The position numbers and the translations under genes were made by a program. Of a stretch of 64,000 bases of DNA, positions 1 to 64,000 are shown piece after piece. The stretch is from positions 1 to 64,000 of the forward strand of contig JAEEZY010000009.1 of the NCBI GenBank assembly GCA_016292015.1, in the 5' to 3' direction. The notes beneath the pieces were generated by a model. The model worked only from the letters and a program-made list of their open reading frames with translations, was not told the origin of the DNA and made no database searches. The DNA comes from Bacteroidales bacterium. GTDB lineage: Bacteria; Bacteroidota; Bacteroidia; Bacteroidales; P3. Each line of letters begins with the position of its first letter. Within the stretch, counting starts at the first letter, position 1.

Positions 1-1
1 C

Positions 2-499
2 GCACATCCAGCCTACCTGACGATAGACAGGACGGAATGGAATGCTACGGATCGCAGTGGCGGCGCAGATTGGAAGGCATGGTATGTTGACGGTGTCTAT
101 TATGGCGACGGTCACCATATCAGCGACAAGATCGTGCCTCCGATTGACTCTCTCAGCATCGTCCTTATTGTCGGAAATGAAGAATGTGCCGATACAGCGC
201 GTCGCACTATACCTTATGTCAACGCTGGTCTGTGGGTGCCGAATGCCTTCACACCGTCGCAGGACGACAACAGCTACTTTGGAGCTGTCGGAACGGGAAT
301 CAGCAACTACAAGATGTGGGTTTACACGCGTGAGGGTCTGCTGGTGTTCTACTCCGATTCTATGGGAGACAAGTGGGATGGAACGCACGATGGCAAGAAG
401 TGTCCGCAGGGAACATATACCTATAGGATACTGTACAGCACCGTGGCGGAGCCTGAGTCGGAGATGGAAGAGGTTGGCACTGTGACACTGCTGAGATAG
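2..499 (+). CDS. C-terminal end of a T9SS type B sorted surface protein (partial)
   Basis: The frame is open from the window edge to a TAG at 497-499; the start lies upstream. The last ~85 residues fit the gliding-motility-associated C-terminal domain (type B sorting domain): 'VPNAFTPSQDD', then 'ISNYKMWVYTREGLLVF', a W-D-G-T core ('KWDGTHDGK') and 'CPQGTYTYRILY'. Proteins with this tail are exported by the type IX secretion system and held on or released from the cell surface. The upstream ~40 residues look like the end of a PKD/Ig-like repeat. The catalytic or binding part is not in the window, so its role cannot be given. A strong terminator follows 21 bases after the stop, so this is the end of a transcription unit. 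Confidence 0.85.
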   Translation, partial: AHPAYLTIDRTEWNATDRSGGADWKAWYVDGVYYGDGHHISDKIVPPIDSLSIVLIVGNEECADTARRTIPYVNAGLWVPNAFTPSQDDNSYFGAVGTGISNYKMWVYTREGLLVFYSDSMGDKWDGTHDGKKCPQGTYTYRILYSTVAEPESEMEEVGTVTLLR

Positions 500-519
500 G
501 AATAATGGTTTTTATTCAA

Positions 520-550
520 GCGGCGGGTGCGACAGCACCCGCCGCTTTTT
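520..550 (+). terminator. Rho-independent terminator
   Basis: Perfect 11-bp stem (520-530 with 535-545), GACA loop, then a T5 run. It ends transcription of the type B sorting-domain gene. Confidence 0.9.
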
Positions 551-665
551 GTTTTCACGGTCGTCTGTTTCTTTGTCTGGACACTTGTACTGTATTTATT
601 GCAATAATCTTTCCTAATCTACGTTATCTATCAAAGTTATTCATCTAATATCATAATTTTTTATC

Positions 666-977
666 ATGGACGACAAGAAAAAACAGGAGTTGAGCCTCGA
701 CTTTTCCCCAGAAGTGCTTAAAGGCACATACAGCAATTTGGTTGTTATCTCTCATTCTCCATCAGAATTTGTTATTGACTTTGCACAAGCGATGCCTGGA
801 ACGAAGAACCCCACCGTGCGTCAGCGCATAGTGATGGCTCCGATGCACGCCAAGCGTTTTATGATGGCGATGCAGGACAACATCAACCGTTTCGAAAACA
901 CTTTCGGGAAAATCGGAGAACCGCAGATGCCCGGCATGAGTGACACGGTGCCATACGACATCATAGGAAAAGCGTGA
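666..977 (+). CDS. DUF3467 family small protein
   Basis: A 103-residue soluble protein starting 'MDDKKKQELSLDFSPEVL'. The pattern 'GTYSNLVVISHSPSEFVIDF', then 'RIVMAPMHAKRFMMAMQDNI' and 'NRFENTFG', is that of DUF3467, a widespread Bacteroidota family of unknown function. Length fits the family (about 100 residues). There is no signal peptide or membrane segment, so it is probably cytoplasmic. It stands alone between a terminator and a convergent PPTase gene. In some genomes the family lies near RNA polymerase or translation genes, which is not the case here. Family assignment is firm; function is unknown. Confidence 0.85.
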   Translation: MDDKKKQELSLDFSPEVLKGTYSNLVVISHSPSEFVIDFAQAMPGTKNPTVRQRIVMAPMHAKRFMMAMQDNINRFENTFGKIGEPQMPGMSDTVPYDIIGKA

Positions 978-982
978 TTGAT

Positions 983-1060
983 GCGTGAGTGCTTGAATGT
1001 GTGATTGTGCGGGTGATTACTCACTAACACATTAACACACTGGCACGTTAACACATTAAT
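983..1060. repeat. Intergenic word repeat (GTGTGAATG / CACATTAACACATTAA)
   Basis: The gap between the convergent genes is filled by short repeats: first TGCGTGAGTG / TTGAATGTGTGA words, then their complement as CACATTAACACA units. The stop codon (TAA) of the PPTase gene lies inside the last CACATTAA unit. The same word recurs at 4358-4432, 5991-6030, 9080-9125, 25856-25895 and 36450-36485. Confidence 0.8.
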
Positions 1061-1658
1061 AGCAGATGGATACCCATCCGTCGCCTTCGGGCAGCGGGTG
1101 GGTTTCTATTGTGTGACCTGTGGCATGTGACCTGTGACCTGTTGGTTGTGGCGGGATGCCGTTCAGGGGTTCCACTATGCCGGTGCCGGTATATTTGAGG
1201 TAGGCCTCTTTGCGGGTCCAAAGACGCAGAAACTCCATATCAGGCTCTTGAGAGGCGGCTATCAGATGTTGCTCGTCTTCGCTGCAAACCCTTTTTATCA
1301 ACGATTGTGATACCTTGCGACGACACTCGATATCCACCCCCACAGGAGAGCTGTGAATCGCCACCGCCACATAGCGACGACAGTGGCTGAGGTTGAAATG
1401 CAACTCAGGATGGTTTTTTATGTACGGCTTGCCGCCTTCGGCGTATTCTATCGACGGCAACTCTTTCAGTAGTCCGTTGCTCCGCAACATCTCCACCAGC
1501 AGGCTGTAGGAGGCGGCAGTCTCAATCTTGCGGGAGAGGTTGGAGAAGCCCTCAATACGTTCAGCCTGCTCTTTTGGAAACCACTTCAGACACTCCTCGA
1601 CAGCATGGGCGTCGAAGAGCGAGAGAGACTTTATCTGGAAGAGGGGCTGGGGCATCAT
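1056..1658 (-). CDS. 4'-phosphopantetheinyl transferase superfamily protein
   Basis: 200 residues. Sfp/AcpS-superfamily motifs are in order: 'LHFNLSHC', 'VGVDIECRR' (Mg-binding D and E) and 'LRLWTRKEAYLKYTGTG' (W-T-R-K-E-A-Y-L-K core). The enzyme would transfer the 4'-phosphopantetheine arm of CoA to a Ser of an acyl or peptidyl carrier protein. No carrier protein is encoded nearby. It lies 2 bp downstream of tsaC on the same strand, so the two are probably co-transcribed. Odd feature: residues ~170-182 (Pro, Thr, Gly, His, Ser-rich) are encoded by a copy of the CACAGGTCACAC intergenic word (1111-1142), and the stop codon lies in another word repeat. The C-terminal region may therefore have been reshaped by repeat sequence. 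Confidence 0.88.
   Translation of the reverse strand: MMPQPLFQIKSLSLFDAHAVEECLKWFPKEQAERIEGFSNLSRKIETAASYSLLVEMLRSNGLLKELPSIEYAEGGKPYIKNHPELHFNLSHCRRYVAVAIHSSPVGVDIECRRKVSQSLIKRVCSEDEQHLIAASQEPDMEFLRLWTRKEAYLKYTGTGIVEPLNGIPPQPTGHRSHATGHTIETHPLPEGDGWVSICY
1111..1142 (-). repeat. CACAGGTCACA word inside the PPTase coding sequence
   Basis: The minus strand carries three imperfect copies of CACAGGTCACA within the reading frame. The same word forms a 14-bp tandem array in the intergenic DNA at 14680-14720. Confidence 0.75.
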
Positions 1659-1660
1659 TG

Positions 1661-2230
1661 TTAGTTTCTGATTATAGTTGTGCTTCCGTCAGGTTCTACT
1701 TTCACGATTTTGGAGCCAGAGGTTCCGCCTGAGGCGGTGTCAGGTGTGTTAGGCACACAGTAGTCCACGGCTGATTTCAGCTCATCAGAGATCTCTTCAT
1801 AGCAGGTGGGGGATGGAAGTCCAGAGAAGTTGGCTGAGGTGCTCACGATGGGTTGAGCGAGGCGTGAAATCAGTTCTTGACAGAAATAGTGGTTGGGTAG
1901 GCGAACGCCTATGGTGCCGTCGTCGGCAGGCAGGTTCGAGGCGAGGGTTATGTCGGAGGGAAGCAGTCGGGTGGGCATGATCACCGTAGTGGGGCGGGAA
2001 GAATCAAGAAGCAGGCTGTCGATCTCTTTGTTGCCGGTGCGGAACGAGGTGCGGTCAGCGAGAATCAGCATGCTTTTCGAATGGTCGCGGCGCTTAATGG
2101 AGTATATTTTTTCAACTGCGTCGGAGTTTGATGCTATGCAGCCGATACCCCATATAGTGTCTGTCGGGTAGAGGATTACGTCGCCGCGGGTCAGGCAATC
2201 GAGAGCTTTGTCGATGAGAGATTTGTCCAT
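1661..2230 (-). CDS. tsaC: L-threonylcarbamoyladenylate synthase (TsaC/YrdC)
   Basis: 189 residues, the length of the short TsaC form without the Sua5 C-terminal domain. The YrdC fold is shown by 'GDVILYPTDTIWGIGC' near the N-terminus, 'IYSIKRRDHSKSMLILA' (the K-R...K-S-M substrate-binding segment), 'TIGVRLPNHYFCQELI' and 'QPIVSTSANFSGLPSP'. It makes threonylcarbamoyl-AMP from Thr, bicarbonate and ATP, the first step of the t6A37 modification of ANN-decoding tRNAs, and is essential in most bacteria. It leads an operon with the PPTase gene (2-bp gap) and is divergent from the POT transporter, with overlapping promoter elements between them. Confidence 0.93.
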   Translation of the reverse strand: MDKSLIDKALDCLTRGDVILYPTDTIWGIGCIASNSDAVEKIYSIKRRDHSKSMLILADRTSFRTGNKEIDSLLLDSSRPTTVIMPTRLLPSDITLASNLPADDGTIGVRLPNHYFCQELISRLAQPIVSTSANFSGLPSPTCYEEISDELKSAVDYCVPNTPDTASGGTSGSKIVKVEPDGSTTIIRN

Positions 2231-2240
2231 AATGTAGCTG

Positions 2241-2277
2241 CAAAATTACTTATAATTGAGAAATTTTAGTACATTTG
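2241..2277. promoter_or_regulatory. Divergent -7 elements for tsaC (-) and the POT transporter (+)
   Basis: On the minus strand TAATTTTG (2248-2241) fits the Bacteroidota TAnnTTTG -7 box for tsaC. On the plus strand TACATTTG (2270-2277) fits it for the transporter gene. Neither has a clear TTG at the -33 distance, so strength is uncertain. Confidence 0.5.
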
Positions 2278-2345
2278 CACTTCGGTTTGCTATAAAACGG
2301 AAGAAACAAACAAAATAATAGATTAATAACTAAAAAATTACAAAC

Positions 2346-3962
2346 ATGTTTAAAGGACATCCCAAAGGGTTAATCGCAGCCGCTTTGTCCAATATGGGTG
2401 AGCGCTTCGGTTACTACATCATGAATGCCGTTTTGCTGCTTTTCTTGGCATCGAAATTCGGTATTCCCGACGAGGTGGCGGCTATCATCTATGCCGTATT
2501 CTATTTTGCAATCTATGTGTTGAGCCTGCCGGGCGGTATCATCGCAGACAAGCTGCAGAACTATAAAGGTACCATCCAGGCTGGTCTTCTTACTATGGCA
2601 GCCGGTTATGTGGTGCTTTCCATCCCCCTGATGGGATTTCTCGATCCTGCACAGACGGGTGGCAGCTCGAAGATGCTCATCCTGGTCATTACCTGTGTTG
2701 CACTTCTGGTCATTGCCTTCGGTAACGGTCTTTTCAAAGGCAACCTGCAGGCATTGGTTGGTCAGATGTATGACAACCTCGAAGCTGAGGCCGCAAAGAA
2801 AGGTCCGGAGGCATTGGCCGACGCCAAGAGTAAACGTGACCCAGGCTTCCAGATTTTCTATGTGTTCATCAACATCGGAGGCGTTCTGGCACCGTTTGTG
2901 GCTCCATCGCTGCGTCAGTGGTGGCTGGGATTGAAGGGCATGACCTACAATGCAGACCTGCCTGCACTCTGCCATCAGTACCTTGCCGATCCTGCCAATA
3001 TGGATCCTACCGCTATGTCGAACCTCACTACCATGATGGAGAAGTCGTACGAAGGATATGCAGCTGCCGGCGATATGGCACAGGCTTGCGTGAACTACCT
3101 CGATGTGTTCAACACTGGCGTACACTATTCCTTCCTCGCTTCTGTTGCAGCCATGCTCATCTCGCTCGTCATATTCCTCTGCACCAAGAAAGGCATGCCC
3201 AATCCAGAGAAGAAAGTCAAGGCTTCTGTTGTCGAAGGAGCCAAAGAGCAGGTTGAAGAGATCGCACCCGAAGAGCGCGCCGCTATGGCCAAGGATGTCA
3301 AGCAGCGTATGGCAGGCTTGTATGCCGTGCTGGGCATCTGCGTCTTCTTCTGGATGGCCTTCCACCAGAACGGACAGTCGCTGTCGCTCTTTGCCCGTAA
3401 CTTCGTCAACTCCGACAGCGTGGCACCCGAAGTGTGGCAGTTCCTGAATCCCGCATTGGTTATCCTGCTCACCCCTGTTATTATGTGGCTTTTCGGCACA
3501 TCATGGGGTCGCAAGTTCTCCACCCCGCGCAAGATCGCTCTGGGTATGGGTTTCGTGGCGTTGGCCTACCTGTTCCTTGTGGTACTCTGCGGTATGATTG
3601 GATACCCGAGCGGCACCGACTATCTGGCACAGGATGTGGCTGAGCGTCTGCCCAAGACTGGCGCATGGGTGCTCATTGTGACCTATTTCTTCCTCACCGT
3701 TGCAGAACTTTTCATCTCTCCGCTGGGATTGAGCTTTGTGTCGAAGATTGCCCCGAAGCATATACAGGGTATCTGCCAAGGCTTGTGGCTGAGCGCCACC
3801 GCCATCGGCAACCTGCTCATCATGATTGGACCCATCCTGTTCAACAAGCTGCCCAAGCTTTGGATGTGCTGGATGGTGTTCTTCATCATCTGCGTCATCG
3901 CCATGGCCATCATGTTCGGCATGCTGAAGTGGCTTGAGAGGATCACCGCTGAGAAGAAATAA
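2346..3962 (+). CDS. POT/PTR family proton-coupled peptide transporter
   Basis: 538 residues, about 12-14 hydrophobic segments. The N-terminus 'ALSNMGERFGYYIMNAVLL' carries the family E-R-F-x-Y-Y motif used in proton coupling. 'PGGIIADKLQ' follows TM2 and 'FYVFINIGGVLAPFVAPSL' lies in mid-protein, as in di/tripeptide symporters. A hydrophilic stretch of ~100 residues (about 190-290) separates the halves, as in several Bacteroidota POT proteins. It takes up small peptides across the inner membrane with protons. It has its own promoter region and a terminator after the stop, so it is monocistronic. Substrate range cannot be judged from sequence. Confidence 0.92.
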   Translation: MFKGHPKGLIAAALSNMGERFGYYIMNAVLLLFLASKFGIPDEVAAIIYAVFYFAIYVLSLPGGIIADKLQNYKGTIQAGLLTMAAGYVVLSIPLMGFLDPAQTGGSSKMLILVITCVALLVIAFGNGLFKGNLQALVGQMYDNLEAEAAKKGPEALADAKSKRDPGFQIFYVFINIGGVLAPFVAPSLRQWWLGLKGMTYNADLPALCHQYLADPANMDPTAMSNLTTMMEKSYEGYAAAGDMAQACVNYLDVFNTGVHYSFLASVAAMLISLVIFLCTKKGMPNPEKKVKASVVEGAKEQVEEIAPEERAAMAKDVKQRMAGLYAVLGICVFFWMAFHQNGQSLSLFARNFVNSDSVAPEVWQFLNPALVILLTPVIMWLFGTSWGRKFSTPRKIALGMGFVALAYLFLVVLCGMIGYPSGTDYLAQDVAERLPKTGAWVLIVTYFFLTVAELFISPLGLSFVSKIAPKHIQGICQGLWLSATAIGNLLIMIGPILFNKLPKLWMCWMVFFIICVIAMAIMFGMLKWLERITAEKK

Positions 3963-3988
3963 ATAGATTCTTTCTTCAAGAAAACCAC

Positions 3989-4028
3989 AAAGGCAGGACG
4001 TCACTTGGTGATGCCCTGTCTTTTGTTT
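3989..4028 (+). terminator. Rho-independent terminator
   Basis: 16-bp stem with one mismatch and two G-U pairs (3989-4004 with 4008-4023), TTG loop and a T-rich tail. It ends the POT transporter unit. Confidence 0.8.
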
Positions 4029-4149
4029 TAATTGATGCTCTTTTCCACGGATTACACGTATCTTTATTCTGGTCGCTGCGCTCAAAATCTTTCGAATATC
4101 TATTTTAAAATCTTTAGATGGGTTACTTTCGGTTGGGGTTAATGTATAT

Positions 4150-4259
4150 GAGGTTATGGTGAGGTTATGGTGAGGTTATGGTGAAGTCATAGTGAAGTCA
4201 TAGTAAAGTCATAGTAAAGTCATAGTAAAGTCATGGTAAAGTCATGGTAAAGTCATAGT
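4150..4259. repeat. Tandem array, 10 x 11 bp (GAGGTTATGGT to AAAGTCATAGT)
   Basis: Ten uninterrupted units of exactly 11 bp. The first three are GAGGTTATGGT, then two GAAGTCATAGT, then five AAAGTCAT(A/G)GT. The sequence drifts along the array while the period stays fixed. Confidence 0.97.
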
Positions 4260-4531
4260 ATCAACATTGACGTTGACCTTAACTTTGACCAAGATTAAGT
4301 TTTTTTAACACCCATTTAGCCCAATTTAACATTTCACACGGTCATTACACAAGTAAGAGAATATGTTAATGCGTGAATGTGTGCTAACGGCTTTGCCGCT
4401 TGGCTCGGCCAAGAATGTGTTAATGTGTGAGTAGACGAGACCTTAACCATCTTCCATCTTCCATCTTCCAATACAACCCGTGCCGAGGGGCTGGTATAGT
4501 GCTTGTGAGGTTAAAGCGAGATGGCCTCCAA

Positions 4532-4564
4532 CTCGAAGCTAAATCGAAGCTAGATCGAAGCGAC
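4532..4564. repeat. Tandem array, 3 x 11 bp (ATCGAAGCTAG)
   Basis: CTCGAAGCTAA, ATCGAAGCTAG, ATCGAAGCGAC. Unrelated in sequence to the 4150 array but with the same 11-bp period. Confidence 0.85.
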
Positions 4565-4638
4565 ATGTGTAAAAGCTTAAATACGTGATATTTGCAATTT
4601 ATTAATTTGCAATTTACCGAATCGGCATTTTCCTACAC

Positions 4639-5655
4639 TTACCGCAGCTGGATTTTCATCGCGGGGCGGTCGCCTATCTGGAGTATGTAGTCATTGCAAC
4701 TGCCTGTCGCTATTGCCGATCCGTTGCTTGCGAGGCCGTTGAAGGCTGATGTACTCGGGAAAAGGTCGATGGTGCAGATGACGGTGGCCTTCTGCGCCGC
4801 CACGAGGTTGCCTGTGCAGTCGAACAGTCGTATGAGCTCGCCATCGACACCGGTGATAGTGAGCCGTGTGCCATCGAGCGAGACCGTAGGCTCGTCGTCA
4901 TCGGGTGGCTGAACGGTCTCGTCACCGTTGTCCATGAAGCTGATGATATCCAATGGCGGCAGCTTCTCCAAAGGCTCCGGTTTGGTTTTGGGTGTGCGCC
5001 TGACTTTATTTGTCGAAGGTATGGTGTCCAGCTTTTGCGGCGCGGGCTCTTGGGGTGTTGGTATGGTGTCGATTAGCTTTTCTTCATCGCCCCCTTTGCC
5101 AAAGAAATATTGTCTCCACTCCGGGACCACGGCGACGGCCACCACGGTGGTCACCAGCAAGGCCAGCAGAATCAGTGCCACACGGCGCATTTTCTGTATG
5201 GTGCGGCGCATCCGCTGATAGACGGCATCTCGGTTGAGTCCCATCGCAGCACCTATTTCGTCTCCACGATAGCCGTCGAGATAGAGCTGCATCATTTGTT
5301 GCTCGTCTGGTGTGAGTGTTGAGATGAGGTTGTCGAGAAGTTCTTTACGATGAACGGATTCTTCGTCGGCGGTGGAGTGAAAAAAATCTTCGGTTAGAGG
5401 CTCGGTGTATAGCGTTTTCCGCCTGTCGATTTGGTAGAATACCGACCGTGCCTGCCAACGCACCCATGCACGTTCCTGCCAAGAGGTGGAATTGGGACGT
5501 AGCTTGCCGAGGTTCTCCCACAGTTGAATGGAGACCTCCTGCAGAAGATCCTGGCAGTGGTCGTAGTTTCCATTTGCCTTTTTCCAGCACATGCACCACA
5601 GCATTTTACGGTGACGTTCAAGCAGGGTGGTGTATGTATGGTGTTGGTCGGTCAT
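4639..5655 (-). CDS. ECF-type sigma factor fused to a TM helix and a sorting-domain-like tail
   Basis: 338 residues. Residues ~1-75 fit sigma-70 region 2 ('DHCQDLLQEVSIQLWENL', then 'RAWVRWQARSVFYQIDRRK'). Residues ~108-158 fit region 4 with its helix-turn-helix ('LTPDEQQMMQLYLDGY', 'GDEIGAAMGLNRDAVYQRM'). A strong hydrophobic helix follows ('VALILLALLVTTVVAVAVV', about 163-181), then a Pro/Thr-rich linker and a ~75-residue C-terminal region. That region, with 'RLTITGVDGELIRLFDCTG' and 'DYILQIGDRPAMKIQLR', resembles a degenerate T9SS type A sorting domain. Ordinary ECF factors stop after region 4. I infer a membrane-tethered sigma factor with a periplasmic sensor tail, possibly released by proteolysis. 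It is divergent from a lipoprotein/BspA pair across a conserved 506-bp region, which suggests it controls those genes. The sigma part is firm; the tail assignment is by eye. Confidence 0.82.
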   Translation of the reverse strand: MTDQHHTYTTLLERHRKMLWCMCWKKANGNYDHCQDLLQEVSIQLWENLGKLRPNSTSWQERAWVRWQARSVFYQIDRRKTLYTEPLTEDFFHSTADEESVHRKELLDNLISTLTPDEQQMMQLYLDGYRGDEIGAAMGLNRDAVYQRMRRTIQKMRRVALILLALLVTTVVAVAVVPEWRQYFFGKGGDEEKLIDTIPTPQEPAPQKLDTIPSTNKVRRTPKTKPEPLEKLPPLDIISFMDNGDETVQPPDDDEPTVSLDGTRLTITGVDGELIRLFDCTGNLVAAQKATVICTIDLFPSTSAFNGLASNGSAIATGSCNDYILQIGDRPAMKIQLR

Positions 5656-5750
5656 GTTTTATAAACGAATTCTTGCGAATAATGTTGTTACATAGTGGTC
5701 GGTGATCAGTAGTCAGTGGTTAATGACTAACACAATCATGTATTTAAACA

Positions 5751-5867
5751 ATATTACACATCTTTTTGCGAAAATCTGACAGGAAGGATTGAATTTTTTT
5801 TCAGTTGTCAGATTCGACTCCGTTTGTGTGTAATATGTTTGTAGGATTGGTCAGTATTTTACTGACC
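5751..5867. promoter_or_regulatory. Nested inverted repeats in the shared leader (copy A)
   Basis: ATATTACACA (5751-5760) pairs with TGTGTAATAT (5827-5836). Nested inside, TCTGACA (5775-5781) pairs with TGTCAGA (5806-5812), and both internal gaps are 14 bp, so the whole is symmetric. A TAnnTTTG-like box (TATGTTTG, 5834-5841) overlaps the right arm, and a hairpin GGTCAGTA/TACTGACC follows at 5849-5867. All are retained in copy B (8824-8935 region) with few changes. Likely a control region between the sigma gene and the lipoprotein gene; the bound factor is unknown. Confidence 0.65.
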
Positions 5868-6161
5868 GCAAAAACAAACAGATATGTATTTCATCTGACA
5901 TAGCCCCGCACAGGTTCTGATGGTGCCGCTGTGACGGGGCGGAAGGAAAAAAGTATGACGCAGGGAGAGTAAAGGATTGTGTTATTGTTTGAGTAACTAA
6001 CACATTAACGCATTCAGGCATTCAATCAATCAGACAATCTCATAACCCCTACCCAGAACACACAAGGCACTGTAAATAACACCTACAAAATAAAACGCTG
6101 TATTCGGATTAATGTTGTAGGTCATCGAAAACTACAAATCAAAAAACAAAATACTACAATT
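5868..6161. other. Long 5' leader before lipoprotein copy A
   Basis: No ORF of interest. Contains a strong hairpin (GCCCCGCACAG at 5903-5913 with CTGTGACGGGGC at 5929-5940, one bulged A), a CACATTAACGCATT word block (5991-6030), and a second stem (6081-6088 with 6115-6122) just upstream of the start codon. Confidence 0.6.
6081..6122 (+). promoter_or_regulatory. Leader stem with compensatory change between copies
   Basis: ACCTACAA (6081-6088) can pair with TTGTAGGT (6115-6122). In copy B the arms are ACCTGCAA (9184-9191) and TTGCGGGT (9232-9239): an A-T pair became G-C and a T-A became T-G, so pairing is kept. This supports a structured mRNA leader. The loops differ in length (26 and 40 nt). 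Confidence 0.5.
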
Positions 6162-6668
6162 ATGAAAAAAATAAATTGGACCATTATGGTCATAATTATC
6201 TCAGCCGTTGCCGTAACCTTTGTCGCCTGCAACAAGGAAAGTGAAATTCAGAACAATGAGACGGTGCAGTCAAGTGTTAAAATGGCAAATGGCGCTGCTG
6301 ATTTTTGTCCGCACTTCAAATATAGATTTGGATATTCGCCGGATTGTACGGCAAAATCAGGCTCTTTTTGCGGATTTGATATTGATGCCGTTCTTAACGG
6401 CGACGAGGTCTGCTATCTGATGATGAAAGACGGTGATCCAAACAGGTTTATATTGCCTACACCTGTATTGTTGTCGAATTCGGCGGGTGTTCTAATAGAC
6501 AGTGCCCGCACGGGTTCTATGACTTTCAACTCGGATTTTGAAATACTTTCTCCAAGTATGGCAAAGGATCTCGGTATAGATTTAATACCGGCTGGCAGAT
6601 ATCCGGCCTCTATGACCACATATCAAGGAGACAGCGTCGTAAGCATCCAACTAGACACTGTTTTGTAA
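6162..6668 (+). CDS. Small lipoprotein, copy A of a tandem pair
   Basis: 168 residues. A type II signal peptide ends in 'AVAVTFVACNKES', with Cys23 as the likely lipidated residue. The mature part has conserved Cys residues ('DFCPHFKYRF', 'DCTAKSG', 'FCGFDID') and ends 'DLGIDLIPAGRYPASM'. I do not recognise a named family. Its paralogue at 9278-9784 shares the signal peptide, the C-G-x-(D/N)-I-D segment and the C-terminal third, while residues 30-60 differ. A terminator-like hairpin and the BspA gene follow, so the two are probably co-transcribed with attenuation between them. A surface location is inferred from the partnership with a T9SS protein. Confidence 0.75.
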   Translation: MKKINWTIMVIIISAVAVTFVACNKESEIQNNETVQSSVKMANGAADFCPHFKYRFGYSPDCTAKSGSFCGFDIDAVLNGDEVCYLMMKDGDPNRFILPTPVLLSNSAGVLIDSARTGSMTFNSDFEILSPSMAKDLGIDLIPAGRYPASMTTYQGDSVVSIQLDTVL

Positions 6669-6677
6669 GTAATGCAT

Positions 6678-6710
6678 AAAGGGTAAGGCAATAATGTCTT
6701 ACCCTTTTTT
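6678..6710 (+). terminator. Intra-operon terminator/attenuator (copy A)
   Basis: 10-bp stem (6678-6687 with 6698-6707) followed by a T run. It lies 25 bp before the BspA-like gene and is conserved in copy B at 9793-9825, so it may set the ratio of lipoprotein to LRR protein. Confidence 0.75.
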
Positions 6711-6734
6711 AGAAACACCTAAATATACCGTAAT

Positions 6735-8525
6735 ATGAACAAAATCATTCTTTATTTTAACGCGTTAAGCCTGTTTTGCCTACCCTTCTATGCGTCGGCG
6801 CAATATTTTGAATCGGACGGCATAGCATACAACATCCTGTCAGCGGAGGATCGCACCGTGGAAGTGACAGCGCTACATAGTAGTACATTTTATCGCGGAA
6901 ATATCAACATTCCCCCATCGGTGGTTTACAATGGCGAAACATACAATGTGGTAGCCTTGGGTGAAGAGGCGTTCGAAGGGTCCACTCTATCAAGCGTTAC
7001 GATTCCTTCGTCTGTCATAGAGATTAAGCGCGGCTGCTTCTTCAATGTTATGGGTTCTCTATCGGCAATCAACATACCCGCCTCGGTTACATCGATTGGG
7101 GAATATGCATTTGTGGTGCAGAACCTCACTGCCATCAACGTGGATGAAAACAATCCCAGTTACAGAACAATAGACGGAATGCTATTCAGCAAAGATACCG
7201 CCACATTGATGGCATGTCCTGCTGCCAAGAGTGGCGCGATAACGCTGCCGCAGAACACAAAGTATATTGCAAACTATGCGTTCACTTTTTGTTTTTACAT
7301 TACTGGTGTAACGCTGCATGAAGGCATTTCCAGCATTGGCTGCCGGGCATTCTGGAGCAACAGGCGGTTGAACAATATAGTCATTCCATCATCGGTGAGT
7401 CATATCGGTCCAAACCCTTTCGCCTACTGTCTGGCACTTGACAATCTTACGCTCTCCGATGGTAATATGCACTATTATTTAGACGGTATGATGATTTATT
7501 CTGCGGATGGCGACTCTCTGCTTTCGGCACACAAAAGTGCTGACTCTGTATTTTTGCCAAATACGTTGCGCTATGTCAACGGTTTTGGACTAAATCAAAA
7601 CGTGAGATATGTTAATGTACCCGATGGGGTTACAACCATAGGCGACGAGACGTTCAATGGAAGCACTCTGGTCAGCATCGATTTGCCGAACCATTTGGAT
7701 CTTATGGGCGAGGGCGCTTTCGCCTATTGCAGTTCGCTAACACGTGTTGCAATGCCTTCAAGTCTCGACACGATGAGAAAAGAATGCTTTTTTTCATGCG
7801 AGAACTTGACTTCCATTGATATTCCAAACGGTTTGCGTGCCATTCCTCCGGATGCATTCAACAGCTGTACCTCTCTTTCTCATATTACTTGGGGCGATGC
7901 GGTTGAAACTATAGGCGAAGCGGCTTTCGGCGATTGCGCATTCACTGACCTCATCTTCCCTTCGACTTTGCGGTCCATAGGATTGGCGGCATTCCCCTCC
8001 TATAACGGCATGGCTGATATGGGTAGGGTGGTCTTCACCGCTCCCATCGACACTATTGAACCCGAAGCATTCACCCAGCGGCAAATAGGCTTGCTGCAAT
8101 TTGTGAACACAACACCGCCTGTCACCGTAACGATGCCAGAGTATGGTGAAGACTTGGGCTGCCTTTATTACGCCACCGTTGACACAATCGTCATTCCCTG
8201 TGGGACGTTGGATGCATATTTGTCCGACAGCTATTGGGGTCAGTTTGCCGATTTCTACTATGAGGACTGCAGCGGAATTGAGGAAGCGGTCAGTAGTCGG
8301 CAGTCGGCGGTCAGCGTCTATCCTAATCCGACACAGGGTATGGTTTATATCAACAGCGAGGCGGGCGAGATAAAGTCTGCGGAAGTGTACAATGTCCGCG
8401 GAGAAAAGGTGTCGGTGCAACTTACGACTGAAGGCATTGACATGTCGAGGTTATCGGCTGGCATGTACTACCTGATTCTTACAACCGAGAGCGGAGAGTG
8501 CCGTCACAAGGTGGTCAAGCTGTGA
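6735..8525 (+). CDS. BspA-like leucine-rich-repeat surface protein with T9SS type A domain, copy A
   Basis: 596 residues. Signal peptide residues 1-22 (ends 'FYASAQYF'). From ~60 to ~470 there are LRR_5/BspA-type repeats of ~23 residues: 'LSSVTIPSSVIEIKRGCF', 'LSAINIPASVTSIGEYAF' and 'LTSIDIPNGLRAIPPDAF' show the I-P-x-x-(V/L) core and the A-F ends. The last ~75 residues are a type A sorting domain: 'VSVYPNPTQGMVYI', 'AEVYNVRGEKV', 'LSAGMYYLIL', 'HKVVKL'. Such proteins are exported by T9SS and act as adhesins to host matrix or other bacteria (known for Tannerella BspA). The linker 'SSRQSAVS' just before the domain is encoded by the CAGTCGGCAGTC repeat word also seen in intergenic DNA. Confidence 0.9.
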   Translation: MNKIILYFNALSLFCLPFYASAQYFESDGIAYNILSAEDRTVEVTALHSSTFYRGNINIPPSVVYNGETYNVVALGEEAFEGSTLSSVTIPSSVIEIKRGCFFNVMGSLSAINIPASVTSIGEYAFVVQNLTAINVDENNPSYRTIDGMLFSKDTATLMACPAAKSGAITLPQNTKYIANYAFTFCFYITGVTLHEGISSIGCRAFWSNRRLNNIVIPSSVSHIGPNPFAYCLALDNLTLSDGNMHYYLDGMMIYSADGDSLLSAHKSADSVFLPNTLRYVNGFGLNQNVRYVNVPDGVTTIGDETFNGSTLVSIDLPNHLDLMGEGAFAYCSSLTRVAMPSSLDTMRKECFFSCENLTSIDIPNGLRAIPPDAFNSCTSLSHITWGDAVETIGEAAFGDCAFTDLIFPSTLRSIGLAAFPSYNGMADMGRVVFTAPIDTIEPEAFTQRQIGLLQFVNTTPPVTVTMPEYGEDLGCLYYATVDTIVIPCGTLDAYLSDSYWGQFADFYYEDCSGIEEAVSSRQSAVSVYPNPTQGMVYINSEAGEIKSAEVYNVRGEKVSVQLTTEGIDMSRLSAGMYYLILTTESGECRHKVVKL

Positions 8526-8688
8526 GAAAGTTTCAAACGAATTTGAATGGGGCAAGAAAAAGGATGATAAAACGACCACCGAAAGGTTGCCGAAGGATCG
8601 AAAGATTAGTGCTTGAAAATCAATACTTTGCAAACTCCTATAGAGTTACTTTGTAAAATGCTGTCTTATAAATGGTTAGCTATCGTGA
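8526..8688. other. Spacer between duplicated units
   Basis: 163 bp not shared between copies. No gene or terminator is apparent. It ends exactly where homology to the sigma gene 5' end resumes (8689). Confidence 0.6.
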
Positions 8689-8720
8689 AGGGTGGTGTAT
8701 GTATGGTGTTGGTCGGTCAT
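8689..8720 (-). pseudogene. Remnant of the sigma factor 5' end
   Basis: The minus strand encodes 'MTDQHHTYTT', identical to the first ten residues of the sigma factor at 5655-5626, after which homology stops. It marks the left breakpoint of the duplication and cannot make a protein of any length. Confidence 0.85.
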
Positions 8721-9277
8721 GTGTTTTATAAACGGATTCTTGCGAATAATGTTGTTATATAGTGGTCGGTGATCAGTTGTCAGTGGTTAGTGTCTAGCAC
8801 AATCATGTATTTAAATACATGATTACACATCTTTTTGCGGAAATCTGACAGGAGGGATTGAATTTTTTTCAGTTGTCAGATTCATCTCCTTTTGTGTGTA
8901 ATATGTTTGTAGGATTGGCCAGTATTTTACTGACCGCAAGAAACAAACAATTATGTATTTTATCGGACGAAGCCCCGCACAGGTATATCGACAGTGCCGC
9001 TGTGTCGTGGCAAAAAAAAGAAAGGGTATATCGCAGGGAGAGTAAAGGATTGTGTTATTTTTTGATTGCGTTATTGTTTGAGCAACTAACACATTAACAC
9101 ATTAATGCACTCGGACATTCAATCAATCAGACAATCTCATAAAATATTCCCTTGCTCGCGATACCTCAGGCACTGCAAGCAGCACCTGCAATATAGAGCA
9201 ATAATATAGAACGTGGTTTTCAATTTTGTTGTTGCGGGTCAAAAGCAAAAATCATAAATCATAAAAAAAGTACTACA
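8721..9277. promoter_or_regulatory. Duplicated long leader (copy B)
   Basis: Parallel to 5656-6161. It keeps the outer (ATTACACA/TGTGTAAT) and inner (TCTGACA/TGTCAGA) inverted repeats, the GG(C)CAGTA hairpin at 8917-8935, the GCCCCGCACAG hairpin arm, the CACATTAACACATTAA word block and the terminal stem (9184-9239). The left part matches the promoter side of the sigma gene although no sigma gene remains here. Conservation in the absence of the sigma gene argues that the elements serve the downstream lipoprotein gene. Confidence 0.65.
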
Positions 9278-9784
9278 ATGAAAAAAACAATTTGGACCAT
9301 TATGGTCATAATTATCTCAGCAGTTGTCGTAACCTTCGTCGCCTGCAACAAGGAAAGTGAATTGACAAATAATGAACCCATTCGAAATAAGGCAAAAAGT
9401 GTTTATGTCCAAGATTGCTCCCCTCACTTCTTATGGAAGAACATTAACTCACAACCTTGCTCAAACAAACCTGGGAGTATTTTTTGCGGGTACAACATCG
9501 ATGATGTTCTTACTGGCGATGAGGCTTGTTGGCTAATGATGAAGGATGGGGATCCTTTCAGATTTTTCTTGCCTAAGTCGCTGGTACTATCGAGTAATGT
9601 TGGGGTGTTAATAGATAGTGCCAGGACAGGAGCAATGACGTTCCATTCGGATTTTGAAATTGAATCTGCCAGTATGGCCAAGGATCTCGGTATAGATTTA
9701 ATACCGGCAGGCAGGTACCCTGCGGCAATGACTATGTATAACGGAGACAGTGCTGTATGCATATATTTGGACACCGTTTTGTAA
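9278..9784 (+). CDS. Small lipoprotein, copy B of a tandem pair
   Basis: 168 residues, the same length as copy A. Signal peptide 'AVVVTFVACNKESE' with the lipobox Cys. It shares 'IFCGYNIDDVLTGDEACWLM' and 'SMAKDLGIDLIPAGRYPA' with copy A, while the first 40 mature residues differ ('DCSPHFLWKNINS'). The pattern of conserved core and variable front suggests a common fold with changed surface. Unknown function. Followed by the conserved hairpin and the second BspA-like gene. Confidence 0.75.
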   Translation: MKKTIWTIMVIIISAVVVTFVACNKESELTNNEPIRNKAKSVYVQDCSPHFLWKNINSQPCSNKPGSIFCGYNIDDVLTGDEACWLMMKDGDPFRFFLPKSLVLSSNVGVLIDSARTGAMTFHSDFEIESASMAKDLGIDLIPAGRYPAAMTMYNGDSAVCIYLDTVL

Positions 9785-9792
9785 AAGATACC

Positions 9793-9825
9793 AAGGGGTA
9801 AGTCTTCAATGTCTTACCCTTTTTA
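9793..9825 (+). terminator. Intra-operon terminator/attenuator (copy B)
   Basis: Stem AAGGGGTAAG (9793-9802) with CTTACCCTTT (9813-9822) and a T run; the counterpart of 6678-6710. Confidence 0.7.
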
Positions 9826-9849
9826 TTTATGAACTTAAAACAAAGCATT

Positions 9850-11658
9850 ATGAACAAAATCATTCTTTTTCTCGGCACATTGGGACTGTTTGGACTTACT
9901 ACCGTCGCATCGGCCCAGAGCAGTGAGCAATATTTTGTGAGCGGCGGCTTGGCCTACAAGATTCTCTCTGCCGACGATCACACCGTAGAGGTGGCTGGTG
10001 GCGAGTCTTGTGAGACTTATCGGGGCAACCTGAACATACCCGCAACTGTGACGTACAACGGTGAAACCTACGATGTGGTTGCATTGGGTGAGATGGCTTT
10101 TTATGGTGCTTCCCTGTCGGGATTAACCATTCCATCGTCGGTTGTCCAGATAAAGGAGGCCTGTTTTCGGGGTGCCAGCGGTCTTACAACAATCAGTGTC
10201 TCTGCATCGGTGACTAATATTGAGATGTGGGCTCTCGCTGCCAAAGGTCTAAACTCCATCAATGTGGACGAGAACAATCCAAACTATACTTCAATAGACG
10301 GAATACTTTTCAGTAAAGACACTTCGACCTTGGTGGAATGCCCGCGTGGTAAAAGCGGGACGATAACATTGCCGCAAAACACGAGACACATTGCCCCTTG
10401 CGCCTTTTGCGACTGCAAGTCGATAACGGGCGTGTCATTGCCCGATGGCTTGTCCAGTATTGATTTCTGGGCTTTTACAGGTTCCGATCGTTTGAATAAT
10501 ATAGTCATACCTTCGTCAGTCTCGTATCTTGGCGACAATCTTTTTGCTGGTTGTTCAGCTCTAACCAACCTTACCATTGCAGAAGGGAACACCCACTACT
10601 ATATTGACGAAAAGGCAATTTATTCCGTTGGTGGGGACACCCTTGTGTCGTGTCATAAAAGTGCCGACACGGTGATTCTGCCGAGTACATTGCGTGTTGT
10701 GAGTGGCTTTATGTTCAACTCGAATGTCAAATATATCTATGTCCCTGATGAAGTAACTACGATCGCCAGCAACGCATTCTCTTATAGCTCACTGGAATGC
10801 ATCGTCTTGCCAAGCTATTTGGAGCGGATGGATGATTATGCTTTCGATTATTGCACGTCGCTGGCCTCTGTCTCAATGCCGTTGACCCTCGACACGATGG
10901 GCAGAGCGTGTTTCGAACTTTGCACCAACTTGAGCTCCATATCGATACCGAATGGCTTGCGCACAGTTCCAAGGGAGGCATTTATGTATTGTACCGCCCT
11001 TTCGCACATCACCTGGGGTGACGATGTCGAGACCATCGACTCGTACGCTTTTGGAAATTGCGCAATGTCCAGTCTTCAACTTCCGCCATCGTTAAAGGTC
11101 GTTCGGTATGAAGCTTTCTGGAAAGGACGTAAGTTGAACAGGGTTGAATTCTCCGCCCCCATCGACACCATCGAATATGGGGCTTTCGATGAGCACCGTA
11201 TCGGAATGCTGATATTGAAAAACACGTTGCCTCCGGTCTCCGTGGATGATGGCTACTATGGGTACGGATGCCTCTATGGAGCGACCGTCGACAGCATTGT
11301 CATCCCCTGCGGCACGTTGAACGCTTACCTGACGGATGACTATTGGGGACAGTTTGCCGACAAGTATGGTGAGGACTGCGGCACCGATGGGATAGAGGAG
11401 GCGGCCGGCAGCCAGCAGTCGGCAGTCAGCGTCTACCCGAACCCGACGGCAGGCCTGGTATATGTCAAAACAGACGGAATGCCAATCACCGACATCACCA
11501 TCCACAACACAATGGGCGTGCGTGTTCGCCCAGAGCAAACGACAACTGGTAGCAGTCAGATGACGCTGGACCTCTCGACGTTGCCGGCAGGAGTGTATTA
11601 CATGACCGTGAAGAGCGGAGAGGCGACAACAAGACATAAAGTCATAAAAGTTAAATGA
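9850..11658 (+). CDS. BspA-like leucine-rich-repeat surface protein with T9SS type A domain, copy B
   Basis: 602 residues from ATG 9850, chosen because it aligns with the copy A start ('MNKIILF'); an in-frame ATG at 9829 would add seven residues. Signal peptide to ~22 ('TTVASAQSS'). LRR_5 repeats from ~70 to ~480 ('LSGLTIPSSVVQIKEACF', 'LSSISIPNGLRTVPREAF'). The type A sorting domain is at the C-terminus ('VSVYPNPTAGLVYVKT', 'LPAGVYYMTVKSGEATTRHK'). The C-terminal domain differs from copy A more than the repeats do. A Q-S-A-V-S linker encoded by the CAGTCGGCAGTC word again precedes it. Probable secreted adhesin, co-transcribed with the lipoprotein at 9278. Confidence 0.9.
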   Translation: MNKIILFLGTLGLFGLTTVASAQSSEQYFVSGGLAYKILSADDHTVEVAGGESCETYRGNLNIPATVTYNGETYDVVALGEMAFYGASLSGLTIPSSVVQIKEACFRGASGLTTISVSASVTNIEMWALAAKGLNSINVDENNPNYTSIDGILFSKDTSTLVECPRGKSGTITLPQNTRHIAPCAFCDCKSITGVSLPDGLSSIDFWAFTGSDRLNNIVIPSSVSYLGDNLFAGCSALTNLTIAEGNTHYYIDEKAIYSVGGDTLVSCHKSADTVILPSTLRVVSGFMFNSNVKYIYVPDEVTTIASNAFSYSSLECIVLPSYLERMDDYAFDYCTSLASVSMPLTLDTMGRACFELCTNLSSISIPNGLRTVPREAFMYCTALSHITWGDDVETIDSYAFGNCAMSSLQLPPSLKVVRYEAFWKGRKLNRVEFSAPIDTIEYGAFDEHRIGMLILKNTLPPVSVDDGYYGYGCLYGATVDSIVIPCGTLNAYLTDDYWGQFADKYGEDCGTDGIEEAAGSQQSAVSVYPNPTAGLVYVKTDGMPITDITIHNTMGVRVRPEQTTTGSSQMTLDLSTLPAGVYYMTVKSGEATTRHKVIKVK

Positions 11659-11711
11659 CATATGTTGTCGGAATTACGTGGTGTATAATAAAATGAAAAA
11701 AACAAACAATT

Positions 11712-12068
11712 ATGTGTAAAAGAATTATCATTGCAGCAATAGCATTTTTATGCGTGTGCGGCTTTTCCGGTTGTGAAAAAGGTTCAATGTATCCTCCGAT
11801 GGATGTCACAGGTAAATTTGTGATGATTCAGAAGTCGGAGCGGTTTAAATTGTATGGTCATACTGTAAAAGCATATTTATATGAACTGCGGGATGGGGAA
11901 TACCTCTCATATGAGACTTGCATAACAGGACATATACCATCCGAATTCAGAAGTTACGATACGATTAACATCAAAGCCACAATGATACATGTTGCACCTG
12001 AATTTGAATTTTGCGATGATGACGCCTCACAGAACGTATGTAGATTAGAAAACATTAAAAAAATATAA
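11712..12068 (+). CDS. Small lipoprotein of unknown function
   Basis: 118 residues. 'IAFLCVCGFSGCEKGSMYPP' is a type II signal peptide (Cys21). The mature part is short, with a 'VTGKFVMIQKSERF' beta segment and two further Cys residues near the C-terminus ('DASQNVCRLENI'). No family recognised. It follows BspA copy B by 53 bp without a terminator between them, so it may be the third gene of that unit, although copy A has no counterpart. A terminator follows. Confidence 0.65.
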   Translation: MCKRIIIAAIAFLCVCGFSGCEKGSMYPPMDVTGKFVMIQKSERFKLYGHTVKAYLYELRDGEYLSYETCITGHIPSEFRSYDTINIKATMIHVAPEFEFCDDDASQNVCRLENIKKI

Positions 12069-12119
12069 AAACATGAAACATATTGCTATGACTTAGTGAC
12101 GCAAAAATAACTGATGGCA

Positions 12120-12158
12120 AAGGCTGTGGAGAGGAAACTCTGCAGCCTTCAGTTTTTT
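12120..12158 (+). terminator. Rho-independent terminator
   Basis: Stem AAGGCTGTGGAG (12120-12131) with CTCTGCAGCCTT (12138-12149), two wobble pairs, then T6. Confidence 0.75.
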
Positions 12159-12210
12159 CATTTGTCTAAATTTGCAATAAAAAAAGAGAAAAAACGTTGT
12201 TTAAAAGTCT

Positions 12211-14643
12211 ATGTTTAAAAGGTTCTTTTTGTCGGTTTTGCTGGTTTCCGTTGTGGTGGCGGCTGGGGCTCAGTCGTACACTATCAGCGGCACGGTGACA
12301 GACAGGGAGACGGGCGAGACGCTGATAGGCGTGACGGTGCTGGACCGCCACTCGAACAAGGGAACCCTTACGGACGTCAACGGGCGCTTCTCGCTGACGC
12401 TGAAGAAAGACTCGGTCGACCTGTCGGTGTCGTATGTGGGCTACTCGCCGGTGATGGAACGCTTTTTTCTCGATGCGAACCGTACCTACCACTTCAAGCT
12501 GTTCCACAGCATAGAGCTGAAAGAGGTGGTGGTGACGGCTGAGAGGGTGCAGGACGTGAAGTCGTCGCAGATGAGCGCGACGGAGATGCCGATAGAGCAG
12601 ATAAAGGCAATACCTGTGCTGTTTGGCGAAGCGGACATAGTGAAGGCTATACAGTTGCTGCCGGGTGTGCAGAGCGGCAACGAGGGCAGCAGCGGCATGT
12701 ATGTGCGCGGCGGCGGGCCCGACGAGAACCTCTACCTGCTGGACGGCGTGGTGCTTTACAACGTGAACCACATGGGCGGTTTCTTCTCGGCGTTCAACAC
12801 CGACGCGGTGAAGAATGTGACGCTGTACAAGGGCAGCTTCCCGGCGCGGTTCGGCGGGAGGCTTTCGAGCGTGCTGGACGTGACGGCGAACAACGGCAAC
12901 AACCAGCAGCTGCACGGCAACCTGTCGATAGGGCTTATCTCGGCAAAGGTGAGCCTGGAGGGTCCGATTGTGAAGGAGCGAACCACGTTCAATATTTCGG
13001 CCAGGCGCACATACGCCGATATCTTCATGGTGCCGATAATCAAAGCAGTGCAAGAGAGGAGAGGGGAAAGCAACGAGAACGACAATGACAAGTTCAAGGC
13101 GGGCTACTGGTTTTATGACATCAACGCCAAGGCGACCCACAAGTTCTCGGACAGAAGCAGGCTTTTCGCCAGCTTCTATATGGGGAGCGACAAGGTCTAT
13201 GCCAACGTCAGGACGTCCACAAGCCTGGGCGAGGATCAATACCTCGACACCAAGGATCGTTGGGGCAACATACTGGCTGCGCTGCGCTGGAACTTTGAAC
13301 TCACACCCAAGATATTTATGAATGCGACGGCATCGTACACGCGCTACACCAACTCGCTGTACGGGGGTGTGGCGAAGTCGGCAGCCGGGGCGTCGGCGCA
13401 GCAGTCAACCATCACGGGCGAGTATAACTCGGGCATACAAGACCTTACTGTCAGGACGGACTTCACCTACACGCCCAACCCCAACCACAGTGTGAGGTTC
13501 GGTGCCTACTATACACACCATTGGTTTACGCCGGAGGTGATAGAGGGCCATGTGAACTATTTCGACCAGGTGCAGATGTCGGACACGCTTACGGTCGATA
13601 CCTCGACGGGAGTGGTGATGACGCTTGCGAACGAGTATGTGCTGTTTGCCGAGGACGACTGGTCGATAGGGCAGATGGTGAAGATTAACTACGGCCTTCA
13701 CCTGAGCGGTTTCCAGGTAGAGAACTCGTTCTATCCGTCGATACAACCGCGCTTGTCGGGGCGGCTGTTGCTCACTGACGACCTTTCGCTGAAAGTGGGT
13801 TACGCATATATGAACCAATACATGCACCTTCTATCCACAACAGGGATAAGCCTGCCGACAGACCTGTGGCTGCCAGTGACCGACAGGGTGAAGCCGATGA
13901 AGGCACACCAAGTGGCGTTGGGGTTGTTCTACAGCTGGAGCGGCATCGCGGATTTCTCGGTGGAGGGATATTACAAACACATGAGCAACTTGTTGGAATA
14001 CAAGGACGGCATGACGCTGTTCGGTTCGACGGCGAATTGGGAGGACATGGTGGTGACAGGCGACGGATGGGCCTACGGGGTGGAGTTTTTGGTGCAGCGC
14101 TCTATCGGCAAGTTCACAGGATGGATAGGCTATACATGGAGCCGCACGATGCATCAGTTCAATCGTGAAGGGAACGTGCTGAACAACGGCAAGCCATTCC
14201 CCGCCAAGTACGACCGCCGACACGATGTGTCGATAGTGCTGTCGTACAAGTTCAACAAGAACATAGACATCAGTGCTACATGGGTGTTCTCGTCGGGCAA
14301 TGCGCTGACGCTTGCCATGCAGCGTTACCCGCAGGCGTCGGACGACCCGGAGGACTACAACACGACGCAAGGAGAGCAGTCGCTGTCGTATATAAGCAGT
14401 CGCAACAACTTCCGTATGCCCAACTACCACAGGCTTGACCTCGGAGCCAACTTCCACCGGACTTTCAAGAACCCACGGTTGCACCGCACGATAAGCGTAA
14501 GTGTCTATAATGTATATAATCGCAAGAATCCGTATATGCTGTACGTGAGCAATGAGAAATCGTACCAGGGCTATGGTTCGGCGCTGATGCAGCTGTCGCT
14601 GTTCCCAATACTGCCGTCGGTGGCGTACACGTTTTATTTCTAG
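12211..14643 (+). CDS. TonB-dependent outer-membrane receptor with N-terminal CarboxypepD_reg-like domain
   Basis: 810 residues. Signal peptide 1-20 ('VVVAAGAQS'). Residues ~22-108 are a CarboxypepD_reg-like domain ('YTISGTVTDRETGETLIGVT', 'GTLTDVNGRFSLTL'). The plug spans ~115-230 ('LPGVQSGNEGSSGMYVRGGG', 'ENLYLLDGVVLYNVNHMGG', 'FGGRLSSVLDV'), and the rest is a 22-stranded barrel ending in F. There is no SusD partner. Instead a DUF4249 lipoprotein follows, a pairing common in Bacteroidota and thought to import or bind an unidentified ligand in a TonB/ExbBD-dependent way. TAAATTTG at 12163-12170 may be its -7 box. Substrate unknown. Confidence 0.92.
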   Translation: MFKRFFLSVLLVSVVVAAGAQSYTISGTVTDRETGETLIGVTVLDRHSNKGTLTDVNGRFSLTLKKDSVDLSVSYVGYSPVMERFFLDANRTYHFKLFHSIELKEVVVTAERVQDVKSSQMSATEMPIEQIKAIPVLFGEADIVKAIQLLPGVQSGNEGSSGMYVRGGGPDENLYLLDGVVLYNVNHMGGFFSAFNTDAVKNVTLYKGSFPARFGGRLSSVLDVTANNGNNQQLHGNLSIGLISAKVSLEGPIVKERTTFNISARRTYADIFMVPIIKAVQERRGESNENDNDKFKAGYWFYDINAKATHKFSDRSRLFASFYMGSDKVYANVRTSTSLGEDQYLDTKDRWGNILAALRWNFELTPKIFMNATASYTRYTNSLYGGVAKSAAGASAQQSTITGEYNSGIQDLTVRTDFTYTPNPNHSVRFGAYYTHHWFTPEVIEGHVNYFDQVQMSDTLTVDTSTGVVMTLANEYVLFAEDDWSIGQMVKINYGLHLSGFQVENSFYPSIQPRLSGRLLLTDDLSLKVGYAYMNQYMHLLSTTGISLPTDLWLPVTDRVKPMKAHQVALGLFYSWSGIADFSVEGYYKHMSNLLEYKDGMTLFGSTANWEDMVVTGDGWAYGVEFLVQRSIGKFTGWIGYTWSRTMHQFNREGNVLNNGKPFPAKYDRRHDVSIVLSYKFNKNIDISATWVFSSGNALTLAMQRYPQASDDPEDYNTTQGEQSLSYISSRNNFRMPNYHRLDLGANFHRTFKNPRLHRTISVSVYNVYNRKNPYMLYVSNEKSYQGYGSALMQLSLFPILPSVAYTFYF

Positions 14644-14720
14644 TTTTTAGTTTTTAGTTTCTGTTTTTTTAGTTTCTGGTCACAGGTCACACATCACAGG
14701 TCACACATCACAGGTCACAC
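14644..14720. repeat. Word repeats: TTTTTAGTTTT, then 14-bp CACAGGTCACACAT array
   Basis: AGTTTTTAGTTTTTAGTTTC is followed by three tandem units of CACAGGTCACACAT (14680-14720). The array fills the gap between the TonB receptor and the DUF4249 gene and supplies its leader. Confidence 0.9.
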
Positions 14721-14734
14721 AAAACACACATAAC

Positions 14735-15829
14735 TTGAAAGTCAAGGCATACATATTAATAATACTCACGATTGTTATGGCCGCATGCCAGAAGGTTGTG
14801 GAGTTCGATGTTGACGAGATACCCTCGCAGTTGGTGCTCAACGGATTGCCGTCAGACGGCAGCCGCATGTTTGTCAATTTTGCCCAGTCGCGTTTCTTCC
14901 TCGACACCAATACGGGAGGCTCTGCCGGGAATTTTGGAATGACGCTCAACGTGACGGGGCCGTCAGGAAACCTGTCGTTGCATCCCGACTCGATTTCACG
15001 CACCAACTACTTCTTTCCGTACATACCGCAGGGAGGCGACTCGTTGAATATCAGTATAAAAGTGGGAGGCGATGAGGTTACGGCAGGCACCAAGATACCC
15101 AAGCCACTGCAGGTGGCGACGTGCAACACGCTGCTGACATGGATGATGCCAGGAGGCAGTCCGAGTACGGATACGGTGCTGAACCTGTGTATTGTAAGTT
15201 TCGACTTGTCTGACTATGCAGACGAAGAGAACTACTATTATATCTCCGTGTCGGAACGGGACAGCGGTTCGCGCTACAGAGAGCGTCTTGACAGGTTCGA
15301 CACCATAGACACCGTGTATCGAAACAATATGTTCATGTGTATGGACAATGCCCTCACAGGGTCGGAAGCCCTTGTTTCGGCACCGCTGGTGGTGTTGCCG
15401 CGCGGATACACAGTGTATGACCGAATCATCTGTAACGACAAACTCCTCAACGGCACCTCCGGCACCCACAGTATTATCATCCCCATACTGGTCGATACCA
15501 ACGAGGTTCGCGGATTTAAGCACGAAATGACACTCCATATAGAATCCATACGCCCCGAAAGGGTGAAATACCTGTTGGATGTGGCCAATGCCACCAGCAT
15601 GACGCAGGTGTTTGCCGAACCCGCGGGAGTGTATAGTAACGTGAAGATTAACGGCGAGCAGGGACTGGGCCTGTTCTCGGGCATCTCGCATCTGAAGTTC
15701 CCACTTAACACAGAGCCCTGGCCATACCCCGAAAACCTATCGACGGGAACAAAAAGAGCCGAAATATTGTCCTGTCCGGACGCTCTGCTTGAATTTTATC
15801 GCTTTGCAAAACAGCGAAATAGGAAATAA
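14735..15829 (+). CDS. DUF4249 family lipoprotein (TonB receptor partner)
   Basis: 364 residues from a TTG start at 14735. No ATG or GTG precedes the signal peptide 'ILIILTIVMAACQKVVEF', whose Cys is the lipidation site, and the next ATG (14776) would remove it. 'VVEFDVDEIPSQLVLNGL' and 'GDSLNISIKVGGDEVTAGT' are typical of DUF4249, an all-beta family whose genes follow non-SusC TonB receptors. The C-terminus 'GLFSGISHLKFPL' also fits. It is likely an outer-membrane partner that helps capture the ligand of the upstream receptor. Unusual start codon; leader made of word repeats. Confidence 0.85.
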   Translation: MKVKAYILIILTIVMAACQKVVEFDVDEIPSQLVLNGLPSDGSRMFVNFAQSRFFLDTNTGGSAGNFGMTLNVTGPSGNLSLHPDSISRTNYFFPYIPQGGDSLNISIKVGGDEVTAGTKIPKPLQVATCNTLLTWMMPGGSPSTDTVLNLCIVSFDLSDYADEENYYYISVSERDSGSRYRERLDRFDTIDTVYRNNMFMCMDNALTGSEALVSAPLVVLPRGYTVYDRIICNDKLLNGTSGTHSIIIPILVDTNEVRGFKHEMTLHIESIRPERVKYLLDVANATSMTQVFAEPAGVYSNVKINGEQGLGLFSGISHLKFPLNTEPWPYPENLSTGTKRAEILSCPDALLEFYRFAKQRNRK

Positions 15830-15842
15830 AAGAAAAAAATAA

Positions 15843-15873
15843 TTTGTATGTATTGAAAAAAGTTGTACTTTTG
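15843..15873 (+). promoter_or_regulatory. Bacteroidota-type promoter of rplU-rpmA
   Basis: TTTG at 15843-15846, exactly 19 bp, then TACTTTTG (15866-15873): a near-perfect primary sigma factor (-33/-7) promoter. Confidence 0.85.
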
Positions 15874-15916
15874 CACTCCGTTTTGTGGATAAAATATCAT
15901 CAAACAATAATCTAAA

Positions 15917-16225
15917 ATGTACGCAATCGTAGAAATCGCAGGAAAGCAATTCAAGGTCGCTCAAGATCAGAAGATCTTCGTCAACCGTCTTCAGAACGAA
16001 GAGGGCAGCGAGGTTTCTTTTGACACCGTGATGCTCAAAGACAACGACGGCGCAGTGGAGGTTGGAAAACCCTATATCGCCGGTGCAAACGTGAAGGCCA
16101 CCGTGGTGAAACACCTCAAGGGCAAGAAGGTTTTGGTGTTCAAGAAAATCCGTCGCAAAGGCTATCAGAAGATGAACGGTCACCGCGACTATCTGACCCA
16201 GATCCAAATCAACAGCATTAACTAA
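15917..16225 (+). CDS. rplU: 50S ribosomal protein L21
   Basis: 102 residues: 'MYAIVEIAGKQFKVAQDQKI' at the N-terminus and 'KKIRRKGYQKMNGHRDYLTQ' near the C-terminus are diagnostic of L21, which binds 23S rRNA in the large subunit. It forms the usual bicistron with rpmA (27-bp gap) behind a strong promoter. Confidence 0.98.
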   Translation: MYAIVEIAGKQFKVAQDQKIFVNRLQNEEGSEVSFDTVMLKDNDGAVEVGKPYIAGANVKATVVKHLKGKKVLVFKKIRRKGYQKMNGHRDYLTQIQINSIN

Positions 16226-16252
16226 GTTACAAACCTTTTAAAACATTTTGTT

Positions 16253-16513
16253 ATGGCTCATAAAAAAGGTGTCGGTAGTTCCAGTAACGGTCGTGAATCC
16301 GAAAGCAAACGCTTAGGCGTGAAAATATTTGGTGGTCAGAAGTGCATCGCCGGCAACATCATCGTTCGTCAGCGTGGCACCGTCCACAACCCCGGCCAGA
16401 ACGTAGGAATGGGTAAGGATCATACCCTCTACGCCCTCTGCGACGGTACAGTGCAGTTCAAACGCGGACGCGAGGATCGCTCCTACGTCTCCGTGGTTCC
16501 TGCCGCCGAATAG
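16253..16513 (+). CDS. rpmA: 50S ribosomal protein L27
   Basis: 86 residues starting '[20 protein letters not shown]', without the cleaved N-terminal extension of Firmicutes L27; then '[20 protein letters not shown]' and '[14 protein letters not shown]'. L27's N-terminal tail reaches the peptidyl-transferase centre. Co-transcribed with rplU and followed by a terminator. Confidence 0.98.
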
Positions 16514-16549
16514 GAAAAGGGATAATGGTTTTTCATAAATTGGTTTTTC

Positions 16550-16580
16550 AGATCCCCGCTTGTCGGGGGTCTGTTTTTTT
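16550..16580 (+). terminator. Rho-independent terminator after rpmA
   Basis: AGATCCCCGC pairs with TCGGGGGTCT around a TTG loop, then a T7 run. Confidence 0.85.
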
Positions 16581-16599
16581 ATGGGTATGCGTTAACTAC

Positions 16600-16654
16600 A
16601 CATAGCCCAAACATAGAGTTACCATAGAGCAACCATAGAGCAACTATAGACAGG
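16600..16654. repeat. Tandem array, 5 x 11 bp (CCATAGAGCAA)
   Basis: ACATAGCCCAA, ACATAGAGTTA, CCATAGAGCAA, CCATAGAGCAA, CTATAGACAGG. It lies between the rpmA terminator and the 3' end of the DAHP synthase gene. Same 11-bp period as at 4150 with unrelated sequence. Confidence 0.92.
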
Positions 16655-16677
16655 TACGCGTTGTGTCGGTAGTGCAA

Positions 16678-17736
16678 TCAGGCGTTGTTTATTGCAGCCT
16701 CCTGTCTCCTCACGCTCTCGGTGTGTATCTTTTCAAAAATCTCTTTTATGTATGTGGGGTCGAGGCCTAGTGACTCGGCTTGACGCAGGTGGTCGTTGAG
16801 CAGGTCATTCCACCGGTTGGGCTGAAAGACGGTCATGTTTGCGCGTTTTTTGATGAGGGCAATGGCCTGAGACGCCTTTTGGCGTTGTGCGAGGAGTTCG
16901 AGTATCTGACGGTCTATCTCGTCAATGTTGCGGCGTTGCTGCTGAAGCTCCGTCTCGCAGTTGTTTTCGTCGGTTGTGCGTATGGTGATCCTTTCCAGAA
17001 GCGCCTTGAACTCGGCAGGGCTAAGCTGTTGCCGTGCATCTGTGAGGGCGAGGTCGGGATTGGGGTGTACCTCTATCATCAGGCCGTCGAAGTGGAGGTC
17101 GAGGGCGGTTTGCGAGACTTGTGCTATCATTTCGCGTCGGCCGCAGATGTGGCTGGGGTCGCAGATGAGCGGCAGGTCGGGCATAATTCGGTGGAGCTCC
17201 ATGGGGATTTCCCAAAGGGGGTTGTTGCGGTAGCCGAGGTTGTTGTAGATGTCGAAGCCGCGGTGGATGGCTGCAATATGGGTCAACCCCACCTTGCGGC
17301 ACCGTTCAAGAGCGCCTATCCAGACGTGGATGTCGGGCACGGGTGAGTTCTTTACAAAGACAGGCAGGTGGCAGCCACGCAGGGCTTCGGTGATTTCCTC
17401 GACGGCGAAGGGGCTGCCGGTGGTGCGGGCACCAATCCATACGGCGTCGATGGAGTGGTTCAGGGTGGCCTCGACGTGACGGGCGTTGGCCACTTCGCAG
17501 CAGAACTTGAGCTGCGGATGAGCCTTCTTCTGCTCGTCAATCCAAAGGAGGGCTTCCTCGCCCAGCCCTTCGAAGCCGCCGGGCATGGTGCGCGGCTTCC
17601 AAACGCCACAGCGAATCATGGAGACTTGGGGCAGGGCCACGAGGCTTTCGACCACGGAGGTGAACTGGGGCAGGCTTTCGATGCTGCAGGGGCCGGATAT
17701 GATTTCAAGTTTCAAGTTTTTAGTTTTTAGTTTCAA
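16678..17736 (-). CDS. Bifunctional DAHP synthase / chorismate mutase (AroQ type)
   Basis: 352 residues. Residues ~11-255 are a type I-beta (KDPG-like) DAHP synthase: 'ISGPCSIES', 'RCGVWKPRTMPGGFEGLGEE', 'PVFVKNSPVPDIHVWIGALE', 'IHRGFDIY', 'PLICDPSHICGRREMIAQ' and 'GLMIEVHPNPDLALTDARQQ'. Residues ~265-345 are an AroQ helical chorismate mutase ('RNIDEIDRQILELLAQRQKA'). It joins PEP and erythrose-4-P, the first step of aromatic synthesis; the mutase makes prephenate and usually serves as the regulatory domain. The start is unusual: the only candidate before the first motif is TTG (17734-17736), and residues 1-11 (Lys/Leu/Thr-rich) are encoded by the TTTTTAGTTTCAAG word repeat. Confidence 0.9.
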   Translation of the reverse strand: MKLKTKNLKLEIISGPCSIESLPQFTSVVESLVALPQVSMIRCGVWKPRTMPGGFEGLGEEALLWIDEQKKAHPQLKFCCEVANARHVEATLNHSIDAVWIGARTTGSPFAVEEITEALRGCHLPVFVKNSPVPDIHVWIGALERCRKVGLTHIAAIHRGFDIYNNLGYRNNPLWEIPMELHRIMPDLPLICDPSHICGRREMIAQVSQTALDLHFDGLMIEVHPNPDLALTDARQQLSPAEFKALLERITIRTTDENNCETELQQQRRNIDEIDRQILELLAQRQKASQAIALIKKRANMTVFQPNRWNDLLNDHLRQAESLGLDPTYIKEIFEKIHTESVRRQEAAINNA

Positions 17737-17799
17737 GTTTGACTCACTTCGTTTGATTTATTTCTAAGGTGTTTGCAGCCTTCGGCACAAGTTTTTAGT
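17705..17799. repeat. TTTTTAGTTTCAAG words plus a 58-bp dispersed repeat
   Basis: Words at 17705-17740 overlap the DAHP synthase start. They are followed by a 58-bp unit (17737-17794) containing TTCGGCACAAGTTT that recurs at 52411-52468 with five differences. A minus-strand -7 box (TATCTTTG, 17829-17822) lies upstream, so the repeats would be in the DAHP synthase leader RNA. Confidence 0.85.
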
Positions 17800-17878
17800 T
17801 TCAAGCAGGGAAATTTCTTTGCAAAGATACTAAAAATCCAATGATTGAGTTATTAGTACATACGAATCGATTCAAACC

Positions 17879-18454
17879 ATGAAAATCAAGTATCTTAAAT
17901 TGAAGAATTGGCTGCTTGTATCGCTGATGAGTGTATTGGGCTTCACGGCGTGCAAGTCGTCGAAGCCGGCGGCCACGAGCGACCAGAAGGAGTCGGAACA
18001 GTCCGAGCAAATCGAGAAGAAGCCCATAAAGGACGACCGAGGCCAGGCAGCGCTGATGTATGGAGTGCCGACGATGAGCTATCATGTGAAAGGCCAGGTG
18101 GTGAACCATCAGGGTAAGCCCGTGAAGGGCATACAGGTGGTGATGCTCAACCGCAATATGGGCAATACTCCGAACAATCCCGGAGAGGAAAATCCCGAGA
18201 TAGAAGACTATATGAAGATATATGCCGACACCACGAAGAATGACGGCACCTTTGACATCAAGGCTAAGGATTTCCCCAGCGAGTATATGAGAGTGTTCGT
18301 GAGGGATGTGGATGGCCCGTCGAACGGAAACTACCAGAACGATGTCATCAACCTCGAGTTCACCCGTGACGAGATAAAAGCCGAAAGCAAAGGCTGGAAC
18401 AAAGGGGTGGCTGAGAAAGAGGGTGTGACCATCAAGCTGAAGCCGGTAAGATAG
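17879..18454 (+). CDS. Radical-SAM-associated lipoprotein (rSAM/lipoprotein system)
   Basis: 191 residues. Lipoprotein signal 'SLMSVLGFTACKSSKPAA' (Cys25), a Lys/Glu-rich linker, then 'ALMYGVPTMSYHVKGQVVN' leading into a carboxypeptidase-regulatory-like beta domain ('GKPVKGIQVVMLNR', 'TKNDGTFDIKAKDFPSEYMR'). The M-Y-G-x-P-x-x-x-Y segment and the adjacent radical SAM gene match the Bacteroidota 'lipoprotein with rSAM' family (as I recall, TIGR04134). It may be the substrate modified by the neighbouring enzyme; neither the modification nor its purpose is known. The gap to the next gene is 60 bp. Confidence 0.85.
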   Translation: MKIKYLKLKNWLLVSLMSVLGFTACKSSKPAATSDQKESEQSEQIEKKPIKDDRGQAALMYGVPTMSYHVKGQVVNHQGKPVKGIQVVMLNRNMGNTPNNPGEENPEIEDYMKIYADTTKNDGTFDIKAKDFPSEYMRVFVRDVDGPSNGNYQNDVINLEFTRDEIKAESKGWNKGVAEKEGVTIKLKPVR

Positions 18455-18459
18455 GGGGT

Positions 18460-18497
18460 GTTAAGGTGTGGAGATGTGGGGGTGCGGAGATGTGAAA
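18460..18497. repeat. GGTGTGGAGATGTGG word repeat
   Basis: GGTGTGGAGATGTGGG followed by GGTGCGGAGATGTG fills the gap between lipoprotein and radical SAM genes. It also opens a GTG-started frame at 18458 that is unlikely to be used. Confidence 0.7.
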
Positions 18498-18514
18498 TTG
18501 TTAAAAGGTCTTTG

Positions 18515-19591
18515 ATGGCGGATAGGATTTCCTTTAAGCAGCGATTGGGGCTTGAGCTGCATCGCAAGGTGCGGCACAACGACGCCCAGATACACCAGTT
18601 GCGTACGCTCTTTTGGGAGTGTACGCTTCGTTGCAATATGCACTGCCGCCACTGCGGGAGCGACTGCAAGCAGGATTCGCTCAAGCCGGACATGCCGGCC
18701 AAAGACTTCCTGAAGGCTGTGGACGACATCACGCCGCACGTGGATCCGCACCACACGTTCATCATCTTCACGGGGGGCGAGGCGCTGATGCGCAACGACA
18801 TAGAGGAGGTGGGGCTGGAGCTGTACAGGAGGGAATTCCCGTGGGGCTTGGTAAGCAACGGATACCTGCTCACGCCACAGCGGCTGGAAAGCCTTATGGC
18901 GGCGGGGATGCACTCGATAACTATAAGCCTCGACGGCTTTGAGGCAGAGCATAACTGGATACGTCAGCACGACCACAGCTTCGAGCGGGCCGAGGCGGCG
19001 GTGAAACTGCTGGTGAAGGAGAAAGACCTCCTGTGGGACATCGTGACCTGCGTCAATCCTCGCAGCTATCCCCATCTTGACGAGTTCAAGGAGTATCTCA
19101 TCTCTCTCGGGGTGCCGCGCTGGCGGGTGTTCACCATCTTCCCGATGGGACGTGCCGCCAACGACCCGGAACTGCAGCTGGGCGACGAGGCGTTCAGGGG
19201 TACACTCGACTTCATAGAGCGCACCCGCAAGGAGGGCAGGATAGAGGTGAACTATGCCTGCGAAGGGTTCCTGGGGCCTTACGAGCAGAGGGTGAGGGAC
19301 AATTTCTTCACCTGCAGGGCAGGGGTGGATGTGGCGAGCGTGCTGGTGGACGGCTCGATATCGGGGTGCACCAGCATCAGGTCGAATTTCACGCAGGGTA
19401 ACATATACGAGGACAACCTGTGGGAGGTGTGGCAGGAGCGCTTTGGGAAATACCGCGACCGGAGCTGGATGAAGAAGGGGCAGTGTAAGGAATGCGCCGT
19501 CTGGCGCTATTGCGAGGGGTCGGGCATGCACCTCTACGACGAGAACGAAAACCTGCTCTTCTGCCATTACCGACGGCTGGGATTCAAATAG
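18515..19591 (+). CDS. Radical SAM/SPASM enzyme of the rSAM/lipoprotein system
   Basis: 358 residues from ATG 18515 ('MADRISFKQRLGLELHRKV'). A GTG 57 bp upstream would add residues coded by repeat DNA, so I reject it. The radical SAM cluster motif is 'CNMHCRHC' (C-x3-C-x2-C), preceded by another Cys ('WECTLRC'). 'FIIFTGGEALMRNDI' is the GGE motif and 'ISLDGFEAEHNWIR' follows. A SPASM-type region with several Cys ('FFTCRAGVDVASV', 'GCTSIRSN', 'KKGQCKECAVWRYCEGSGMH') would bind extra Fe-S clusters. Such enzymes modify peptide side chains. As I recall the family is TIGR04133, found beside the lipoprotein upstream. It presumably acts in the cytoplasm before export. Confidence 0.9.
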   Translation: MADRISFKQRLGLELHRKVRHNDAQIHQLRTLFWECTLRCNMHCRHCGSDCKQDSLKPDMPAKDFLKAVDDITPHVDPHHTFIIFTGGEALMRNDIEEVGLELYRREFPWGLVSNGYLLTPQRLESLMAAGMHSITISLDGFEAEHNWIRQHDHSFERAEAAVKLLVKEKDLLWDIVTCVNPRSYPHLDEFKEYLISLGVPRWRVFTIFPMGRAANDPELQLGDEAFRGTLDFIERTRKEGRIEVNYACEGFLGPYEQRVRDNFFTCRAGVDVASVLVDGSISGCTSIRSNFTQGNIYEDNLWEVWQERFGKYRDRSWMKKGQCKECAVWRYCEGSGMHLYDENENLLFCHYRRLGFK

Positions 19592-19677
19592 TTCCGAATC
19601 GTACATGCAATAATGTTCCCGAAAGCAATACTAATTATTTATATAGAATTATTTAATTAACTAAACCTATAATTATT

Positions 19678-20892
19678 ATGAAGAAACTTTTCAGACTTTT
19701 AGCAGTGAGCGCGCTTTGCGGCGTGATGTTCACCGCGTGCGACCCGACCGAGGAGCAGCAGACTCCTGGCGGCGACAACATTGATGATGCCACTAGTTTG
19801 AGTGGCGCCATCAGCGAGAACAAAACTCTTCCCGACTTAGGGCTTGACGTTGACTATATCGTTGACGGCACACTCAATGTTGAAGGCAACGCATTGCTTA
19901 CCATCGAACCTGGTGTGACAATCATGTTCACCGGTACCAACGGCGCTGTGGAGGTTGGCGAGAATGCCGGTCTTAAGATGGTTGGCACCTCAGAAAAACC
20001 CATCAAGTTTGTCGGTCCTGCCAACAACCCCAACAACGGCTCTTGGAGCCATATCACCTATAACAGCATTCGCTCCGACAATCAGATGGAGTATGTCTAT
20101 ATGCTCCGTGGCGGCTCCGATGATGCAACGTGGGCAGGTGTGCTGAGAAATTACGGCCGTATCTCGATGAAGAACTGCACAATAGACGGTTCTCTTCGCA
20201 ATGGTATCGACATTGAGGGCGGTGTTTTCACCTCTTTCGAGGGCAATACCATAAAGAACTGCGCAGCGTATCCCATTTATAATGAGAGCGGCTTAGAATG
20301 CATAAGGAATTTTGGAGCCAACACCTATACCTCCAACGGCAAAAACTACATACGCATGGCATCTGGTGCCACTTTGTCGGAGGATCTTACCATAGTCAAT
20401 GAGGGAATACCTTATTTCTTTGAGGGCGACTGCGGTGTTACTGGTCCTTACACACTCACCATTGAAGCTGGAACACAGCTGCTTTTCAACATAGGTGGAA
20501 GGTTCTACACGGATGAGGAGCCAGCCATCGTTGCTCATGGAACTGCCGAGAATCCCATAATTTTCCGTGGTATGCGTAATGAACCGGGCTATTGGAATGG
20601 TGTATGGCCTGAAACTACCAGTTATGACAATTCGATGGCGTATTGCAAGATTTACGATGCCGGACGCGAAGAAGGATGGCAGGGAGGTTGCCTCTATATC
20701 GGTCGCAACACCCGTTTGAACTTGTTGGGTTGTGAGTTCGGCAATAGCGGCCACTATGGCGTCGTGATAGAGGATGATTCTGATTTCAATCACAATATCG
20801 TTCACAACGGAACATGCACGTTTGTGAACTGCGCCGATGGTAACGTCTATTTCGAGCAGACAGGAGAAACGGCAGATAATTTGCCGTTGTAA
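19678..20892 (+). CDS. Beta-helix-type lipoprotein
   Basis: 404 residues. Signal peptide with lipobox 'CGVMFTACDPTEE' (Cys21). The rest looks like a right-handed parallel beta-helix: 'GNALLTIEPGVTIMFTGTNG' and 'GPYTLTIEAGTQLLFNIGGR' are two copies of the same rung with 'EKPIKFVGPAN' / 'ENPIIFRGMRN' after each, followed by 'RISMKNCTIDGSLRNGIDI'. This arrangement is common in surface lipoproteins of Bacteroidota. No catalytic residues can be assigned. It might belong with the rSAM pair upstream (86-bp gap, no terminator between), which is a guess. A very strong terminator follows. Confidence 0.75.
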   Translation: MKKLFRLLAVSALCGVMFTACDPTEEQQTPGGDNIDDATSLSGAISENKTLPDLGLDVDYIVDGTLNVEGNALLTIEPGVTIMFTGTNGAVEVGENAGLKMVGTSEKPIKFVGPANNPNNGSWSHITYNSIRSDNQMEYVYMLRGGSDDATWAGVLRNYGRISMKNCTIDGSLRNGIDIEGGVFTSFEGNTIKNCAAYPIYNESGLECIRNFGANTYTSNGKNYIRMASGATLSEDLTIVNEGIPYFFEGDCGVTGPYTLTIEAGTQLLFNIGGRFYTDEEPAIVAHGTAENPIIFRGMRNEPGYWNGVWPETTSYDNSMAYCKIYDAGREEGWQGGCLYIGRNTRLNLLGCEFGNSGHYGVVIEDDSDFNHNIVHNGTCTFVNCADGNVYFEQTGETADNLPL

Positions 20893-20910
20893 ACCTTATG
20901 TATGTATAAA

Positions 20911-20952
20911 GAGAGAGGGCGGCTGCACAATGCGCAGCCGCCCTCTCTCTTT
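20911..20952 (+). terminator. Strong rho-independent terminator
   Basis: Perfect 16-bp stem (20911-20926 with 20934-20949), 7-nt loop, then T4. It lies between convergent genes and could work in both directions. Confidence 0.92.
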
Positions 20953-20980
20953 TCGTTCTCTTTCGCTATGCTTTCCGCCT

Positions 20981-23587
20981 TCATTTCACAATGATTTCGT
21001 CGCAGAAAAGCCACGAGGGTTGACCAGGAGCAGTGTGCCAGTCGGGAAGCGGGCCGCCGGAGGGAACGACCACGCGGAGGAATTGATAGTTTTGAGTTTT
21101 AAGTTTTAAGTTTTGAGTTTTTGGGGCGGTTGTTTTTTGTGCGGGTTGGGGTAGGTCGATGCAGTAGTGCTTCAGTTGGAATCCAGTCTCTCGTGGGTCG
21201 GTTTCGAACTCTTTTTCGGTCAGCAGCTGCCACTCCTTGCCGTCTGCGGAGGTGTATATCCGCACCTGCTTCGGCGCCAGCACCCAGTCGAAGGTGTTCT
21301 GGATGAAGCGCATGGAGACGCTGTGGATTTCGCGTGGCGAGCCGAAGTCGATGCGGGCGTCGATGCTATCGCCCCAGTAGCCCTGCCAGTGGCCGTCGGT
21401 GTAGGATGTGTTGCTGCCGAGCTGTCCATCGATGAGGGCGTTGTCGCCACCGCCTGAATAGACGGCGCGGAAGTCGCTGCCGCACTTGGTGGCGAGGGTG
21501 AGATTGGCCCCCATGGCGAGGTGGGAGAGGAGGTATTGCGATGTCTCGACACCTTCGCCGTATTCGTTATAGGCGATGGCGCGGATGGTGGCAGAGTGCT
21601 CTAGTGGGAATGGTTTAGTGTAGAGAGTCGAGGCGCGGGTTGGCTCGCTGCCGTCGAGGGTGTAGTAGATGTCTTTGTTGCCATCGAGGGTGTGGAGGGA
21701 GACTGTTGGGGTGTTTGAGAGGGGGTTACTAGAGGAACTAGATGCACCAGAGGAACTAGATTTACTAGATTGACCAGGGGTGGTTGTTTGGATGAAGACG
21801 TGGCGGTCTAGGTTGAGGACCTCGCGGGCTAGGTTGTCGTAGCGGTTCATGACTATGTGGCGCTCGTAGTCGCCGTTTTCATTGTCCCAGAGGCGTAGGT
21901 ATTCGCGTTTGAGGTTTTTCAAGTCGTTGAGGAAAGCGCTTGCCAATGACAGACATTCGTTTTCGGCACCCCCTTGCCGCAGTTGACGATCGATGGCTTT
22001 TTGGAGTGAGATTTTGCTGACGCAGGCAAGCATGTGCATGTAGGCGTAGTGGAGGTGAGGGTTGGCGGCGAAGTCGATAGTGTTCTTAATGTTGGCAAGG
22101 ATTTTGAGGGTCTCGGCATTGTCGCGGTTGAGGATGGAGGGGTTGATGTTGAGCAGAGGCTCCCAGAGGGATGAGGAAACGTAAAGGTCGCTGGTTTTGG
22201 GGTTGGATTCGAGGGTGCCGAAGGAGTAGAGGGCTGCGGTGTTGGGGTGGGGCTGGTCGGACGGGGCGGACTTGTTGGACTTGTAGAATAGTGCCTCGAA
22301 GTTGTGGTTGAACTGTTCCTCGCGTTGTTTCAGTTCTTCGGGGTCGTCGGTCTTGATGGGGTTCCACGCCATCTCGGCACCCCAAAAGAAACCGTGCCAA
22401 GAGTTGTCGAAGAGAGCCTCGCCGCTGTCGTCCCAGCTGGTGTTCATGAACCCCTCGGCCCCGTTGATGAAACCGTCGCGGGCAAGGTTGGCTATGTTCT
22501 TCATGTAACGGTGTGGATTGGGAACCATCACGCTGTGGTGGCTCACCGACGGTGCCACCCAGAAGGGGTTGCCCTGCTCGCGGAACGGCTTTATCAGCCG
22601 GTCATAGGAGTCGAGAGGGTCGTAGGCCCACATGATGTAGGTCATATCGTCGGGCAGCTGGCGCATCATGGCGGGGTTCTTGGCCACGATGTCGCCCCAC
22701 ATGACTGGTTGAGTTTTGAGTTTCAAGTATTGATTTTTAAGTTGGAGTTGTCGCGACACCTCCTGGATGATTTGGCAGCAGTGGTTGAGGTGGTCGATAT
22801 ATACTTGGTCGGTGCCTTTCTTGTCAACGAGTTTCTTTGCGCGGCCAGAGCCGAGTTGCTCCGTCTCGTCGCAGTTGATGATGAAGAAAGGCGATGACGG
22901 AATGCGGTTGATGGCGGCGGCGATGCGGTTGCGCAGGAAGACGTAAACCTCGTCGTTGCCGGGATTATAGTTGGCTTTGGAGTCCATCATGCTTTGGTAG
23001 AAGGGTATGCGGAGCGTCTTCTCGGCGTGGGCGAAGAGCTGCAGGTTGATGAACTCGTCGGGATGGGGCTTGCATTTTGCGGCATATTGGGGTGCGAGGT
23101 CGGGGTATTCGGCTTGGTAGAGGGTGTGCTCGGTGTAGTAGTTGCAGAAGTTGTATTTGAGAGCGTGGAGCGTCGCCCATTGGATTTGGCGGAATTCGGC
23201 ATGCGGTACAGGTCCGCGGCTTATGTCGTCCATCCAACCGCGCCACTTGAAGGCGGGCCAGTCGGTGATGGTGAGGCAAGGGAGTGCATTGCCGTAGAGT
23301 TTTTTCAGCTGTTCAAGGGAGAGGAGGGCGTTGTGTCTGCCCGCCTCGTCGATGTAGCGAATGGTGATTGCTTTGGGTTCGACGACGAGCTGGTAGGCCT
23401 GGTCGGGGTTGGCATCCACGGGAAGTTGTGTGACTTTAAGCTCCTTGATTTTGGCTTTTGCGGGGTTGCAGTAACCCTGTGCCATCTCCACCTTTTGAGG
23501 GGTGGGGATGAGTCCGATGTTGGGTTGAGGCTGGCCGTAGGCGGAAGCGCAAAATGTCAGAAGAAAGAGGATTGCAATGCGGTTCAT
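20981..23587 (-). CDS. Glycoside hydrolase family 20 beta-N-acetylhexosaminidase
   Basis: 868 residues from the ATG at 23587 that begins a good signal peptide ('MNRIAILFLLTFCASAYGQ'); an upstream start adds ten hydrophilic residues. 'IGLIPTPQKVEMAQGY' opens the N-terminal GH20b-like domain. The TIM barrel has 'FKWRGWMDDISRGPVPHAEF' and 'PFFIINCDETEQLGSG', the D-E being the expected catalytic pair. After ~610 there is a chitobiase-type FnIII domain ('YYTLDGSEPTRASTLYTKPF') and a C-terminal F5/8-type discoidin-like domain ('SYTDGHWQGYWGD', 'EIHSVSMRFIQNTFDWVLAP'). It removes terminal GlcNAc/GalNAc from glycans. Odd: three segments are encoded by repeat words found elsewhere between genes. Confidence 0.88.
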   Translation of the reverse strand: MNRIAILFLLTFCASAYGQPQPNIGLIPTPQKVEMAQGYCNPAKAKIKELKVTQLPVDANPDQAYQLVVEPKAITIRYIDEAGRHNALLSLEQLKKLYGNALPCLTITDWPAFKWRGWMDDISRGPVPHAEFRQIQWATLHALKYNFCNYYTEHTLYQAEYPDLAPQYAAKCKPHPDEFINLQLFAHAEKTLRIPFYQSMMDSKANYNPGNDEVYVFLRNRIAAAINRIPSSPFFIINCDETEQLGSGRAKKLVDKKGTDQVYIDHLNHCCQIIQEVSRQLQLKNQYLKLKTQPVMWGDIVAKNPAMMRQLPDDMTYIMWAYDPLDSYDRLIKPFREQGNPFWVAPSVSHHSVMVPNPHRYMKNIANLARDGFINGAEGFMNTSWDDSGEALFDNSWHGFFWGAEMAWNPIKTDDPEELKQREEQFNHNFEALFYKSNKSAPSDQPHPNTAALYSFGTLESNPKTSDLYVSSSLWEPLLNINPSILNRDNAETLKILANIKNTIDFAANPHLHYAYMHMLACVSKISLQKAIDRQLRQGGAENECLSLASAFLNDLKNLKREYLRLWDNENGDYERHIVMNRYDNLAREVLNLDRHVFIQTTTPGQSSKSSSSGASSSSSNPLSNTPTVSLHTLDGNKDIYYTLDGSEPTRASTLYTKPFPLEHSATIRAIAYNEYGEGVETSQYLLSHLAMGANLTLATKCGSDFRAVYSGGGDNALIDGQLGSNTSYTDGHWQGYWGDSIDARIDFGSPREIHSVSMRFIQNTFDWVLAPKQVRIYTSADGKEWQLLTEKEFETDPRETGFQLKHYCIDLPQPAQKTTAPKTQNLKLKTQNYQFLRVVVPSGGPLPDWHTAPGQPSWLFCDEIIVK
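21091..21122 (-). repeat. AAACTTAAAACTCAAAA word inside GH20 (C-terminal domain)
   Basis: Encodes 'KTQNLKLKTQN', a Lys/Leu/Thr/Gln insertion in the discoidin-like domain. It is the same word family as the intergenic TTTTTAGTTTCAAG repeats. Confidence 0.8.
21725..21779 (-). repeat. 18-bp Ser-encoding repeat inside GH20
   Basis: On the plus strand AGAGGAACTAGATGCACC and AGAGGAACTAGATTTACT are tandem 18-bp units. On the gene strand they encode a Ser-rich linker before the FnIII-like domain. Confidence 0.8.
22711..22743 (-). repeat. AACTTAAAAATCAATACTTG word inside GH20 (catalytic domain)
   Basis: Encodes 'QLKNQYLKLKTQP' within the TIM barrel region, again of the TTTCAAGT word family. Confidence 0.75.
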
Positions 23588-23631
23588 GATGATGTTTTCA
23601 GTTTTTGACATTTGCAAAAATACAGAAAAAC

Positions 23632-23663
23632 TTGTTTTATTAAAAATTTTTTTCGTACCTTTG
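23632..23663 (+). promoter_or_regulatory. Bacteroidota-type promoter
   Basis: TTG (23632-23634), 21 bp, TACCTTTG (23656-23663), placed 31 bp before the lipoprotein start codon. A TATTTTTG box on the other strand (23622-23615) could serve the GH20 gene. Confidence 0.75.
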
Positions 23664-23693
23664 CGGTTGTTTATTAACTAAACTGTAAAAACC

Positions 23694-24461
23694 ATGAAAA
23701 AGATTATTTATGTGCTTTTGGCACTTGCAGTTGTATCATTGTACTCATGCAAGAAAGAACCCATTGACGACTCGACTAACACCACAACCACCCCAGGAGG
23801 CACAAACACACCCGGAGGCGGGCAGGGAGGCGGAAACCAGGGTGGCAACGAACCCGGCGGTAATGAACCAGGTGGTAACGAACCCGGTGGCAACCAGCCG
23901 TCGGCAGCAGACTTTGTGGGCCTATGGAATATGGAACTTTACGGCAACTCGGTGGCACATGTCACGGTGACGGTTAATCCGATACTGAGCGGAGTGCTTT
24001 CGATGATAGGGCAAGAGGTGCCGTTCAACGATATGGACGAAGATGTGTCGTTTGCAGGTACGCCGATGACGCTGTCGATAGTGCAAGGGTCGGGCACCCA
24101 GATGACGGTGTCGGGCACGATAACTCTCGATTTAAACGAGCGGATGGGCATTGCGGTTGACCCGATGGATTTCTCGTTCAACACCACGGCGGTATATACC
24201 GAAACCGGCCTCATGATACAGAATGCCACGATAAGCGAGAGTGTCCCGTTTATGACGACGGGCACGATGGCGTTGGAAGGAACGATCAGCTTCGGTCAGC
24301 GGACAGGATTCCCGACAGACGGAGTGCTGGAGGTGACGCTGGCGTCTCTTGAAATCAACGGAACGGGGTCGTTGACGGTGCCGGTTATTGGACAGGAGAT
24401 ACCGAATGCGGCGACAGTGGCAGTGAATGGTACTCAGATGACGGCGCACGGCACAAAATAG
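23694..24461 (+). CDS. Lipoprotein with Gly/Asn/Pro repeat linker and beta-rich domain
   Basis: 255 residues. Lipobox 'LAVVSLYSCKKEPI' (Cys19). A low-complexity stalk follows with the pentapeptide G-G-N-E-P three times, then a beta-rich domain from ~70 ('FVGLWNMELYGNSVAHVTV', 'TQMTVSGTITLDLNERMG', 'TGTMALEGTISFGQRTG'). The fold recalls lipocalin-like 'GLW' lipoproteins, but I cannot name the family. The stalk is encoded by 15-bp tandem repeats and could vary in length by slippage. It has its own promoter and terminator, so it is a single-gene unit. Confidence 0.75.
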   Translation: MKKIIYVLLALAVVSLYSCKKEPIDDSTNTTTTPGGTNTPGGGQGGGNQGGNEPGGNEPGGNEPGGNQPSAADFVGLWNMELYGNSVAHVTVTVNPILSGVLSMIGQEVPFNDMDEDVSFAGTPMTLSIVQGSGTQMTVSGTITLDLNERMGIAVDPMDFSFNTTAVYTETGLMIQNATISESVPFMTTGTMALEGTISFGQRTGFPTDGVLEVTLASLEINGTGSLTVPVIGQEIPNAATVAVNGTQMTAHGTK

Positions 24462-24514
24462 CGCATGAAGATATATTCTCGTCAGGGGATAAGGAAGAAC
24501 TTTGACCCGACAAT

Positions 24515-24554
24515 AAGAAACGCTCACGGATACGTCCGTGAGCGTTTCTTTTCG
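24515..24554. terminator. Bidirectional terminator
   Basis: Perfect 16-bp stem (24515-24530 with 24535-24550), TACG loop, T/A-rich on both sides, between convergent genes (lipoprotein and metK). Confidence 0.92.
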
Positions 24555-24570
24555 TGTCGTTTGGCAAAGG

Positions 24571-25851
24571 TCAGAGTTTGAACTCTTTCTTGATTTTGTC
24601 AACATAGTCGAGCTCCTCCCAAGTGAAGAGCCTCACTGTGCGCTTCACTTTCTTGCCGTTCACTTCGAAGGTCTTGGTGACGGTTTTTGGGTCGCGCCCC
24701 ATGTGGCCGTAGCGGGCGGTCTCTTTGTATATGGGGTCTTTGAGGCCGAAACGCTGGACGATGGAGTATGGGCGCATGTCGAAGAGTTTGGATATGTGTT
24801 TGGCGATTTCGCCGTCGGTCATCTTGACATGGGCGGTGCCGTAGGTGTTGACGTAGAGTCCTACGGGTTCGGCCACGCCGATGGCGTAGGCGACCTGTAC
24901 GAGCACCTCGTCGCATAAGCCGGCGGCCACCATGTTTTTGGCGATATGGCGAGTGGCGTAGGCAGCCGAGCGGTCAACCTTGGATGAGTCTTTGCCCGAG
25001 AAGGCGCCGCCGCCGTGGGCACCGCGACCGCCGTAGGTATCGACGATTATCTTGCGTCCGGTGAGTCCGGTGTCGCCATGAGGGCCACCGATGACGAACT
25101 TGCCGGTTGGGTTGACGTGGAGTTTGTAGCCGTCGGGGTTCTTCTTGGCGTCATATACGCCTTTGGCGAAGAGTTTGCGGTTGGCAGCGGAGAGGCGTTT
25201 GAGTACGCGCGGGATGAGTATCTTCTCGATGTCGGCGCGAATTTTTTTGAGCATCACAGCCTCTTTGTCGAAGTCGTCGTGCTGGGTGGAGATGACGATG
25301 GCTTCGATACGTTCGGGCTTTCCGTTGTCGCTATATTGGACGGTTATCTGGCTCTTGGCGTCGGGTCGTAGGTAGGGCATGAGGTCGGTTTTCTTGCGGA
25401 TGTCGCTTAACTCGAGAAGGAAGATGTGCGCCAGCGTGATAGGCAGCGGCATGTACTCGGCTGTCTCGTTGCAGGCGTAACCGAACATCATGCCTTGGTC
25501 GCCAGCACCTTGGTCTTCTTTCTTCTTGCGCTCGACGCCTTGGTTGATGTCGCCCGACTGCTCATGGATGGTGGATATGACGCCGCACGACTCGGCTTCG
25601 AACTTGTATTCGCCTTTGGTGTAGCCGATTTCCTTGATGACGTCGCGGACGGTTTTCTGTATGTCCACGTAGGCTTCTGATTTTACTTCGCCGCTGACGA
25701 CGGCGAGGCCTGTGGTGACGAGGGTTTCGCAAGCAACTTTGGATTCAGGGTCCTGGTTGAGGAACTCGTCAAGGATGGCGTCGGAGATTTGGTCGGCCAC
25801 TTTGTCGGGATGGCCTTCGGAAACGGATTCGGATGTGAAAAAGTAACTCAT
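24571..25851 (-). CDS. metK: S-adenosylmethionine synthase
   Basis: 426 residues. '[20 protein letters not shown]' at the N-terminus holds the ATP-binding H; '[16 protein letters not shown]' and the glycine-rich '[19 protein letters not shown]' P-loop-like segment are the family signatures. It makes SAM from Met and ATP. Length is longer than the ~390 residues of the E. coli enzyme and suits Bacteroidota forms. A clear promoter lies 220 bp upstream, giving a ~210-nt leader with an ATATGCGA/TCGCATAT hairpin (25998-26017) and word repeats. I see no riboswitch consensus that I can name. Confidence 0.97.
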
Positions 25852-26070
25852 AGTGTTAATGTTTGAATGTTTGATTGCTTGAATGCTTGAGTTTTTAATG
25901 ATACATAGTTCGCTAACGGTTTTGCCGTTGACGTGATAAATGCGGAAAATAAGTGGGGATTGAAACTAATGTGTTTAGCATTTTTTTCGCAGGCGTGATA
26001 TGCGATATGTCGCATATAATCAGCTTGCTGTGGTTGCAATCATTACAAATCTGTCCACATTTATGATTTG

Positions 26071-26100
26071 CAAATATAGCAAATAAATTCGAATGGACAA
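26071..26100 (-). promoter_or_regulatory. metK promoter
   Basis: Minus strand TTG (26100-26098), 19 bp, TATATTTG (26078-26071). Full match to the Bacteroidota -33/-7 pattern. Confidence 0.8.
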
Positions 26101-26163
26101 AAAAGAAAAAGACAATTATTGCGAAAATGTACATTGCGTTGTATGACTTTTGTAGGTACTTGG

Positions 26164-26251
26164 TAGGAGTTAGGTGGGAGTTAGATAGGAGTTAGATAGG
26201 AGTTAGATGGGAGTTAAGTGATAGGTAGATGATAGGCAAATGATAGGCAAT
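26164..26251. repeat. Tandem array, 8 x 11 bp (TAGGAGTTAGA to TGATAGGCAAT)
   Basis: Eight exact 11-bp steps: five (T)(A/G)GGAGTTA units grading into three TGATAGG(T/C)(A)nn units. It lies between the divergent promoters of metK and the beta-barrel gene. Confidence 0.95.
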
Positions 26252-26342
26252 TGGGAAATGGAAGATGGTTCGTTCAGGTTCGTGGTATTGTCTTGCTTGG
26301 ATGTTGAAAATCACACGATAATTTTAAAAAATCAGTGGGAGT

Positions 26343-26373
26343 TTTGGAAGTTTAAGATTTTTTTGTATTTTTG
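26343..26373 (+). promoter_or_regulatory. Promoter of the large envelope-protein cluster
   Basis: TTTG (26343-26346), 19 bp, TATTTTTG (26366-26373), 70 bp before the first gene. Probably drives the three genes to 36440, since no terminator is seen between them. Confidence 0.8.
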
Positions 26374-26443
26374 TTTCGTATGTTCTGTGGGCATTATGCT
26401 CTAGGGAACGATATAGTGTATTGGTAACGAGACTATTATAATA

Positions 26444-28480
26444 ATGACAGTGGATTTAAAGAGGTTTATTATAGCCGCATGCGCGGTGTTGGCGACGGTT
26501 GTATCGGGCGGTCGCGCGCTGGCGCAGGAGACAATTTCGTTTCAGGATTCTTACACGAAGAAGATGCAGTCGTTTCTGGCATCTGACCCGCTGGTGATTA
26601 CGGGAACGCTAGGGGCGGACCTGAGTGCGCAGTGGGCGACGGACGACGAATACACGGCGAGCCCGTTGGCGTTGGCTATGTATGCAAACATCAACCTGAA
26701 GATTTACAACTTCACGTTGCCTATCCATTTCAACTTCATGGATGTGAGTTTTGTGAACTTTGCCGATGAGATGAAAAGGGCGACGTTTCCGAAGCCGACG
26801 GTGTCGATAGGTATGACGCCTACGATTGGAAACTGGAAGTTCCACTTGGGATTCAGCACGATGACGTTCTCGAAATATACTTACAGCGGACTCCAGTTCT
26901 TAGGTCTTGGATTTGAGTATCAGGGCAAACTGCTGAGGTTGGGAGGATTCGGCGGTACGCTGAAGAGGCCGACGAGGTACAGAGAGCTGGACAGGAGAAG
27001 TGCATTCCAGAGGTATATAGACGATTTGATGGGTTTGTCGGTGTATGACGACACGCCGCAGTTCAGGAGGAATGCGATAGGTGCGAGAATCGGTGTGGGA
27101 AACAAGAAGAACTACTTTGATGTGATGTTCCTGAAGGCGAAGGACGACATAAACTCGCTGGATTCGATTATACCGTATTACGGCGAAATGGTTTACAGGG
27201 ACTCGGTGATACAGGCCAAGGAGAACATGGCAGTGGGTGCCGCTTTGAAGGTGCAGCCGTGGAAGTGGATGGTGTTCACGGCGAACGGAGCGATGAGTGT
27301 CTATACGAACGACATCACGGATCCTGCGCTGAGCATCAGCGGTACGGTGAGCAGTCTTGGAGGGAACGCTGACGGGAACGACAGGATAAAACGGTTTGAC
27401 AAATTGTTGACGGCGTTGAACAAGAGCAAATTGTACACGGTGAGGGGCAACACTCAGGTGGCGCTTGCCGGAGACGCTGCACTGAAGCTGACGTTTGAAA
27501 AGTTCTCAATAGGGGCTGACTACAAAATCATAGGTCCGAATTATAAGTCGCTTGGAATCATGTCGTCGCAGCAGAATCTGCAGAGTGCGGGTGGAAATGC
27601 GTCGGTGACGATGTTCAAGGGGCATGCAACGTTGAATCTGTCAGGTATGGCGCAGATAGACAACCTGAACAAACTGCAGAAATTCACGAACAAGATTTTC
27701 ACATACAACGGAAGTGTGAGTTCGACGATAGGCGACTATGTTGGATTGGCGATGTCGGCCAACGTGGTGCAGCAGAAGCAGGCGAACGGTGTGCAGGAGC
27801 TCGACCCGACGAAGGCGGTGAACCAGCTGACCTATACGGCCAACATGACACCGTCGGTGAACTTCTACACAGAGAACTCTCATACTGTAAACCTGAACTT
27901 TAACATGGTGGAGACGAAAAACCTGAACAAGAAGGCCTCGTCGGACAACGACTCGCGGACGATAACGGTGGGAGCCGGATATGAGGTGTCGTTTGACGCG
28001 CTGAACCTGATTGTGAACGGATCGTATGACTATGGCATTTCGAACAGTAAGTATAGCGTGTACAACTCGCATACGCTCGGCTATGGATTGACATACCAGA
28101 TAGTGGATGCTGCGAGAGTTAAGTTGGGTATGACGTTCGCTGGTTCGGTGGCGTATAACGACATCAAGGAACAGGGCGACATTTCGGATTTGGAGAGCAT
28201 CGAAGGGAAGATGGGGTATGTGACGAAGAACACCTACACAATATCGGAGATGCAGGAGTTCACGTTCAGCAATATGCTGGCGTTCACGTTGGACACGAAG
28301 ACGGGCCACAGTGTGTCGCTGTCGGGATCGTTGACTAACATGAGCAACAGGGAGTTGATAGCGCAGGTGGTGAGCACCTCGCTGCAGGCGACTGTGTCGC
28401 TGGGTTACAGTTACTCATTTGCCAAGAAGATAATCAAAAAGAGGACGAACAAGGGTGCGAGACTGGAAGAGGATTTGTAG
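26444..28480 (+). CDS. Outer-membrane beta-barrel protein, first gene of the giant-protein cluster
   Basis: 678 residues. Signal peptide ('VVSGGRALAQETI'). The mature protein alternates polar and hydrophobic residues throughout, with strands such as 'NWKFHLGFSTMTF', 'LLRLGGFGGTLKR' and 'LQATVSLGYSYSFAKK', and has no plug or peptidoglycan-binding motif. I read it as a barrel of 20 or more strands and do not recognise a named family. The basic C-terminal tail ('KKIIKKRTNKGARLEEDL') follows the last strand, unlike classical porins that end in F. Position before a 1882-residue secreted protein suggests an anchor or export partner for it. Function unknown. Confidence 0.75.
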   Translation: MTVDLKRFIIAACAVLATVVSGGRALAQETISFQDSYTKKMQSFLASDPLVITGTLGADLSAQWATDDEYTASPLALAMYANINLKIYNFTLPIHFNFMDVSFVNFADEMKRATFPKPTVSIGMTPTIGNWKFHLGFSTMTFSKYTYSGLQFLGLGFEYQGKLLRLGGFGGTLKRPTRYRELDRRSAFQRYIDDLMGLSVYDDTPQFRRNAIGARIGVGNKKNYFDVMFLKAKDDINSLDSIIPYYGEMVYRDSVIQAKENMAVGAALKVQPWKWMVFTANGAMSVYTNDITDPALSISGTVSSLGGNADGNDRIKRFDKLLTALNKSKLYTVRGNTQVALAGDAALKLTFEKFSIGADYKIIGPNYKSLGIMSSQQNLQSAGGNASVTMFKGHATLNLSGMAQIDNLNKLQKFTNKIFTYNGSVSSTIGDYVGLAMSANVVQQKQANGVQELDPTKAVNQLTYTANMTPSVNFYTENSHTVNLNFNMVETKNLNKKASSDNDSRTITVGAGYEVSFDALNLIVNGSYDYGISNSKYSVYNSHTLGYGLTYQIVDAARVKLGMTFAGSVAYNDIKEQGDISDLESIEGKMGYVTKNTYTISEMQEFTFSNMLAFTLDTKTGHSVSLSGSLTNMSNRELIAQVVSTSLQATVSLGYSYSFAKKIIKKRTNKGARLEEDL

Positions 28481-28542
28481 CGGGGTTGAGGCATAAACAG
28501 ATGAATTTTGAATATATTAAGTCGGACAATAAAACAAGCATT

Positions 28543-31500
28543 ATGAAAATAAAACGTATCTGGTTGATTATGGCGTTGCTGTTCTCCATGGAGGCAGTCA
28601 TGGCGCAAGGGGAGATGCAGGTGTCGCTGACAAGGGCGACGGCTGCTCCGTTCCCGTCATCGGCTATGGCGTACTACAACAACCCTATGAATTATTTCAA
28701 TCTGACCATCACGCCGATGGACGGACGAGCACACGACGTGTTCATCTCGATGACGCTGTCGTCGGACGCGACCACGACGAAGATTTGGACGGACGACCGA
28801 TTTGTTGGCACGATGCCCAAAATCAACATCCCTTCGATGGGTAAGAGGATAGGAAGCACCGAGTTCGTGCAGCATTTCTATCGCCGACTGAACACCAACT
28901 TGTCGGAGTCCTACCGCGGGGTCAGCGATCTGACTCTTCCCGAGGGCACGTATAACATCTGCATTGAGGTGCACGACTACTTCGATACAGCGCGTGTGCT
29001 TGGCAGCAACTGTATGAATTTTGACATCTGCTACAACGGATTGGCACCTGAGTTGACGTCGCCGAACCTGACGCCTTCAACTTCGGGCGGCTATGACAAG
29101 CTGGTGCCTTCGAAGAAGACAAACTTCGCATGGACAGGTGTGTCGAGTAGCTGTTTCGAACCGAATGCATTCGAATATGTGATACAGTTCGTGGAGGTGT
29201 ATCCTGGCCAGAACGTGCAGGAAGCGGTGGACAACAATCCAGTGCTGACTGCGTTGGATTGCGGACGCCGTACGTTCTTCACTTTTGACTATCAGACGAA
29301 TCCGTACCTGAAGCTGGACAGCGGCGGAGTGTATGCGGTGACGGTGGAAGCTGTACCATCGGATCCAGACCGAGTGGTGAATCTGAGCAATGATGGTAAG
29401 AGCCAGTATATGGTGTTTGTGTGGTGTGGACCGAATACGAGCGGAATAGGAGGCTCAGCCAAAGGTTCGTCGGGTGGCAGTGGAGGCGGCTCGACCACAG
29501 GCAATGGAGATGGGGTGACTGACACGAAGGTTACAATGCGTGACAACAAATCGGCTGTGTTGCGTACGTTGAGAAAACCCAATATTGTGAATCCGAGGCC
29601 GTTCGCAACGGTGGATGGCAACGGAGCGTTGAGTGTGTCGGCTACGTCGGTAAGCGGAGACTCGGTGAGCAAGGCTGACTATGTGATTTCACTCTATGAG
29701 TATGTGGGAGACACGTCGGTGTCGATGTCACGTCCCCCTCTGAAGCAGACGGCCCTTACCAATGTGACAGCACACGACGGTAACCCGATGGAGATGGTCA
29801 GCGATTGGTCAGCGGATTTGGTGAAAGGAAACCAGTACATGGTGACTTTGAAGTCGGATGTAACTTTCAGATACAGCAACACCTACCGTATCAGGAAAGT
29901 GGAATTCATAGACAGATTCCCCGAGATAAACCGTTATGACTCGGTTGTGGTGGTGGACGGTCACACGGATATGACAAGCGTGTCGATATTCAAGTGGGGC
30001 GCTGGCGCTGATGACTACAACGTGCTGACGCCGGCAGAGATAGTGAATGTCGGAAAGGGTGTAGGAAACGGCGGCGTGATTAAGATTAAGAAGAACGAAT
30101 TGAGAAAGATAGTTTGGAAAGAGGCAAAGTTTGATGGAAACCACTCTGATTTGATAGTATATGATGTTTATGTGTATGAAGAAGGCAATGGTGCGAACCC
30201 GATATTCGAAAAGACCGGCATAGAAAGGACTAACGTAGATGTGGACGACCTCACTTCAAAAGTGCTTGCCGGACATACATACAAGGTTATAGTGAGAGCC
30301 AGAATGTATTACGACCAGGTTGGGTCAGAGAACGGGGTGGATTCGAGAGCTGTGATGTTCAAGGTGGAATCGTCGAGCGAGTCGTCATACAATATGATTG
30401 ACGAGGTGTTCCGAATAAAGGGCGGAATGCTTTTTGATGAAGAACCGACAGAATATGTGATGCGAGGACGCACTGCAATGGCCCCGATTGTGGAAGAGAC
30501 CACAGCGCCCGACAGTGCAAAGATGAGTTTCGAGATAGGCGGGAAGGACCATAACGGGAACGCAAGGAAGATAAGCGTTTACCGGGGTTTTAAGTCGGAC
30601 CGTCTCATCAATGCAGCGAAAGGCTCGGAGTCGAACGGTGAGAAATATCATCTGTCGGCTCAGCTGGACATGTTCACCATTGAAGGTGAGCTGTCGCAGT
30701 TGCCTTCGGGCGGATGGGGCGGTCCTGCAAAGGTTACGATAATGGACGGCGTCACTGCTACGATGAATGTGGCGTTCGGAACGGCAAAGGATGGCAAAGG
30801 CGAGCGGTTTGACTGGTGGTATATGTACGGGGCGGAGCAGTATGGCGAGACGAAAAAAGTGGGAGCATTGAGATGCGGCGGTTTTGGAGGAGTGTATGCG
30901 TACAACATGACGATTGACAATACAGCATTTCTAAACAAGACTGCAAAGGAGCTGGCTACGGGCAGTTATGTCGGAGTGAGATTCACTCCTAAGAAGAACA
31001 GCTGGGTGGCCAAAGGCGGTATGCAGATGTCGCTTGAAAATAAGGAGCTGCTTGATGCATACGGAACTGTGGTGTTGGCGATGGAGAACGAACATTTTTC
31101 GAGGCTGTATGTAGATATGGGGGAAGAAAAACTGTCGGCTAGCAACAACCTGATGGAGAGAGGATGTCAAAAGATATTTGCATACGAGATTACTCGCGAC
31201 AACCATGTACTGCACTTGGTTCAACTGCCAGCCGGGGTGAACCATGAGTTTATTTATTCAGGTACTATAAGAGACGGTGAATCGGTGAATGTGGGGTTTA
31301 ATGGGAACTCCATTGCTGAGAAGCACACAGCAGACGGCATGTTTGTCGCCATGGATATCGAGACGTGGAGAAACGGAGGTGACGCGCAGAGCGGGGTGAA
31401 GGTGAAAGGGGCGGATGGAAAGACTGTGAAGGTCGGCAACGGAGAAGTGAGTGACTTGACGATAGCAGAAGGCAAAAGGCAGCTGCCAGAATCATATAAG

Positions 31501-34191
31501 CTGGACAAGGAACTGCAGTCGGCCTTGCCAAGTGCTGCGAAGTCGGAAGCAATGCAGATGAAGGCCAAGACATCGGTGACATACGAAGTGAAAGAATCGG
31601 GCAAGAAAGAAGGACTCGTCATGACGGATGTGAAGGTAGAGTCGGATATGAGGTCGGGAGAGGCATTGCTTAATGGGGAACTTGGAGCAAGACTTCAATT
31701 GTCTGAGCCGTATGTGAATGTATCGATGGCGCAGAGCGTCACAGGAGCTGAGGTCGAGAAAGACGCAAACCATGAACTGAAGAACGTGGAGGCGCAGACA
31801 AAGGCAAGAATTAAAACTGAAGATGGCGATTTTGAATTCTTCAAGGATGTCGATTTTTCGGGTAACGAAAATGCGACGTCCAAGGTGTCGCCATTTGGCA
31901 AGTGCGAGTTTGAAACAGAACTTCCGCTTACCCATAAGGAGAAAGGCAAGAAGGCTGTTGTCAAAGATGTGATGATAGCATCGCAAAAGGATGACGGGAC
32001 GCTGGAAGCGCGACGTTTTTGCGTTGTGGCTGGCAACGGACAGGATGACGTCAGATACAGTTATGAAAAAGAGTCCGACAAGGTGTCGGTGGAAGGTGCC
32101 GGTGGCGGCTTTTCCTCGGGCGAGAGAAACGAGCTGGTGTTGAATGCAAACTTGTATGAAAAGCGTCACGGACAGAATGGATATGACGACCGCGAGGTGG
32201 ATGTCTATACAGGTAGAAGCGGTGTGCCGATGAAGGAAGACGCTGTCAGTTGGGGTAAGCCGATAATCGGAGGACAGGTGCAGGATGTTGTTGCGCGGAA
32301 GTCTATCAGCTTTGTTGCCGATGAGGCTCCCTGCACGTTGGCGGACCAGGTGCTTTTTACATGGCCCTACAACGGTGACCCGTTTGTGCCGTGCGACGAG
32401 CTGGATTCAGCGTGCTACATTTTTATTAAACAGAACCGAGACGACATTTTCAGTCCGGAGCGTTTACGCAAGGAGGGGAAGGCACTCAGGGTTTTCCTTG
32501 TCAATCAGGAGAAGGGACATACGCAGGCGGTGATATGCAGGTATGAGTATTATGCCACAAGCAAGAGTAATGCCGATGCGGTACCATATATAAAGGTGTA
32601 TATGCCTAAAAGTGTGTATAAGGTGAAGAATGCAAGCGGCACTTTCTCGCCCTGTTTGGTGTCGATGATGGTGGTCGATACGGTGGAATACGCAAAGGCA
32701 TACGAAGAATTCAACCGTAAGGCCGTCTATACAGGAGAACCCGTGTCACAGTATGCGGTGTCTCGTCAATCGGGCATCCCGGTTTACGACCTTTATTTCA
32801 GGCTTGACCACATGTATCCGACATACAAGACGTTGATGGATACGATATCGTCAGAGTCAGCGAGAATAGGACAGGGGATAGGCTTTGGGGCCGACAAGGT
32901 GACGATTGACCCATCGAACGCCGTCATCACTTCGGAGCTTTCGGTTATAAATCTCAACCGTTATTTCGCTTTCAGGAACAGGTCATACTTGTTCGACAGT
33001 TACAAGCCTGACAATCCCAACCAGTATGCCACAGGGGTGGTGTTGCCACCGATAGCGGTGCTGGCTGTGAACGGAAAACAGACGATAGACGACTTCTACA
33101 ATACGCACATACCAGAGTGGATGTCTGTACACGAGTCATTCTACTACCAGTATGCCCATCTTCTTTATTTCCAACAGAAGGCCAAATGGGTGGTGCTGGA
33201 AGACAAACCTATACTCTACGACCCTACGGTTATGGTGACAGACCTTTCGATGCTTGCACCAGCGTCGATGCGTGTGTCGAAACAGCATGGCGGGTTCGCT
33301 TCAATGACAGAAAAAGAACTTGAGGATATTTTCACGCTGGGGAACACGGTGGACAGAGGCAATTTAAGCCCACTACACTCGACATACTGGTTCCATGAGG
33401 GAACACAGATGCGCGACGCTTACGACTGGTGTCTGCCAGCCTTGATGCAGGTGAGCAGCGATCAGGTGCAGCGCGTTAACGCTACGCACTTCATCTCGAA
33501 CAATCATATCAAGTCGTCTGCATTTGTAAAAGAAAAACCGGTGATATGCATAAAGGATGTGGTGTCGCCGGCCATTATGAAGGAGAACAAAGTGTTTGCA
33601 TCTTTCTTTGCGCAGATACGTTCATATGCAGAGTGGTTTGCCAATCTTGACGACAAGGACAAGAGCGAGGTGAGAGAGTCGCTTTACACCTATGATAGAA
33701 CCAAGAGCACACTACCTATTGTCAAGACGTTATATCTCACGATGGAAGCCCCGTTTACGCTGCCTAAGGCTTCGTTGGTTACGGCATACGACAGTTGGTC
33801 TAATGCTTTCTCGCAGTTCAAGAGCCGCGACTATTGGTTCGACAACTGGCTGCGCACCAATGCCGTTGCCTCGTATCCCGGTGTGAAGCCTGCCTGGTCG
33901 TCGCCATGGCTGGCATCAAGCTTCAGCCCTGTAAACACCTTCCAGTACAAGCAGGCAAGCCGCAGGGCCGAATACCGCAACTATGTGGTCAACCCCTACT
34001 ATCTGACGGTGAAAGGCAATGAGAGTTCGTTCCTCAACACCGTGTTCGGCATCTGCCACGAGGTGCAGAACGGAGAGCAGCAGACGTTGCACCACAATGC
34101 CTCTGCCGATGTCAGAATATCGATACATGTGCCTTACAACAAGGCGGTGAAGAATTATATTTCGCCCGACATGAAGTTTGTCAATCCGTGA
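28543..34191 (+). CDS. Giant (1882-residue) TANFOR-like envelope protein
   Basis: Start at ATG 28543 because 'MKIKRIWLIMALLFSMEA' is a signal peptide ending at 'VMAQG'; an upstream ATG adds 19 hydrophilic residues. Residues ~22-165 resemble the TANFOR domain (named from Tannerella forsythia surface proteins): 'YYNNPMNYFNLTITPMDGRA' and 'LTLPEGTYNICIEVHDYFDT' with the paired Cys ('GSNCMNFDICYNG'). Then an FnIII-like segment, a Gly/Ser linker (~295-320), and a long region rich in charged residues with no family I know. The C-terminal 600 residues have many aromatic segments ('SFYYQYAHLLYFQQKAKWVV'). No T9SS sorting domain is visible, so it may stay periplasmic or attach through the barrel partner. 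The gap to the next gene is 59 bp. Confidence 0.72.
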   Translation: MKIKRIWLIMALLFSMEAVMAQGEMQVSLTRATAAPFPSSAMAYYNNPMNYFNLTITPMDGRAHDVFISMTLSSDATTTKIWTDDRFVGTMPKINIPSMGKRIGSTEFVQHFYRRLNTNLSESYRGVSDLTLPEGTYNICIEVHDYFDTARVLGSNCMNFDICYNGLAPELTSPNLTPSTSGGYDKLVPSKKTNFAWTGVSSSCFEPNAFEYVIQFVEVYPGQNVQEAVDNNPVLTALDCGRRTFFTFDYQTNPYLKLDSGGVYAVTVEAVPSDPDRVVNLSNDGKSQYMVFVWCGPNTSGIGGSAKGSSGGSGGGSTTGNGDGVTDTKVTMRDNKSAVLRTLRKPNIVNPRPFATVDGNGALSVSATSVSGDSVSKADYVISLYEYVGDTSVSMSRPPLKQTALTNVTAHDGNPMEMVSDWSADLVKGNQYMVTLKSDVTFRYSNTYRIRKVEFIDRFPEINRYDSVVVVDGHTDMTSVSIFKWGAGADDYNVLTPAEIVNVGKGVGNGGVIKIKKNELRKIVWKEAKFDGNHSDLIVYDVYVYEEGNGANPIFEKTGIERTNVDVDDLTSKVLAGHTYKVIVRARMYYDQVGSENGVDSRAVMFKVESSSESSYNMIDEVFRIKGGMLFDEEPTEYVMRGRTAMAPIVEETTAPDSAKMSFEIGGKDHNGNARKISVYRGFKSDRLINAAKGSESNGEKYHLSAQLDMFTIEGELSQLPSGGWGGPAKVTIMDGVTATMNVAFGTAKDGKGERFDWWYMYGAEQYGETKKVGALRCGGFGGVYAYNMTIDNTAFLNKTAKELATGSYVGVRFTPKKNSWVAKGGMQMSLENKELLDAYGTVVLAMENEHFSRLYVDMGEEKLSASNNLMERGCQKIFAYEITRDNHVLHLVQLPAGVNHEFIYSGTIRDGESVNVGFNGNSIAEKHTADGMFVAMDIETWRNGGDAQSGVKVKGADGKTVKVGNGEVSDLTIAEGKRQLPESYKLDKELQSALPSAAKSEAMQMKAKTSVTYEVKESGKKEGLVMTDVKVESDMRSGEALLNGELGARLQLSEPYVNVSMAQSVTGAEVEKDANHELKNVEAQTKARIKTEDGDFEFFKDVDFSGNENATSKVSPFGKCEFETELPLTHKEKGKKAVVKDVMIASQKDDGTLEARRFCVVAGNGQDDVRYSYEKESDKVSVEGAGGGFSSGERNELVLNANLYEKRHGQNGYDDREVDVYTGRSGVPMKEDAVSWGKPIIGGQVQDVVARKSISFVADEAPCTLADQVLFTWPYNGDPFVPCDELDSACYIFIKQNRDDIFSPERLRKEGKALRVFLVNQEKGHTQAVICRYEYYATSKSNADAVPYIKVYMPKSVYKVKNASGTFSPCLVSMMVVDTVEYAKAYEEFNRKAVYTGEPVSQYAVSRQSGIPVYDLYFRLDHMYPTYKTLMDTISSESARIGQGIGFGADKVTIDPSNAVITSELSVINLNRYFAFRNRSYLFDSYKPDNPNQYATGVVLPPIAVLAVNGKQTIDDFYNTHIPEWMSVHESFYYQYAHLLYFQQKAKWVVLEDKPILYDPTVMVTDLSMLAPASMRVSKQHGGFASMTEKELEDIFTLGNTVDRGNLSPLHSTYWFHEGTQMRDAYDWCLPALMQVSSDQVQRVNATHFISNNHIKSSAFVKEKPVICIKDVVSPAIMKENKVFASFFAQIRSYAEWFANLDDKDKSEVRESLYTYDRTKSTLPIVKTLYLTMEAPFTLPKASLVTAYDSWSNAFSQFKSRDYWFDNWLRTNAVASYPGVKPAWSSPWLASSFSPVNTFQYKQASRRAEYRNYVVNPYYLTVKGNESSFLNTVFGICHEVQNGEQQTLHHNASADVRISIHVPYNKAVKNYISPDMKFVNP

Positions 34192-34250
34192 TTTCATAAG
34201 ACAAACAGTCAAATACTCTATTTTTTGAGAACCACTATTGAAAGAAAATC

Positions 34251-36440
34251 GTGAATAAAAGGAGCCTGTTTATATTAGCCCTGCTGACGGTGCTGTCGTT
34301 CGGTGCCGTCGCGCAGTCGTCAAAACAACCCTCTGCGGTTCGTGAGAATACATACAGTGTCGAGCTCGATACAAGGTCGTACGGCGACAGTATCGTCCTT
34401 AGGTGGACCCCCGACGATGCAGCCCTGTGGTCGCTTGGCAATGCGTATGGATGGAAGATTACGAGAACCGGCGGCAAGAAGAACACCGCCAAGGTCGTGA
34501 AGGTGGTAAAACCGTGGGATTTGGCGAAGATACGCTCCTCTTTCGGCGCTTCCAGCAAGGCGGAGGCTGGCTTGATTGCACAGTCGATTTACGCTCCCAG
34601 CTCGGTCTCCCGTTCGCTTGCCGACGATCCTGCGACTCTTATTGAATATGTTTGCCGCGTGCGTAACGAACAGGCGGCCCGTCAGACGGTGGTCAACATG
34701 CTGGCTGACAGAAGTATCGGATATGCCGATGCTGCTGGATTGCGCTATGTTGACCGCGATGTGGAGGAGGGTGCCACTTACGAATACACCATTACCTTCG
34801 CAGGCGAGACCGACATATTCGAATGTCGTGAGGTCTCGCTGATTGTGCGCAACAACAAGTTCCGCGCCGACCATATGGCGGTGGTTCCGCAGCCTGCCGT
34901 CAAGCAGATTGGCACCTCTCGTGTGGCTGTCTATTGGCCCGAGACGGACTATTGCGGATATTACGTGGAACGCAGCCTTCGTGGTGCGGGTGTTGCCGAT
35001 ACCGCATGGCATGCCCTCAACACGGCTCCCGTTGTGAAACTTGACAAATCTGATGTTTCGGAATATCCTTTCGTACAGCTCTCTCGTGAGAATGTGCTCT
35101 TGATTGACTCGTTGGCTCCTGGTCAGACGGCTCTTTACCGGGTGCGCGCCTACGACCAGTTCGCTGCCCTTTCGGGATGGACCACCTCGGAGTCGTTCAC
35201 CATGCCTGAATCCAGACCTCTAACTCCGCCAGAGTTTATACATATTGTCCCTGCCGACAGCAACTCGCTCACCCTTCAGTGGCGTGTGCCCGAGGGAGTG
35301 AACTATAGCGGTTTTGTGGTTGCCTTCTCCAAGACGTTTGAAGACGCTTGGAGCAAGGTGAGTGACAAGCTCAAGGCTACGGAGAACTCTTTCAAAGACA
35401 CTCTGGCAGGCGGACGCGGCATTGGTTATTACAGGATCTATGCTTTCGACTCGTTGGGTCGCCTCGCAAGTTCCAATATGATGCCAAACCTGGTGGTCGA
35501 TATGAGTGCTCCTGCTGCTCCGCAGGCTCTCCGTGCGAACGCTTCACTCGTCAAAAGCGATGTGGCGGGTTTGCGTGTCAACAACGGCCTTGCCGCCGTT
35601 GCGCTTTCGTGGAATGCCGCAGGCAAGAACGCTCCCAACGACCTTATAGGCTATCTGGTTTTCTCGTCAGACCGTCGTGAGGGACCCTACGGTCAGGTCT
35701 CGTCAACTATAGTGACTGGCAATTCGACCACCGACACCGTAAGCGTCGAAGGCATCTCCTCCAGCGCCTACTATTATGCGGTGGCCGTCGATAGCCGTTT
35801 CAATTACTCGCTACCCTCTGACACTATCGCGGTTCTGCTGCCCGATATCGTGAGCCCGGAGCCTTGCGTGTGGAAATCTACCATTCCTGCCGACGGCAAG
35901 ACCGCCATCAAGTGGTATCGCAGCCCCTCTGCCGATGTGGTCAAGTACAACATCTATACCCAGCCCGCAGGCACCTCTACATGGCAGTGGCTCGCCACCG
36001 TCGATACCACTGAGATTGGTGCATCTCCATACGTTACGTACAATGTGCCAAATGAGGGACTTGTATTCGCGCTGCAGTATGCCGTCGAGGCCATCGACCA
36101 TTCCGGCAACTCGTCAGGACGCAGCGGCATCGTGTCTCTCGCACCAGACGCATCGGCGCAGGCCGGTGTCAAGCTGAAGGCCAAATACAACCGCAAGAGT
36201 TCCTCTGTGGCGCTCACGTGGCAGTATGCCGCCAAGCCGCAGGCCAATTTCTTCGGCATCATCTACCGCGCCGCTGACGGCGAAGCACCTGTGGCTGTGG
36301 GTTCATTCAAACCCTCGCAGACCTCCTTCACTGACAGCCGCCTCCCGAACGCCAAGAGCGTGGCCTATCACGTAGTCCTGAAGTCCTCGCGTAGTGCCGT
36401 GTCGAACCCCTCCAGCCCAGTCAAGGTGGCACTGAAGTAG
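34251..36440 (+). CDS. Secreted protein with fibronectin type III repeats
   Basis: 729 residues from GTG 34251 ('MNKRSLFILALLTVLSFGAV' is the signal peptide; no ATG precedes it). Several FnIII-like modules from ~215 on: 'GTSRVAVYWPETDYCGYYVE', 'DSNSLTLQWRVPEGVNYSGF', 'LAAVALSWNAAGKNAPND', 'GKTAIKWYRSPSADVVKYNI', 'SSSVALTWQYAAKPQANFFG', each with a Trp core and 'YRVRAYD' or 'YYRIYAFD'-type ends. No catalytic domain or sorting domain is seen. Probably part of an envelope assembly with the two upstream genes, with which it shares strand and close spacing. Codon use is richer in C-ending codons than in the gene before. Confidence 0.78.
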   Translation: MNKRSLFILALLTVLSFGAVAQSSKQPSAVRENTYSVELDTRSYGDSIVLRWTPDDAALWSLGNAYGWKITRTGGKKNTAKVVKVVKPWDLAKIRSSFGASSKAEAGLIAQSIYAPSSVSRSLADDPATLIEYVCRVRNEQAARQTVVNMLADRSIGYADAAGLRYVDRDVEEGATYEYTITFAGETDIFECREVSLIVRNNKFRADHMAVVPQPAVKQIGTSRVAVYWPETDYCGYYVERSLRGAGVADTAWHALNTAPVVKLDKSDVSEYPFVQLSRENVLLIDSLAPGQTALYRVRAYDQFAALSGWTTSESFTMPESRPLTPPEFIHIVPADSNSLTLQWRVPEGVNYSGFVVAFSKTFEDAWSKVSDKLKATENSFKDTLAGGRGIGYYRIYAFDSLGRLASSNMMPNLVVDMSAPAAPQALRANASLVKSDVAGLRVNNGLAAVALSWNAAGKNAPNDLIGYLVFSSDRREGPYGQVSSTIVTGNSTTDTVSVEGISSSAYYYAVAVDSRFNYSLPSDTIAVLLPDIVSPEPCVWKSTIPADGKTAIKWYRSPSADVVKYNIYTQPAGTSTWQWLATVDTTEIGASPYVTYNVPNEGLVFALQYAVEAIDHSGNSSGRSGIVSLAPDASAQAGVKLKAKYNRKSSSVALTWQYAAKPQANFFGIIYRAADGEAPVAVGSFKPSQTSFTDSRLPNAKSVAYHVVLKSSRSAVSNPSSPVKVALK

Positions 36441-36505
36441 TCGCACATCGTTTGAGTGCGTGAATGTGTAAGTGCGTGAATAATACAAACTACAGCCTAA
36501 AACAA

Positions 36506-36535
36506 AACAAGCCGCCCTTGTGGGACGGCTTGTTT
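36506..36535. terminator. Hairpin between convergent genes
   Basis: AACAAGCCGCCC pairs with GGGACGGCTTGTT (one bulged A) around TTGT. It ends the FnIII gene and the DUF6266 gene from the other side. The GTGCGTGAATGTG word repeat lies at 36450-36485. Confidence 0.7.
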
Positions 36536-36555
36536 GCCATTGGAGTTAGTGGAGG

Positions 36556-37194
36556 TTAGACCGAGTAAATCCCGAGCATCTTAGAATCACTCTCCGACGA
36601 ACCACTGGACCACGCCACGTAGAGGTAGGCGGTGTCGCCTGCCCAATCGGCGGGATAGGTGAAGGAGTAGGTCTCTTCGGCACGAGTGGCAGCGTTGGAG
36701 GCGTAAACACTCGTCTGCTTTGTCGCGTTGTATAATACATACATCAGCTTGTCTGTAGCAGAGGCATCTCCCACCCCAGTGTTGTCTGACCACGAGATGG
36801 TGGCAGTCTGAGTAGATGGGGCGACGCTGGCCGCGATAGTGTGGCAAGGTGTAAGGTTGCCACGGGATACCAAGACCTTGGTGTAATCTACCGTAAAGCC
36901 GCTGGCGATGTCGCCGGTGACGGCTTCGCTGTAGAGCTGATGGTAGAAGTTTGACCTCTGCGTTTTGCGAACGTTGTAATGCTTATAGCCATCCTTATAT
37001 ATCGGTCCGATATAACGGATTAACGAAGATACAAATGCGAACAACGTACGATGTTCGGTCTGCGCTTGCGAGCGCGGGTTGCGGACTGTCTCCGCCAAAG
37101 AACGCCAGTAGGCGTTACCACGGGACTCGATCCCGACGAGTCCGCCGGTTTGACCTATCCAATGGATTTTCATTTTTGAATTAAGTTTGCCCAT
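36556..37194 (-). CDS. DUF6266 family protein (first of two)
   Basis: 212 residues. 'GGLVGIESRGNAYWRSLAET', 'VRNPRSQAQTEHRTLFAFVS' and the C-terminal 'ATISWSDNTGVGDASATDKL' and 'GDTAYLYVAWSSGSSESDSK' fit DUF6266, a Bacteroidota family of unknown function often found in variable regions. There is no signal peptide. The C-terminal half is a beta domain resembling FnIII. A second, divergent member is at 49894. It has its own promoter ~300 bp upstream (37495-37525). Some relatives lie near phage-like or secreted-protein genes; here the neighbours are FISUMP and AbiH genes. Confidence 0.8.
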   Translation of the reverse strand: MGKLNSKMKIHWIGQTGGLVGIESRGNAYWRSLAETVRNPRSQAQTEHRTLFAFVSSLIRYIGPIYKDGYKHYNVRKTQRSNFYHQLYSEAVTGDIASGFTVDYTKVLVSRGNLTPCHTIAASVAPSTQTATISWSDNTGVGDASATDKLMYVLYNATKQTSVYASNAATRAEETYSFTYPADWAGDTAYLYVAWSSGSSESDSKMLGIYSV

Positions 37195-37576
37195 GATTGT
37201 AATTTTTTATGAGCTTATTAATAAACTTGTGGTTAATTCTGAAGCCCAACCACTTATTATATATAAAGGCTGTGTGTGTGATTGAATTGATTGTCGCTAT
37301 GGCGGCTTAAGAATGATTTTATGCATAGAGCTTTTGATTTTATTCTATTATAAATATAGGTTTGTCAAAAAATGTTTTCAAGTATTTTGGAATGCTTTTA
37401 TAAATAAATATTGCCTTATTTTGAAAAGTGCCAGAAGAGGGATATTTTTTTGAATTTTTTTTTGATTCAGTTACAATTTGATTCAGTTACAGAACAAATA
37501 TAGGGTAGGGGAAAAAGGAAAACAAGTTTTTTTGAAAAAAAACACGCAAAAATTCGGATGGGAATAAAAAAGTACG
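37195..37576. other. AT-rich intergenic region with divergent promoters
   Basis: No gene. Holds a 16-bp direct repeat (TTTGATTCAGTTACAA at 37461-37476 and 37477-37492), a minus-strand promoter (37495-37525) and the upstream part of the leader promoter. Much richer in A+T than the flanking genes. Confidence 0.65.
37495..37525 (-). promoter_or_regulatory. Promoter towards DUF6266
   Basis: Minus strand TTG (37525-37523), 20 bp, TATATTTG (37502-37495); leaves a ~290-nt leader. Confidence 0.65.
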
Positions 37577-37958
37577 TAACTTTGCAGGGCAAACCGCAAG
37601 AGAAATGGTTTGTCGAGAAAGTGCGTTTCTCTATTCCGCAGACGTGAACTTGGACACTTCACGAAGGCATTAAGTCGGAATAAGGGTGACCGACTGCTTG
37701 GATTGTATTCGTATTGGAACGATATACACCAAGTGGAGTCACATGAAGACCTTATCTACTTAATGCCAATTAAAGGGAGTCCAAGCCCTACGTCTGAGAT
37801 GGGGGAACAGGATGGCTCCACTTTCTTTGTTGTTTTATGTTTTGTCGTCGAGCCAGCGGCATGGAAAGGCACTTTTGCAGTCGCAATAATCAAAGTGACA
37901 TTAACAAAACATTATAAACATTAAAAGTTGCGCACGACACGGATTTAGTGTAATTATC
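37577..37958 (+). ncRNA. Probable structured leader RNA upstream of the FISUMP gene
   Basis: TAACTTTG (37577-37584) is a good -7 box. The ~370 nt that follow lack a convincing gene but hold several hairpins in a row: CAAACC...GGTTTG, GAGAAA...TTTCTC, CGTGAA...TTCACG and AGTCGG...CCGACT. A 104-codon frame exists (37610-37924), but its product shows no signal or family features. I read this as a structured leader or small RNA. It matches no RNA class I can name. Confidence 0.4.
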
Positions 37959-38693
37959 ATGAAAAAGACTATAAAATTCATGGCAATGCTGCTTTGTGCG
38001 GCAATGGTATGCGGATTGGCATCGTGCAACCGCGAAGAAGATGACGGGAACGGTGACGGAGACGGTGTGAGTTGCGGTGAAACGCATGGCGAATGGGTCG
38101 ATTTGGGGTTGCCGAGTGGTCTGCTCTGGTATAGCGTGAACATTGGTGCCTCATCCCCAGAGCAGTATGGCTGCTATTTTGCCTGGGGTGAAACTCAGAC
38201 CAAGGAAGTGTACGATTTGTACGATTTGGACACGTACACATACGGTGACTACGACTCGGCAACATGCACCCATACTATATACAAGTACAACACTAAAGAG
38301 TGGTATGGCACTGTTGACAACAAGACTGTTCTTGAAGCCTCGGACGACGTGGCGACGGCAGTTCTCGGCGCAGGTGCCAGAATGCCGACCCGCGACGACT
38401 GGGTTGAGCTGAGGGACAACACCACCGGCGAGTGGACCGAGCAGAACGGAGTGAACGGCTGGAAGTTCACCGCCACTAATGGCCAGTCCCTCTTCCTGCC
38501 TGCTGCGGGTGACCGGGATGGCAGTTCGCTCAAGTACGCAGGCACGGACGGCTACTACTGGTCTTCGTCGCTCCGCACGGACGTCCCGCTCGCCGCGCTG
38601 GGCTTCGACTTCGGTTCGAATGGTTCGGTCATGGGCAACTACGTCCGCTACGTTGGGCTATCTGTGCGTGCGGTGCGCGCCAGTCAGAATTAG
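37959..38693 (+). CDS. FISUMP-domain lipoprotein (possible diversified C-terminus)
   Basis: 244 residues. Lipoprotein signal 'AAMVCGLASCNREED' (Cys23), then the Fibrobacter major paralogous domain: 'EWVDLGLPSGLLWYSVNIGA', 'YGCYFAWGETQTK', 'GARMPTRDDWVELRDNTT', 'KFTATNGQSLFLPAAGDRDG', 'GYYWSSSLRTDVPLAALGF' and the end 'YVGLSVRAVRASQN'. This C-type-lectin-like fold displays binding loops at the C-terminus and is a known target type of diversity-generating retroelements. The last ~130 bp are markedly GC-rich with C-ending codons, and a very stable hairpin follows. No reverse transcriptase is in the window. Surface ligand-binding role inferred. Confidence 0.85.
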   Translation: MKKTIKFMAMLLCAAMVCGLASCNREEDDGNGDGDGVSCGETHGEWVDLGLPSGLLWYSVNIGASSPEQYGCYFAWGETQTKEVYDLYDLDTYTYGDYDSATCTHTIYKYNTKEWYGTVDNKTVLEASDDVATAVLGAGARMPTRDDWVELRDNTTGEWTEQNGVNGWKFTATNGQSLFLPAAGDRDGSSLKYAGTDGYYWSSSLRTDVPLAALGFDFGSNGSVMGNYVRYVGLSVRAVRASQN

Positions 38694-38730
38694 CCTTTTC
38701 CGTTGTCCGCCGCAACGAGAGCCTGAAAAA

Positions 38731-38784
38731 GTGGTGGGCGTGGGGTCACACGGCGCACGGAGTGCGCACCCCACGCCCCGCCAC
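38731..38784. other. Very stable two-part hairpin 3' of the FISUMP gene
   Basis: Outer stem of ~15 bp (38731-38746 with 38768-38784, one small internal loop) and inner stem GCGCAC/GTGCGC (38753-38758 with 38762-38767). GC-rich, followed by an A-run. It could be a terminator for the opposite strand or a cruciform of the kind found 3' of retroelement target genes. Confidence 0.7.
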
Positions 38785-38862
38785 TCACCGCAAAAAAACT
38801 AAGGAAAACAGAAGTAAGCCGAAAAAACGAAAATAAGTAGGCGAAACGTAAAACTCATAAAT

Positions 38863-39792
38863 ATGTCACAATTTGAAAAACTTTACATCATTGGGAACGG
38901 ATTTGACGTTTGGCACAATCTGCCAACATCTTATCAATGTTACAACTGCTTCATGTGTAAAAATCACCCCCAAACTCATGATAGAATAGGACATATATTT
39001 AACAGACAAAATGCCAACCTACTATGGTCAAATTATGAAAATATGTTGTCTCAAATAGACATCGTAGAACTTGTAAGTAGAAATATTGGTAACTGGGTTG
39101 TAATGTCAGAGAAAAATTTCAAAATAGCTTTTGATACACTAGACAATGATATTAGAAGCCATTTTCATGAATGGGTTAATCAAATAGATTACTCGATGGC
39201 AACTACTGACCGATTGAAGTTAGACACTAATGCGGCATTTTTAAACTTTAACTACACCAACACATTGGAAAGGCTATATGAAGTTTCTCCCCATAACATA
39301 TGTTACATACATGGCGATACAGGGAACAATGCTTTATACAGACCTGTAATTGGGCATGGTGATTCTTCGGTTGGAAAAATTGATCAATCAAAGAAAGACA
39401 AAATACATAAAATTGTATGTGATTATGGGGAACACCCCAACTGGACAACTGATTTGGAAGATTTCTTTGAAGTAATTTTAATGGAAACAGAAATTTTTCT
39501 TACTGGTTTAAAGAAAGATACCAAATACTATATTTCCGAACACCAAGATTGGTTCAATAGAATGGATGATATTAAGGACATATATATCATGGGGCATTCT
39601 TTATCAACGATTGATGCACCATATTTCACAAAAATCCGTAATATAGCACCAGATGCAAAATGGCATGTCAGTTATTACGGAGAGAAAGACAAAGTTGAAA
39701 AAGAGAAAATTTTCCATTCTTTATTCGGAGAATCACAGAAAAGAATAAATTTTAAACTATTTACTTTAGATGAGCTAAAGGTCGCCAAGTGA
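38863..39792 (+). CDS. AbiH family phage abortive-infection protein
   Basis: 309 residues. 'KLYIIGNGFDVWHNLPTSYQ' (G-N-G-F-D-x-x-H-x-L-P-T) at the N-terminus, 'AAFLNFNYTNTLERLY' and 'ICYIHGDTG' in the middle and 'IYIMGHSLSTIDAPYF' near the C-terminus are the signatures of AbiH, first known from lactococcal abortive infection; its mechanism is unresolved. Length is close to family average. The gene is far richer in A+T and uses more A/T-ending codons than its neighbours, a sign of recent acquisition. Flanked by hairpins and alone in its orientation unit; cargo in an accessory region with the FISUMP and AAA/DUF4143 genes. Confidence 0.88.
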   Translation: MSQFEKLYIIGNGFDVWHNLPTSYQCYNCFMCKNHPQTHDRIGHIFNRQNANLLWSNYENMLSQIDIVELVSRNIGNWVVMSEKNFKIAFDTLDNDIRSHFHEWVNQIDYSMATTDRLKLDTNAAFLNFNYTNTLERLYEVSPHNICYIHGDTGNNALYRPVIGHGDSSVGKIDQSKKDKIHKIVCDYGEHPNWTTDLEDFFEVILMETEIFLTGLKKDTKYYISEHQDWFNRMDDIKDIYIMGHSLSTIDAPYFTKIRNIAPDAKWHVSYYGEKDKVEKEKIFHSLFGESQKRINFKLFTLDELKVAK

Positions 39793-39814
39793 TACTTTCC
39801 GAGTAAATACTATT

Positions 39815-39846
39815 GAGGAGTGGGCTTGCAAGTCCTCTCTTTTTTT
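39815..39846 (+). terminator. Terminator after abiH
   Basis: Imperfect stem GAGGA...TCCTC followed by CT and T7. Confidence 0.6.
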
Positions 39847-39881
39847 ATCCAACAATCCTATGGAAACATGGATTCAATTAG

Positions 39882-39908
39882 GGCAGCCGCTGTGCGGCTG
39901 CCTGCTTT
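39882..39908 (+). terminator. Second hairpin terminator downstream of abiH
   Basis: Perfect 9-bp stem GGCAGCCGC/GCGGCTGCC around TGT, then TGCTTTT. The short stretch between the two hairpins holds no gene that I can support. Confidence 0.6.
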
Positions 39909-40001
39909 TGTTCTATATGGCATCATTTACAACATTTCGGAGGCTCCAGAGATTCCGGGGGGGCGTTATTTGTTATATCGGGATAGCAAACTGTTCTGCA
40001 T

Positions 40002-41351
40002 CTACAATAACGGCGTCATATACAGCGGCAGATACACAAGCCCCTCCTTCTGCTCCACGTCCTTCGTGTGCAGCACATACGGTGTGCTCAGGTACTGCCC
40101 GAACTTTTTGATGCACTTCTGGATAGACGTCAGCGTATAAGCCGTGCCGCTCTTCACCTCTATGGGCGAGATATTATGCCGAGAGGTCACCATCTCCTTC
40201 TGCACCAGGAAGTCCACCTGCATACGGTTCTCCGCTTTCACTTTGTCGTAGTTCGAGTAGAAGAACAGATCATGGCCAGCAGCCTTCAGCATCTGCGCCA
40301 CGATATTCTCCACCAACATTCCCTCGTCAATCTCCAGCTTGTCGAACATCAGCTTCTGGAAAATCTCATTCGACACGATGCCCCTGGCACTGAACGCCAG
40401 CGATATCAGCAAGCCCGTATCGCAGTAGTAGCACTTCAGCACCGTACGGTCTTCGTTCAGCTGCAGGCCGATGTTTGGAGCCGTGGTGTTATAGCAAATA
40501 TTCACCATCTTCGAGTCCTCAAGCCAGAAAAACGCGCTGTCGTACTCCCGCATCCTTGCCTCGTCCTTCAGGGCCGACAGCATGAACTTCTTTTCTTTCT
40601 TCTGCAGCTGCCCGGGGATAGCATCGTAAATCGCACTAACACGTGCTGTGGCACCGCCCGCATACTTCTTGATGTCGTTCTTATACAAGCGCAGAATTTG
40701 CCGCTTCACGGCATCCACCTTGGTAAAGTCGCGCGATGCAGCATATTCCGCCACCGCCTGAGGCATACCGCCCACAATCAGATATTGGCGGAAATAGTGT
40801 AGTGCCTCGCGGTGGAACTCGTCCATAGGCTGCCGTTTCTCAAACCGATCCCGGATATACGGCATCATCACCTCGTTGCCCATCGCCCACAGAAATTCCT
40901 CAAAGTCCATGGGGTACATGTCGATGCCATCCTCCTCCGACGGAATCAGGATGCCGTCCACATTCTTCTTGATAGATATCAGCGAGCCCGTCTCCAGATA
41001 GTCAAACCTGCGGTCTGCTACCAGCGACTTTATGGCCTCACGGGCACGAGGGCATTTCTGCACCTCGTCGAAGATGATGAGCGAGCGCCGTGGTGTCAGC
41101 TGCCGCTTGTAGTGCAGCTGGATATTCTGCAGCAGAGTGTCCATGTCCTCCAGATACTCGTCAAACCAGTCCTTCACACGCTTGGGCGCCTTGCTGAAGT
41201 CGATGAGGATATACGAGTCATATTCGTTGCGGGCAAACTCCTCTGCTATATAACTTTTCCCCACACGTCGTGCACCTTCTATCATCAAGGCCGTAGTGCC
41301 GTCTTTCTCCTGCTTCCATTGAAGCAGCTTGTCATATATCTTACGTCTCAT
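40002..41351 (-). CDS. AAA ATPase with C-terminal DUF4143 domain
   Basis: 449 residues. Walker A 'IEGARRVGKSYIAE' near residue 30, Walker B 'SLIIFDEVQKCP' near 95, 'YLETGSLISI' as sensor 1, and then 'FRQYLIVGGMPQAVAEYAAS' typical of the AAA_14/DUF4143 group. The C-terminal half has 'MQVDFLVQKEMVTSRHNISP' and 'IEVKSGTAYTL', the D...(E)xK arrangement of a restriction-endonuclease-like fold that these proteins carry. Role unknown; many copies per genome in some Bacteroidota, often in variable DNA. It may be a toxin or defence ATPase, given AbiH next door, but that is inference. Start: ATG 41351 preferred, ATG 41357 also possible. Confidence 0.85.
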   Translation of the reverse strand: MRRKIYDKLLQWKQEKDGTTALMIEGARRVGKSYIAEEFARNEYDSYILIDFSKAPKRVKDWFDEYLEDMDTLLQNIQLHYKRQLTPRRSLIIFDEVQKCPRAREAIKSLVADRRFDYLETGSLISIKKNVDGILIPSEEDGIDMYPMDFEEFLWAMGNEVMMPYIRDRFEKRQPMDEFHREALHYFRQYLIVGGMPQAVAEYAASRDFTKVDAVKRQILRLYKNDIKKYAGGATARVSAIYDAIPGQLQKKEKKFMLSALKDEARMREYDSAFFWLEDSKMVNICYNTTAPNIGLQLNEDRTVLKCYYCDTGLLISLAFSARGIVSNEIFQKLMFDKLEIDEGMLVENIVAQMLKAAGHDLFFYSNYDKVKAENRMQVDFLVQKEMVTSRHNISPIEVKSGTAYTLTSIQKCIKKFGQYLSTPYVLHTKDVEQKEGLVYLPLYMTPLL

Positions 41352-41653
41352 AATCACGTTTCCTAAGAGTTCTAAAACCTATTTTATACACATTTCCGCG
41401 ACAATAAATATACATTTATTACCTATATATCAATGGTTTAATTTGTATAATGCGCAATATTTTTCATATATTATTCAATTCACAAAACTACAAAATAAAT
41501 CACGATAAAAGAAACATCACCCCAATATTTCACAAAAGAAGAATTTATGAGATTATGGATTAAGGGAGTGGGATGGTAAGAAAAAATATATGACAGTGGC
41601 GTGTCTTCGACACGCCGGGTTGATGGGAGCGACTATAATGGAATTTTATTGAT

Positions 41654-41685
41654 GAGCTGTCATGCGTGACGGCTCTTCTTTTTTA
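41654..41685 (+). terminator. Rho-independent terminator
   Basis: 9-bp stem GAGCTGTCA/TGACGGCTC (one G-T), TGCG loop, then CTTTTTT-type tail. The transcript it ends is not evident. Confidence 0.7.
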
Positions 41686-41695
41686 TGGATAAATC

Positions 41696-41726
41696 TTGCC
41701 GGTATCGGCAAAAAGTTATATATTTG
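41696..41726 (+). promoter_or_regulatory. Orphan Bacteroidota-type promoter
   Basis: TTG (41696-41698), 20 bp, TATATTTG (41719-41726). No clear gene follows; possible small RNA. Confidence 0.5.
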
Positions 41727-41960
41727 CAGTGTGTTTTAATAAAAAACTTGCCGATAAATTGAATCACGTCCGGTATTTATGGTTAGTTGATGTAAGAGGG
41801 CTTGTTGTCTTTGATTGCGAAAAGATGCAAAAGATAAAGTGGACGAAAAAGTTTGTCTTTGCTATTGAATCCAGAGGATTCCACGTTTGTGTGGGGATGA
41901 TGGAATGGCAATATCCTACGCAGGATTGACTTGCGAGGTCGGTTATAGAAATCTGAAGGA

Positions 41961-42449
41961 TTACTTTGGCCAGAAGCGGGCTGTTTTTTGACAGTAGTTT
42001 TCGTATTCTTCGCCGAAGTCGCGGCGCAGGCGTTTTTCTTCGCTTCTTACTTGTAGGAGCATGATGGCCACGAAAACCACGAAGAACGCTACTGCCTGCC
42101 ATGTCCACAGCCACACTATGCAGCCGATGAGGTAGAGGAATATGCCCGTAAGCATCGGGTTGCGGCTGAGACGGTAGGGACCGCCGGTCATCAGGTGCTT
42201 GGTGCGCGGCGCTACCTCGTGGTTGAAGGCGTCCATCGGGTTGCCGTCGCCTTTGCGGCGCATATACACTATCGCCCAAATGCTCATTGCAAGACCGCCA
42301 ATCATCAGCAGGCCGGTGATGGAGGCACTCAGGGCTCCGATATGTTCTATTGGCGGCCTGCCGGAAAGCAGCCACATGACTGCCGGCATCGCGCCGACAA
42401 ACACTACGCCTCCGAGGAGGTATCCGAATATTTCACGCAGGAGTTTCAT
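41961..42449 (-). CDS. Isoprenylcysteine carboxyl methyltransferase / phospholipid methyltransferase family protein
   Basis: 162 residues with four hydrophobic segments. The C-terminal half has the ICMT/PEMT signature: 'TGGPYRLSRNPMLTGIFLYL' (SAM-binding G-P-Y-x-x-x-R-N-P) and 'EEKRLRRDFGEEYENYCQ'. These integral membrane proteins transfer methyl groups from SAM to small or lipid substrates; the substrate here is not known. Its start overlaps the tfoX-like stop by 4 bp (ATGA), so the two are translationally coupled. Confidence 0.85.
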   Translation of the reverse strand: MKLLREIFGYLLGGVVFVGAMPAVMWLLSGRPPIEHIGALSASITGLLMIGGLAMSIWAIVYMRRKGDGNPMDAFNHEVAPRTKHLMTGGPYRLSRNPMLTGIFLYLIGCIVWLWTWQAVAFFVVFVAIMLLQVRSEEKRLRRDFGEEYENYCQKTARFWPK

Positions 42450-42766
42450 GTTTTCTTCTTGGGTTTGGGATCAGGCAGTTCTGCGCAGGTGGCTTTCACC
42501 AGCGCTGCCAGGTAGTCGTGGTCGTCGACATCTTCGATGTAGAAGTAAGGTTTTGCGCCGGGGTAGGGAGGGCGCATATCCTCTTGTCGCAGGAGTTGGC
42601 GGCCGGCTGCGGTGGGCTTGACATAGAAACCGTTGTCGCTTATAAGTCCGAAAATCTTACCGCCACAATAGATGCCGTAATCACCGAACATCTTGCGTGT
42701 TTCTATGACGCTGGCGCCAGAACACTGGTCGGCTATGTATTGTACAAAATCGGGATTGCTGGCCAT
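42446..42766 (-). CDS. TfoX/Sxy N-terminal domain protein
   Basis: 106 residues: 'ETRKMFGDYGIYCGGKIFGL' and 'FYVKPTAAGRQLL' match the TfoX_N domain. The C-terminal helix-hairpin domain of full-length Sxy is absent, as in many Bacteroidota stand-alone copies, so a competence role should not be assumed. It ends in a Lys run ('DPKPKKKT') and overlaps the methyltransferase gene downstream by 4 bp. Confidence 0.88.
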   Translation of the reverse strand: MASNPDFVQYIADQCSGASVIETRKMFGDYGIYCGGKIFGLISDNGFYVKPTAAGRQLLRQEDMRPPYPGAKPYFYIEDVDDHDYLAALVKATCAELPDPKPKKKT

Positions 42767-42777
42767 TGGCTGGGTTT

Positions 42778-42835
42778 TAAAGGTTGAAAAGGTTCGCTTC
42801 GCTTGAAAGGTTTAAAAGGTTTGAGGTGTTTGTTG
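42778..42835. repeat. AAAGGTTTGAAAGG word repeat
   Basis: AAAGGTTGAAAAGGTTCGC...GAAAGGTTTAAAAGGTTTGAGG fills the gap upstream of the tfoX-like gene, containing a TTCGCTTCGCTT core. Confidence 0.65.
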
Positions 42836-42845
42836 TGGTCAACGG

Positions 42846-43397
42846 TTAACTGCATAGACCAACCTCTTTCAATTCGCCAGTTTCTGAGTCGATGATGAAG
42901 CCGCGCACTTCTATGTCTTTCGGCACGAGTGGGTGTGTGCGTATGGTCTCCACGGTGCGGCGAACTGACTCGGGAGTGTCCTTGAAACCTTCGAGCCAGT
43001 GGTTGAGGTCGATGCCGCATTTGCGTATTGTGTCGATGGTCTGTTCGGTCACGCCGCGTGCGAGCATCTCGTCGTGGAAATGGCCGTAGTTCATGTGGCA
43101 GGCTCCACAGTGAGAGTGAGCCACCACCATCACGTGTTTTACGCCAAGTTCATAGATGGCCACGATGAGGCTGCGCATAGCAGAGTCGAAAGCCGAGATG
43201 ACCAATCCGCCAGCGTTCTTTATTATTTTTGCGTCGCCGTTGCGTAATCCCAGAGCCGCCGGCAGCAGCTCCGTAAGCCGAGTGTCCATGCAAGAGAGGA
43301 CTGCCAACTTTTTATCGGGATACTTGTCAGTTCGATATTTCTCGTAGCCCTTTGAAGCCACAAACTCTTTGTTGTATTCTACGATCTTGTCAATCAT
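42846..43397 (-). CDS. Beta-class carbonic anhydrase
   Basis: 183 residues from ATG 43397 ('MIDKIVEYNKEFVASKGYEK'); a further ATG at 43418 adds seven residues. Zinc ligands and active site: 'VLSCMDTRLTELLPAALG' (Cys, Asp, Arg) and 'VVAHSHCGACHMNYG' (His, Cys); 'AKIIKNAGGLVISAFDSAMR' is the usual core. It interconverts CO2 and bicarbonate in the cytoplasm and supplies carboxylating enzymes. Compact form typical of the type with a short C-terminus. Confidence 0.93.
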   Translation of the reverse strand: MIDKIVEYNKEFVASKGYEKYRTDKYPDKKLAVLSCMDTRLTELLPAALGLRNGDAKIIKNAGGLVISAFDSAMRSLIVAIYELGVKHVMVVAHSHCGACHMNYGHFHDEMLARGVTEQTIDTIRKCGIDLNHWLEGFKDTPESVRRTVETIRTHPLVPKDIEVRGFIIDSETGELKEVGLCS

Positions 43398-43427
43398 GGT
43401 AGATGATAAAAGGTACAAAGTCCTTGC

Positions 43428-44831
43428 CTATTTTAATTCCACTTCTTCGCGGAAATCGGCTATATGGACATCTTTCCATCCAGCCTCTTCGAGGGTGTCG
43501 GCGAAATGCTGTTGGGTTTCAGCTTCGCCGTGAACGAGGAAGAGCCTGCGGAGTTTCGACTGGCTCTGGCATCCTATGTAACGCATCATCTCGTTGTAGT
43601 CGCCGTGGCCAGAGAAGGACTCGATGCGGCGCAGGTCGCAGCGTACGGTGTAGGGGCGACCGAATATGGAGACGGTCTTATCGCCTCGCATAATCTTGGC
43701 ACCTAGCGTCGTGGGTTCGCAGTAGCCCACGCATAGTATTGTGGTCTTGGGGTTCTCGATGTTGTTGGCTATATGGTGTTTCACACGGCCAGCCTCCATC
43801 ATTCCCGAGGCCGAGATGATGATGCAAGTCTTGTTGCGTACGTTCAGTGCTTTCGAGGCCTCGACACTTTGTATGTACTGCAGGCGTTCGAAGCCGAAGG
43901 GGTCTTTGTCTTTCTCCATGAACTCCTTAATGTCGTCGTTGAAGCACTCCTCGTGCAGCTTCATGATGTTGGTAGCCGAGATGCTGAGTGGGCTGTCAAC
44001 AAAGACATCGATGTCGGGCAGCAGCCGCTGATGGACGAGACGGTCGAGAGCGTAGATTATCTCCTGGGCGCGGCCGATGGCAAAGGAGGGAATGATGAGT
44101 TTGCCTTTCTTCTTGGTGCAGGTGTCGAGCACAGCCATAAGCAACTCCTGCTCAGCAGTGTCGAGAGTGGTGTGGAGACGGTCGCCGTAGGTGGATTCCA
44201 TGATGAGGTAGTCCACTTGAGGGAATGGCTCAGGGTCTTTCAGAATCTTCTTGTCGTAGCGACCAATGTCGCCCGTGAAACCGAGTTTTATGATGCGTCG
44301 CCCTTCTTTCACTTCCAGATAGACACAGGCAGAGCCGAGGATGTGGCCGGCGTCGAAGAACTCGACTGTCACCTCGCCCTCGATGTTGAATTTTTTATGG
44401 TAGGGGACGCTGATGAAGCACTGCATACAGGCCTGAGCATCGGCCTCGGTGTAGATGGGCTCGACAGGCTCCAGCCCTTGCGCCTTGCGTTTCTTGTTGA
44501 AGGTGTGGGTATCGGACTCCTGTATGCGCCCGGCGTCGGCCAGCATGATGGCACAGAGGTCGCGAGTGGCTGGGGTGCAGAGCACCGTGCCATTGAAGCC
44601 CAGCTTGTGGATGTAGGGAATAAGGCCCGAGTGGTCGATATGGGCATGAGAGAGGATGAGGTAGTCGATTTCAGCAGGGTTGAAGCCCAAGTCGCGGTTC
44701 ATTGCGTCGGTTTCCAGCCCCTTGCCTTGGTACATGCCACAGTCGAGGAGTATTTTCAATCCTTTTTTGGTCGTTATAAGATGTTTGCTGCCAGTGACCT
44801 CTTTGGCAGCGCCCATAAATTGAAGCTTCAT
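43428..44831 (-). CDS. Beta-CASP metallo-beta-lactamase family RNase
   Basis: 467 residues. Metallo-beta-lactamase core: 'LLDCGMYQGKG', 'DYLILSHAHIDHSGLIPYI' (H-x-H-x-D-H), 'EFFDAGHILGSACVYLEV' and 'LGFTGDIGRYDKKILKD'. The beta-CASP cap has 'LIIPSFAIGRAQEIIYALDR' and 'CIIISASGMMEAGRVKHHIA'. The RMMBL end is 'IESFSGHGDYNEMM' and 'LRRLFLVHGE'. It probably cleaves or trims RNA, like CPSF-73-type and RNase J relatives. No KH domain and no signal peptide, so cytoplasmic. It stands after a word-repeat leader (44840-44912) on the minus strand. Confidence 0.92.
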   Translation of the reverse strand: MKLQFMGAAKEVTGSKHLITTKKGLKILLDCGMYQGKGLETDAMNRDLGFNPAEIDYLILSHAHIDHSGLIPYIHKLGFNGTVLCTPATRDLCAIMLADAGRIQESDTHTFNKKRKAQGLEPVEPIYTEADAQACMQCFISVPYHKKFNIEGEVTVEFFDAGHILGSACVYLEVKEGRRIIKLGFTGDIGRYDKKILKDPEPFPQVDYLIMESTYGDRLHTTLDTAEQELLMAVLDTCTKKKGKLIIPSFAIGRAQEIIYALDRLVHQRLLPDIDVFVDSPLSISATNIMKLHEECFNDDIKEFMEKDKDPFGFERLQYIQSVEASKALNVRNKTCIIISASGMMEAGRVKHHIANNIENPKTTILCVGYCEPTTLGAKIMRGDKTVSIFGRPYTVRCDLRRIESFSGHGDYNEMMRYIGCQSQSKLRRLFLVHGEAETQQHFADTLEEAGWKDVHIADFREEVELK

Positions 44832-44839
44832 AATGAATG

Positions 44840-44912
44840 TATTTTGATGTTGATGTGTTGTTCGATGATATGTTGATATGTTGATGTGTTTGATGACGGC
44901 TGACTGCTAATT
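44840..44912. repeat. GTTGATGTGTTG / GATATGTTGATATG words and GACGGCTGACTG
   Basis: Fills the whole gap between the RNase gene start and the transglutaminase-like gene stop. The stop codon of the latter lies against the TGACTGCTAATTACTGA segment. Confidence 0.8.
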
Positions 44913-46128
44913 ACTGAATCGGTTGCACCAGCTGTCGTAGTTTCTCTATGTCGAGTTCGCGGTATTGGTTGTTGGCCGGGTCTTGGAAGTATTTCTTGTT
45001 GGAGTTGTATGCGTCCACGTCGTAGTTGGAGGCTTTGGAGAAGAGAGCGTCAGCCACCTGGTGCTTCACTGTCTCGATGTCTGTTTTGCCGTCGAGGTAG
45101 TCCTGCCGCTGTTTCTCAGTAAGGTATTTTGATATTTTGTTCCATTGCTTTTCGGCGATAAAGCCAGTGCTGTCGATTGAGCGTTCCAGTTCGGGGAGGT
45201 TTACCCATCCGGTGAGAGTGGTCTCCAGCAAGGCTATGTTCTTGCGTTTTTTGTCGGTGTAGTAGCCAAGATAGGCATGACAAGGTTCGACGAAGATGAC
45301 AGGCTTCAAGCCGATCTTGCGCATAATCGAGGCGAAGAACACGCAAGCATCAACGCAGTTGGCCTGGCGGTAACGATAGACTTCGTCGAAGAAACGAATG
45401 TGCTGAGTGTTGCTGCGTTTCGACGGATTTGCGGTACAGGTGATGGACGAGTAGGTGATGCCGCGGTTAAGGGCGTAGTACCATATCGCCTTCACCTGCT
45501 GCTGCGGAGTGTTGGCTTTGGTTTGGTAGCCTGTGAAGCGCCGCACTATGCCTTGGTCAAGCATCTCCGAAAGCAGCGAGTCAATCTCAGGGTGGTCTTC
45601 GTTCACGTAGGCGCAGAACATCCATTTGAAGTCGGTATGGTTGCCCGAAGTGTCGCGCACCGAGAGCAGGCACTCGTTGACCGAGCGGTAGGAGAGGTGC
45701 AGGTTGCGCACTCCCACGCGTTCGTCGTTGAGGTAGCAGCTGAAAGTCAAGTCAATCATCCCCGGCTGACGCAGGTTGCGCAGCACATTGTACTTCCACT
45801 TGGGATTGATGGCGAAGGAGACCTCCGTACCGCGTTTGCCGAGAGTTTCCAGAATCTCGGTTTCGTAGTTGATGGCCGACGAGTCGATGACTATGCGCAT
45901 CACCGCGTTATCGACATGAGGTGTGAGCCGAGCCTGGAAGAAGTCGAACTGGTCGTTGCCGGTGTAGTTGTTGTAGCCGAGTATGAGCGAGGGGTACAAG
46001 ATGCCGTCAAGCAATGGCTGGTAGCTCACTTGGAAATTGGCCTTACCTGGTTTCGAGGCATTGTTGCATCCGCAAAGCAGCGCCACTGTCAGCAAGAGTA
46101 TGATATGAACCTTAACTTTCAAAGTCAA
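44911..46128 (-). CDS. Lipoprotein with transglutaminase-like domain
   Basis: 405 residues. Lipobox 'LTVALLCGCNNASKPG' (Cys21). The N-terminal half is beta-rich. 'QQQVKAIWYYALNRGITYSS' and 'RYRQANCVDACVFFASIMRK' (nucleophile Cys in C-V-D-x-C), then 'PVIFVEPCHAYLGYY' (His) and 'IALLETTLTG', resemble the Cys-His-Asp order of transglutaminase-like cysteine proteases. It may cross-link or cleave proteins at the cell envelope; substrate unknown. It follows the NSS transporter by 24 bp on the same strand, so it is probably co-transcribed with it. Confidence 0.75.
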   Translation of the reverse strand: MTLKVKVHIILLLTVALLCGCNNASKPGKANFQVSYQPLLDGILYPSLILGYNNYTGNDQFDFFQARLTPHVDNAVMRIVIDSSAINYETEILETLGKRGTEVSFAINPKWKYNVLRNLRQPGMIDLTFSCYLNDERVGVRNLHLSYRSVNECLLSVRDTSGNHTDFKWMFCAYVNEDHPEIDSLLSEMLDQGIVRRFTGYQTKANTPQQQVKAIWYYALNRGITYSSITCTANPSKRSNTQHIRFFDEVYRYRQANCVDACVFFASIMRKIGLKPVIFVEPCHAYLGYYTDKKRKNIALLETTLTGWVNLPELERSIDSTGFIAEKQWNKISKYLTEKQRQDYLDGKTDIETVKHQVADALFSKASNYDVDAYNSNKKYFQDPANNQYRELDIEKLRQLVQPIQ

Positions 46129-46152
46129 TCAAACATTTGGACATCCATGCAA

Positions 46153-47532
46153 TCACAAACTGTTGACAATTCCCGTCACCAGCACGATAATCAGTGCAAG
46201 GGGAGCTACAAAGCGTACAAGGAACAAGAATCCCTTGAACCAAGGGATGGCTATAGTGCCGTGGTTGGAGAGTTCGTCGCGGATGGCCTCCTTGTCAACC
46301 ACCCAGCCGAGGAATATCACAGCGCAGAGAGAGCAAAGAGGAGGCAGGTAGATGGAGTTGAGCTGGTCAACGAAGGCGAAGAGGGACTTGCCACCGATGG
46401 TGAAATTGCCGCAAACGCCGTTGCTCAGCGAAAGGATTGCCGAGAGAGCCAGCATCAGCAGGCAGATGACGATGGTGTTGCGAGTGCGTTGACTCTTGCC
46501 CTTCTTGTACTCCTCGCCCCAAGCCACCTGGGCCTCGAGCAGCGAGATGGCGGAGGTGAGAGCTGCGATGACCAGCAAGAGGAAGAAGATGGACTCGAAA
46601 ATGGTGCCGATGGGGAGGCCGTCGGCGGGGTTCATGGAGTTGAACACTACCGGGAGAGTCATGAACACCAATCCAGGACCACCCGCGGGGTCTTGTCCGC
46701 TGGCGAACACCGCGGGGAAGATGGCTATGCCGGCGAGGATGGCGATCAGCGTGTCGCACACGGTTATCCATATTGAGGTCTTGAGAAGATTGTCGTCTTT
46801 CGGCAGGTAGGAGCCATAGACAATCATCACGCCCATGCCCACCGACAGCGAGAACAGCGCCTGACCCAAGGCGGCAAGCACACCTTGTCCTGTGAGCTGA
46901 GTGAAGTCGGGTTTGAAGAGGTAGGCGAAGCCAGCGGAGGCACCTGGTAGAGTGGCGGAGCGCACACAGAGTACCACCAGAAGCACTACCAACACGGGCA
47001 TCAGTATCTTCGACACCCGCTCGATGCCTTTCTGAACACCGCCCAAGATGACCGCACCCGTAATCAGTAAGAACACAGCGATAAAGACAATTGGACGGAG
47101 AGCCGAGGTGGAGAAGAAGTCGAAGTGGTCGGATATCGCGACACTGTCAAGTCCGATATGGGCGCCGACGAGCGATTCAGCGAAGTAGTTGGTTGTCCAG
47201 CCAGAAATGACAAGATAGAGGGCGAGGATGAGGAAGCTTGTGACAAGACCCAGAAGGCCGGCGTAGCGCCACAAGCGCTGCTTCGGGGATTGGACGAGTG
47301 ACTCGTAGGCGAATATGGGAGTGCGCCCCGTGCGACGACCCATGACAAACTCGGTTATCATCAGTGCCATGCCGATGAAGAAGACAAAGCAAAGGTAAAC
47401 CAGCAAGAAAGCACCGCCGCCGTATTGGCCGCAGATGTATGGGAAACGCCAGATATTGCCTAATCCGACAGCCGAGCCAACTGCTGCTGCGATGGCACCG
47501 AACGAAGAACTAAAACCTTTAGATTCAGACAT
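46153..47532 (-). CDS. Sodium-dependent neurotransmitter/amino-acid symporter (NSS/SNF family)
   Basis: 459 residues, about 11-12 TM helices. N-terminal 'GSAVGLGNIWRFPYICGQYG' is the TM1 Na-binding signature of LeuT-like carriers; 'GGGAFLLVYLCFVFFIGMAL', 'FSLSVGMGVMIVYGSYLPKD' and 'VAQVAWGEEY'-type segments follow. It imports an amino acid or related amine with Na+; the substrate is not evident. A 100-bp block of GTTGATATGTTG words lies directly upstream of its start codon. Confidence 0.93.
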   Translation of the reverse strand: MSESKGFSSSFGAIAAAVGSAVGLGNIWRFPYICGQYGGGAFLLVYLCFVFFIGMALMITEFVMGRRTGRTPIFAYESLVQSPKQRLWRYAGLLGLVTSFLILALYLVISGWTTNYFAESLVGAHIGLDSVAISDHFDFFSTSALRPIVFIAVFLLITGAVILGGVQKGIERVSKILMPVLVVLLVVLCVRSATLPGASAGFAYLFKPDFTQLTGQGVLAALGQALFSLSVGMGVMIVYGSYLPKDDNLLKTSIWITVCDTLIAILAGIAIFPAVFASGQDPAGGPGLVFMTLPVVFNSMNPADGLPIGTIFESIFFLLLVIAALTSAISLLEAQVAWGEEYKKGKSQRTRNTIVICLLMLALSAILSLSNGVCGNFTIGGKSLFAFVDQLNSIYLPPLCSLCAVIFLGWVVDKEAIRDELSNHGTIAIPWFKGFLFLVRFVAPLALIIVLVTGIVNSL

Positions 47533-47549
47533 TGTTTATTCGTTTATTT

Positions 47550-47699
47550 GTTGATTGTTGATGTGTTGGATGTGGATATGTTGGGTGTTGATATGTTGGG
47601 TGTTGATATGTTGATATGTTGGATGTTGATATGCTAATATGTTGGATGTTGATGCTTTTACCGACTGCTTGAAACTTGAAGCTAAAAGCTAGAAACTCA
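47550..47699. repeat. GTTGATATGTTGG word array and TTGAAACTTGAAGCTAAAAGC block
   Basis: 47550-47654 has about ten GTTG(A/G)TATGTTGG units with variable spacing. 47663-47699 has the ACTTGAAGCTAAAAGCT words; the TGA stop of ruvC lies at its edge. On the minus strand the array gives an A-rich leader for the NSS transporter gene. Confidence 0.85.
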
Positions 47700-48272
47700 T
47701 TTTCCCAATTTTTCCACATACTCCGTCCAGCTGGCCCTCTGCGACTTCGCCTTGTGTTTCTTGGGTTTCAGTTCCTGATGCAGAGCCGCCATAGGGTGAG
47801 TGAGCTGCAGGTAGTGGCAGTATGCCGCCGCCAGAGAGTCGGTGGCGTCGAGGTATTTCGGCTCGTCGTCGTATTTCAGCTGCATCTGTAGCATGGCCGA
47901 CACCTGTTCCTTGGAGGCGGCGCCGTTGCCTGTGATATATTGTTTAATCAGTCGTGGTTCGTATTCGGTGAACGACAGGTCGCGACTCATAGCCGCCGCT
48001 ATCGCCACCCCCTGTGCACGCCCAAGTTTGAGCATCGACTGCACGTTCTTGCCGTAGAACGGTGCTTCGATAGCCAGGTGGTCGGGATGGTGTTGGTCGA
48101 TGATTTCCACCACGCTGTCGAAGATCTTGCGGATGCGCAGGTTGTAGTCCTCGATACGTTTGAGGTATAGCACGTCCATAGTCACCAACTGCGCGCGAGT
48201 CTCCTCCACACGCAGGATGCTCCATCCCATTATCAAGGTTCCCGGGTCGATGCCCAATATGATGCGCTCCAT
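47697..48272 (-). CDS. ruvC: Crossover junction endodeoxyribonuclease RuvC
   Basis: 191 residues from ATG 48272 ('MERIILGIDPGTLIMGWSIL'); the promoter at 48294-48323 would exclude the longer frame. Catalytic acidic residues are in 'GIDPGT', 'HLAIEAPFYGKNVQSMLKLG' and 'YLDATDSLAAAYCHY'; 'RLIKQYITGNGAASKEQVSA' is the DNA-binding region. It resolves Holliday junctions with RuvAB. Divergent from the cytidylate-kinase-like gene. The C-terminal ~20 residues are basic. Confidence 0.96.
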   Translation of the reverse strand: MERIILGIDPGTLIMGWSILRVEETRAQLVTMDVLYLKRIEDYNLRIRKIFDSVVEIIDQHHPDHLAIEAPFYGKNVQSMLKLGRAQGVAIAAAMSRDLSFTEYEPRLIKQYITGNGAASKEQVSAMLQMQLKYDDEPKYLDATDSLAAAYCHYLQLTHPMAALHQELKPKKHKAKSQRASWTEYVEKLGK

Positions 48273-48293
48273 GCGATTCTTTCTTAGAGTGTG

Positions 48294-48323
48294 CAAAGTT
48301 ACGAACAATGCCGTTAACTGCAA
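48294..48323 (-). promoter_or_regulatory. ruvC promoter
   Basis: Minus strand TTG (48323-48321), 19 bp, TAACTTTG (48301-48294). Transcription would begin about 15 nt before the ATG. Confidence 0.75.
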
Positions 48324-48341
48324 AATATTTTTTCAGAAAGG

Positions 48342-48370
48342 TTGGATGTGGGATATATTCCGTATCTTTG
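48342..48370 (+). promoter_or_regulatory. Promoter of the cytidylate-kinase-like gene
   Basis: TTG (48342-48344), 18 bp, TATCTTTG (48363-48370), back to back with the ruvC promoter. Confidence 0.75.
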
Positions 48371-48438
48371 CACTTGTTTATTCAAGTCGTTGCATAATTT
48401 TTTTCAAGCACATCTTTCATTTCAAGTACATCTTTACC

Positions 48439-49065
48439 ATGAACAATATCGTCATTACAATCAACAGACAATGTGGCAGCGGTGGAGGCGAAATGGCCAG
48501 GCTGCTCGGTAAAAAACTAGGTATGAAGGTCTATAACCGCGAGTTGCTCGAAGACATAGCCAAGCAGTTCGACATGACCATAGAGCACATGGAGGAGGTC
48601 AAGGCGCAGAGGGTAAACTGGTGGAGCGATTTCTGCCGCTTCTATCAGCAGTTCGGCGCCGCAGGGCATAAGGTCAGCGCTAAACCCGACGTGACGCCGC
48701 TGAGCCTTTACTATGCCGAGGCAAGAGCCTTGCGCGAGCTGGCCGAGAAAGAAAGCTGCATCATAGTGGGGCGAGCCGGATTCCATATCTTCCGAGACAA
48801 TTCCGATGCGATTCACCTATTCATTAGGGCCGACCGCCAGTCGCGTATCGCACGAGTCGCCGCCCAACTCGACCTGGATCTCGACGAAGCAGAGAAGACG
48901 ATGGATCGCATAGACAAGGGACGTGACAATTTCGTCAAGAACGTCACCGACTCGTCGCGCTACGACTTGCGCAACTATGACTTCGTGTTCAACATCACAG
49001 GGATGGACCTTGACAAGGTGGCAGAGTTCCTCGCGAAGAACATACGTCTCAAGATGGAAAGATAG
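48439..49065 (+). CDS. Cytidylate kinase-like family protein
   Basis: 208 residues from ATG 48439 ('MNNIVITINRQCGSGGGEMA'); upstream in-frame codons precede the promoter and are rejected. The N-terminus is a P-loop variant (R-Q-x-G-S-G-G-x-x-(I/M)-A) typical of the cytidylate-kinase-like family. 'SCIIVGRAGFHIFRDNSDAI' and 'LFIRADRQSRIARVA' follow. Nucleotide or small-molecule kinase of uncertain substrate; a true Cmk usually exists elsewhere in the genome. Confidence 0.88.
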   Translation: MNNIVITINRQCGSGGGEMARLLGKKLGMKVYNRELLEDIAKQFDMTIEHMEEVKAQRVNWWSDFCRFYQQFGAAGHKVSAKPDVTPLSLYYAEARALRELAEKESCIIVGRAGFHIFRDNSDAIHLFIRADRQSRIARVAAQLDLDLDEAEKTMDRIDKGRDNFVKNVTDSSRYDLRNYDFVFNITGMDLDKVAEFLAKNIRLKMER

Positions 49066-49614
49066 TATTCCCGAAGCACGCTGTCATTGACAGTGTAGCT
49101 GCCAGAAAGCTATACAATAAAACTTTGCATTTCATTCCTCGACTCTTTGCGCCAGCCTCACGGAGGCTCCTATGCAGCGAGGGTTGCCGGTTTGTCCATG
49201 CATGGTTGAGGATGTTGTAATAGGCCTCGCCCACCAGCTCGCGGCAGAGCGCTTCGTCGCATTTCACGCGCACGGCGAAGAAACGCTCGATCAGGTCGCG
49301 GTTGCTCATGATAAGCTCTACGAAGTCATCGTGGTTGGCATCGGGGGAGAGTATGGATGGGGATTCTTTGATTGTTGACAGGATTTATGTTGATATGTTG
49401 AAGTTGGTGGTTGTTTTTTTGTGAGTGGCTATATGGTTGGTTGCAAAGATAGTAGAAAACCGTCTTCGATATATAATAATAGACGCAAAGGGGGGGGGGA
49501 ATTGACAACGGGGGTGAAATTTTAACATTTAGGGAGAGGAGAGGGCTGATTTCGGGTGCTTTTATGGGGTGGGGCAAGTGGGTGTGTATCAAAATGATAT
49601 AGTTTATTGGTTTT

Positions 49615-49647
49615 GGTCCCCTTTTGGTCCCCTTTTGGTGTCGTTTT
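49615..49647. repeat. Tandem array, 3 x 11 bp (GGTCCCCTTTT)
   Basis: GGTCCCCTTTT twice, then GGTGTCGTTTT. Confidence 0.9.
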
Positions 49648-49716
49648 GGGTTGGACCAAGGTAGGGTTATACTAACGCCAACGATTGGCCGTTATAACAA
49701 GAACCGAGGCGGCTGC

Positions 49717-49793
49717 GGAGCAAGAACGGAGCAGGAGCAAGGAACGGACGAAGGACGGACGAAGGACGGCCGAGGAGGAGCCGGAGGACGGGA
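49717..49793. repeat. Degenerate array, 7 x 11 bp (GAAGGACGGAC)
   Basis: Successive 11-mers: GGAGCAAGAAC, GGAGCAGGAGC, AAGGAACGGAC, GAAGGACGGAC, GAAGGACGGCC, GAGGAGGAGCC, GGAGGACGGGA. Neighbouring units resemble each other most. Confidence 0.8.
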
Positions 49794-49893
49794 ACGGGCA
49801 GAGAGGGGCGATGGCGGAGAGCGGGCTGGCGCCAACGGTGGAGATGGCAATGGGCTTATAGATACAAAGACAGATTACTTAAAACAGAGCGTT

Positions 49894-50601
49894 ATGGCAA
49901 AGATAAGAGCGTCGTTGGTAAAACCCTCGGGGGCGCTGGGGGATGTGGTGTCCTACACGCGGATGGGCAAGACGTACTGCCGGAGGCGGGCGGAGGTGTT
50001 CAACGACCAGCGGTCGGAGAGGCAGTTGCGTCAGCGCGCGTTGTTCAAGGCGATGCGGCAGACGGCAGCGCTGATGTGCACGATGCTGCAGCGAGGGCTG
50101 GCGAAGTATGCGCACGACCATGGGATGACGGAAGACAACATGTTTGCGAAGCTGAACAAGGAGTGTTTTGAATATGAGAACGGACGAGTGAGGATTGACT
50201 ATGCGAAGCTGAAGGTGGCGTATGGGTACGAGGGGAGGGTGATGGTGACGGAGGTGAGCAAGAAGGGGCGTCGGGTAGAGGTGAAGTTCGGGACGTGGCA
50301 GGGCGAGGCGACGGCACGGAAGACGGACGTGGTGCATATATACGCGGTGGAGCCGAAGCTGGAGGTGTGCGAGTTGGTGGCTAGCGTGGAGCGAGAGGCG
50401 GGAGTGGCGGAATTTGAGCTGCCAGAGGCGGAGGGACAGAGAGGCAGGAGGCAGACGTACTACCTGTATGCCATGGCGGAGGCGGAGAACACAGCTGATG
50501 TGCCGACGATGTCGGCGGACGAGAAGCGATGGAACAAGAAGCACAGGAACGTGAACAGGAAGGTGTCGAGGAGTGAGTTTGTGGGGATGATGAAGATGTG
50601 A
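49894..50601 (+). CDS. DUF6266 family protein (second of two)
   Basis: 235 residues from ATG 49894; the longer frame is low-complexity repeat DNA. 'PSGALGDVVSYTRMGKTYCR' and 'NDQRSERQLRQRALFKAMRQ' are the DUF6266 opening (Gly-rich strand, then N-x-R-(T/S)-x-x-Q-x-x-R), and 'MTEDNMFAKLNKECFEYENG' is the helical part. Strongly basic. Unlike the copy at 36556 its C-terminus is highly charged. Function unknown; no signal peptide. Very G-rich coding strand (AAG, GTG, GCG codons). A strong terminator follows. Confidence 0.8.
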   Translation: MAKIRASLVKPSGALGDVVSYTRMGKTYCRRRAEVFNDQRSERQLRQRALFKAMRQTAALMCTMLQRGLAKYAHDHGMTEDNMFAKLNKECFEYENGRVRIDYAKLKVAYGYEGRVMVTEVSKKGRRVEVKFGTWQGEATARKTDVVHIYAVEPKLEVCELVASVEREAGVAEFELPEAEGQRGRRQTYYLYAMAEAENTADVPTMSADEKRWNKKHRNVNRKVSRSEFVGMMKM

Positions 50602-50632
50602 AAGGAAGTCATGGAGGATGAAGGAAAGAAAG

Positions 50633-50666
50633 CAAAAGCCCCGACGCGGAGGCGTCGGGGCTTTTG
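50633..50666. terminator. Strong terminator between convergent genes
   Basis: 15-bp stem (50633-50647 with 50652-50666), GGAG loop. Confidence 0.9.
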
Positions 50667-50707
50667 ACTGATACGGCTTTTGTTTTTGCCGGAGCTAGGC
50701 GGTTCGG

Positions 50708-51139
50708 TTACTGGATTTCGATTTTCTGGGCGAGGGCTTTCTTCTCGTCTTCGGTGAACTTGGGCATCGTGATGGAGAGGATGCCGTGTTCGACCTTGGC
50801 GGAGATTTGGTCGCGCTTCACGTTGTCGGGCAGTGAGAACGCCTGCTTGAACTGAGAGGAGCTGAACTCGCGGCGCAGCCACTTGCGTCCTTCCTTCTCC
50901 TCTTTCTTGTTCTCCTTTGACATCTCGACGACGAGCTGGTTGTCGGTGTCGATGCTGATGGAGAGGTCTTCTTTCTTGAGGCCGGGGACGCAGAGCTCCA
51001 TCTCATAGTCCTTGTCGGTCTCGCTGATGTTCATCTTGGGGGTTGCCACATGCTCTTCGGGCATGAATCCGTTGCCCCAGTTGAGAAGCTCGTTGAACAA
51101 TGACGGCATCAATTCGCGGTTGTTTCTTGTTACTAACAT
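50708..51139 (-). CDS. Hsp20/alpha-crystallin family small heat-shock protein
   Basis: 143 residues: 'MLVTRNNRELMPSLFNELLN' at the N-terminus, alpha-crystallin domain ~35-130 ('ISETDKDYEMELCVPGLKKE', 'DNQLVVEMSKENK', 'SFSLP'-like 'QAFSLPDNVKRDQISAKVEH', 'GILSITMPK') and a short tail with 'QKIEIQ' as the I-x-I oligomer motif. ATP-independent holdase for unfolding proteins in the cytoplasm. A perfect Shine-Dalgarno sequence and a five-unit TTGATATGTTTTTT array precede it. Confidence 0.95.
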   Translation of the reverse strand: MLVTRNNRELMPSLFNELLNWGNGFMPEEHVATPKMNISETDKDYEMELCVPGLKKEDLSISIDTDNQLVVEMSKENKKEEKEGRKWLRREFSSSQFKQAFSLPDNVKRDQISAKVEHGILSITMPKFTEDEKKALAQKIEIQ

Positions 51140-51146
51140 GGTTTTG

Positions 51147-51155
51147 TCCTCCTTT
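51147..51155 (-). promoter_or_regulatory. Strong Shine-Dalgarno site of hsp20
   Basis: The minus strand reads AAAGGAGGA seven bases before the ATG. Bacteroidota genes seldom carry such a site; here it suggests high or conditional translation. Confidence 0.8.
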
Positions 51156-51166
51156 GATTTTTAATT

Positions 51167-51240
51167 GTTGATATGTTTTTTTTGTTGATATGTTTTTTTG
51201 TTGATATGTTTTTTTGTTGATATGTTTAATGTTGATATGT
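51167..51240. repeat. Five GTTGATATGT units, 15-17 bp apart, upstream of hsp20
   Basis: Units begin at 51167, 51184, 51200, 51216 and 51231, separated by T tracts. The regular phasing of T tracts at about 1.5 helical turns and the position 28-101 bp before the start codon put them in the promoter or leader of hsp20. Confidence 0.85.
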
Positions 51241-51563
51241 TTATAGGGTTTGGATTGTTTTAGTGTTTGAGAGGTGAGTGACTTTTTTTCGGGGGCTCTT
51301 GCGAACCGCTTTCGATGGAGGTAGTTGCAAGTGCTGTACCATAAGGGAATATAATGACAATATGGCATAAAAGAAGTCAAATTGCCATGTTTTATGATGA
51401 CAAAATGACATATACGGAAAGTTTCGCGAGAGTGTTGGGAGGTGGGCGGTGGCGAGGGGAGGGTGTTATTAACTATTGTAGTTTAATATCTTTAGCGAAG
51501 AGGAGAGGTGCGGGTTGGATTAAATGTGTACTTTTGCAAGTGACGGAAACCAATAAATCGGCT
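51241..51563. other. Divergent region between hsp20 and glsA
   Basis: No gene. It holds the upstream part of the hsp20 control region and, at 51529-51536, a TACTTTTG -7 box 28 bp before the acyltransferase ATG (no clear -33). The in-frame extension of the acyltransferase to 51354 lies upstream of this box and is not credible. Confidence 0.6.
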
Positions 51564-52409
51564 ATGGAGAACATGCAACAAAACGAACCTGAAATAGGCA
51601 GGGAGTACATAAACCTGAAGAAGATACTGGCGGCCAAGGGAGTGAAGGTGGGGCCACTGATGCGGGCGCTGCTGAGCCGTCTGCTGCACATCAAGGATCT
51701 GAACGCGGGCATCTATGAGCACCGCAATCTGTTCGGGTTGGACTTTGTGGATGCGTTTTTCTATGGCGACCTGGGAATCACGGTGAATACGGTGCACGCG
51801 GAACGGATACCGAAGGAAGGCTATCCCATCATAGCCGGCAACCACCCGCTGGGCGGTCCTGACGGGTTGGCGCTGATGGGGGCGGTGGGGAAATTCAGGA
51901 AGGATATTATCTTCCCGGTGAACGACTTTTTGATGCATCTGCCGGGCTTGAGGTCGCTGTTTGTGCCGATAGACAAGGTGAACAAGAACAAGAATATAGA
52001 GGCGCTGGAGAACGCCTTTGCAGGGGAGAACACGTTGTTGTATTTCCCTGCGGGGATGTGCTCGCGGCTGCAGAAGGGGGAGATACGCGATTTGGAATGG
52101 AAGCCGACGTTCATAAAGAAGGCAGTGAAATACAAGCGCGACATCATACCGTTCTATTTCGAGGCACGGAACCGCAAGCGTTTTTACCATATAGCCAACC
52201 TGCGGAAGAGGCTGGGGGTGAAGTTCAACTTCGAAATGGCGCTGCTGCCGGGCGAGATGTTTGCGCAGAAGGGCAAGACCTTCACCCTGGTGATAGGCAA
52301 GCCGATACCGTACACGCGGTTTGACGGGAGCCACACGGCGAAGGAGTGGGCGGCGATGCTGAGAGACTATGTGTATAGGCTGAAGGAGGAGCCGGATTTG
52401 GAGTTTTGA
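51564..52409 (+). CDS. glsA: O-acyltransferase of glycine-lipid synthesis (PlsC-like)
   Basis: 281 residues from ATG 51564. PlsC-type motifs: 'GYPIIAGNHPLGGPDGLALM' (block I N-H-x4-D), 'LRSLFVPIDKVNKNKNIEAL' and 'LLYFPAGMCSRLQKGEIRDL' (block III, F-P-x-G-x-x-S). The adjacent GNAT-fold acyltransferase matches the two-gene glycine-lipid pathway described in Bacteroides thetaiotaomicron, in which GlsB N-acylates glycine with a 3-hydroxy fatty acid (commendamide) and GlsA adds the second acyl chain. A membrane-associated cytoplasmic enzyme is expected. The pair order here is glsA-glsB; the assignment rests on the neighbour and motifs. Confidence 0.72.
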   Translation: MENMQQNEPEIGREYINLKKILAAKGVKVGPLMRALLSRLLHIKDLNAGIYEHRNLFGLDFVDAFFYGDLGITVNTVHAERIPKEGYPIIAGNHPLGGPDGLALMGAVGKFRKDIIFPVNDFLMHLPGLRSLFVPIDKVNKNKNIEALENAFAGENTLLYFPAGMCSRLQKGEIRDLEWKPTFIKKAVKYKRDIIPFYFEARNRKRFYHIANLRKRLGVKFNFEMALLPGEMFAQKGKTFTLVIGKPIPYTRFDGSHTAKEWAAMLRDYVYRLKEEPDLEF

Positions 52410-52410
52410 G

Positions 52411-52490
52411 GTTTGACTCACCTCATTTGATTTATTTCATAGGTGTTCGCAGCCTTCGGCACAAGTTTCAAGTTTCAAGTTTTTAGTTAT
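52411..52490. repeat. Second copy of the 58-bp dispersed repeat plus TTTCAAG words
   Basis: 52411-52468 matches 17737-17794 with five differences and is followed by AAGTTTCAAGTTTCAAGTTTTTAG up to the next start codon. It lies between the two acyltransferase genes. Confidence 0.9.
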
Positions 52491-52492
52491 TT

Positions 52493-53698
52493 ATGGAGAA
52501 TATAGATATAAGTTACATTCGGGAGCCTGTTGAGCGCGCGCTGCTGCTGCAAGAGCTGAAGCAGCGACACTTTCTGCGTAAGACCAATTACGGCGACAAG
52601 GAGATATATGTAACCACGGCGCACCGCTCGCCGAACATCATGCAGGAGATAGGGCGGCTGAGAGAACTGAGTTTTGCGCTGCAGGGCGGCGGTACGGGCA
52701 AGCCGGTGGATATAGACGAATACGACTTGCTGCCCGACCCGCACTGCTACAAGCAGCTCTTCGTGTGGAGTCCGCAGGATCAGGAGATTGTGGGTGCCTA
52801 TAGGTTCATACACGGCACGAACATAATGCAGCGTGCTGACGGCACCTATGCCACCTCGGCGGCATCGGAGTTCCACTTTGGCGAGGAGTTCATACGCGAC
52901 TACCTGCCGTTCACCGTGGAATTGGGTCGAGCCTTTGTGCAACCGATGTTCCAGCCGGGCACCAACCTCAGCAAGGGGCTTTACTCGCTGGACAACTTGT
53001 GGGACGGAATAGGCTGTCTGGCTATGGAAATACCCGAAACGCGCTATTTCTTCGGCAAGGTGACGATGTACTCGCAGATGAATCCAGAAGCCAAAGACCT
53101 CATACTCTATTTCCTAAAGAAACACTTCCCTGACCGCGACGGCTTGCTGTGGCCATACGAACCGAGGGAGATAGAGACGGACTTCAACAAGCTGCACCGA
53201 CTGCTCAGGGGACGCAACTACAAGGAAGACTATCAGACGCTGGTGCACACGGTGCGCGAACTGGGGTCGAGTGTGCCGCCGCTCATCAATGCCTACATAA
53301 AACTTTCGCCAACCATGCGCACATTCGGCACGGCCATGACGCATGGGTTCGGGGATGTGGATGAGACGGGTATCCTCATAAAATTGCGCGACATTTACCC
53401 CGACAAGCGCAGCCGCTATTTCGAGTCGTACGAGAAACGCAACCGACGTCTGGATCGTCGCAACCTGTTCAATATAGACCTGGAGAAGCTGCCTTGGTGG
53501 GGTAAGACCGCCGACGGCGAGCCGGAGACCGTAGCCGAACATATTGCCAAGATAAGGGAGAAACATCAGGAACGCATGGCGAAGCGTAAGACCACGCGAG
53601 CCAAGGGAAACGAAGTGAAGACCAATGACAAACCCGTCGCCAAACCAAAGGAGAAGAAAGAGAAAAAGGCACCCGCAAGGAGGGGAAAGACGGAATAG
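52493..53698 (+). CDS. glsB: N-acyltransferase of glycine-lipid synthesis (OlsB/GNAT-like)
   Basis: 401 residues. 'QEIGRLRELSFALQGGGTGK', 'DEYDLLPDPHCYKQLFVWSP', 'EIVGAYRFIHG' and 'TVELGRAFVQPMFQP' fit the OlsB-type (Acetyltransf_5) GNAT fold that uses acyl-ACP to make N-acyl amino acids. 'KGLYSLDNLWDGIGCLAMEI' follows. The C-terminal ~60 residues are a Lys/Arg-rich tail ('RMAKRKTTRAKGNEVK') absent from many homologues, perhaps for membrane or nucleic-acid contact. By neighbourhood it is the first enzyme of glycine-lipid (commendamide) synthesis. Confidence 0.75.
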   Translation: MENIDISYIREPVERALLLQELKQRHFLRKTNYGDKEIYVTTAHRSPNIMQEIGRLRELSFALQGGGTGKPVDIDEYDLLPDPHCYKQLFVWSPQDQEIVGAYRFIHGTNIMQRADGTYATSAASEFHFGEEFIRDYLPFTVELGRAFVQPMFQPGTNLSKGLYSLDNLWDGIGCLAMEIPETRYFFGKVTMYSQMNPEAKDLILYFLKKHFPDRDGLLWPYEPREIETDFNKLHRLLRGRNYKEDYQTLVHTVRELGSSVPPLINAYIKLSPTMRTFGTAMTHGFGDVDETGILIKLRDIYPDKRSRYFESYEKRNRRLDRRNLFNIDLEKLPWWGKTADGEPETVAEHIAKIREKHQERMAKRKTTRAKGNEVKTNDKPVAKPKEKKEKKAPARRGKTE

Positions 53699-53740
53699 GC
53701 AGAGAGACCCGAGTGTAAATAAATATACGATAATACCGAC

Positions 53741-54337
53741 ATGCAGATAAAAACCGCCGAGTTCATAGTCAGCAACAGCACATACACCAAGTGCCCGTCG
53801 GACGGCAAGCCGGAGTATGCCTTCATAGGGCGCAGCAATGTGGGCAAGTCGTCGCTCATCAATATGCTCACTGGCGTGAAGGGTCTTGCCAAGACGAGCG
53901 GTAAGCCAGGCAAGACACAGCTGATAAACCATTTTCTCGTGAACAAGGAGTGGTATATCGTTGACCTGCCGGGTTACGGTTATGCGCAGACATCCAAGTC
54001 GTCACGCCGAGCATGGCAAAAGATGATTAACGACTATATGCTGAAGCGAGAGTCGCTGGTGAATGTGTTTTTGCTCATCGACTCGCGTATTCCGCCGCAG
54101 AACATCGACATTGAATTTGCCAATTTCCTCGGTGCCAACGGCGTTCCCATGACCATAGTCTTTACTAAAACCGACAAGGAGAACCAACGTACGGTGAGCG
54201 CCAACGTAGAGGCGTTCCGCCAACGCATGCTTCAAGACTGGGATTCGTTGCCGGACATGATTCTCACATCGTCGGTGTCGGGACACGGCAAGGAGCAGGT
54301 CCTTGACTTTATCGACAAAATAAACAGTAGCCTATGA
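53741..54337 (+). CDS. engB: Ribosome biogenesis GTP-binding protein EngB/YsxC
   Basis: 198 residues. G1 'AFIGRSNVGKSSLINMLTG' at ~28-46, switch region 'KTSGKPGKTQLINHFLVN', G3 'IVDLPGYGYAQTSKSSRR', G4 'IVFTKTDKENQRT' and G5 'ILTSSVSGHGKEQVLDFI'. Essential GTPase of large-subunit assembly. The stop overlaps the dacB start by 4 bp (ATGA), so the two are coupled. Confidence 0.96.
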   Translation: MQIKTAEFIVSNSTYTKCPSDGKPEYAFIGRSNVGKSSLINMLTGVKGLAKTSGKPGKTQLINHFLVNKEWYIVDLPGYGYAQTSKSSRRAWQKMINDYMLKRESLVNVFLLIDSRIPPQNIDIEFANFLGANGVPMTIVFTKTDKENQRTVSANVEAFRQRMLQDWDSLPDMILTSSVSGHGKEQVLDFIDKINSSL

Positions 54338-55779
54338 AAAAGATAGTAGCCATAGCCGTTGCATTCCTGACGGCATTCAATATTGCGGCCCAGTCAACCG
54401 CCAAACTCGAACAGGCGGTGCGTGAGGCACAGAATTCAAGCGCGCTCAGCCACGCAACGCTCTCGGTGAGCGTTTACAACATCACCAAAGACAAAAGTGT
54501 ATATTCGTACGAAGGACAGAAGTCGCTGGTGCCGGCTTCGATGGCCAAGATTCTCACCACGGCTGTAGGCTTTGACAAACTGGGCTCATCGTTCCGATTC
54601 AAGACGGTGGTGAAATACACGGGCAAGATAGATAAAAACGGAGTGTTGCGCGGCGACATAGTGATTGTTGGGGGAGGAGACCCCATACTGGGTTCGTACC
54701 GCTACAAGCAGACCACGCCAGATTCGGTGTTTGCCTCGTGGCTGAGAGCCATGCGCAATCACGGTATCAAGAGTGTTGACGGTCGAGTGTGCTACGATGC
54801 CAGCGTCTTCGATGACAAGCAGCACAACAACTCATGGCAGTGGGGCGACATAGGCAACTACTATGGTTGTGGAGCCACTGGGCTTAATTTTCACGAGAAC
54901 ATGTTCTTTGTCTATTTCAATGCGGGGCAGAAGCTTGGAGCTGCGGCAACGGTTGACCATACCTCTCCCGATGGAGTAAAAATACATGGGCAGAACTATG
55001 TGACCACGGGAGCCGCCAATTCGGGCGACAATGTGGTTATATATGGTGACGCATCCAGTTTTATACGGGTGTATGAGGGCACTGTGCCGCTGGGTAAACG
55101 CAATTTCTCGGTACGTGGAGCGCTGCCCAATCCAGCAGAGAGCTGCGCCACGATGTTTACCGCCTACCTCAAGTCCAACGGAGTCAATGTCAGCGGTACT
55201 CCCGTGCGCAACCAGCGTCACGCAGACGGCAAGGAAATGGTTGACTACCTCTCCAATACCTATTATGTCATAGCACAATACACCAATCTCACCAGCAACA
55301 ACCTCTATGCCGAAAGCATACTGAAATATCTGGGTTACAAGATGTATAAGAAAGGTTCGTCTGAGAATGGTGTGAAAGCAATAATGAGTTACTGTGCAGA
55401 GGGGGGATTGAATGTTGACGGAGTCAAAGTTGTCGATGGTTGCGGCCTGTCGCGCGAAAACCGTGTCACCTGCGACTTCATGTGCCGATTCCTGCGCCAT
55501 GTGGCTCGCCGTCCCATATACAGCGATTTCAGCAAGTCGCTTGCCAAGGTGGGGGAGAGTGGAACTGCGAAGAACCTGTTGCCAAAGCTTCCTGCCAACA
55601 TAGCCATGAAAATCAAGAGCGGTTCGATGGACGGAGTGAAGAGTTATGCAGGTTACATCACCAATGCCAAGGGAGACCTGCTGTGCTTCTCCATCATAGC
55701 CAACAACTTCACCTGCTCGGGTTCGCAAGTGCAGCCGCAGCTGGAGAAGATAATGATGCAGATGGCTACAATGCAGTAA
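54334..55779 (+). CDS. dacB: D-alanyl-D-alanine carboxypeptidase/endopeptidase (PBP4, S13 family)
   Basis: 481 residues. Signal peptide ('AFLTAFNIAAQST'). Active-site S-x-x-K in 'LVPASMAKILTTAVGFDKLG' (Ser69), S-x-N in 'IAQYTNLTSNNLYAESILKY', and K-S-G in 'AMKIKSGSMDGVKSYAGY' in place of K-T-G. The large insertion between the first two motifs is typical of PBP4. It removes the terminal D-Ala and cleaves peptide cross-links of peptidoglycan in the periplasm. A terminator follows. Confidence 0.93.
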   Translation: MKKIVAIAVAFLTAFNIAAQSTAKLEQAVREAQNSSALSHATLSVSVYNITKDKSVYSYEGQKSLVPASMAKILTTAVGFDKLGSSFRFKTVVKYTGKIDKNGVLRGDIVIVGGGDPILGSYRYKQTTPDSVFASWLRAMRNHGIKSVDGRVCYDASVFDDKQHNNSWQWGDIGNYYGCGATGLNFHENMFFVYFNAGQKLGAAATVDHTSPDGVKIHGQNYVTTGAANSGDNVVIYGDASSFIRVYEGTVPLGKRNFSVRGALPNPAESCATMFTAYLKSNGVNVSGTPVRNQRHADGKEMVDYLSNTYYVIAQYTNLTSNNLYAESILKYLGYKMYKKGSSENGVKAIMSYCAEGGLNVDGVKVVDGCGLSRENRVTCDFMCRFLRHVARRPIYSDFSKSLAKVGESGTAKNLLPKLPANIAMKIKSGSMDGVKSYAGYITNAKGDLLCFSIIANNFTCSGSQVQPQLEKIMMQMATMQ

Positions 55780-55784
55780 TAAAA

Positions 55785-55817
55785 ATTAAAGGCTTCCGAT
55801 TTCGGAAGCCTTTAATT
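55785..55817. terminator. Bidirectional terminator between dacB and mreB
   Basis: 14-bp stem ATTAAAGGCTTCCG/CGGAAGCCTTTAAT around ATTT. Confidence 0.88.
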
Positions 55818-55837
55818 GTGTTTGTATTTCTTTTCGT

Positions 55838-56863
55838 CTATTTAATCAGGAACTGGTATCTATTGAAGTTCTTCAAGGCTATGCCTGTTCCGCGAGCCAC
55901 GGCGCGCAACGGATCTTCGGCTATGTGCACCTGTAGTTTGGTCTTGGACGAGATGCGCTCGTCAAGTCCGCGCAGCAGTGCGCCACCACCGGCCAGATAG
56001 ATGCCGGTCTTGTAGATGTCGGCGGCCAACTCGGGAGGGGTCTGTGCCAGTGTGTCGAGGATGGCCTGTTCAATCTGGGTGATTGATTTGTCGAGAGCAT
56101 GCTGCATCTCTTTGTAGTTGATGGTGACTTCTTTTGGCAGGCCGGTCATCATGTCACGTCCTTTGCAGGGGAAGTCCTCTGGCGGGTCTTCGAGTTCGGA
56201 GACAGCCGAGCCTACTGCTATCTTGACGCGTTCGGCAGTCGGGATTCCGATGACCATGTTGTGGTGTTTGTGCATGTAATCTACCACATTCTGGTTGAAT
56301 ACATCGCCAGCCACGCGGATGGAGTTATTGCAGACGATGCCTCCCAAAGAGATGACGGCGATTTCTGCGGTACCGCCTCCGATATCTACAATCATGTGTC
56401 CGAATGGTTCAAGCACGTCAATGCCGATACCAACGGCAGCGGCCATGGGTTCGTGAATCATGCGTATTTCTTTGGCACCTGCCTGTTCTGCGGCTTCGCG
56501 TACCGCACGTTCCTCCACGTTTGTGATGCCAGACGGGATGCAGATGACCATCTTCAATGACGGCGGCATGAAAGAACGGCTGATTGTGGTCATGCCGATA
56601 AGACGGCGTATCAGGTGTTGAGCCATCTCGTAGTCGGCTATCACGCCTCCTTTCAAGGGACGAATTGTCTCCAGGTTGCGCTGGTCGGTGCGGCCTTCCA
56701 TGAGCTGTGCCTCTTTGCCGACGGCTTTTATCTCACCTGTGTTGCGGTCGTAGGCCACTATCGACGGCTCGTCGATAACCACTTGGTCGTTGTAAATCAC
56801 TATGGAGTTGGCGGTTCCCAAGTCCATTGCTATCTCTTTGTTAAAAAGCGAAAGAAGACCCAT
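55838..56863 (-). CDS. mreB: Rod shape-determining protein MreB
   Basis: 341 residues. Actin-fold motifs: 'EIAMDLGTANSIVIYNDQVV' (phosphate 1), 'AAAVGIGIDVLEPFGHMIVD', 'IGGGTAEIAVISLGGI' (phosphate 2), 'IYLAGGGALLRGLDERIS' (adenosine). Cytoplasmic filament that directs lateral wall synthesis. In many Bacteroidales purH-mreB is followed by mreC, mreD, a PBP2 gene and rodA; here the downstream neighbour is the convergent dacB, so mreCD must be elsewhere or missing. Upstream lies a 28-bp repeat array. Confidence 0.97.
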   Translation of the reverse strand: MGLLSLFNKEIAMDLGTANSIVIYNDQVVIDEPSIVAYDRNTGEIKAVGKEAQLMEGRTDQRNLETIRPLKGGVIADYEMAQHLIRRLIGMTTISRSFMPPSLKMVICIPSGITNVEERAVREAAEQAGAKEIRMIHEPMAAAVGIGIDVLEPFGHMIVDIGGGTAEIAVISLGGIVCNNSIRVAGDVFNQNVVDYMHKHHNMVIGIPTAERVKIAVGSAVSELEDPPEDFPCKGRDMMTGLPKEVTINYKEMQHALDKSITQIEQAILDTLAQTPPELAADIYKTGIYLAGGGALLRGLDERISSKTKLQVHIAEDPLRAVARGTGIALKNFNRYQFLIK

Positions 56864-56876
56864 ATTTTGTTTTAGT

Positions 56877-57002
56877 TTTTAGTTTTTAGTTTTAAGTTTC
56901 AAGTTACTGGTTCCAGATATTTAGTTTCAAGTTACTGGTTCCAGATATTTAGTTTCAAGTTACTGGTTCCAGATATTTAGTTTCAAGTTACTGGTTTCAG
57001 GT
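56877..57002. repeat. TTTTTAGTTTTTAG words and a 28-bp tandem array (~3.9 copies)
   Basis: Unit starts at 56895, 56923, 56951 and 56979 (AGTTTCAAGTTACTGGTTCC + AGATATTT), nearly identical. It fills the mreB leader. Confidence 0.95.
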
Positions 57003-57068
57003 TCTTTGAGTTGTTAGTTCTTTTACGTTTTCTATAATCGTTTTGTTTCAAGCGCCCGTACTTTCATC

Positions 57069-58595
57069 TCAATGTTTGAAATGGCGTTTCCCGGTAATCA
57101 CCATCGCCATCTTGTTTTTCTCGCAGTAGTCGATGGAGTCTTGGTCGTGTATCGAGCCGCCAGGGTGCGCCACCGCTGTGATGCCAGCTTCGTGGGCTAT
57201 CTCGACGCAGTCGGGGAAGGGGAAGAAGGCGTCGCTGGCCATCACGGCACCGTTGAGGTCGAAGCCGAAGCTCTTGGCTTTGGCAATGGCCTGTTTCAGG
57301 GCATCCACACGTGATGTTTGACCCGTGCCGCTGGCGTAGAGTTGGTGGTTTTTGGCAAGAACGATGGCGTTCGACTTGGTGTGTTTCACCAGTATGGTGG
57401 CGAAGGCGAGGTCGGCGGCTACGTTGGGGGGTACGGGGGTGGAGGTGACGCTGTTGGTCATCTCTTCGGCTTTGGGTACCACAGTGTCGCGGTCCTGCAC
57501 CAGTACGCCGTCGAGCACGCTGCGGAACATCTGTTGGTGCATTTTGAAGGCGTTGCGCTTCAGGATGATGCGGTTCTTCTTGCCTTTGAGAATCTCCAAG
57601 GCGTCAGCGTCGTAGTCGGGAGCAATGCAGACTTCGAAGAATATCTTGTGCATCTCTTCGGCAACATCCTTTGTTATCTTGCGGTTGGTGATGAGTACGC
57701 CGCCGAAGGCCGATACGGGGTCGCCGGCCAATGCCAGTTTCCAGGCGTCAAGCAGGCTGTCGGCTGTAGCCATGCCGCAGGCATTGTTGTGTTTCAGAAT
57801 GGCGAAGGCGGTTTCCTCGAAGTCGTCGATCAGAGAGCATGCGGCGTCAATGTCGCCCAGGTTGTTGTAGCTTATCTCTTTGCCGTTGAGTTTGGTGAAG
57901 CATGCCTCCAGGTCGCCATAGTAGAAACCTTTCTGGTGAGGGTTCTCGCCGTAGCGCAGTGGCACCGCCTGCAGCGAACTCTGTTTAAATGCTGCAATGT
58001 CTTCGGTGCGGTTGAAGTAGTTGAATATGGCTGTGTCGTAGTGCGAGCTTACGTTGAAAGCGTAGGCAGCGAAGCGGTGGCGTTCCTCAAGGGTTGTGCA
58101 ACCGTCGTTTTCGCGGTAAAGTTCCAGAAACTCGGCGTAGTGGTTCACAGCGGGCACTATCAGTACGTCTTTGAAGTTCTTGGCGGCGGCGCGTATCAGT
58201 GATATGCCGCCGATGTCAATTTTCTCAATGATGTCCTGTTCGGGGGCGTTGCTGGCCACCGTCTGCTCAAAGGGATAGAGGTCAACGATAACGAGGTCGA
58301 TTTCTGGTATCTCGTATTCTTTCAGCTGCTCGCCGTCGCTGTAGATGTCGCGGCGACTCAGTATGCCGCCGAACACCTTAGGGTGCAAGGTCTTGACGCG
58401 GCCGCCGAGTATAGAGGGGTATCCTGTCAAGGACTCCACGGCTATTGGCTCGATGCCTAGGTCGTGGATGAATTTATAAGTTCCGCCAGTCGAATATATC
58501 GTAACATCGTTTTTGTGCAGCTCACGAACGATGTCTTCAAGTCCGTCCTTGTAATAAACTGAAATTAATGCGCTCTTTATTTTTTTAGCTTCCAT
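57069..58595 (-). CDS. purH: Bifunctional AICAR formyltransferase / IMP cyclohydrolase
   Basis: 508 residues from ATG 58595 ('MEAKKIKSALISVYYKDGLE'); a TTG five codons upstream is not needed. The N-terminal cyclohydrolase (MGS fold) has 'DVTIYSTGGTYKFIHDLG' and 'GRVKTLHPKVFGGILSRRD'. The C-terminal AICAR transformylase has 'LRYGENPHQKGFYYG', 'KHNNACGMATADSLLDAW' (Lys-His pair) and 'SDAFFPFPDCVEIAHEAG'. Last two steps of purine synthesis. It follows pfkA by 17 bp and is likely co-transcribed. Confidence 0.97.
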   Translation of the reverse strand: MEAKKIKSALISVYYKDGLEDIVRELHKNDVTIYSTGGTYKFIHDLGIEPIAVESLTGYPSILGGRVKTLHPKVFGGILSRRDIYSDGEQLKEYEIPEIDLVIVDLYPFEQTVASNAPEQDIIEKIDIGGISLIRAAAKNFKDVLIVPAVNHYAEFLELYRENDGCTTLEERHRFAAYAFNVSSHYDTAIFNYFNRTEDIAAFKQSSLQAVPLRYGENPHQKGFYYGDLEACFTKLNGKEISYNNLGDIDAACSLIDDFEETAFAILKHNNACGMATADSLLDAWKLALAGDPVSAFGGVLITNRKITKDVAEEMHKIFFEVCIAPDYDADALEILKGKKNRIILKRNAFKMHQQMFRSVLDGVLVQDRDTVVPKAEEMTNSVTSTPVPPNVAADLAFATILVKHTKSNAIVLAKNHQLYASGTGQTSRVDALKQAIAKAKSFGFDLNGAVMASDAFFPFPDCVEIAHEAGITAVAHPGGSIHDQDSIDYCEKNKMAMVITGKRHFKH

Positions 58596-58612
58596 ATATT
58601 CTAAATTCAAAG

Positions 58613-59713
58613 TTAATCACCAAATTCTATTCCAAGACCCTTCGCCGTATGTACCAAGCGGCTTTCGGGGTTTATGAGGTTCTGTTCGCGGACAGCCTCT
58701 TCCAGCGGTATGCCCACAACGTCAGGATGATGGTATGCTACCATCTGGCCGAACTTGCCTTCGAGCACGAACTCCATAGCGCGCACTCCGAATTCGCTGG
58801 CCAGCACACGGTCGAATGCTATGGGCGTGCCGCCGCGTTGCAGATGACCAAGGATGGTGCAGCGTATGTCGTGTTCCACGCCAGAGGCTTTCAGGTCGGC
58901 AGCGAGTTGCTCGGCGATACCACCAAGTTTGATGTGCTGATAGCCCACTTCGCCAGTCACTGTGCCTGTCACAGAACCGCCAGCGGGCACGGCGCCCTCG
59001 GCCACCACGATGATGCAGTAGCCGTGGCGCTTGTTGTAGCGCTGCTCAATCTTCTGCTTTATCTTCTCGATGTTATACGGTATTTCCGGTATGATGCACA
59101 CGTCTGCGCCGCCAGCTATCGCACTGTGGAGAGCTATCCAGCCAGCGTCGCGTCCCATCACTTCCATGATGAACACGCGGTTGTGAGATGCTGCGGTAGT
59201 TACCAGTTTGTCTATCGCTTCGGTGCAAATCTGCACAGCCGTTTGGAAACCGAAAGTGTAGTCGGTCATCGAAAGGTCGTTGTCGATAGTCTTGGGCACG
59301 CCAACAATCTTCAGACCCTTTTGAGCCAAGCCCAGGGAGATGCGCTGCGAGCCATCGCCGCCGATGTTTATCACAGCATCGATGCCGAGATACGAGAGTT
59401 TGCGTATCATTTCGTCGCTGCGGTCAACCGTTGTCCAGCTGCCGTCAGGGTTCTTCACCGGCCATGCAAACGGGCCGCCTTTGTTTGTGGTGCCAAGGAT
59501 GGTGCCGCCTTGTATCTGCAGCCCTTCCACCGTCTTTTCGTCAAGTATTTGGATTTCGGTGGGTTCGCGTAATACACCGTTGAACGACTCGATGCATCCA
59601 ACCACTTCCCAATCGTTTTCCTGTGAGGCTCGTTTCACAATGCCTCTTATCACTGCGTTCAGACCTGGGCAGTCGCCCCCCCCCGTCAGAACCATTACTC
59701 GTTTCAGTGCCAT
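58613..59713 (-). CDS. pfkA: 6-phosphofructokinase (group III type)
   Basis: 366 residues. 'VMVLTGGGDCPGLNAVIRG' at the N-terminus, 'VINIGGDGSQRISLGLAQKG', 'VGVPKTIDNDLSMTDYTFGF' and 'HLQRGGTPIAFDRVLASEFG'. The first key position is Gly (G-G-D-G), as in ATP enzymes, while the second is Lys (P-K-T-I-D-N-D), as in PPi enzymes; this mixture is typical of the mixed-substrate group III, so ATP versus PPi use cannot be told from sequence. Phosphorylates fructose-6-P in glycolysis. A run of nine G in codons 11-13 is a possible slippage site. Confidence 0.93.
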   Translation of the reverse strand: MALKRVMVLTGGGDCPGLNAVIRGIVKRASQENDWEVVGCIESFNGVLREPTEIQILDEKTVEGLQIQGGTILGTTNKGGPFAWPVKNPDGSWTTVDRSDEMIRKLSYLGIDAVINIGGDGSQRISLGLAQKGLKIVGVPKTIDNDLSMTDYTFGFQTAVQICTEAIDKLVTTAASHNRVFIMEVMGRDAGWIALHSAIAGGADVCIIPEIPYNIEKIKQKIEQRYNKRHGYCIIVVAEGAVPAGGSVTGTVTGEVGYQHIKLGGIAEQLAADLKASGVEHDIRCTILGHLQRGGTPIAFDRVLASEFGVRAMEFVLEGKFGQMVAYHHPDVVGIPLEEAVREQNLINPESRLVHTAKGLGIEFGD

Positions 59714-59795
59714 AGATGATTAAAAATTATATGTTTGATGTTATCAGTTTGTTTATCAGGAACCTTACATGATAGGTCACCAATTTCATGACGAA

Positions 59796-59826
59796 CAAAA
59801 ATACATATTTCTTCCAAATCACACAA
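59796..59826 (-). promoter_or_regulatory. pfkA-purH promoter
   Basis: Minus strand TTG (59826-59824), 20 bp, TATTTTTG (59803-59796). Confidence 0.75.
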
Positions 59827-59938
59827 GTGCTTTTTTTAACATTGTGTTCATTATGTTCCATTGTATTTATGCCGAGCACTAACCAACAAATGTTGAAAAC
59901 TGGTTGGGTAACTGTCATTTTATCAGAGTGGATATGTG

Positions 59939-59946
59939 TAATTTTG
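59939..59946 (+). promoter_or_regulatory. Probable -7 element of ftsE
   Basis: TAATTTTG 42 bp before the ATG; the -33 element is not clear. Confidence 0.5.
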
Positions 59947-59988
59947 CAAACTGAAACCCATGTATTCATGTAAACAATCAATAATACC

Positions 59989-60669
59989 ATGTCCGACGAA
60001 GAGATTATCCACCTGAAAGACGTTCTCATCAGTTATGATGACGAGTCGCCCGTACTGTCGCATGTGAATCTGTCGCTCCATAAAGGTGAGTTTGCCTACC
60101 TTATAGGCAAGAGCGGTGCAGGCAAGACCTCGCTGATGCGGTCGCTTTATGCGCAACAGTCAATAGAAGGCTTGGAAGCCAATGTGTGCGGTTTCGACTT
60201 GTTGAAAATGAAGCGTCGTCGTCTGCCGCTGTTGCGACGTAAAATCGGCATAGTATTCCAAGACTTTAACCTCTTGAATGACCGTAACGTCTATGACAAC
60301 CTGTGTTTTGTTCTACGAGCTACGGGATGGAAGAAACGCAAGATGATAGATCAGCGAATCATGGAGACGCTGGAGGCAGTAGGGCTCGCCGGTAAGGCCC
60401 AGTCGCGTACCTACCAACTCTCCGAAGGTGAACAGCAGCGAGTCGGCATAGCGCGAGCGTTGATTAACAACCCAGAACTCATCCTGGCCGACGAGCCGAC
60501 AGGAAACCTTGACCCAATCACTTCATCGGAAATCATGCAGTTGCTGACCGACATCAACAAAAACTCCCAAATACCGATGCTCATCTCCACGCACGACTTT
60601 ATGATGATTGACAAGTTCCAAGCGAGGGTGATATGCTGCGAGAACGGCACTGTCATTGACCCGCAATGA
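59989..60669 (+). CDS. ftsE: FtsE-type ABC transporter ATP-binding protein
   Basis: 226 residues. Walker A '[18 protein letters not shown]' (40-47), Q-loop '[20 protein letters not shown]', signature '[17 protein letters not shown]', Walker B '[20 protein letters not shown]', H-loop '[11 protein letters not shown]'. Length and the N-L-L-x-x-R-x-V-x-(D/E)-N-(L/V) motif point to FtsE, which with FtsX regulates peptidoglycan hydrolases at the septum. FtsX is not adjacent, as in other Bacteroidota. The signature is LSEGE rather than LSGGQ. Confidence 0.88.
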
Positions 60670-60747
60670 CAATAAATTAACGCAAACCGAGACTAAACAA
60701 TAAAAAAACGTAAGTGACGTTTAATATTTGAATTAATAGTTTGATTT

Positions 60748-61674
60748 ATGAAAAAGGTTCTCCTGATAGTTCTTGCCGTGCTTTTTGTTGTACCTGTGGT
60801 TTCTGCGCAGAATAAAGACAAGAAAGGAAAGAAGGTTGTGTCGCCTATTATAGAAGGCCGACAGAAAGTTCGTCAGACCGACTATGACTCGGTGTGGAAG
60901 TTCACTACTTTCGACAACAAGAAGAAATACTACTGTAATTTTGACTATACGCAGGTGATGGATATTGTGGCGCAGAAGAAACCAGATTGGGGTGCATTCA
61001 AGCCTGTTATGAACTACCTGCTTACCGTGCCACGTGCGCCGCTGCGCATTTGTGCGGTGTTTGCCCTCAACCCCAACATTACCAACGAAGATCACCGCAA
61101 CGCACTTATCGATGCTGCCCGTTACGATGCGAAGGAGGCCTACGCCTTGTTCACCGACTGGGCGCAGGAACAGGAGATGAAAAACAAGTTCTCCTTCAAT
61201 GTTGCGCAGGTTGACTACCGCTATTGGAAGGGTAACGACTACTTTCTTTCCGAGCCTCCGACCGATGACATCATTGTGGTGGGTTACATCCTCTATTTCG
61301 GCACCAAGAAAATAGACTTGTTCCCCAATGCCACTGCCAATGCCCAGACCTTCAAAGACATCAAGTTTTTCCCCAACGATGCCACAATTGTTGACTCCTA
61401 TATCCCAGTTATAGACTCGCTGGCTAGCTACCTCAAAGCAAACGACAACTATGAGGTGCTACTCACTGGCTATACCGACAATCAGGGAACCCCGGCTTAT
61501 TGCACAGGTCTTGCCCGGCAGCGTGCTGTGGAAATCAAGAAACAGTTGTTGAAGCGCGGCATTGCCGAATACAAGATAGAAATCGACCCCAAAGGCTCAG
61601 CAGACCCCATCGGTGACAACGAGACATACGAGGGTCGTATAGCTAACAACCGAGTGGCGATAAAGATACAATAG
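60748..61674 (+). CDS. OmpA family outer-membrane lattice protein
   Basis: 308 residues. Signal peptide ('VLFVVPVVSAQNKDK'). A ~150-residue middle region of unknown fold ('KPDWGAFKPVMNYLLTVPRA', with a helical D-W-A-Q-E-Q-E segment). The C-terminal OmpA-like peptidoglycan-binding domain is ~205-308: 'IKFFPNDATIVDSYIPVIDS', 'YEVLLTGYTDNQGTPAYCTG', 'LARQRAVEIKKQLLKRGI', 'GRIANNRVAIKI', with the expected D and R for diaminopimelate. Tethers the outer membrane to the wall. Confidence 0.88.
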   Translation: MKKVLLIVLAVLFVVPVVSAQNKDKKGKKVVSPIIEGRQKVRQTDYDSVWKFTTFDNKKKYYCNFDYTQVMDIVAQKKPDWGAFKPVMNYLLTVPRAPLRICAVFALNPNITNEDHRNALIDAARYDAKEAYALFTDWAQEQEMKNKFSFNVAQVDYRYWKGNDYFLSEPPTDDIIVVGYILYFGTKKIDLFPNATANAQTFKDIKFFPNDATIVDSYIPVIDSLASYLKANDNYEVLLTGYTDNQGTPAYCTGLARQRAVEIKKQLLKRGIAEYKIEIDPKGSADPIGDNETYEGRIANNRVAIKIQ

Positions 61675-61684
61675 TCGGCTGTCA

Positions 61685-62650
61685 GTGGTTAGCAATAAGG
61701 AAACATATAAGAAACTATGCGAGACAGAGGGTGACAGAATCCCTCTGTTTTTGCAATATTGGTGGATGGATGCCGTATGTTACGGTAAGCAATGGGATGT
61801 CGCTTTGGCGTATTCCAAGGATGGATCGGTCATCGGTGCATTGCCGTATCTTATAGGTTCCAAGTTCGGATTGCGATATATAGTGCAGCCGCAATTGACG
61901 CAATACAACGGACCATGGTACCGATATGCCGAAGGGTTGAGTGTGCGTAAACAGCTCCAGTTCCAATATGATGTTGACGAGCAACTGATAGCGTGTTTGA
62001 AAGAGCTTAAGCTGGCTTTTTTCAGTCAGAATTTTTCACCACAAGTTACAAACTGGTTGCCGTATCATTGGGCAGAATACAAGCAGACGACACGATACAG
62101 TTACCGCTATGATGACATATCCGTGCCAGAGAGCCTATTGGGACAGATGAGTCCCAAAAACAGACGGTATAAGATAGAAACCGTGATGCCGTCGTTGGAT
62201 GTGGAGAATATAGGCTCGGCTGAGTTGGTGGCGACGCAGAACGAGTTCTTGCGGCGTCAAGGGAAGGGCAACATTCTTTCGCAGGAGTTCCTCAAAAGGG
62301 TGTGCGATACTGCCGTAATGAGAGGAAACGGGGTGGTGATAGCCGTCTGTGACAAGGAAAGAGGCAAACGTATGGGAGCTGCATTCGCTGTGTATGACAG
62401 CCAGTGTGCCTATGCCCTTGTGACCGCATACGACAAGGCAGGCGATGCGGCGGCGGTGAACACGTGTCTTTTCTGGGCACTTATAACGACACTTTCCGGC
62501 CGTACCAAGTCTTTTGATTTCGAGGGCAGTATGGATCGAGGTGTTGAAAATTACTTCCGATCATTTGGCGCAAGGCCGATTGCTTACCACCATATATGGA
62601 AAATAGACAATCCGTTGCTGCGTCCGATCCTAGAAAAACGTGGGATATGA
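61685..62650 (+). CDS. FemAB/GNAT-like acyltransferase
   Basis: 321 residues from GTG 61685; no in-frame ATG occurs before conserved sequence, and the start codon lies inside a GTCAGTGGTTAG word repeat. 'LFLQYWWMDAVCYGKQWDVA', 'YSKDGSVIGALPYLIGSKFG' and 'MSPKNRRYKIETVMP' fit the Acetyltransf_6/FemAB-like fold, and 'SFDFEGSMDRGVENYFRSFG' matches the C-terminal 'D-F-x-G-x-x-x-x-G-(V/I)-x-x-F-(Y/K)-x-x-F-G' motif of this group. Possibly adds amino acids or acyl groups to envelope precursors. The stop overlaps the rlmH start (ATGA). Confidence 0.78.
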   Translation: MVSNKETYKKLCETEGDRIPLFLQYWWMDAVCYGKQWDVALAYSKDGSVIGALPYLIGSKFGLRYIVQPQLTQYNGPWYRYAEGLSVRKQLQFQYDVDEQLIACLKELKLAFFSQNFSPQVTNWLPYHWAEYKQTTRYSYRYDDISVPESLLGQMSPKNRRYKIETVMPSLDVENIGSAELVATQNEFLRRQGKGNILSQEFLKRVCDTAVMRGNGVVIAVCDKERGKRMGAAFAVYDSQCAYALVTAYDKAGDAAAVNTCLFWALITTLSGRTKSFDFEGSMDRGVENYFRSFGARPIAYHHIWKIDNPLLRPILEKRGI

Positions 62651-63117
62651 AAATCACGTTATTGGTGGTTTCCAAGACAGATGTGTCTTATGTAAAGGCA
62701 GGCCTTGACGAATATGTGTCAAGGTTGAAACACTATGTTGATTTCGAGATAGTCACGGTGTTGCCAAAGATGGCATCCAGCGCTACGCCCGATATGGTCA
62801 AAAAGCAAGAAGGAGAGTTGATAATGAAACAGATGCAGAAGGCTGACCGTATAGTGTTGCTCGATGAGAGAGGAAAAGAGTTCCGTTCGGTGGAATTCGC
62901 CGACTACATCCAGCGACAAGCCAATGCCGCAGTGAGACATCTCTGTTTTGTCATAGGCGGAGCCTTCGGTTTCTCGGAAGATGTTTACAAGGCAGCGCAC
63001 GACAAAATCTCGCTGTCAAAGATGACCTTCAACCACCAGATGGTGCGCCTCTTCTTCACAGAGCAGCTCTACCGTGCTTTCACCATACTCAACCACGAGA
63101 AATACCATAACGAGTAG
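62647..63117 (+). CDS. rlmH: 23S rRNA (pseudouridine1915-N3)-methyltransferase
   Basis: 156 residues from ATG 62647, which overlaps the upstream stop; the longer frame is rejected. 'DRIVLLDERGKEFRSVEFAD', 'RHLCFVIGGAFGFSEDVYKA' (SAM-binding knot, G-G-x-x-G) and 'LSKMTFNHQMVRLFFTEQLY' with 'HEKYHNE' at the C-terminus are the SPOUT RlmH signatures. Confidence 0.96.
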   Translation: MKITLLVVSKTDVSYVKAGLDEYVSRLKHYVDFEIVTVLPKMASSATPDMVKKQEGELIMKQMQKADRIVLLDERGKEFRSVEFADYIQRQANAAVRHLCFVIGGAFGFSEDVYKAAHDKISLSKMTFNHQMVRLFFTEQLYRAFTILNHEKYHNE

Positions 63118-63152
63118 GCGGTGGTCGGTTGTTAGTAGTTGGTAGTCGGTGG
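63118..63152. repeat. GTGGTCGGTTGTTAGTAG word repeat
   Basis: GCGGTGGTCGGTTGTTAGTAGTTGGTAGTCGG-type words begin at the rlmH stop codon. Same family as 5696-5730, 8761-8795, 61675-61697 and the LRR protein linkers. Confidence 0.7.
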
Positions 63153-63228
63153 GCGTATTAAAAAAAAATGTCTGGGGAGATACAATAAAATAAAATAGGT
63201 GCGGTTATTTATATTGGTGTTTTAGATT

Positions 63229-63301
63229 GCGACAGTAGCTCAGTTGGTAGAGCGGCGGCTTCCCAAGCCGCAGGTCGCGGGTTCGAGCCCCGTCTGTCGC
63301 T
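63229..63301 (+). tRNA. tRNA-Gly (CCC)
   Basis: 73 nt. Acceptor GCGACAG/CTGTCGC, D-arm GCTC...GAGC, anticodon arm GCGGC/GCCGC with loop TTCCCAA (anticodon CCC), T-arm GCGGG-TTCGAGC-CCCGT, discriminator T. CCA is not encoded. Confidence 0.95.
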
Positions 63302-63310
63302 CAGGAGTAT

Positions 63311-64000
63311 ATGGTAGAAACGTACAAACTCACTAAAAGAAGCATGATTTGTTTGGTCTTGCTTCTTTTTTTGTTGCCTGTAAGTCACGCCCAGAAGACA
63401 TCTTCTGCTTCTGCTGCGGCGGATTTCAAATCCACCGCACCAACAAAGTTTTCTGTCATATCGCAAGAGCGACTTTTTGCGCCTGGCGACGAGGGTTGCT
63501 ATTGGAGGATACCCGCTGTGCTTTGTCTCGACGACGGCACCATTATCGCCACATGCGACAGAAGGAAGCATGACGAGGGAGATTTGCCACACGATATCGA
63601 TGTTGTGTTGATTCGCAGCTGCGACAACGGAGCCACATGGAGCAAGCCTATGACCATCGCGGAAGGCAAGGGGGTAGGCAAAGGATATGGCGACGCTGCG
63701 CTGGTGCAGTGTGCCGACGGCGAGGTGATATGCACCTTCGCCGGCGCGGCGGGATTCTGGGAGTCAACAGAAGAGAACCCAATAAGGACATACGTTTGCC
63801 GCAGTGGAGACAGAGGCGTCACCTGGAGCGAGCCGGAGGATATCACCTCCACGCTGTGGGGCAGCCGGGCAGTACAGCCGCAAGCACGTGGCTATCGAGG
63901 TTCGTTCAACGCTTCGGGCAACGGACTCCGTCTGACGAAAGGAAAGCATAAAGGACGCATCATGTTTGTGGCCGCTATGAGGCGGAACGACGTGTGGGCG
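63311..64000 (+). CDS. Exo-alpha-sialidase (GH33), N-terminal part
   Basis: The frame is open from ATG 63311 (alternative ATG 63344 begins the core signal peptide) to the window edge, giving 230 residues. Signal peptide 'ICLVLLLFLLPVSHAQ'. 'GCYWRIPAVLCLDDGTIIAT' holds the sialidase (F/Y)-R-I-P motif with its catalytic Arg. 'CDRRKHDEGDLPHDIDVVLI' has the conserved D-x-R...D region. Asp boxes S-x-D-x-G-x-T-W are 'SCDNGATWSKP' and 'SGDRGVTWSEP'. It releases terminal sialic acids from glycoproteins outside the cell or in the periplasm. The start is only 9 bp after tRNA-Gly. The C-terminal half, including later Asp boxes and the nucleophile Tyr, is outside the window. Confidence 0.88.
   Translation, partial: MVETYKLTKRSMICLVLLLFLLPVSHAQKTSSASAAADFKSTAPTKFSVISQERLFAPGDEGCYWRIPAVLCLDDGTIIATCDRRKHDEGDLPHDIDVVLIRSCDNGATWSKPMTIAEGKGVGKGYGDAALVQCADGEVICTFAGAAGFWESTEENPIRTYVCRSGDRGVTWSEPEDITSTLWGSRAVQPQARGYRGSFNASGNGLRLTKGKHKGRIMFVAAMRRNDVWA

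Follow-up and report, generated by a model that had tools for sequence, protein, structure and literature searches.

Long simple sequence repeats with units of 5-11 bp, mostly heptamers, are a described class of bacterial tandem repeats (Mrazek 2007, via PMC4679880), and their preference for 7 bp has tentatively been linked to the length of DNA that contacts the polymerase (PMC4679880). Repeats of 6-11 bp are very abundant in the spacers of a few genomes, and in the table of Mrazek and Huang (2014, PMC4060949) the 11-mer pattern scores 0.00 in Bacteroidetes, compared with 0.59 in Cyanobacteria. The arrays considered here consist of head-to-tail units in this size range and are longer than expected by chance. 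They share with the class an intergenic location, many unrelated units, a preferred length and slippage as a proposed origin. The remark of the sequence-only reading that it knew of no described element with this property was thus too strong. Within the class, however, 7 bp is the usual favourite and heptamers are commonest in most genomes, whereas here 11 equals 7 (67 versus 69 arrays) and lies far above 9, 10 and 12, in one genus.

Three other systems bear resemblance. The BrickBuilt MITE of Porphyromonas gingivalis (PMC4596501) likewise belongs to Bacteroidales, is intergenic and holds a minisatellite between conserved flanks in some 10-40 copies, but its unit is 23 bp and it carries IS5-family-like terminal inverted repeats, whereas here the unit is 11 bp and no flanking inverted repeats were found. 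The TAACTGA and GGGAATC heptamer arrays (PMC4679880, PMC4692102) are also abundant, intergenic and fixed in unit length, yet use one unit per genome group, in contrast to the many unrelated units seen here. Finally, the 10-11-bp A-tract periodicity of prokaryotic genomes (PMC3372288) has a similar period, but is a statistical phasing of A/T runs, whereas ours are true tandem repeats in which A-tracts are not enriched. In the literature searched, mostly at surface level, we found no earlier report of an 11-bp preference. The pattern is more suggestive of a copying habit specific to the lineage than of a common signal.

Six arrays in a 64-kb window

The window, a 64-kb stretch of Bacteroidales DNA, had been noted for six arrays of unrelated sequence with an exact 11-bp step. 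The first (4149-4260, about 10 units, by lag scan and TRF; forward strand, as for all features given) drifts from TGAGGTTATGG to TAAAGTCATAG. The others lie at 4533-4561 (TCGAAGCTAAA, by TRF), 16612-16650 (CATAGAGCAAC) and 26162-26250 (TAGGAGTTAGA, both by ungapped scan), and at 49611-49649 (TTTTGGTCCCC) and 49739-49773 (AAGGACGGACG, the core of a degenerate array at 49717-49793), both by TRF, ungapped scan and lag identity. A 7-bp array of CCATCTT occupies 4447-4470 (TRF). Identity at lag 11 was 0.94 for 4150-4259, 0.82 for 4532-4564, 0.73 for 16600-16654, 0.82 for 26164-26251, 0.86 for 49615-49647 and a weak 0.61 for 49717-49793. This was the top self-match among the tested lags in all six stretches, in agreement with the initial observation: lags 9, 10, 12 and 13 gave 0.07-0.37, except for the 49615 array with 0.45-0.57 at lags 10, 12 and 13, and lag 22 fell below lag 11 throughout. 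TRF also returned period 11, with limits of 4149-4260 (two overlapping rows), 4533-4561, 16608-16650, 26164-26216 plus 26219-26250, 49611-49639 and 49739-49773. The period is thus common to all six, but the step at 49739-49773 is not strictly exact, because TRF finds 4% indels there.

An ungapped scan of the window (score of at least 12) found six segments at lag 11 and none at 9, 10, 12 or 13; three order-1 Markov shuffles gave no segment at any period from 4 to 33. The window also holds eight segments of 7 bp and three of 8 bp, so that 11 is not the sole preferred size but one of two. Coding regions were assigned by a simple longest-ORF rule, and our intergenic tables list four arrays for the window, because the two near 49.6 kb fall inside a TTG-start frame. 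Array-bearing spacers are convergent, divergent and co-directional, which rules out siting at terminators only or promoters only. A search of the window with Rfam at gathering thresholds returned tRNA-Gly only.

An excess of period 11 within one genus

Across 1,565 kb from 12 species of the genus, intergenic arrays with a base period of 11 number 67, compared with eight at period 9, two at 10, four at 12 and none at 13; periods 7 (69) and 8 (38) are also prominent. The sample covers 427 kb of this genome's 2,540 kb together with portions of 11 congeners, with this genome and G014 contributing 827 of the 1,565 kb and 40 of the 67 arrays; arrays lying mostly inside longest-ORF frames were left out, among them four period-11 arrays from the sample of this genome. 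The genomic excess over neighbouring periods, on which the sequence-only reading had staked its proposal, is therefore present in the sampled 427 kb and in the 11 congener samples. Period-11 arrays occur in nine of the 12 species, and three gave none. No such array turned up in 409 kb sampled from eight further genera of the family, nor in 266 kb from 13 further families of the order, and AT-rich sister genera have eight arrays of period 21 and two of period 22 among 17 of period 5-24. Because the histogram is bimodal, with peaks at 7-8 and 11 and few arrays at 9-10, a single distribution of slippage sizes is insufficient to describe it.

Short exact repeats at lag 11 are also in excess in 519 spacers without an array at score 12 (21 versus 8.5 under the Markov expectation); in the same spacers, lag 12 is barely in excess (13 versus 9.2), and lags 7, 8, 10, 21 and 22 are not. 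Of these 21 two-copy cases, some are recognisably related to array families and may therefore be decayed arrays rather than births.

The 67 arrays fall into 33-36 unit families, or 22 with a looser cut, and no common motif is evident among the units of the 33-36 families. Average linkage leaves 24 families of one array each. A looser single-linkage cut leaves four groups, but random 11-mers collapse likewise, to 12-15, so that deep common descent of the units would still be compatible with the grouping. The suggestion of a retained period rather than a retained sequence is accordingly supported across species.

Turnover and dispersal of arrays

Comparison of shared spacers suggests that arrays turn over fast: between species an array may be absent, swapped for one with a period of 11 or 22, or altered in length by whole units. 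At 4533-4561, the array of RUG12008 (L099) is longer by exactly two units (22 bp) within near-identical flanks, whereas the CCATCTT array is one unit (exactly 7 bp) longer in our genome than in the RUG12008 orthologue, also within near-identical flanks; these whole-unit differences were seen between two species, at two neighbouring arrays. In G014 the orthologous spacer lacks the array at 16612-16650, and in place of that at 26162-26250, G014 holds a different 11-bp array and G100 none. Arrays of 7-8 bp show similar turnover. Similarity between neighbouring units is only weakly higher than between distant ones (p 0.15), so that the gradient which simple slippage predicts is not clear. The transition/transversion ratio inside arrays (0.83, 248/299) compares with 0.89 (2604/2921) in window-G014 alignments, which are mostly coding.

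The units are not all private to their arrays: there are many families, but the 4150 unit recurs at five further places in this genome and at ten in G014, the sole relative with it among 40 other genomes searched. Most of the first array and the second array, together with a conserved core at 4295-4360, lie within a dispersed mosaic stretch at 4188-4588, pieces of which occupy 10 places in this genome (itself included) and 34 in G014. At most of its copies the core lies 3' of a GTAAAGTCATA-type array. This family, whose unit is kept at many places in two species, alone combines a minisatellite with a conserved part dispersed in spacers; the other 11-bp units mostly occur as one array each. A 267-bp copy, set in different surroundings, shows 97% identity between species, and G100 lacks a 475-bp stretch that includes array and core, with 48 bp in its place. 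No base pairs were predicted for the core RNA in 13 copies, and no flanking inverted repeats were found in three copies, with two internal pairs in L014. At one missing site (L014 versus G100) no target-site duplication was seen by eye, the boundaries being blurred. The stretch at 4188-4590 matched neither the plasmid nor the phage collection, which speaks against such an origin, and REP/BIME-like spread driven by a RAYT was rejected on finding no match to Y1 transposase (PF01797) in this genome; the domain is present in six of seven congeners drawn.

Conceivably, dispersal is all there is: a few mobile minisatellite elements of period 11 would have spread and diverged, the period being inherited and not re-made. 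The mosaic, the 267-bp copy and the site missing from G100 are as expected, but we consider this account unlikely, because dispersal of one element does not explain a period shared across nine species by 33-36 unit families, 24 of which consist of one array under average linkage, and because the 7-8-bp arrays turn over alike.

Origin of the 11-bp step

Of the three meanings first offered for the arrays (a phased binding surface, bent DNA and a copying process adding 11-bp steps), the last fits best. We lean, with about even confidence, towards bacterial minisatellites that arise by lineage-specific 11-bp duplication or slippage, drift near-neutrally and have partly spread in dispersed elements.

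Alternatively, a nucleoid or regulatory protein might need sites one helical turn apart, selection holding the step. The step of 11 bp is about one turn, the periods of 21 and 22 in the AT-rich sister genera are about two, and the GTAAAGTCATA family retains its unit; moreover, bacterial 11-bp genomic periodicity has been tied to negative supercoiling (PMC3372288). Such selected phasing nevertheless seems quite improbable. The unit families have no evident common motif, the array places examined are not conserved among species, period 10 is almost missing, and 7-8 matches 11 in frequency. Invariant unit positions do not cluster (p about 0.2, 19 arrays of at least five units), and no constrained patch of neighbouring positions was found in 33 arrays (p 0.2). 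Bent DNA fares no better: tracts of the A4, T4 or AATT type occur in the units of 12% of 74 arrays (periods 11, 22 and 33) versus 25% of random intergenic 11-mers, and by this content the units do not appear to carry the phased A-tracts of intrinsically curved DNA. Purine skew of the units equals random.

One turn of the A-form RNA helix is 11 bp. The arrays might therefore be arms of long hairpins whose transcripts present a regular surface, and inverted partners within 120 bp (score of at least 15) do accompany 11 of the 74 arrays versus three of 74 with swapped flanks; G012 has three hairpins with arms of 36-38 bp made of an 11-bp unit. However, 7-bp arrays pair equally often (11/74 versus 1/74 for the 7 class at the same score), the contrast weakens to 15 versus 8 at score 12, and the 11 arrays paired at score 15 come from G012, G009, G023 and G002, neither this genome nor G014 contributing any. 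Hairpin arms are thus rejected as a general rule and appear as a trait of some congeners; an RNA function has very little probability. Chance or assembly artefact, which only the degenerate sixth stretch would recommend, is extremely improbable, since the shuffles and the period table rule out chance and the excess recurs in separately assembled genomes.

Returning to duplication and slippage, we envision a mutational process in this genus that duplicates and deletes intergenic DNA in 11-bp steps, and has 7-8 bp as its other preferred size. It would work on any sequence present at the site, the array then drifting near-neutrally, and some finished arrays would be carried within dispersed intergenic elements such as the array-plus-core family at 4149-4588. 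Why the step should be 11 bp is the least certain part of this scheme; in our view the likeliest cause is that a nascent strand, in replication or repair, realigns by one helical turn. That the genus possesses a DNA synthesis or repair activity which re-primes or realigns by a fixed 11 nt, one helical turn, in any spacer sequence is a tentative and rather doubtful proposition. If true, step size would be a heritable trait that differs among genera (11 here, 21-22 in the AT-rich sister genera). For the question of what determines the unit-length preference of bacterial tandem repeats, this genus offers a comparative system: a second sharp and largely sequence-independent preference, for 11 and unseen in the sampled sister genera, may help to trace the enzyme or the geometry of DNA by which the step is set.

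Distribution of the 11-bp period

In all six stretches that the sequence-only reading had assigned an exact 11-bp step (window positions 4150-4259, 4532-4564, 16600-16654, 26164-26251, 49615-49647 and 49717-49793), lag 11 gives the top self-match among lags 9-13 and 22, with identities from 0.94 to 0.61. The step thus stands, but it is not exact in the sixth and weakest stretch (49717-49793), which contains indels. An ungapped scan at a score of at least 12 returned six lag-11 segments in the window, none at lags 9, 10, 12 or 13, eight at period 7 and three at period 8, and three shuffles of the window gave zero segments at every period from 4 to 33. The 49.6-kb arrays lie within a TTG-start reading frame; because an ATG at 49894 opens a frame, they likely sit before the gene rather than within it. 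This downstream gene (49894-50601) is of the DUF6266 type, and an ORF resembling it by eye lies downstream of an array plus core in another surveyed stretch (L115, 1559-2347). Window positions 47534-47653 and 51165-51242 hold TGTTGATA-based arrays mixing 7- and 8-bp steps (periods 15, 16 and 23).

We surveyed 1,564,636 bases from 12 species (183,349 of them in no reading frame of 100 codons or more), comprising 427 kb of this genome (2.54 Mb, 35 contigs), 400 kb of the congener G014 and 5.7 to 100 kb from each of ten further congeners. With multiples of 7, 8 and 11 counted under their base period whenever lag identity reached 0.6, the excess at 11 bp over neighbouring periods, whose absence from a genome-wide histogram had been named earlier as the refuting outcome, is present in the sampled histogram: 67 arrays versus 8, 2, 4 and 0 at periods 9, 10, 12 and 13, next to 69 at period 7, 38 at 8 and 8 at 18. 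Period-11 arrays occur in 9 of the 12 species and are absent from the samples of G016, G021 and G022; this genome and G014 contribute 40 of the 67 and account for 827 kb of the sequence. Four stretches of another genome, G100 (82 kb), hold two. Eight sister genera within the family yielded none in 409 kb; for two of these, g27 and g21, with a G+C similar to that of the genus, the genus rate predicts 3.1 and 2.7 arrays (each weak evidence). Thirteen further families belonging to the order also yielded none in 266 kb, against 13.2 expected. In AT-rich sister genera (g19, g20, g26, g28; stretches L152-L168), periods 21 (eight arrays) and 22 (two) make up 10 of 17 intergenic arrays of period 5-24 and hence dominate.

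The neighbouring genes that were sampled encode transporters, LRR surface proteins, enzymes and ribosomal protein L21. A scan for one LRR protein of the window turned up two relatives that carry names: Bacteroidales MAG RGIG8179, which its record title places in water buffalo rumen, and uncultured Bacteroidetes RUG12008; the latter genome and G014, of the same genus as the window, give identical places. A BspA-type LRR gene cluster (window 6735-8525 and 9829-11658) is also found in stretches L098 and L099, and its between-species copy matches run in crossed order, as if rearranged.

Turnover and relatedness of units

Six arrays of this genome with period 11 or 22 were compared at orthologous spacers. 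For the 4533 array, RUG12008 carries the same unit with exactly two units more between near-identical flanks; for the 4149 array it retains 29 bp with a similar unit, and the preceding DNA differs. G014 lacks the 16612 array (33 bp in place of 131), holds a different 11-bp array in the spacer of the 26162 array, where G100 has none, and has a different period-22 array as counterpart of that at 4824 in L007. The array and core at 18589 in L014, within 475 bp, are absent from G100 (48 bp instead). Differences between the species were likewise seen in several spacers that hold 7- or 8-bp arrays.

Are the units independent? Consensus units were clustered over all rotations and both strands. At a cut of 2.5 they form 36 families by average linkage (24 of them single-array) and 33 by single linkage, versus 59-63 for 67 random 11-mers, so that the real units resemble one another more than random units do; at a cut of 3.5 the families fall to 22 and 4, and random 11-mers drop likewise, to 39 and 12-15. 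Many arrays appear to be mutually unrelated and some families dispersed, which supports the earlier suggestion that the period is kept rather than the sequence. Short repeats were counted as exact runs of 8-11 in 519 spacers without an array at score 12: lag 11 gave 21 against 8.5 expected, and lags 10, 12, 7 and 22 gave 9, 13, 10 and 9 against 9.4, 9.2, 10.9 and 9.5. This excess supports a duplication bias, short of proof, since some of the 21 cases resemble kin of array families.

A dispersed array-plus-core element

The first array is one member of a family with a common layout: a GTAAAGTCATA-type array and, about 25-115 bp after it, a conserved core (up to 68 bp). A core profile search of the sampled sequences gave 21 distinct rows, some being two halves of one interrupted core, and one row lacks an array. 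Among 25 genomes searched, fragments of 4262-4620 recur at 10 places in this genome (self counted), 34 in G014 and a single place in each of two more; one copy common to this genome and G014 is 97% identical over 267 bp in different surroundings. No flanking inverted repeats were found in three copies (one has two internal pairs), no RNA structure was predicted in 13 aligned cores, and plasmid and phage collections gave no match. In L002 and L005, at the ends of contigs C35 and C16, an array plus core lies about 450 bp before the contig end; both contigs break at the identical base, which makes it probable that a long multi-copy sequence lies beyond the break. Of the minisatellite elements found for Bacteroidales, BrickBuilt (PMC4596501) is the nearest.

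Origin of the 11-bp step

How might the step arise? Fixed-face binding as its reason is counted against, because period 11 is common yet 10 is almost absent, and because period 7-8 carries equal weight. Nor does the proposed phased binding surface gain from the units, whose invariant positions show no clustering (p about 0.2). Bent DNA is disfavoured, A-tracts being rarer in array units than in random units. Inverted partners (score 15) accompany 11 of 74 arrays versus 3 of 74 in a swapped control, all 11 from four other species. The congener G012 has three near-perfect hairpins (L066 10004-10088; L143 431-511 and 17367-17447) whose arms of 36-38 bp are built of one 11-bp unit; the three are scattered within 100 kb. 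The purine skew of the units is the same as in random ones, and Ts/Tv inside arrays is 0.83 versus 0.89 in window-G014 alignments, the latter mostly coding. None of the pairing, A-tract, skew, Ts/Tv or position tests revealed a constraint on the unit. Adjacent units are weakly more alike than others (p 0.15), and this likeness does not show the gradient predicted by simple slippage.

Bacterial arrays with units of 5-11 bp form a class already described, with heptamers most frequent, and a polymerase link has been suggested for the 7-nt preference (PMC4679880). A 2014 survey scores the 11-mer tandem pattern at 0.00 in Bacteroidetes and 0.59 in Cyanobacteria; it also singles out a few archaea whose genomes abound in 6-11-bp repeats (PMC4060949). 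In the part of the literature that was searched, no report of an 11-bp preference turned up. We infer a tie between the step and one helical turn, because 11-bp periodicity in bacteria has been linked to negative supercoiling (PMC3372288) and because period 21-22 in sister genera approximates two turns. The best account is the copying process that the sequence-only reading had listed among its options: a bias of the genus would favour duplication in 11-bp steps, the array sequence would then drift, and some arrays would spread within dispersed elements.
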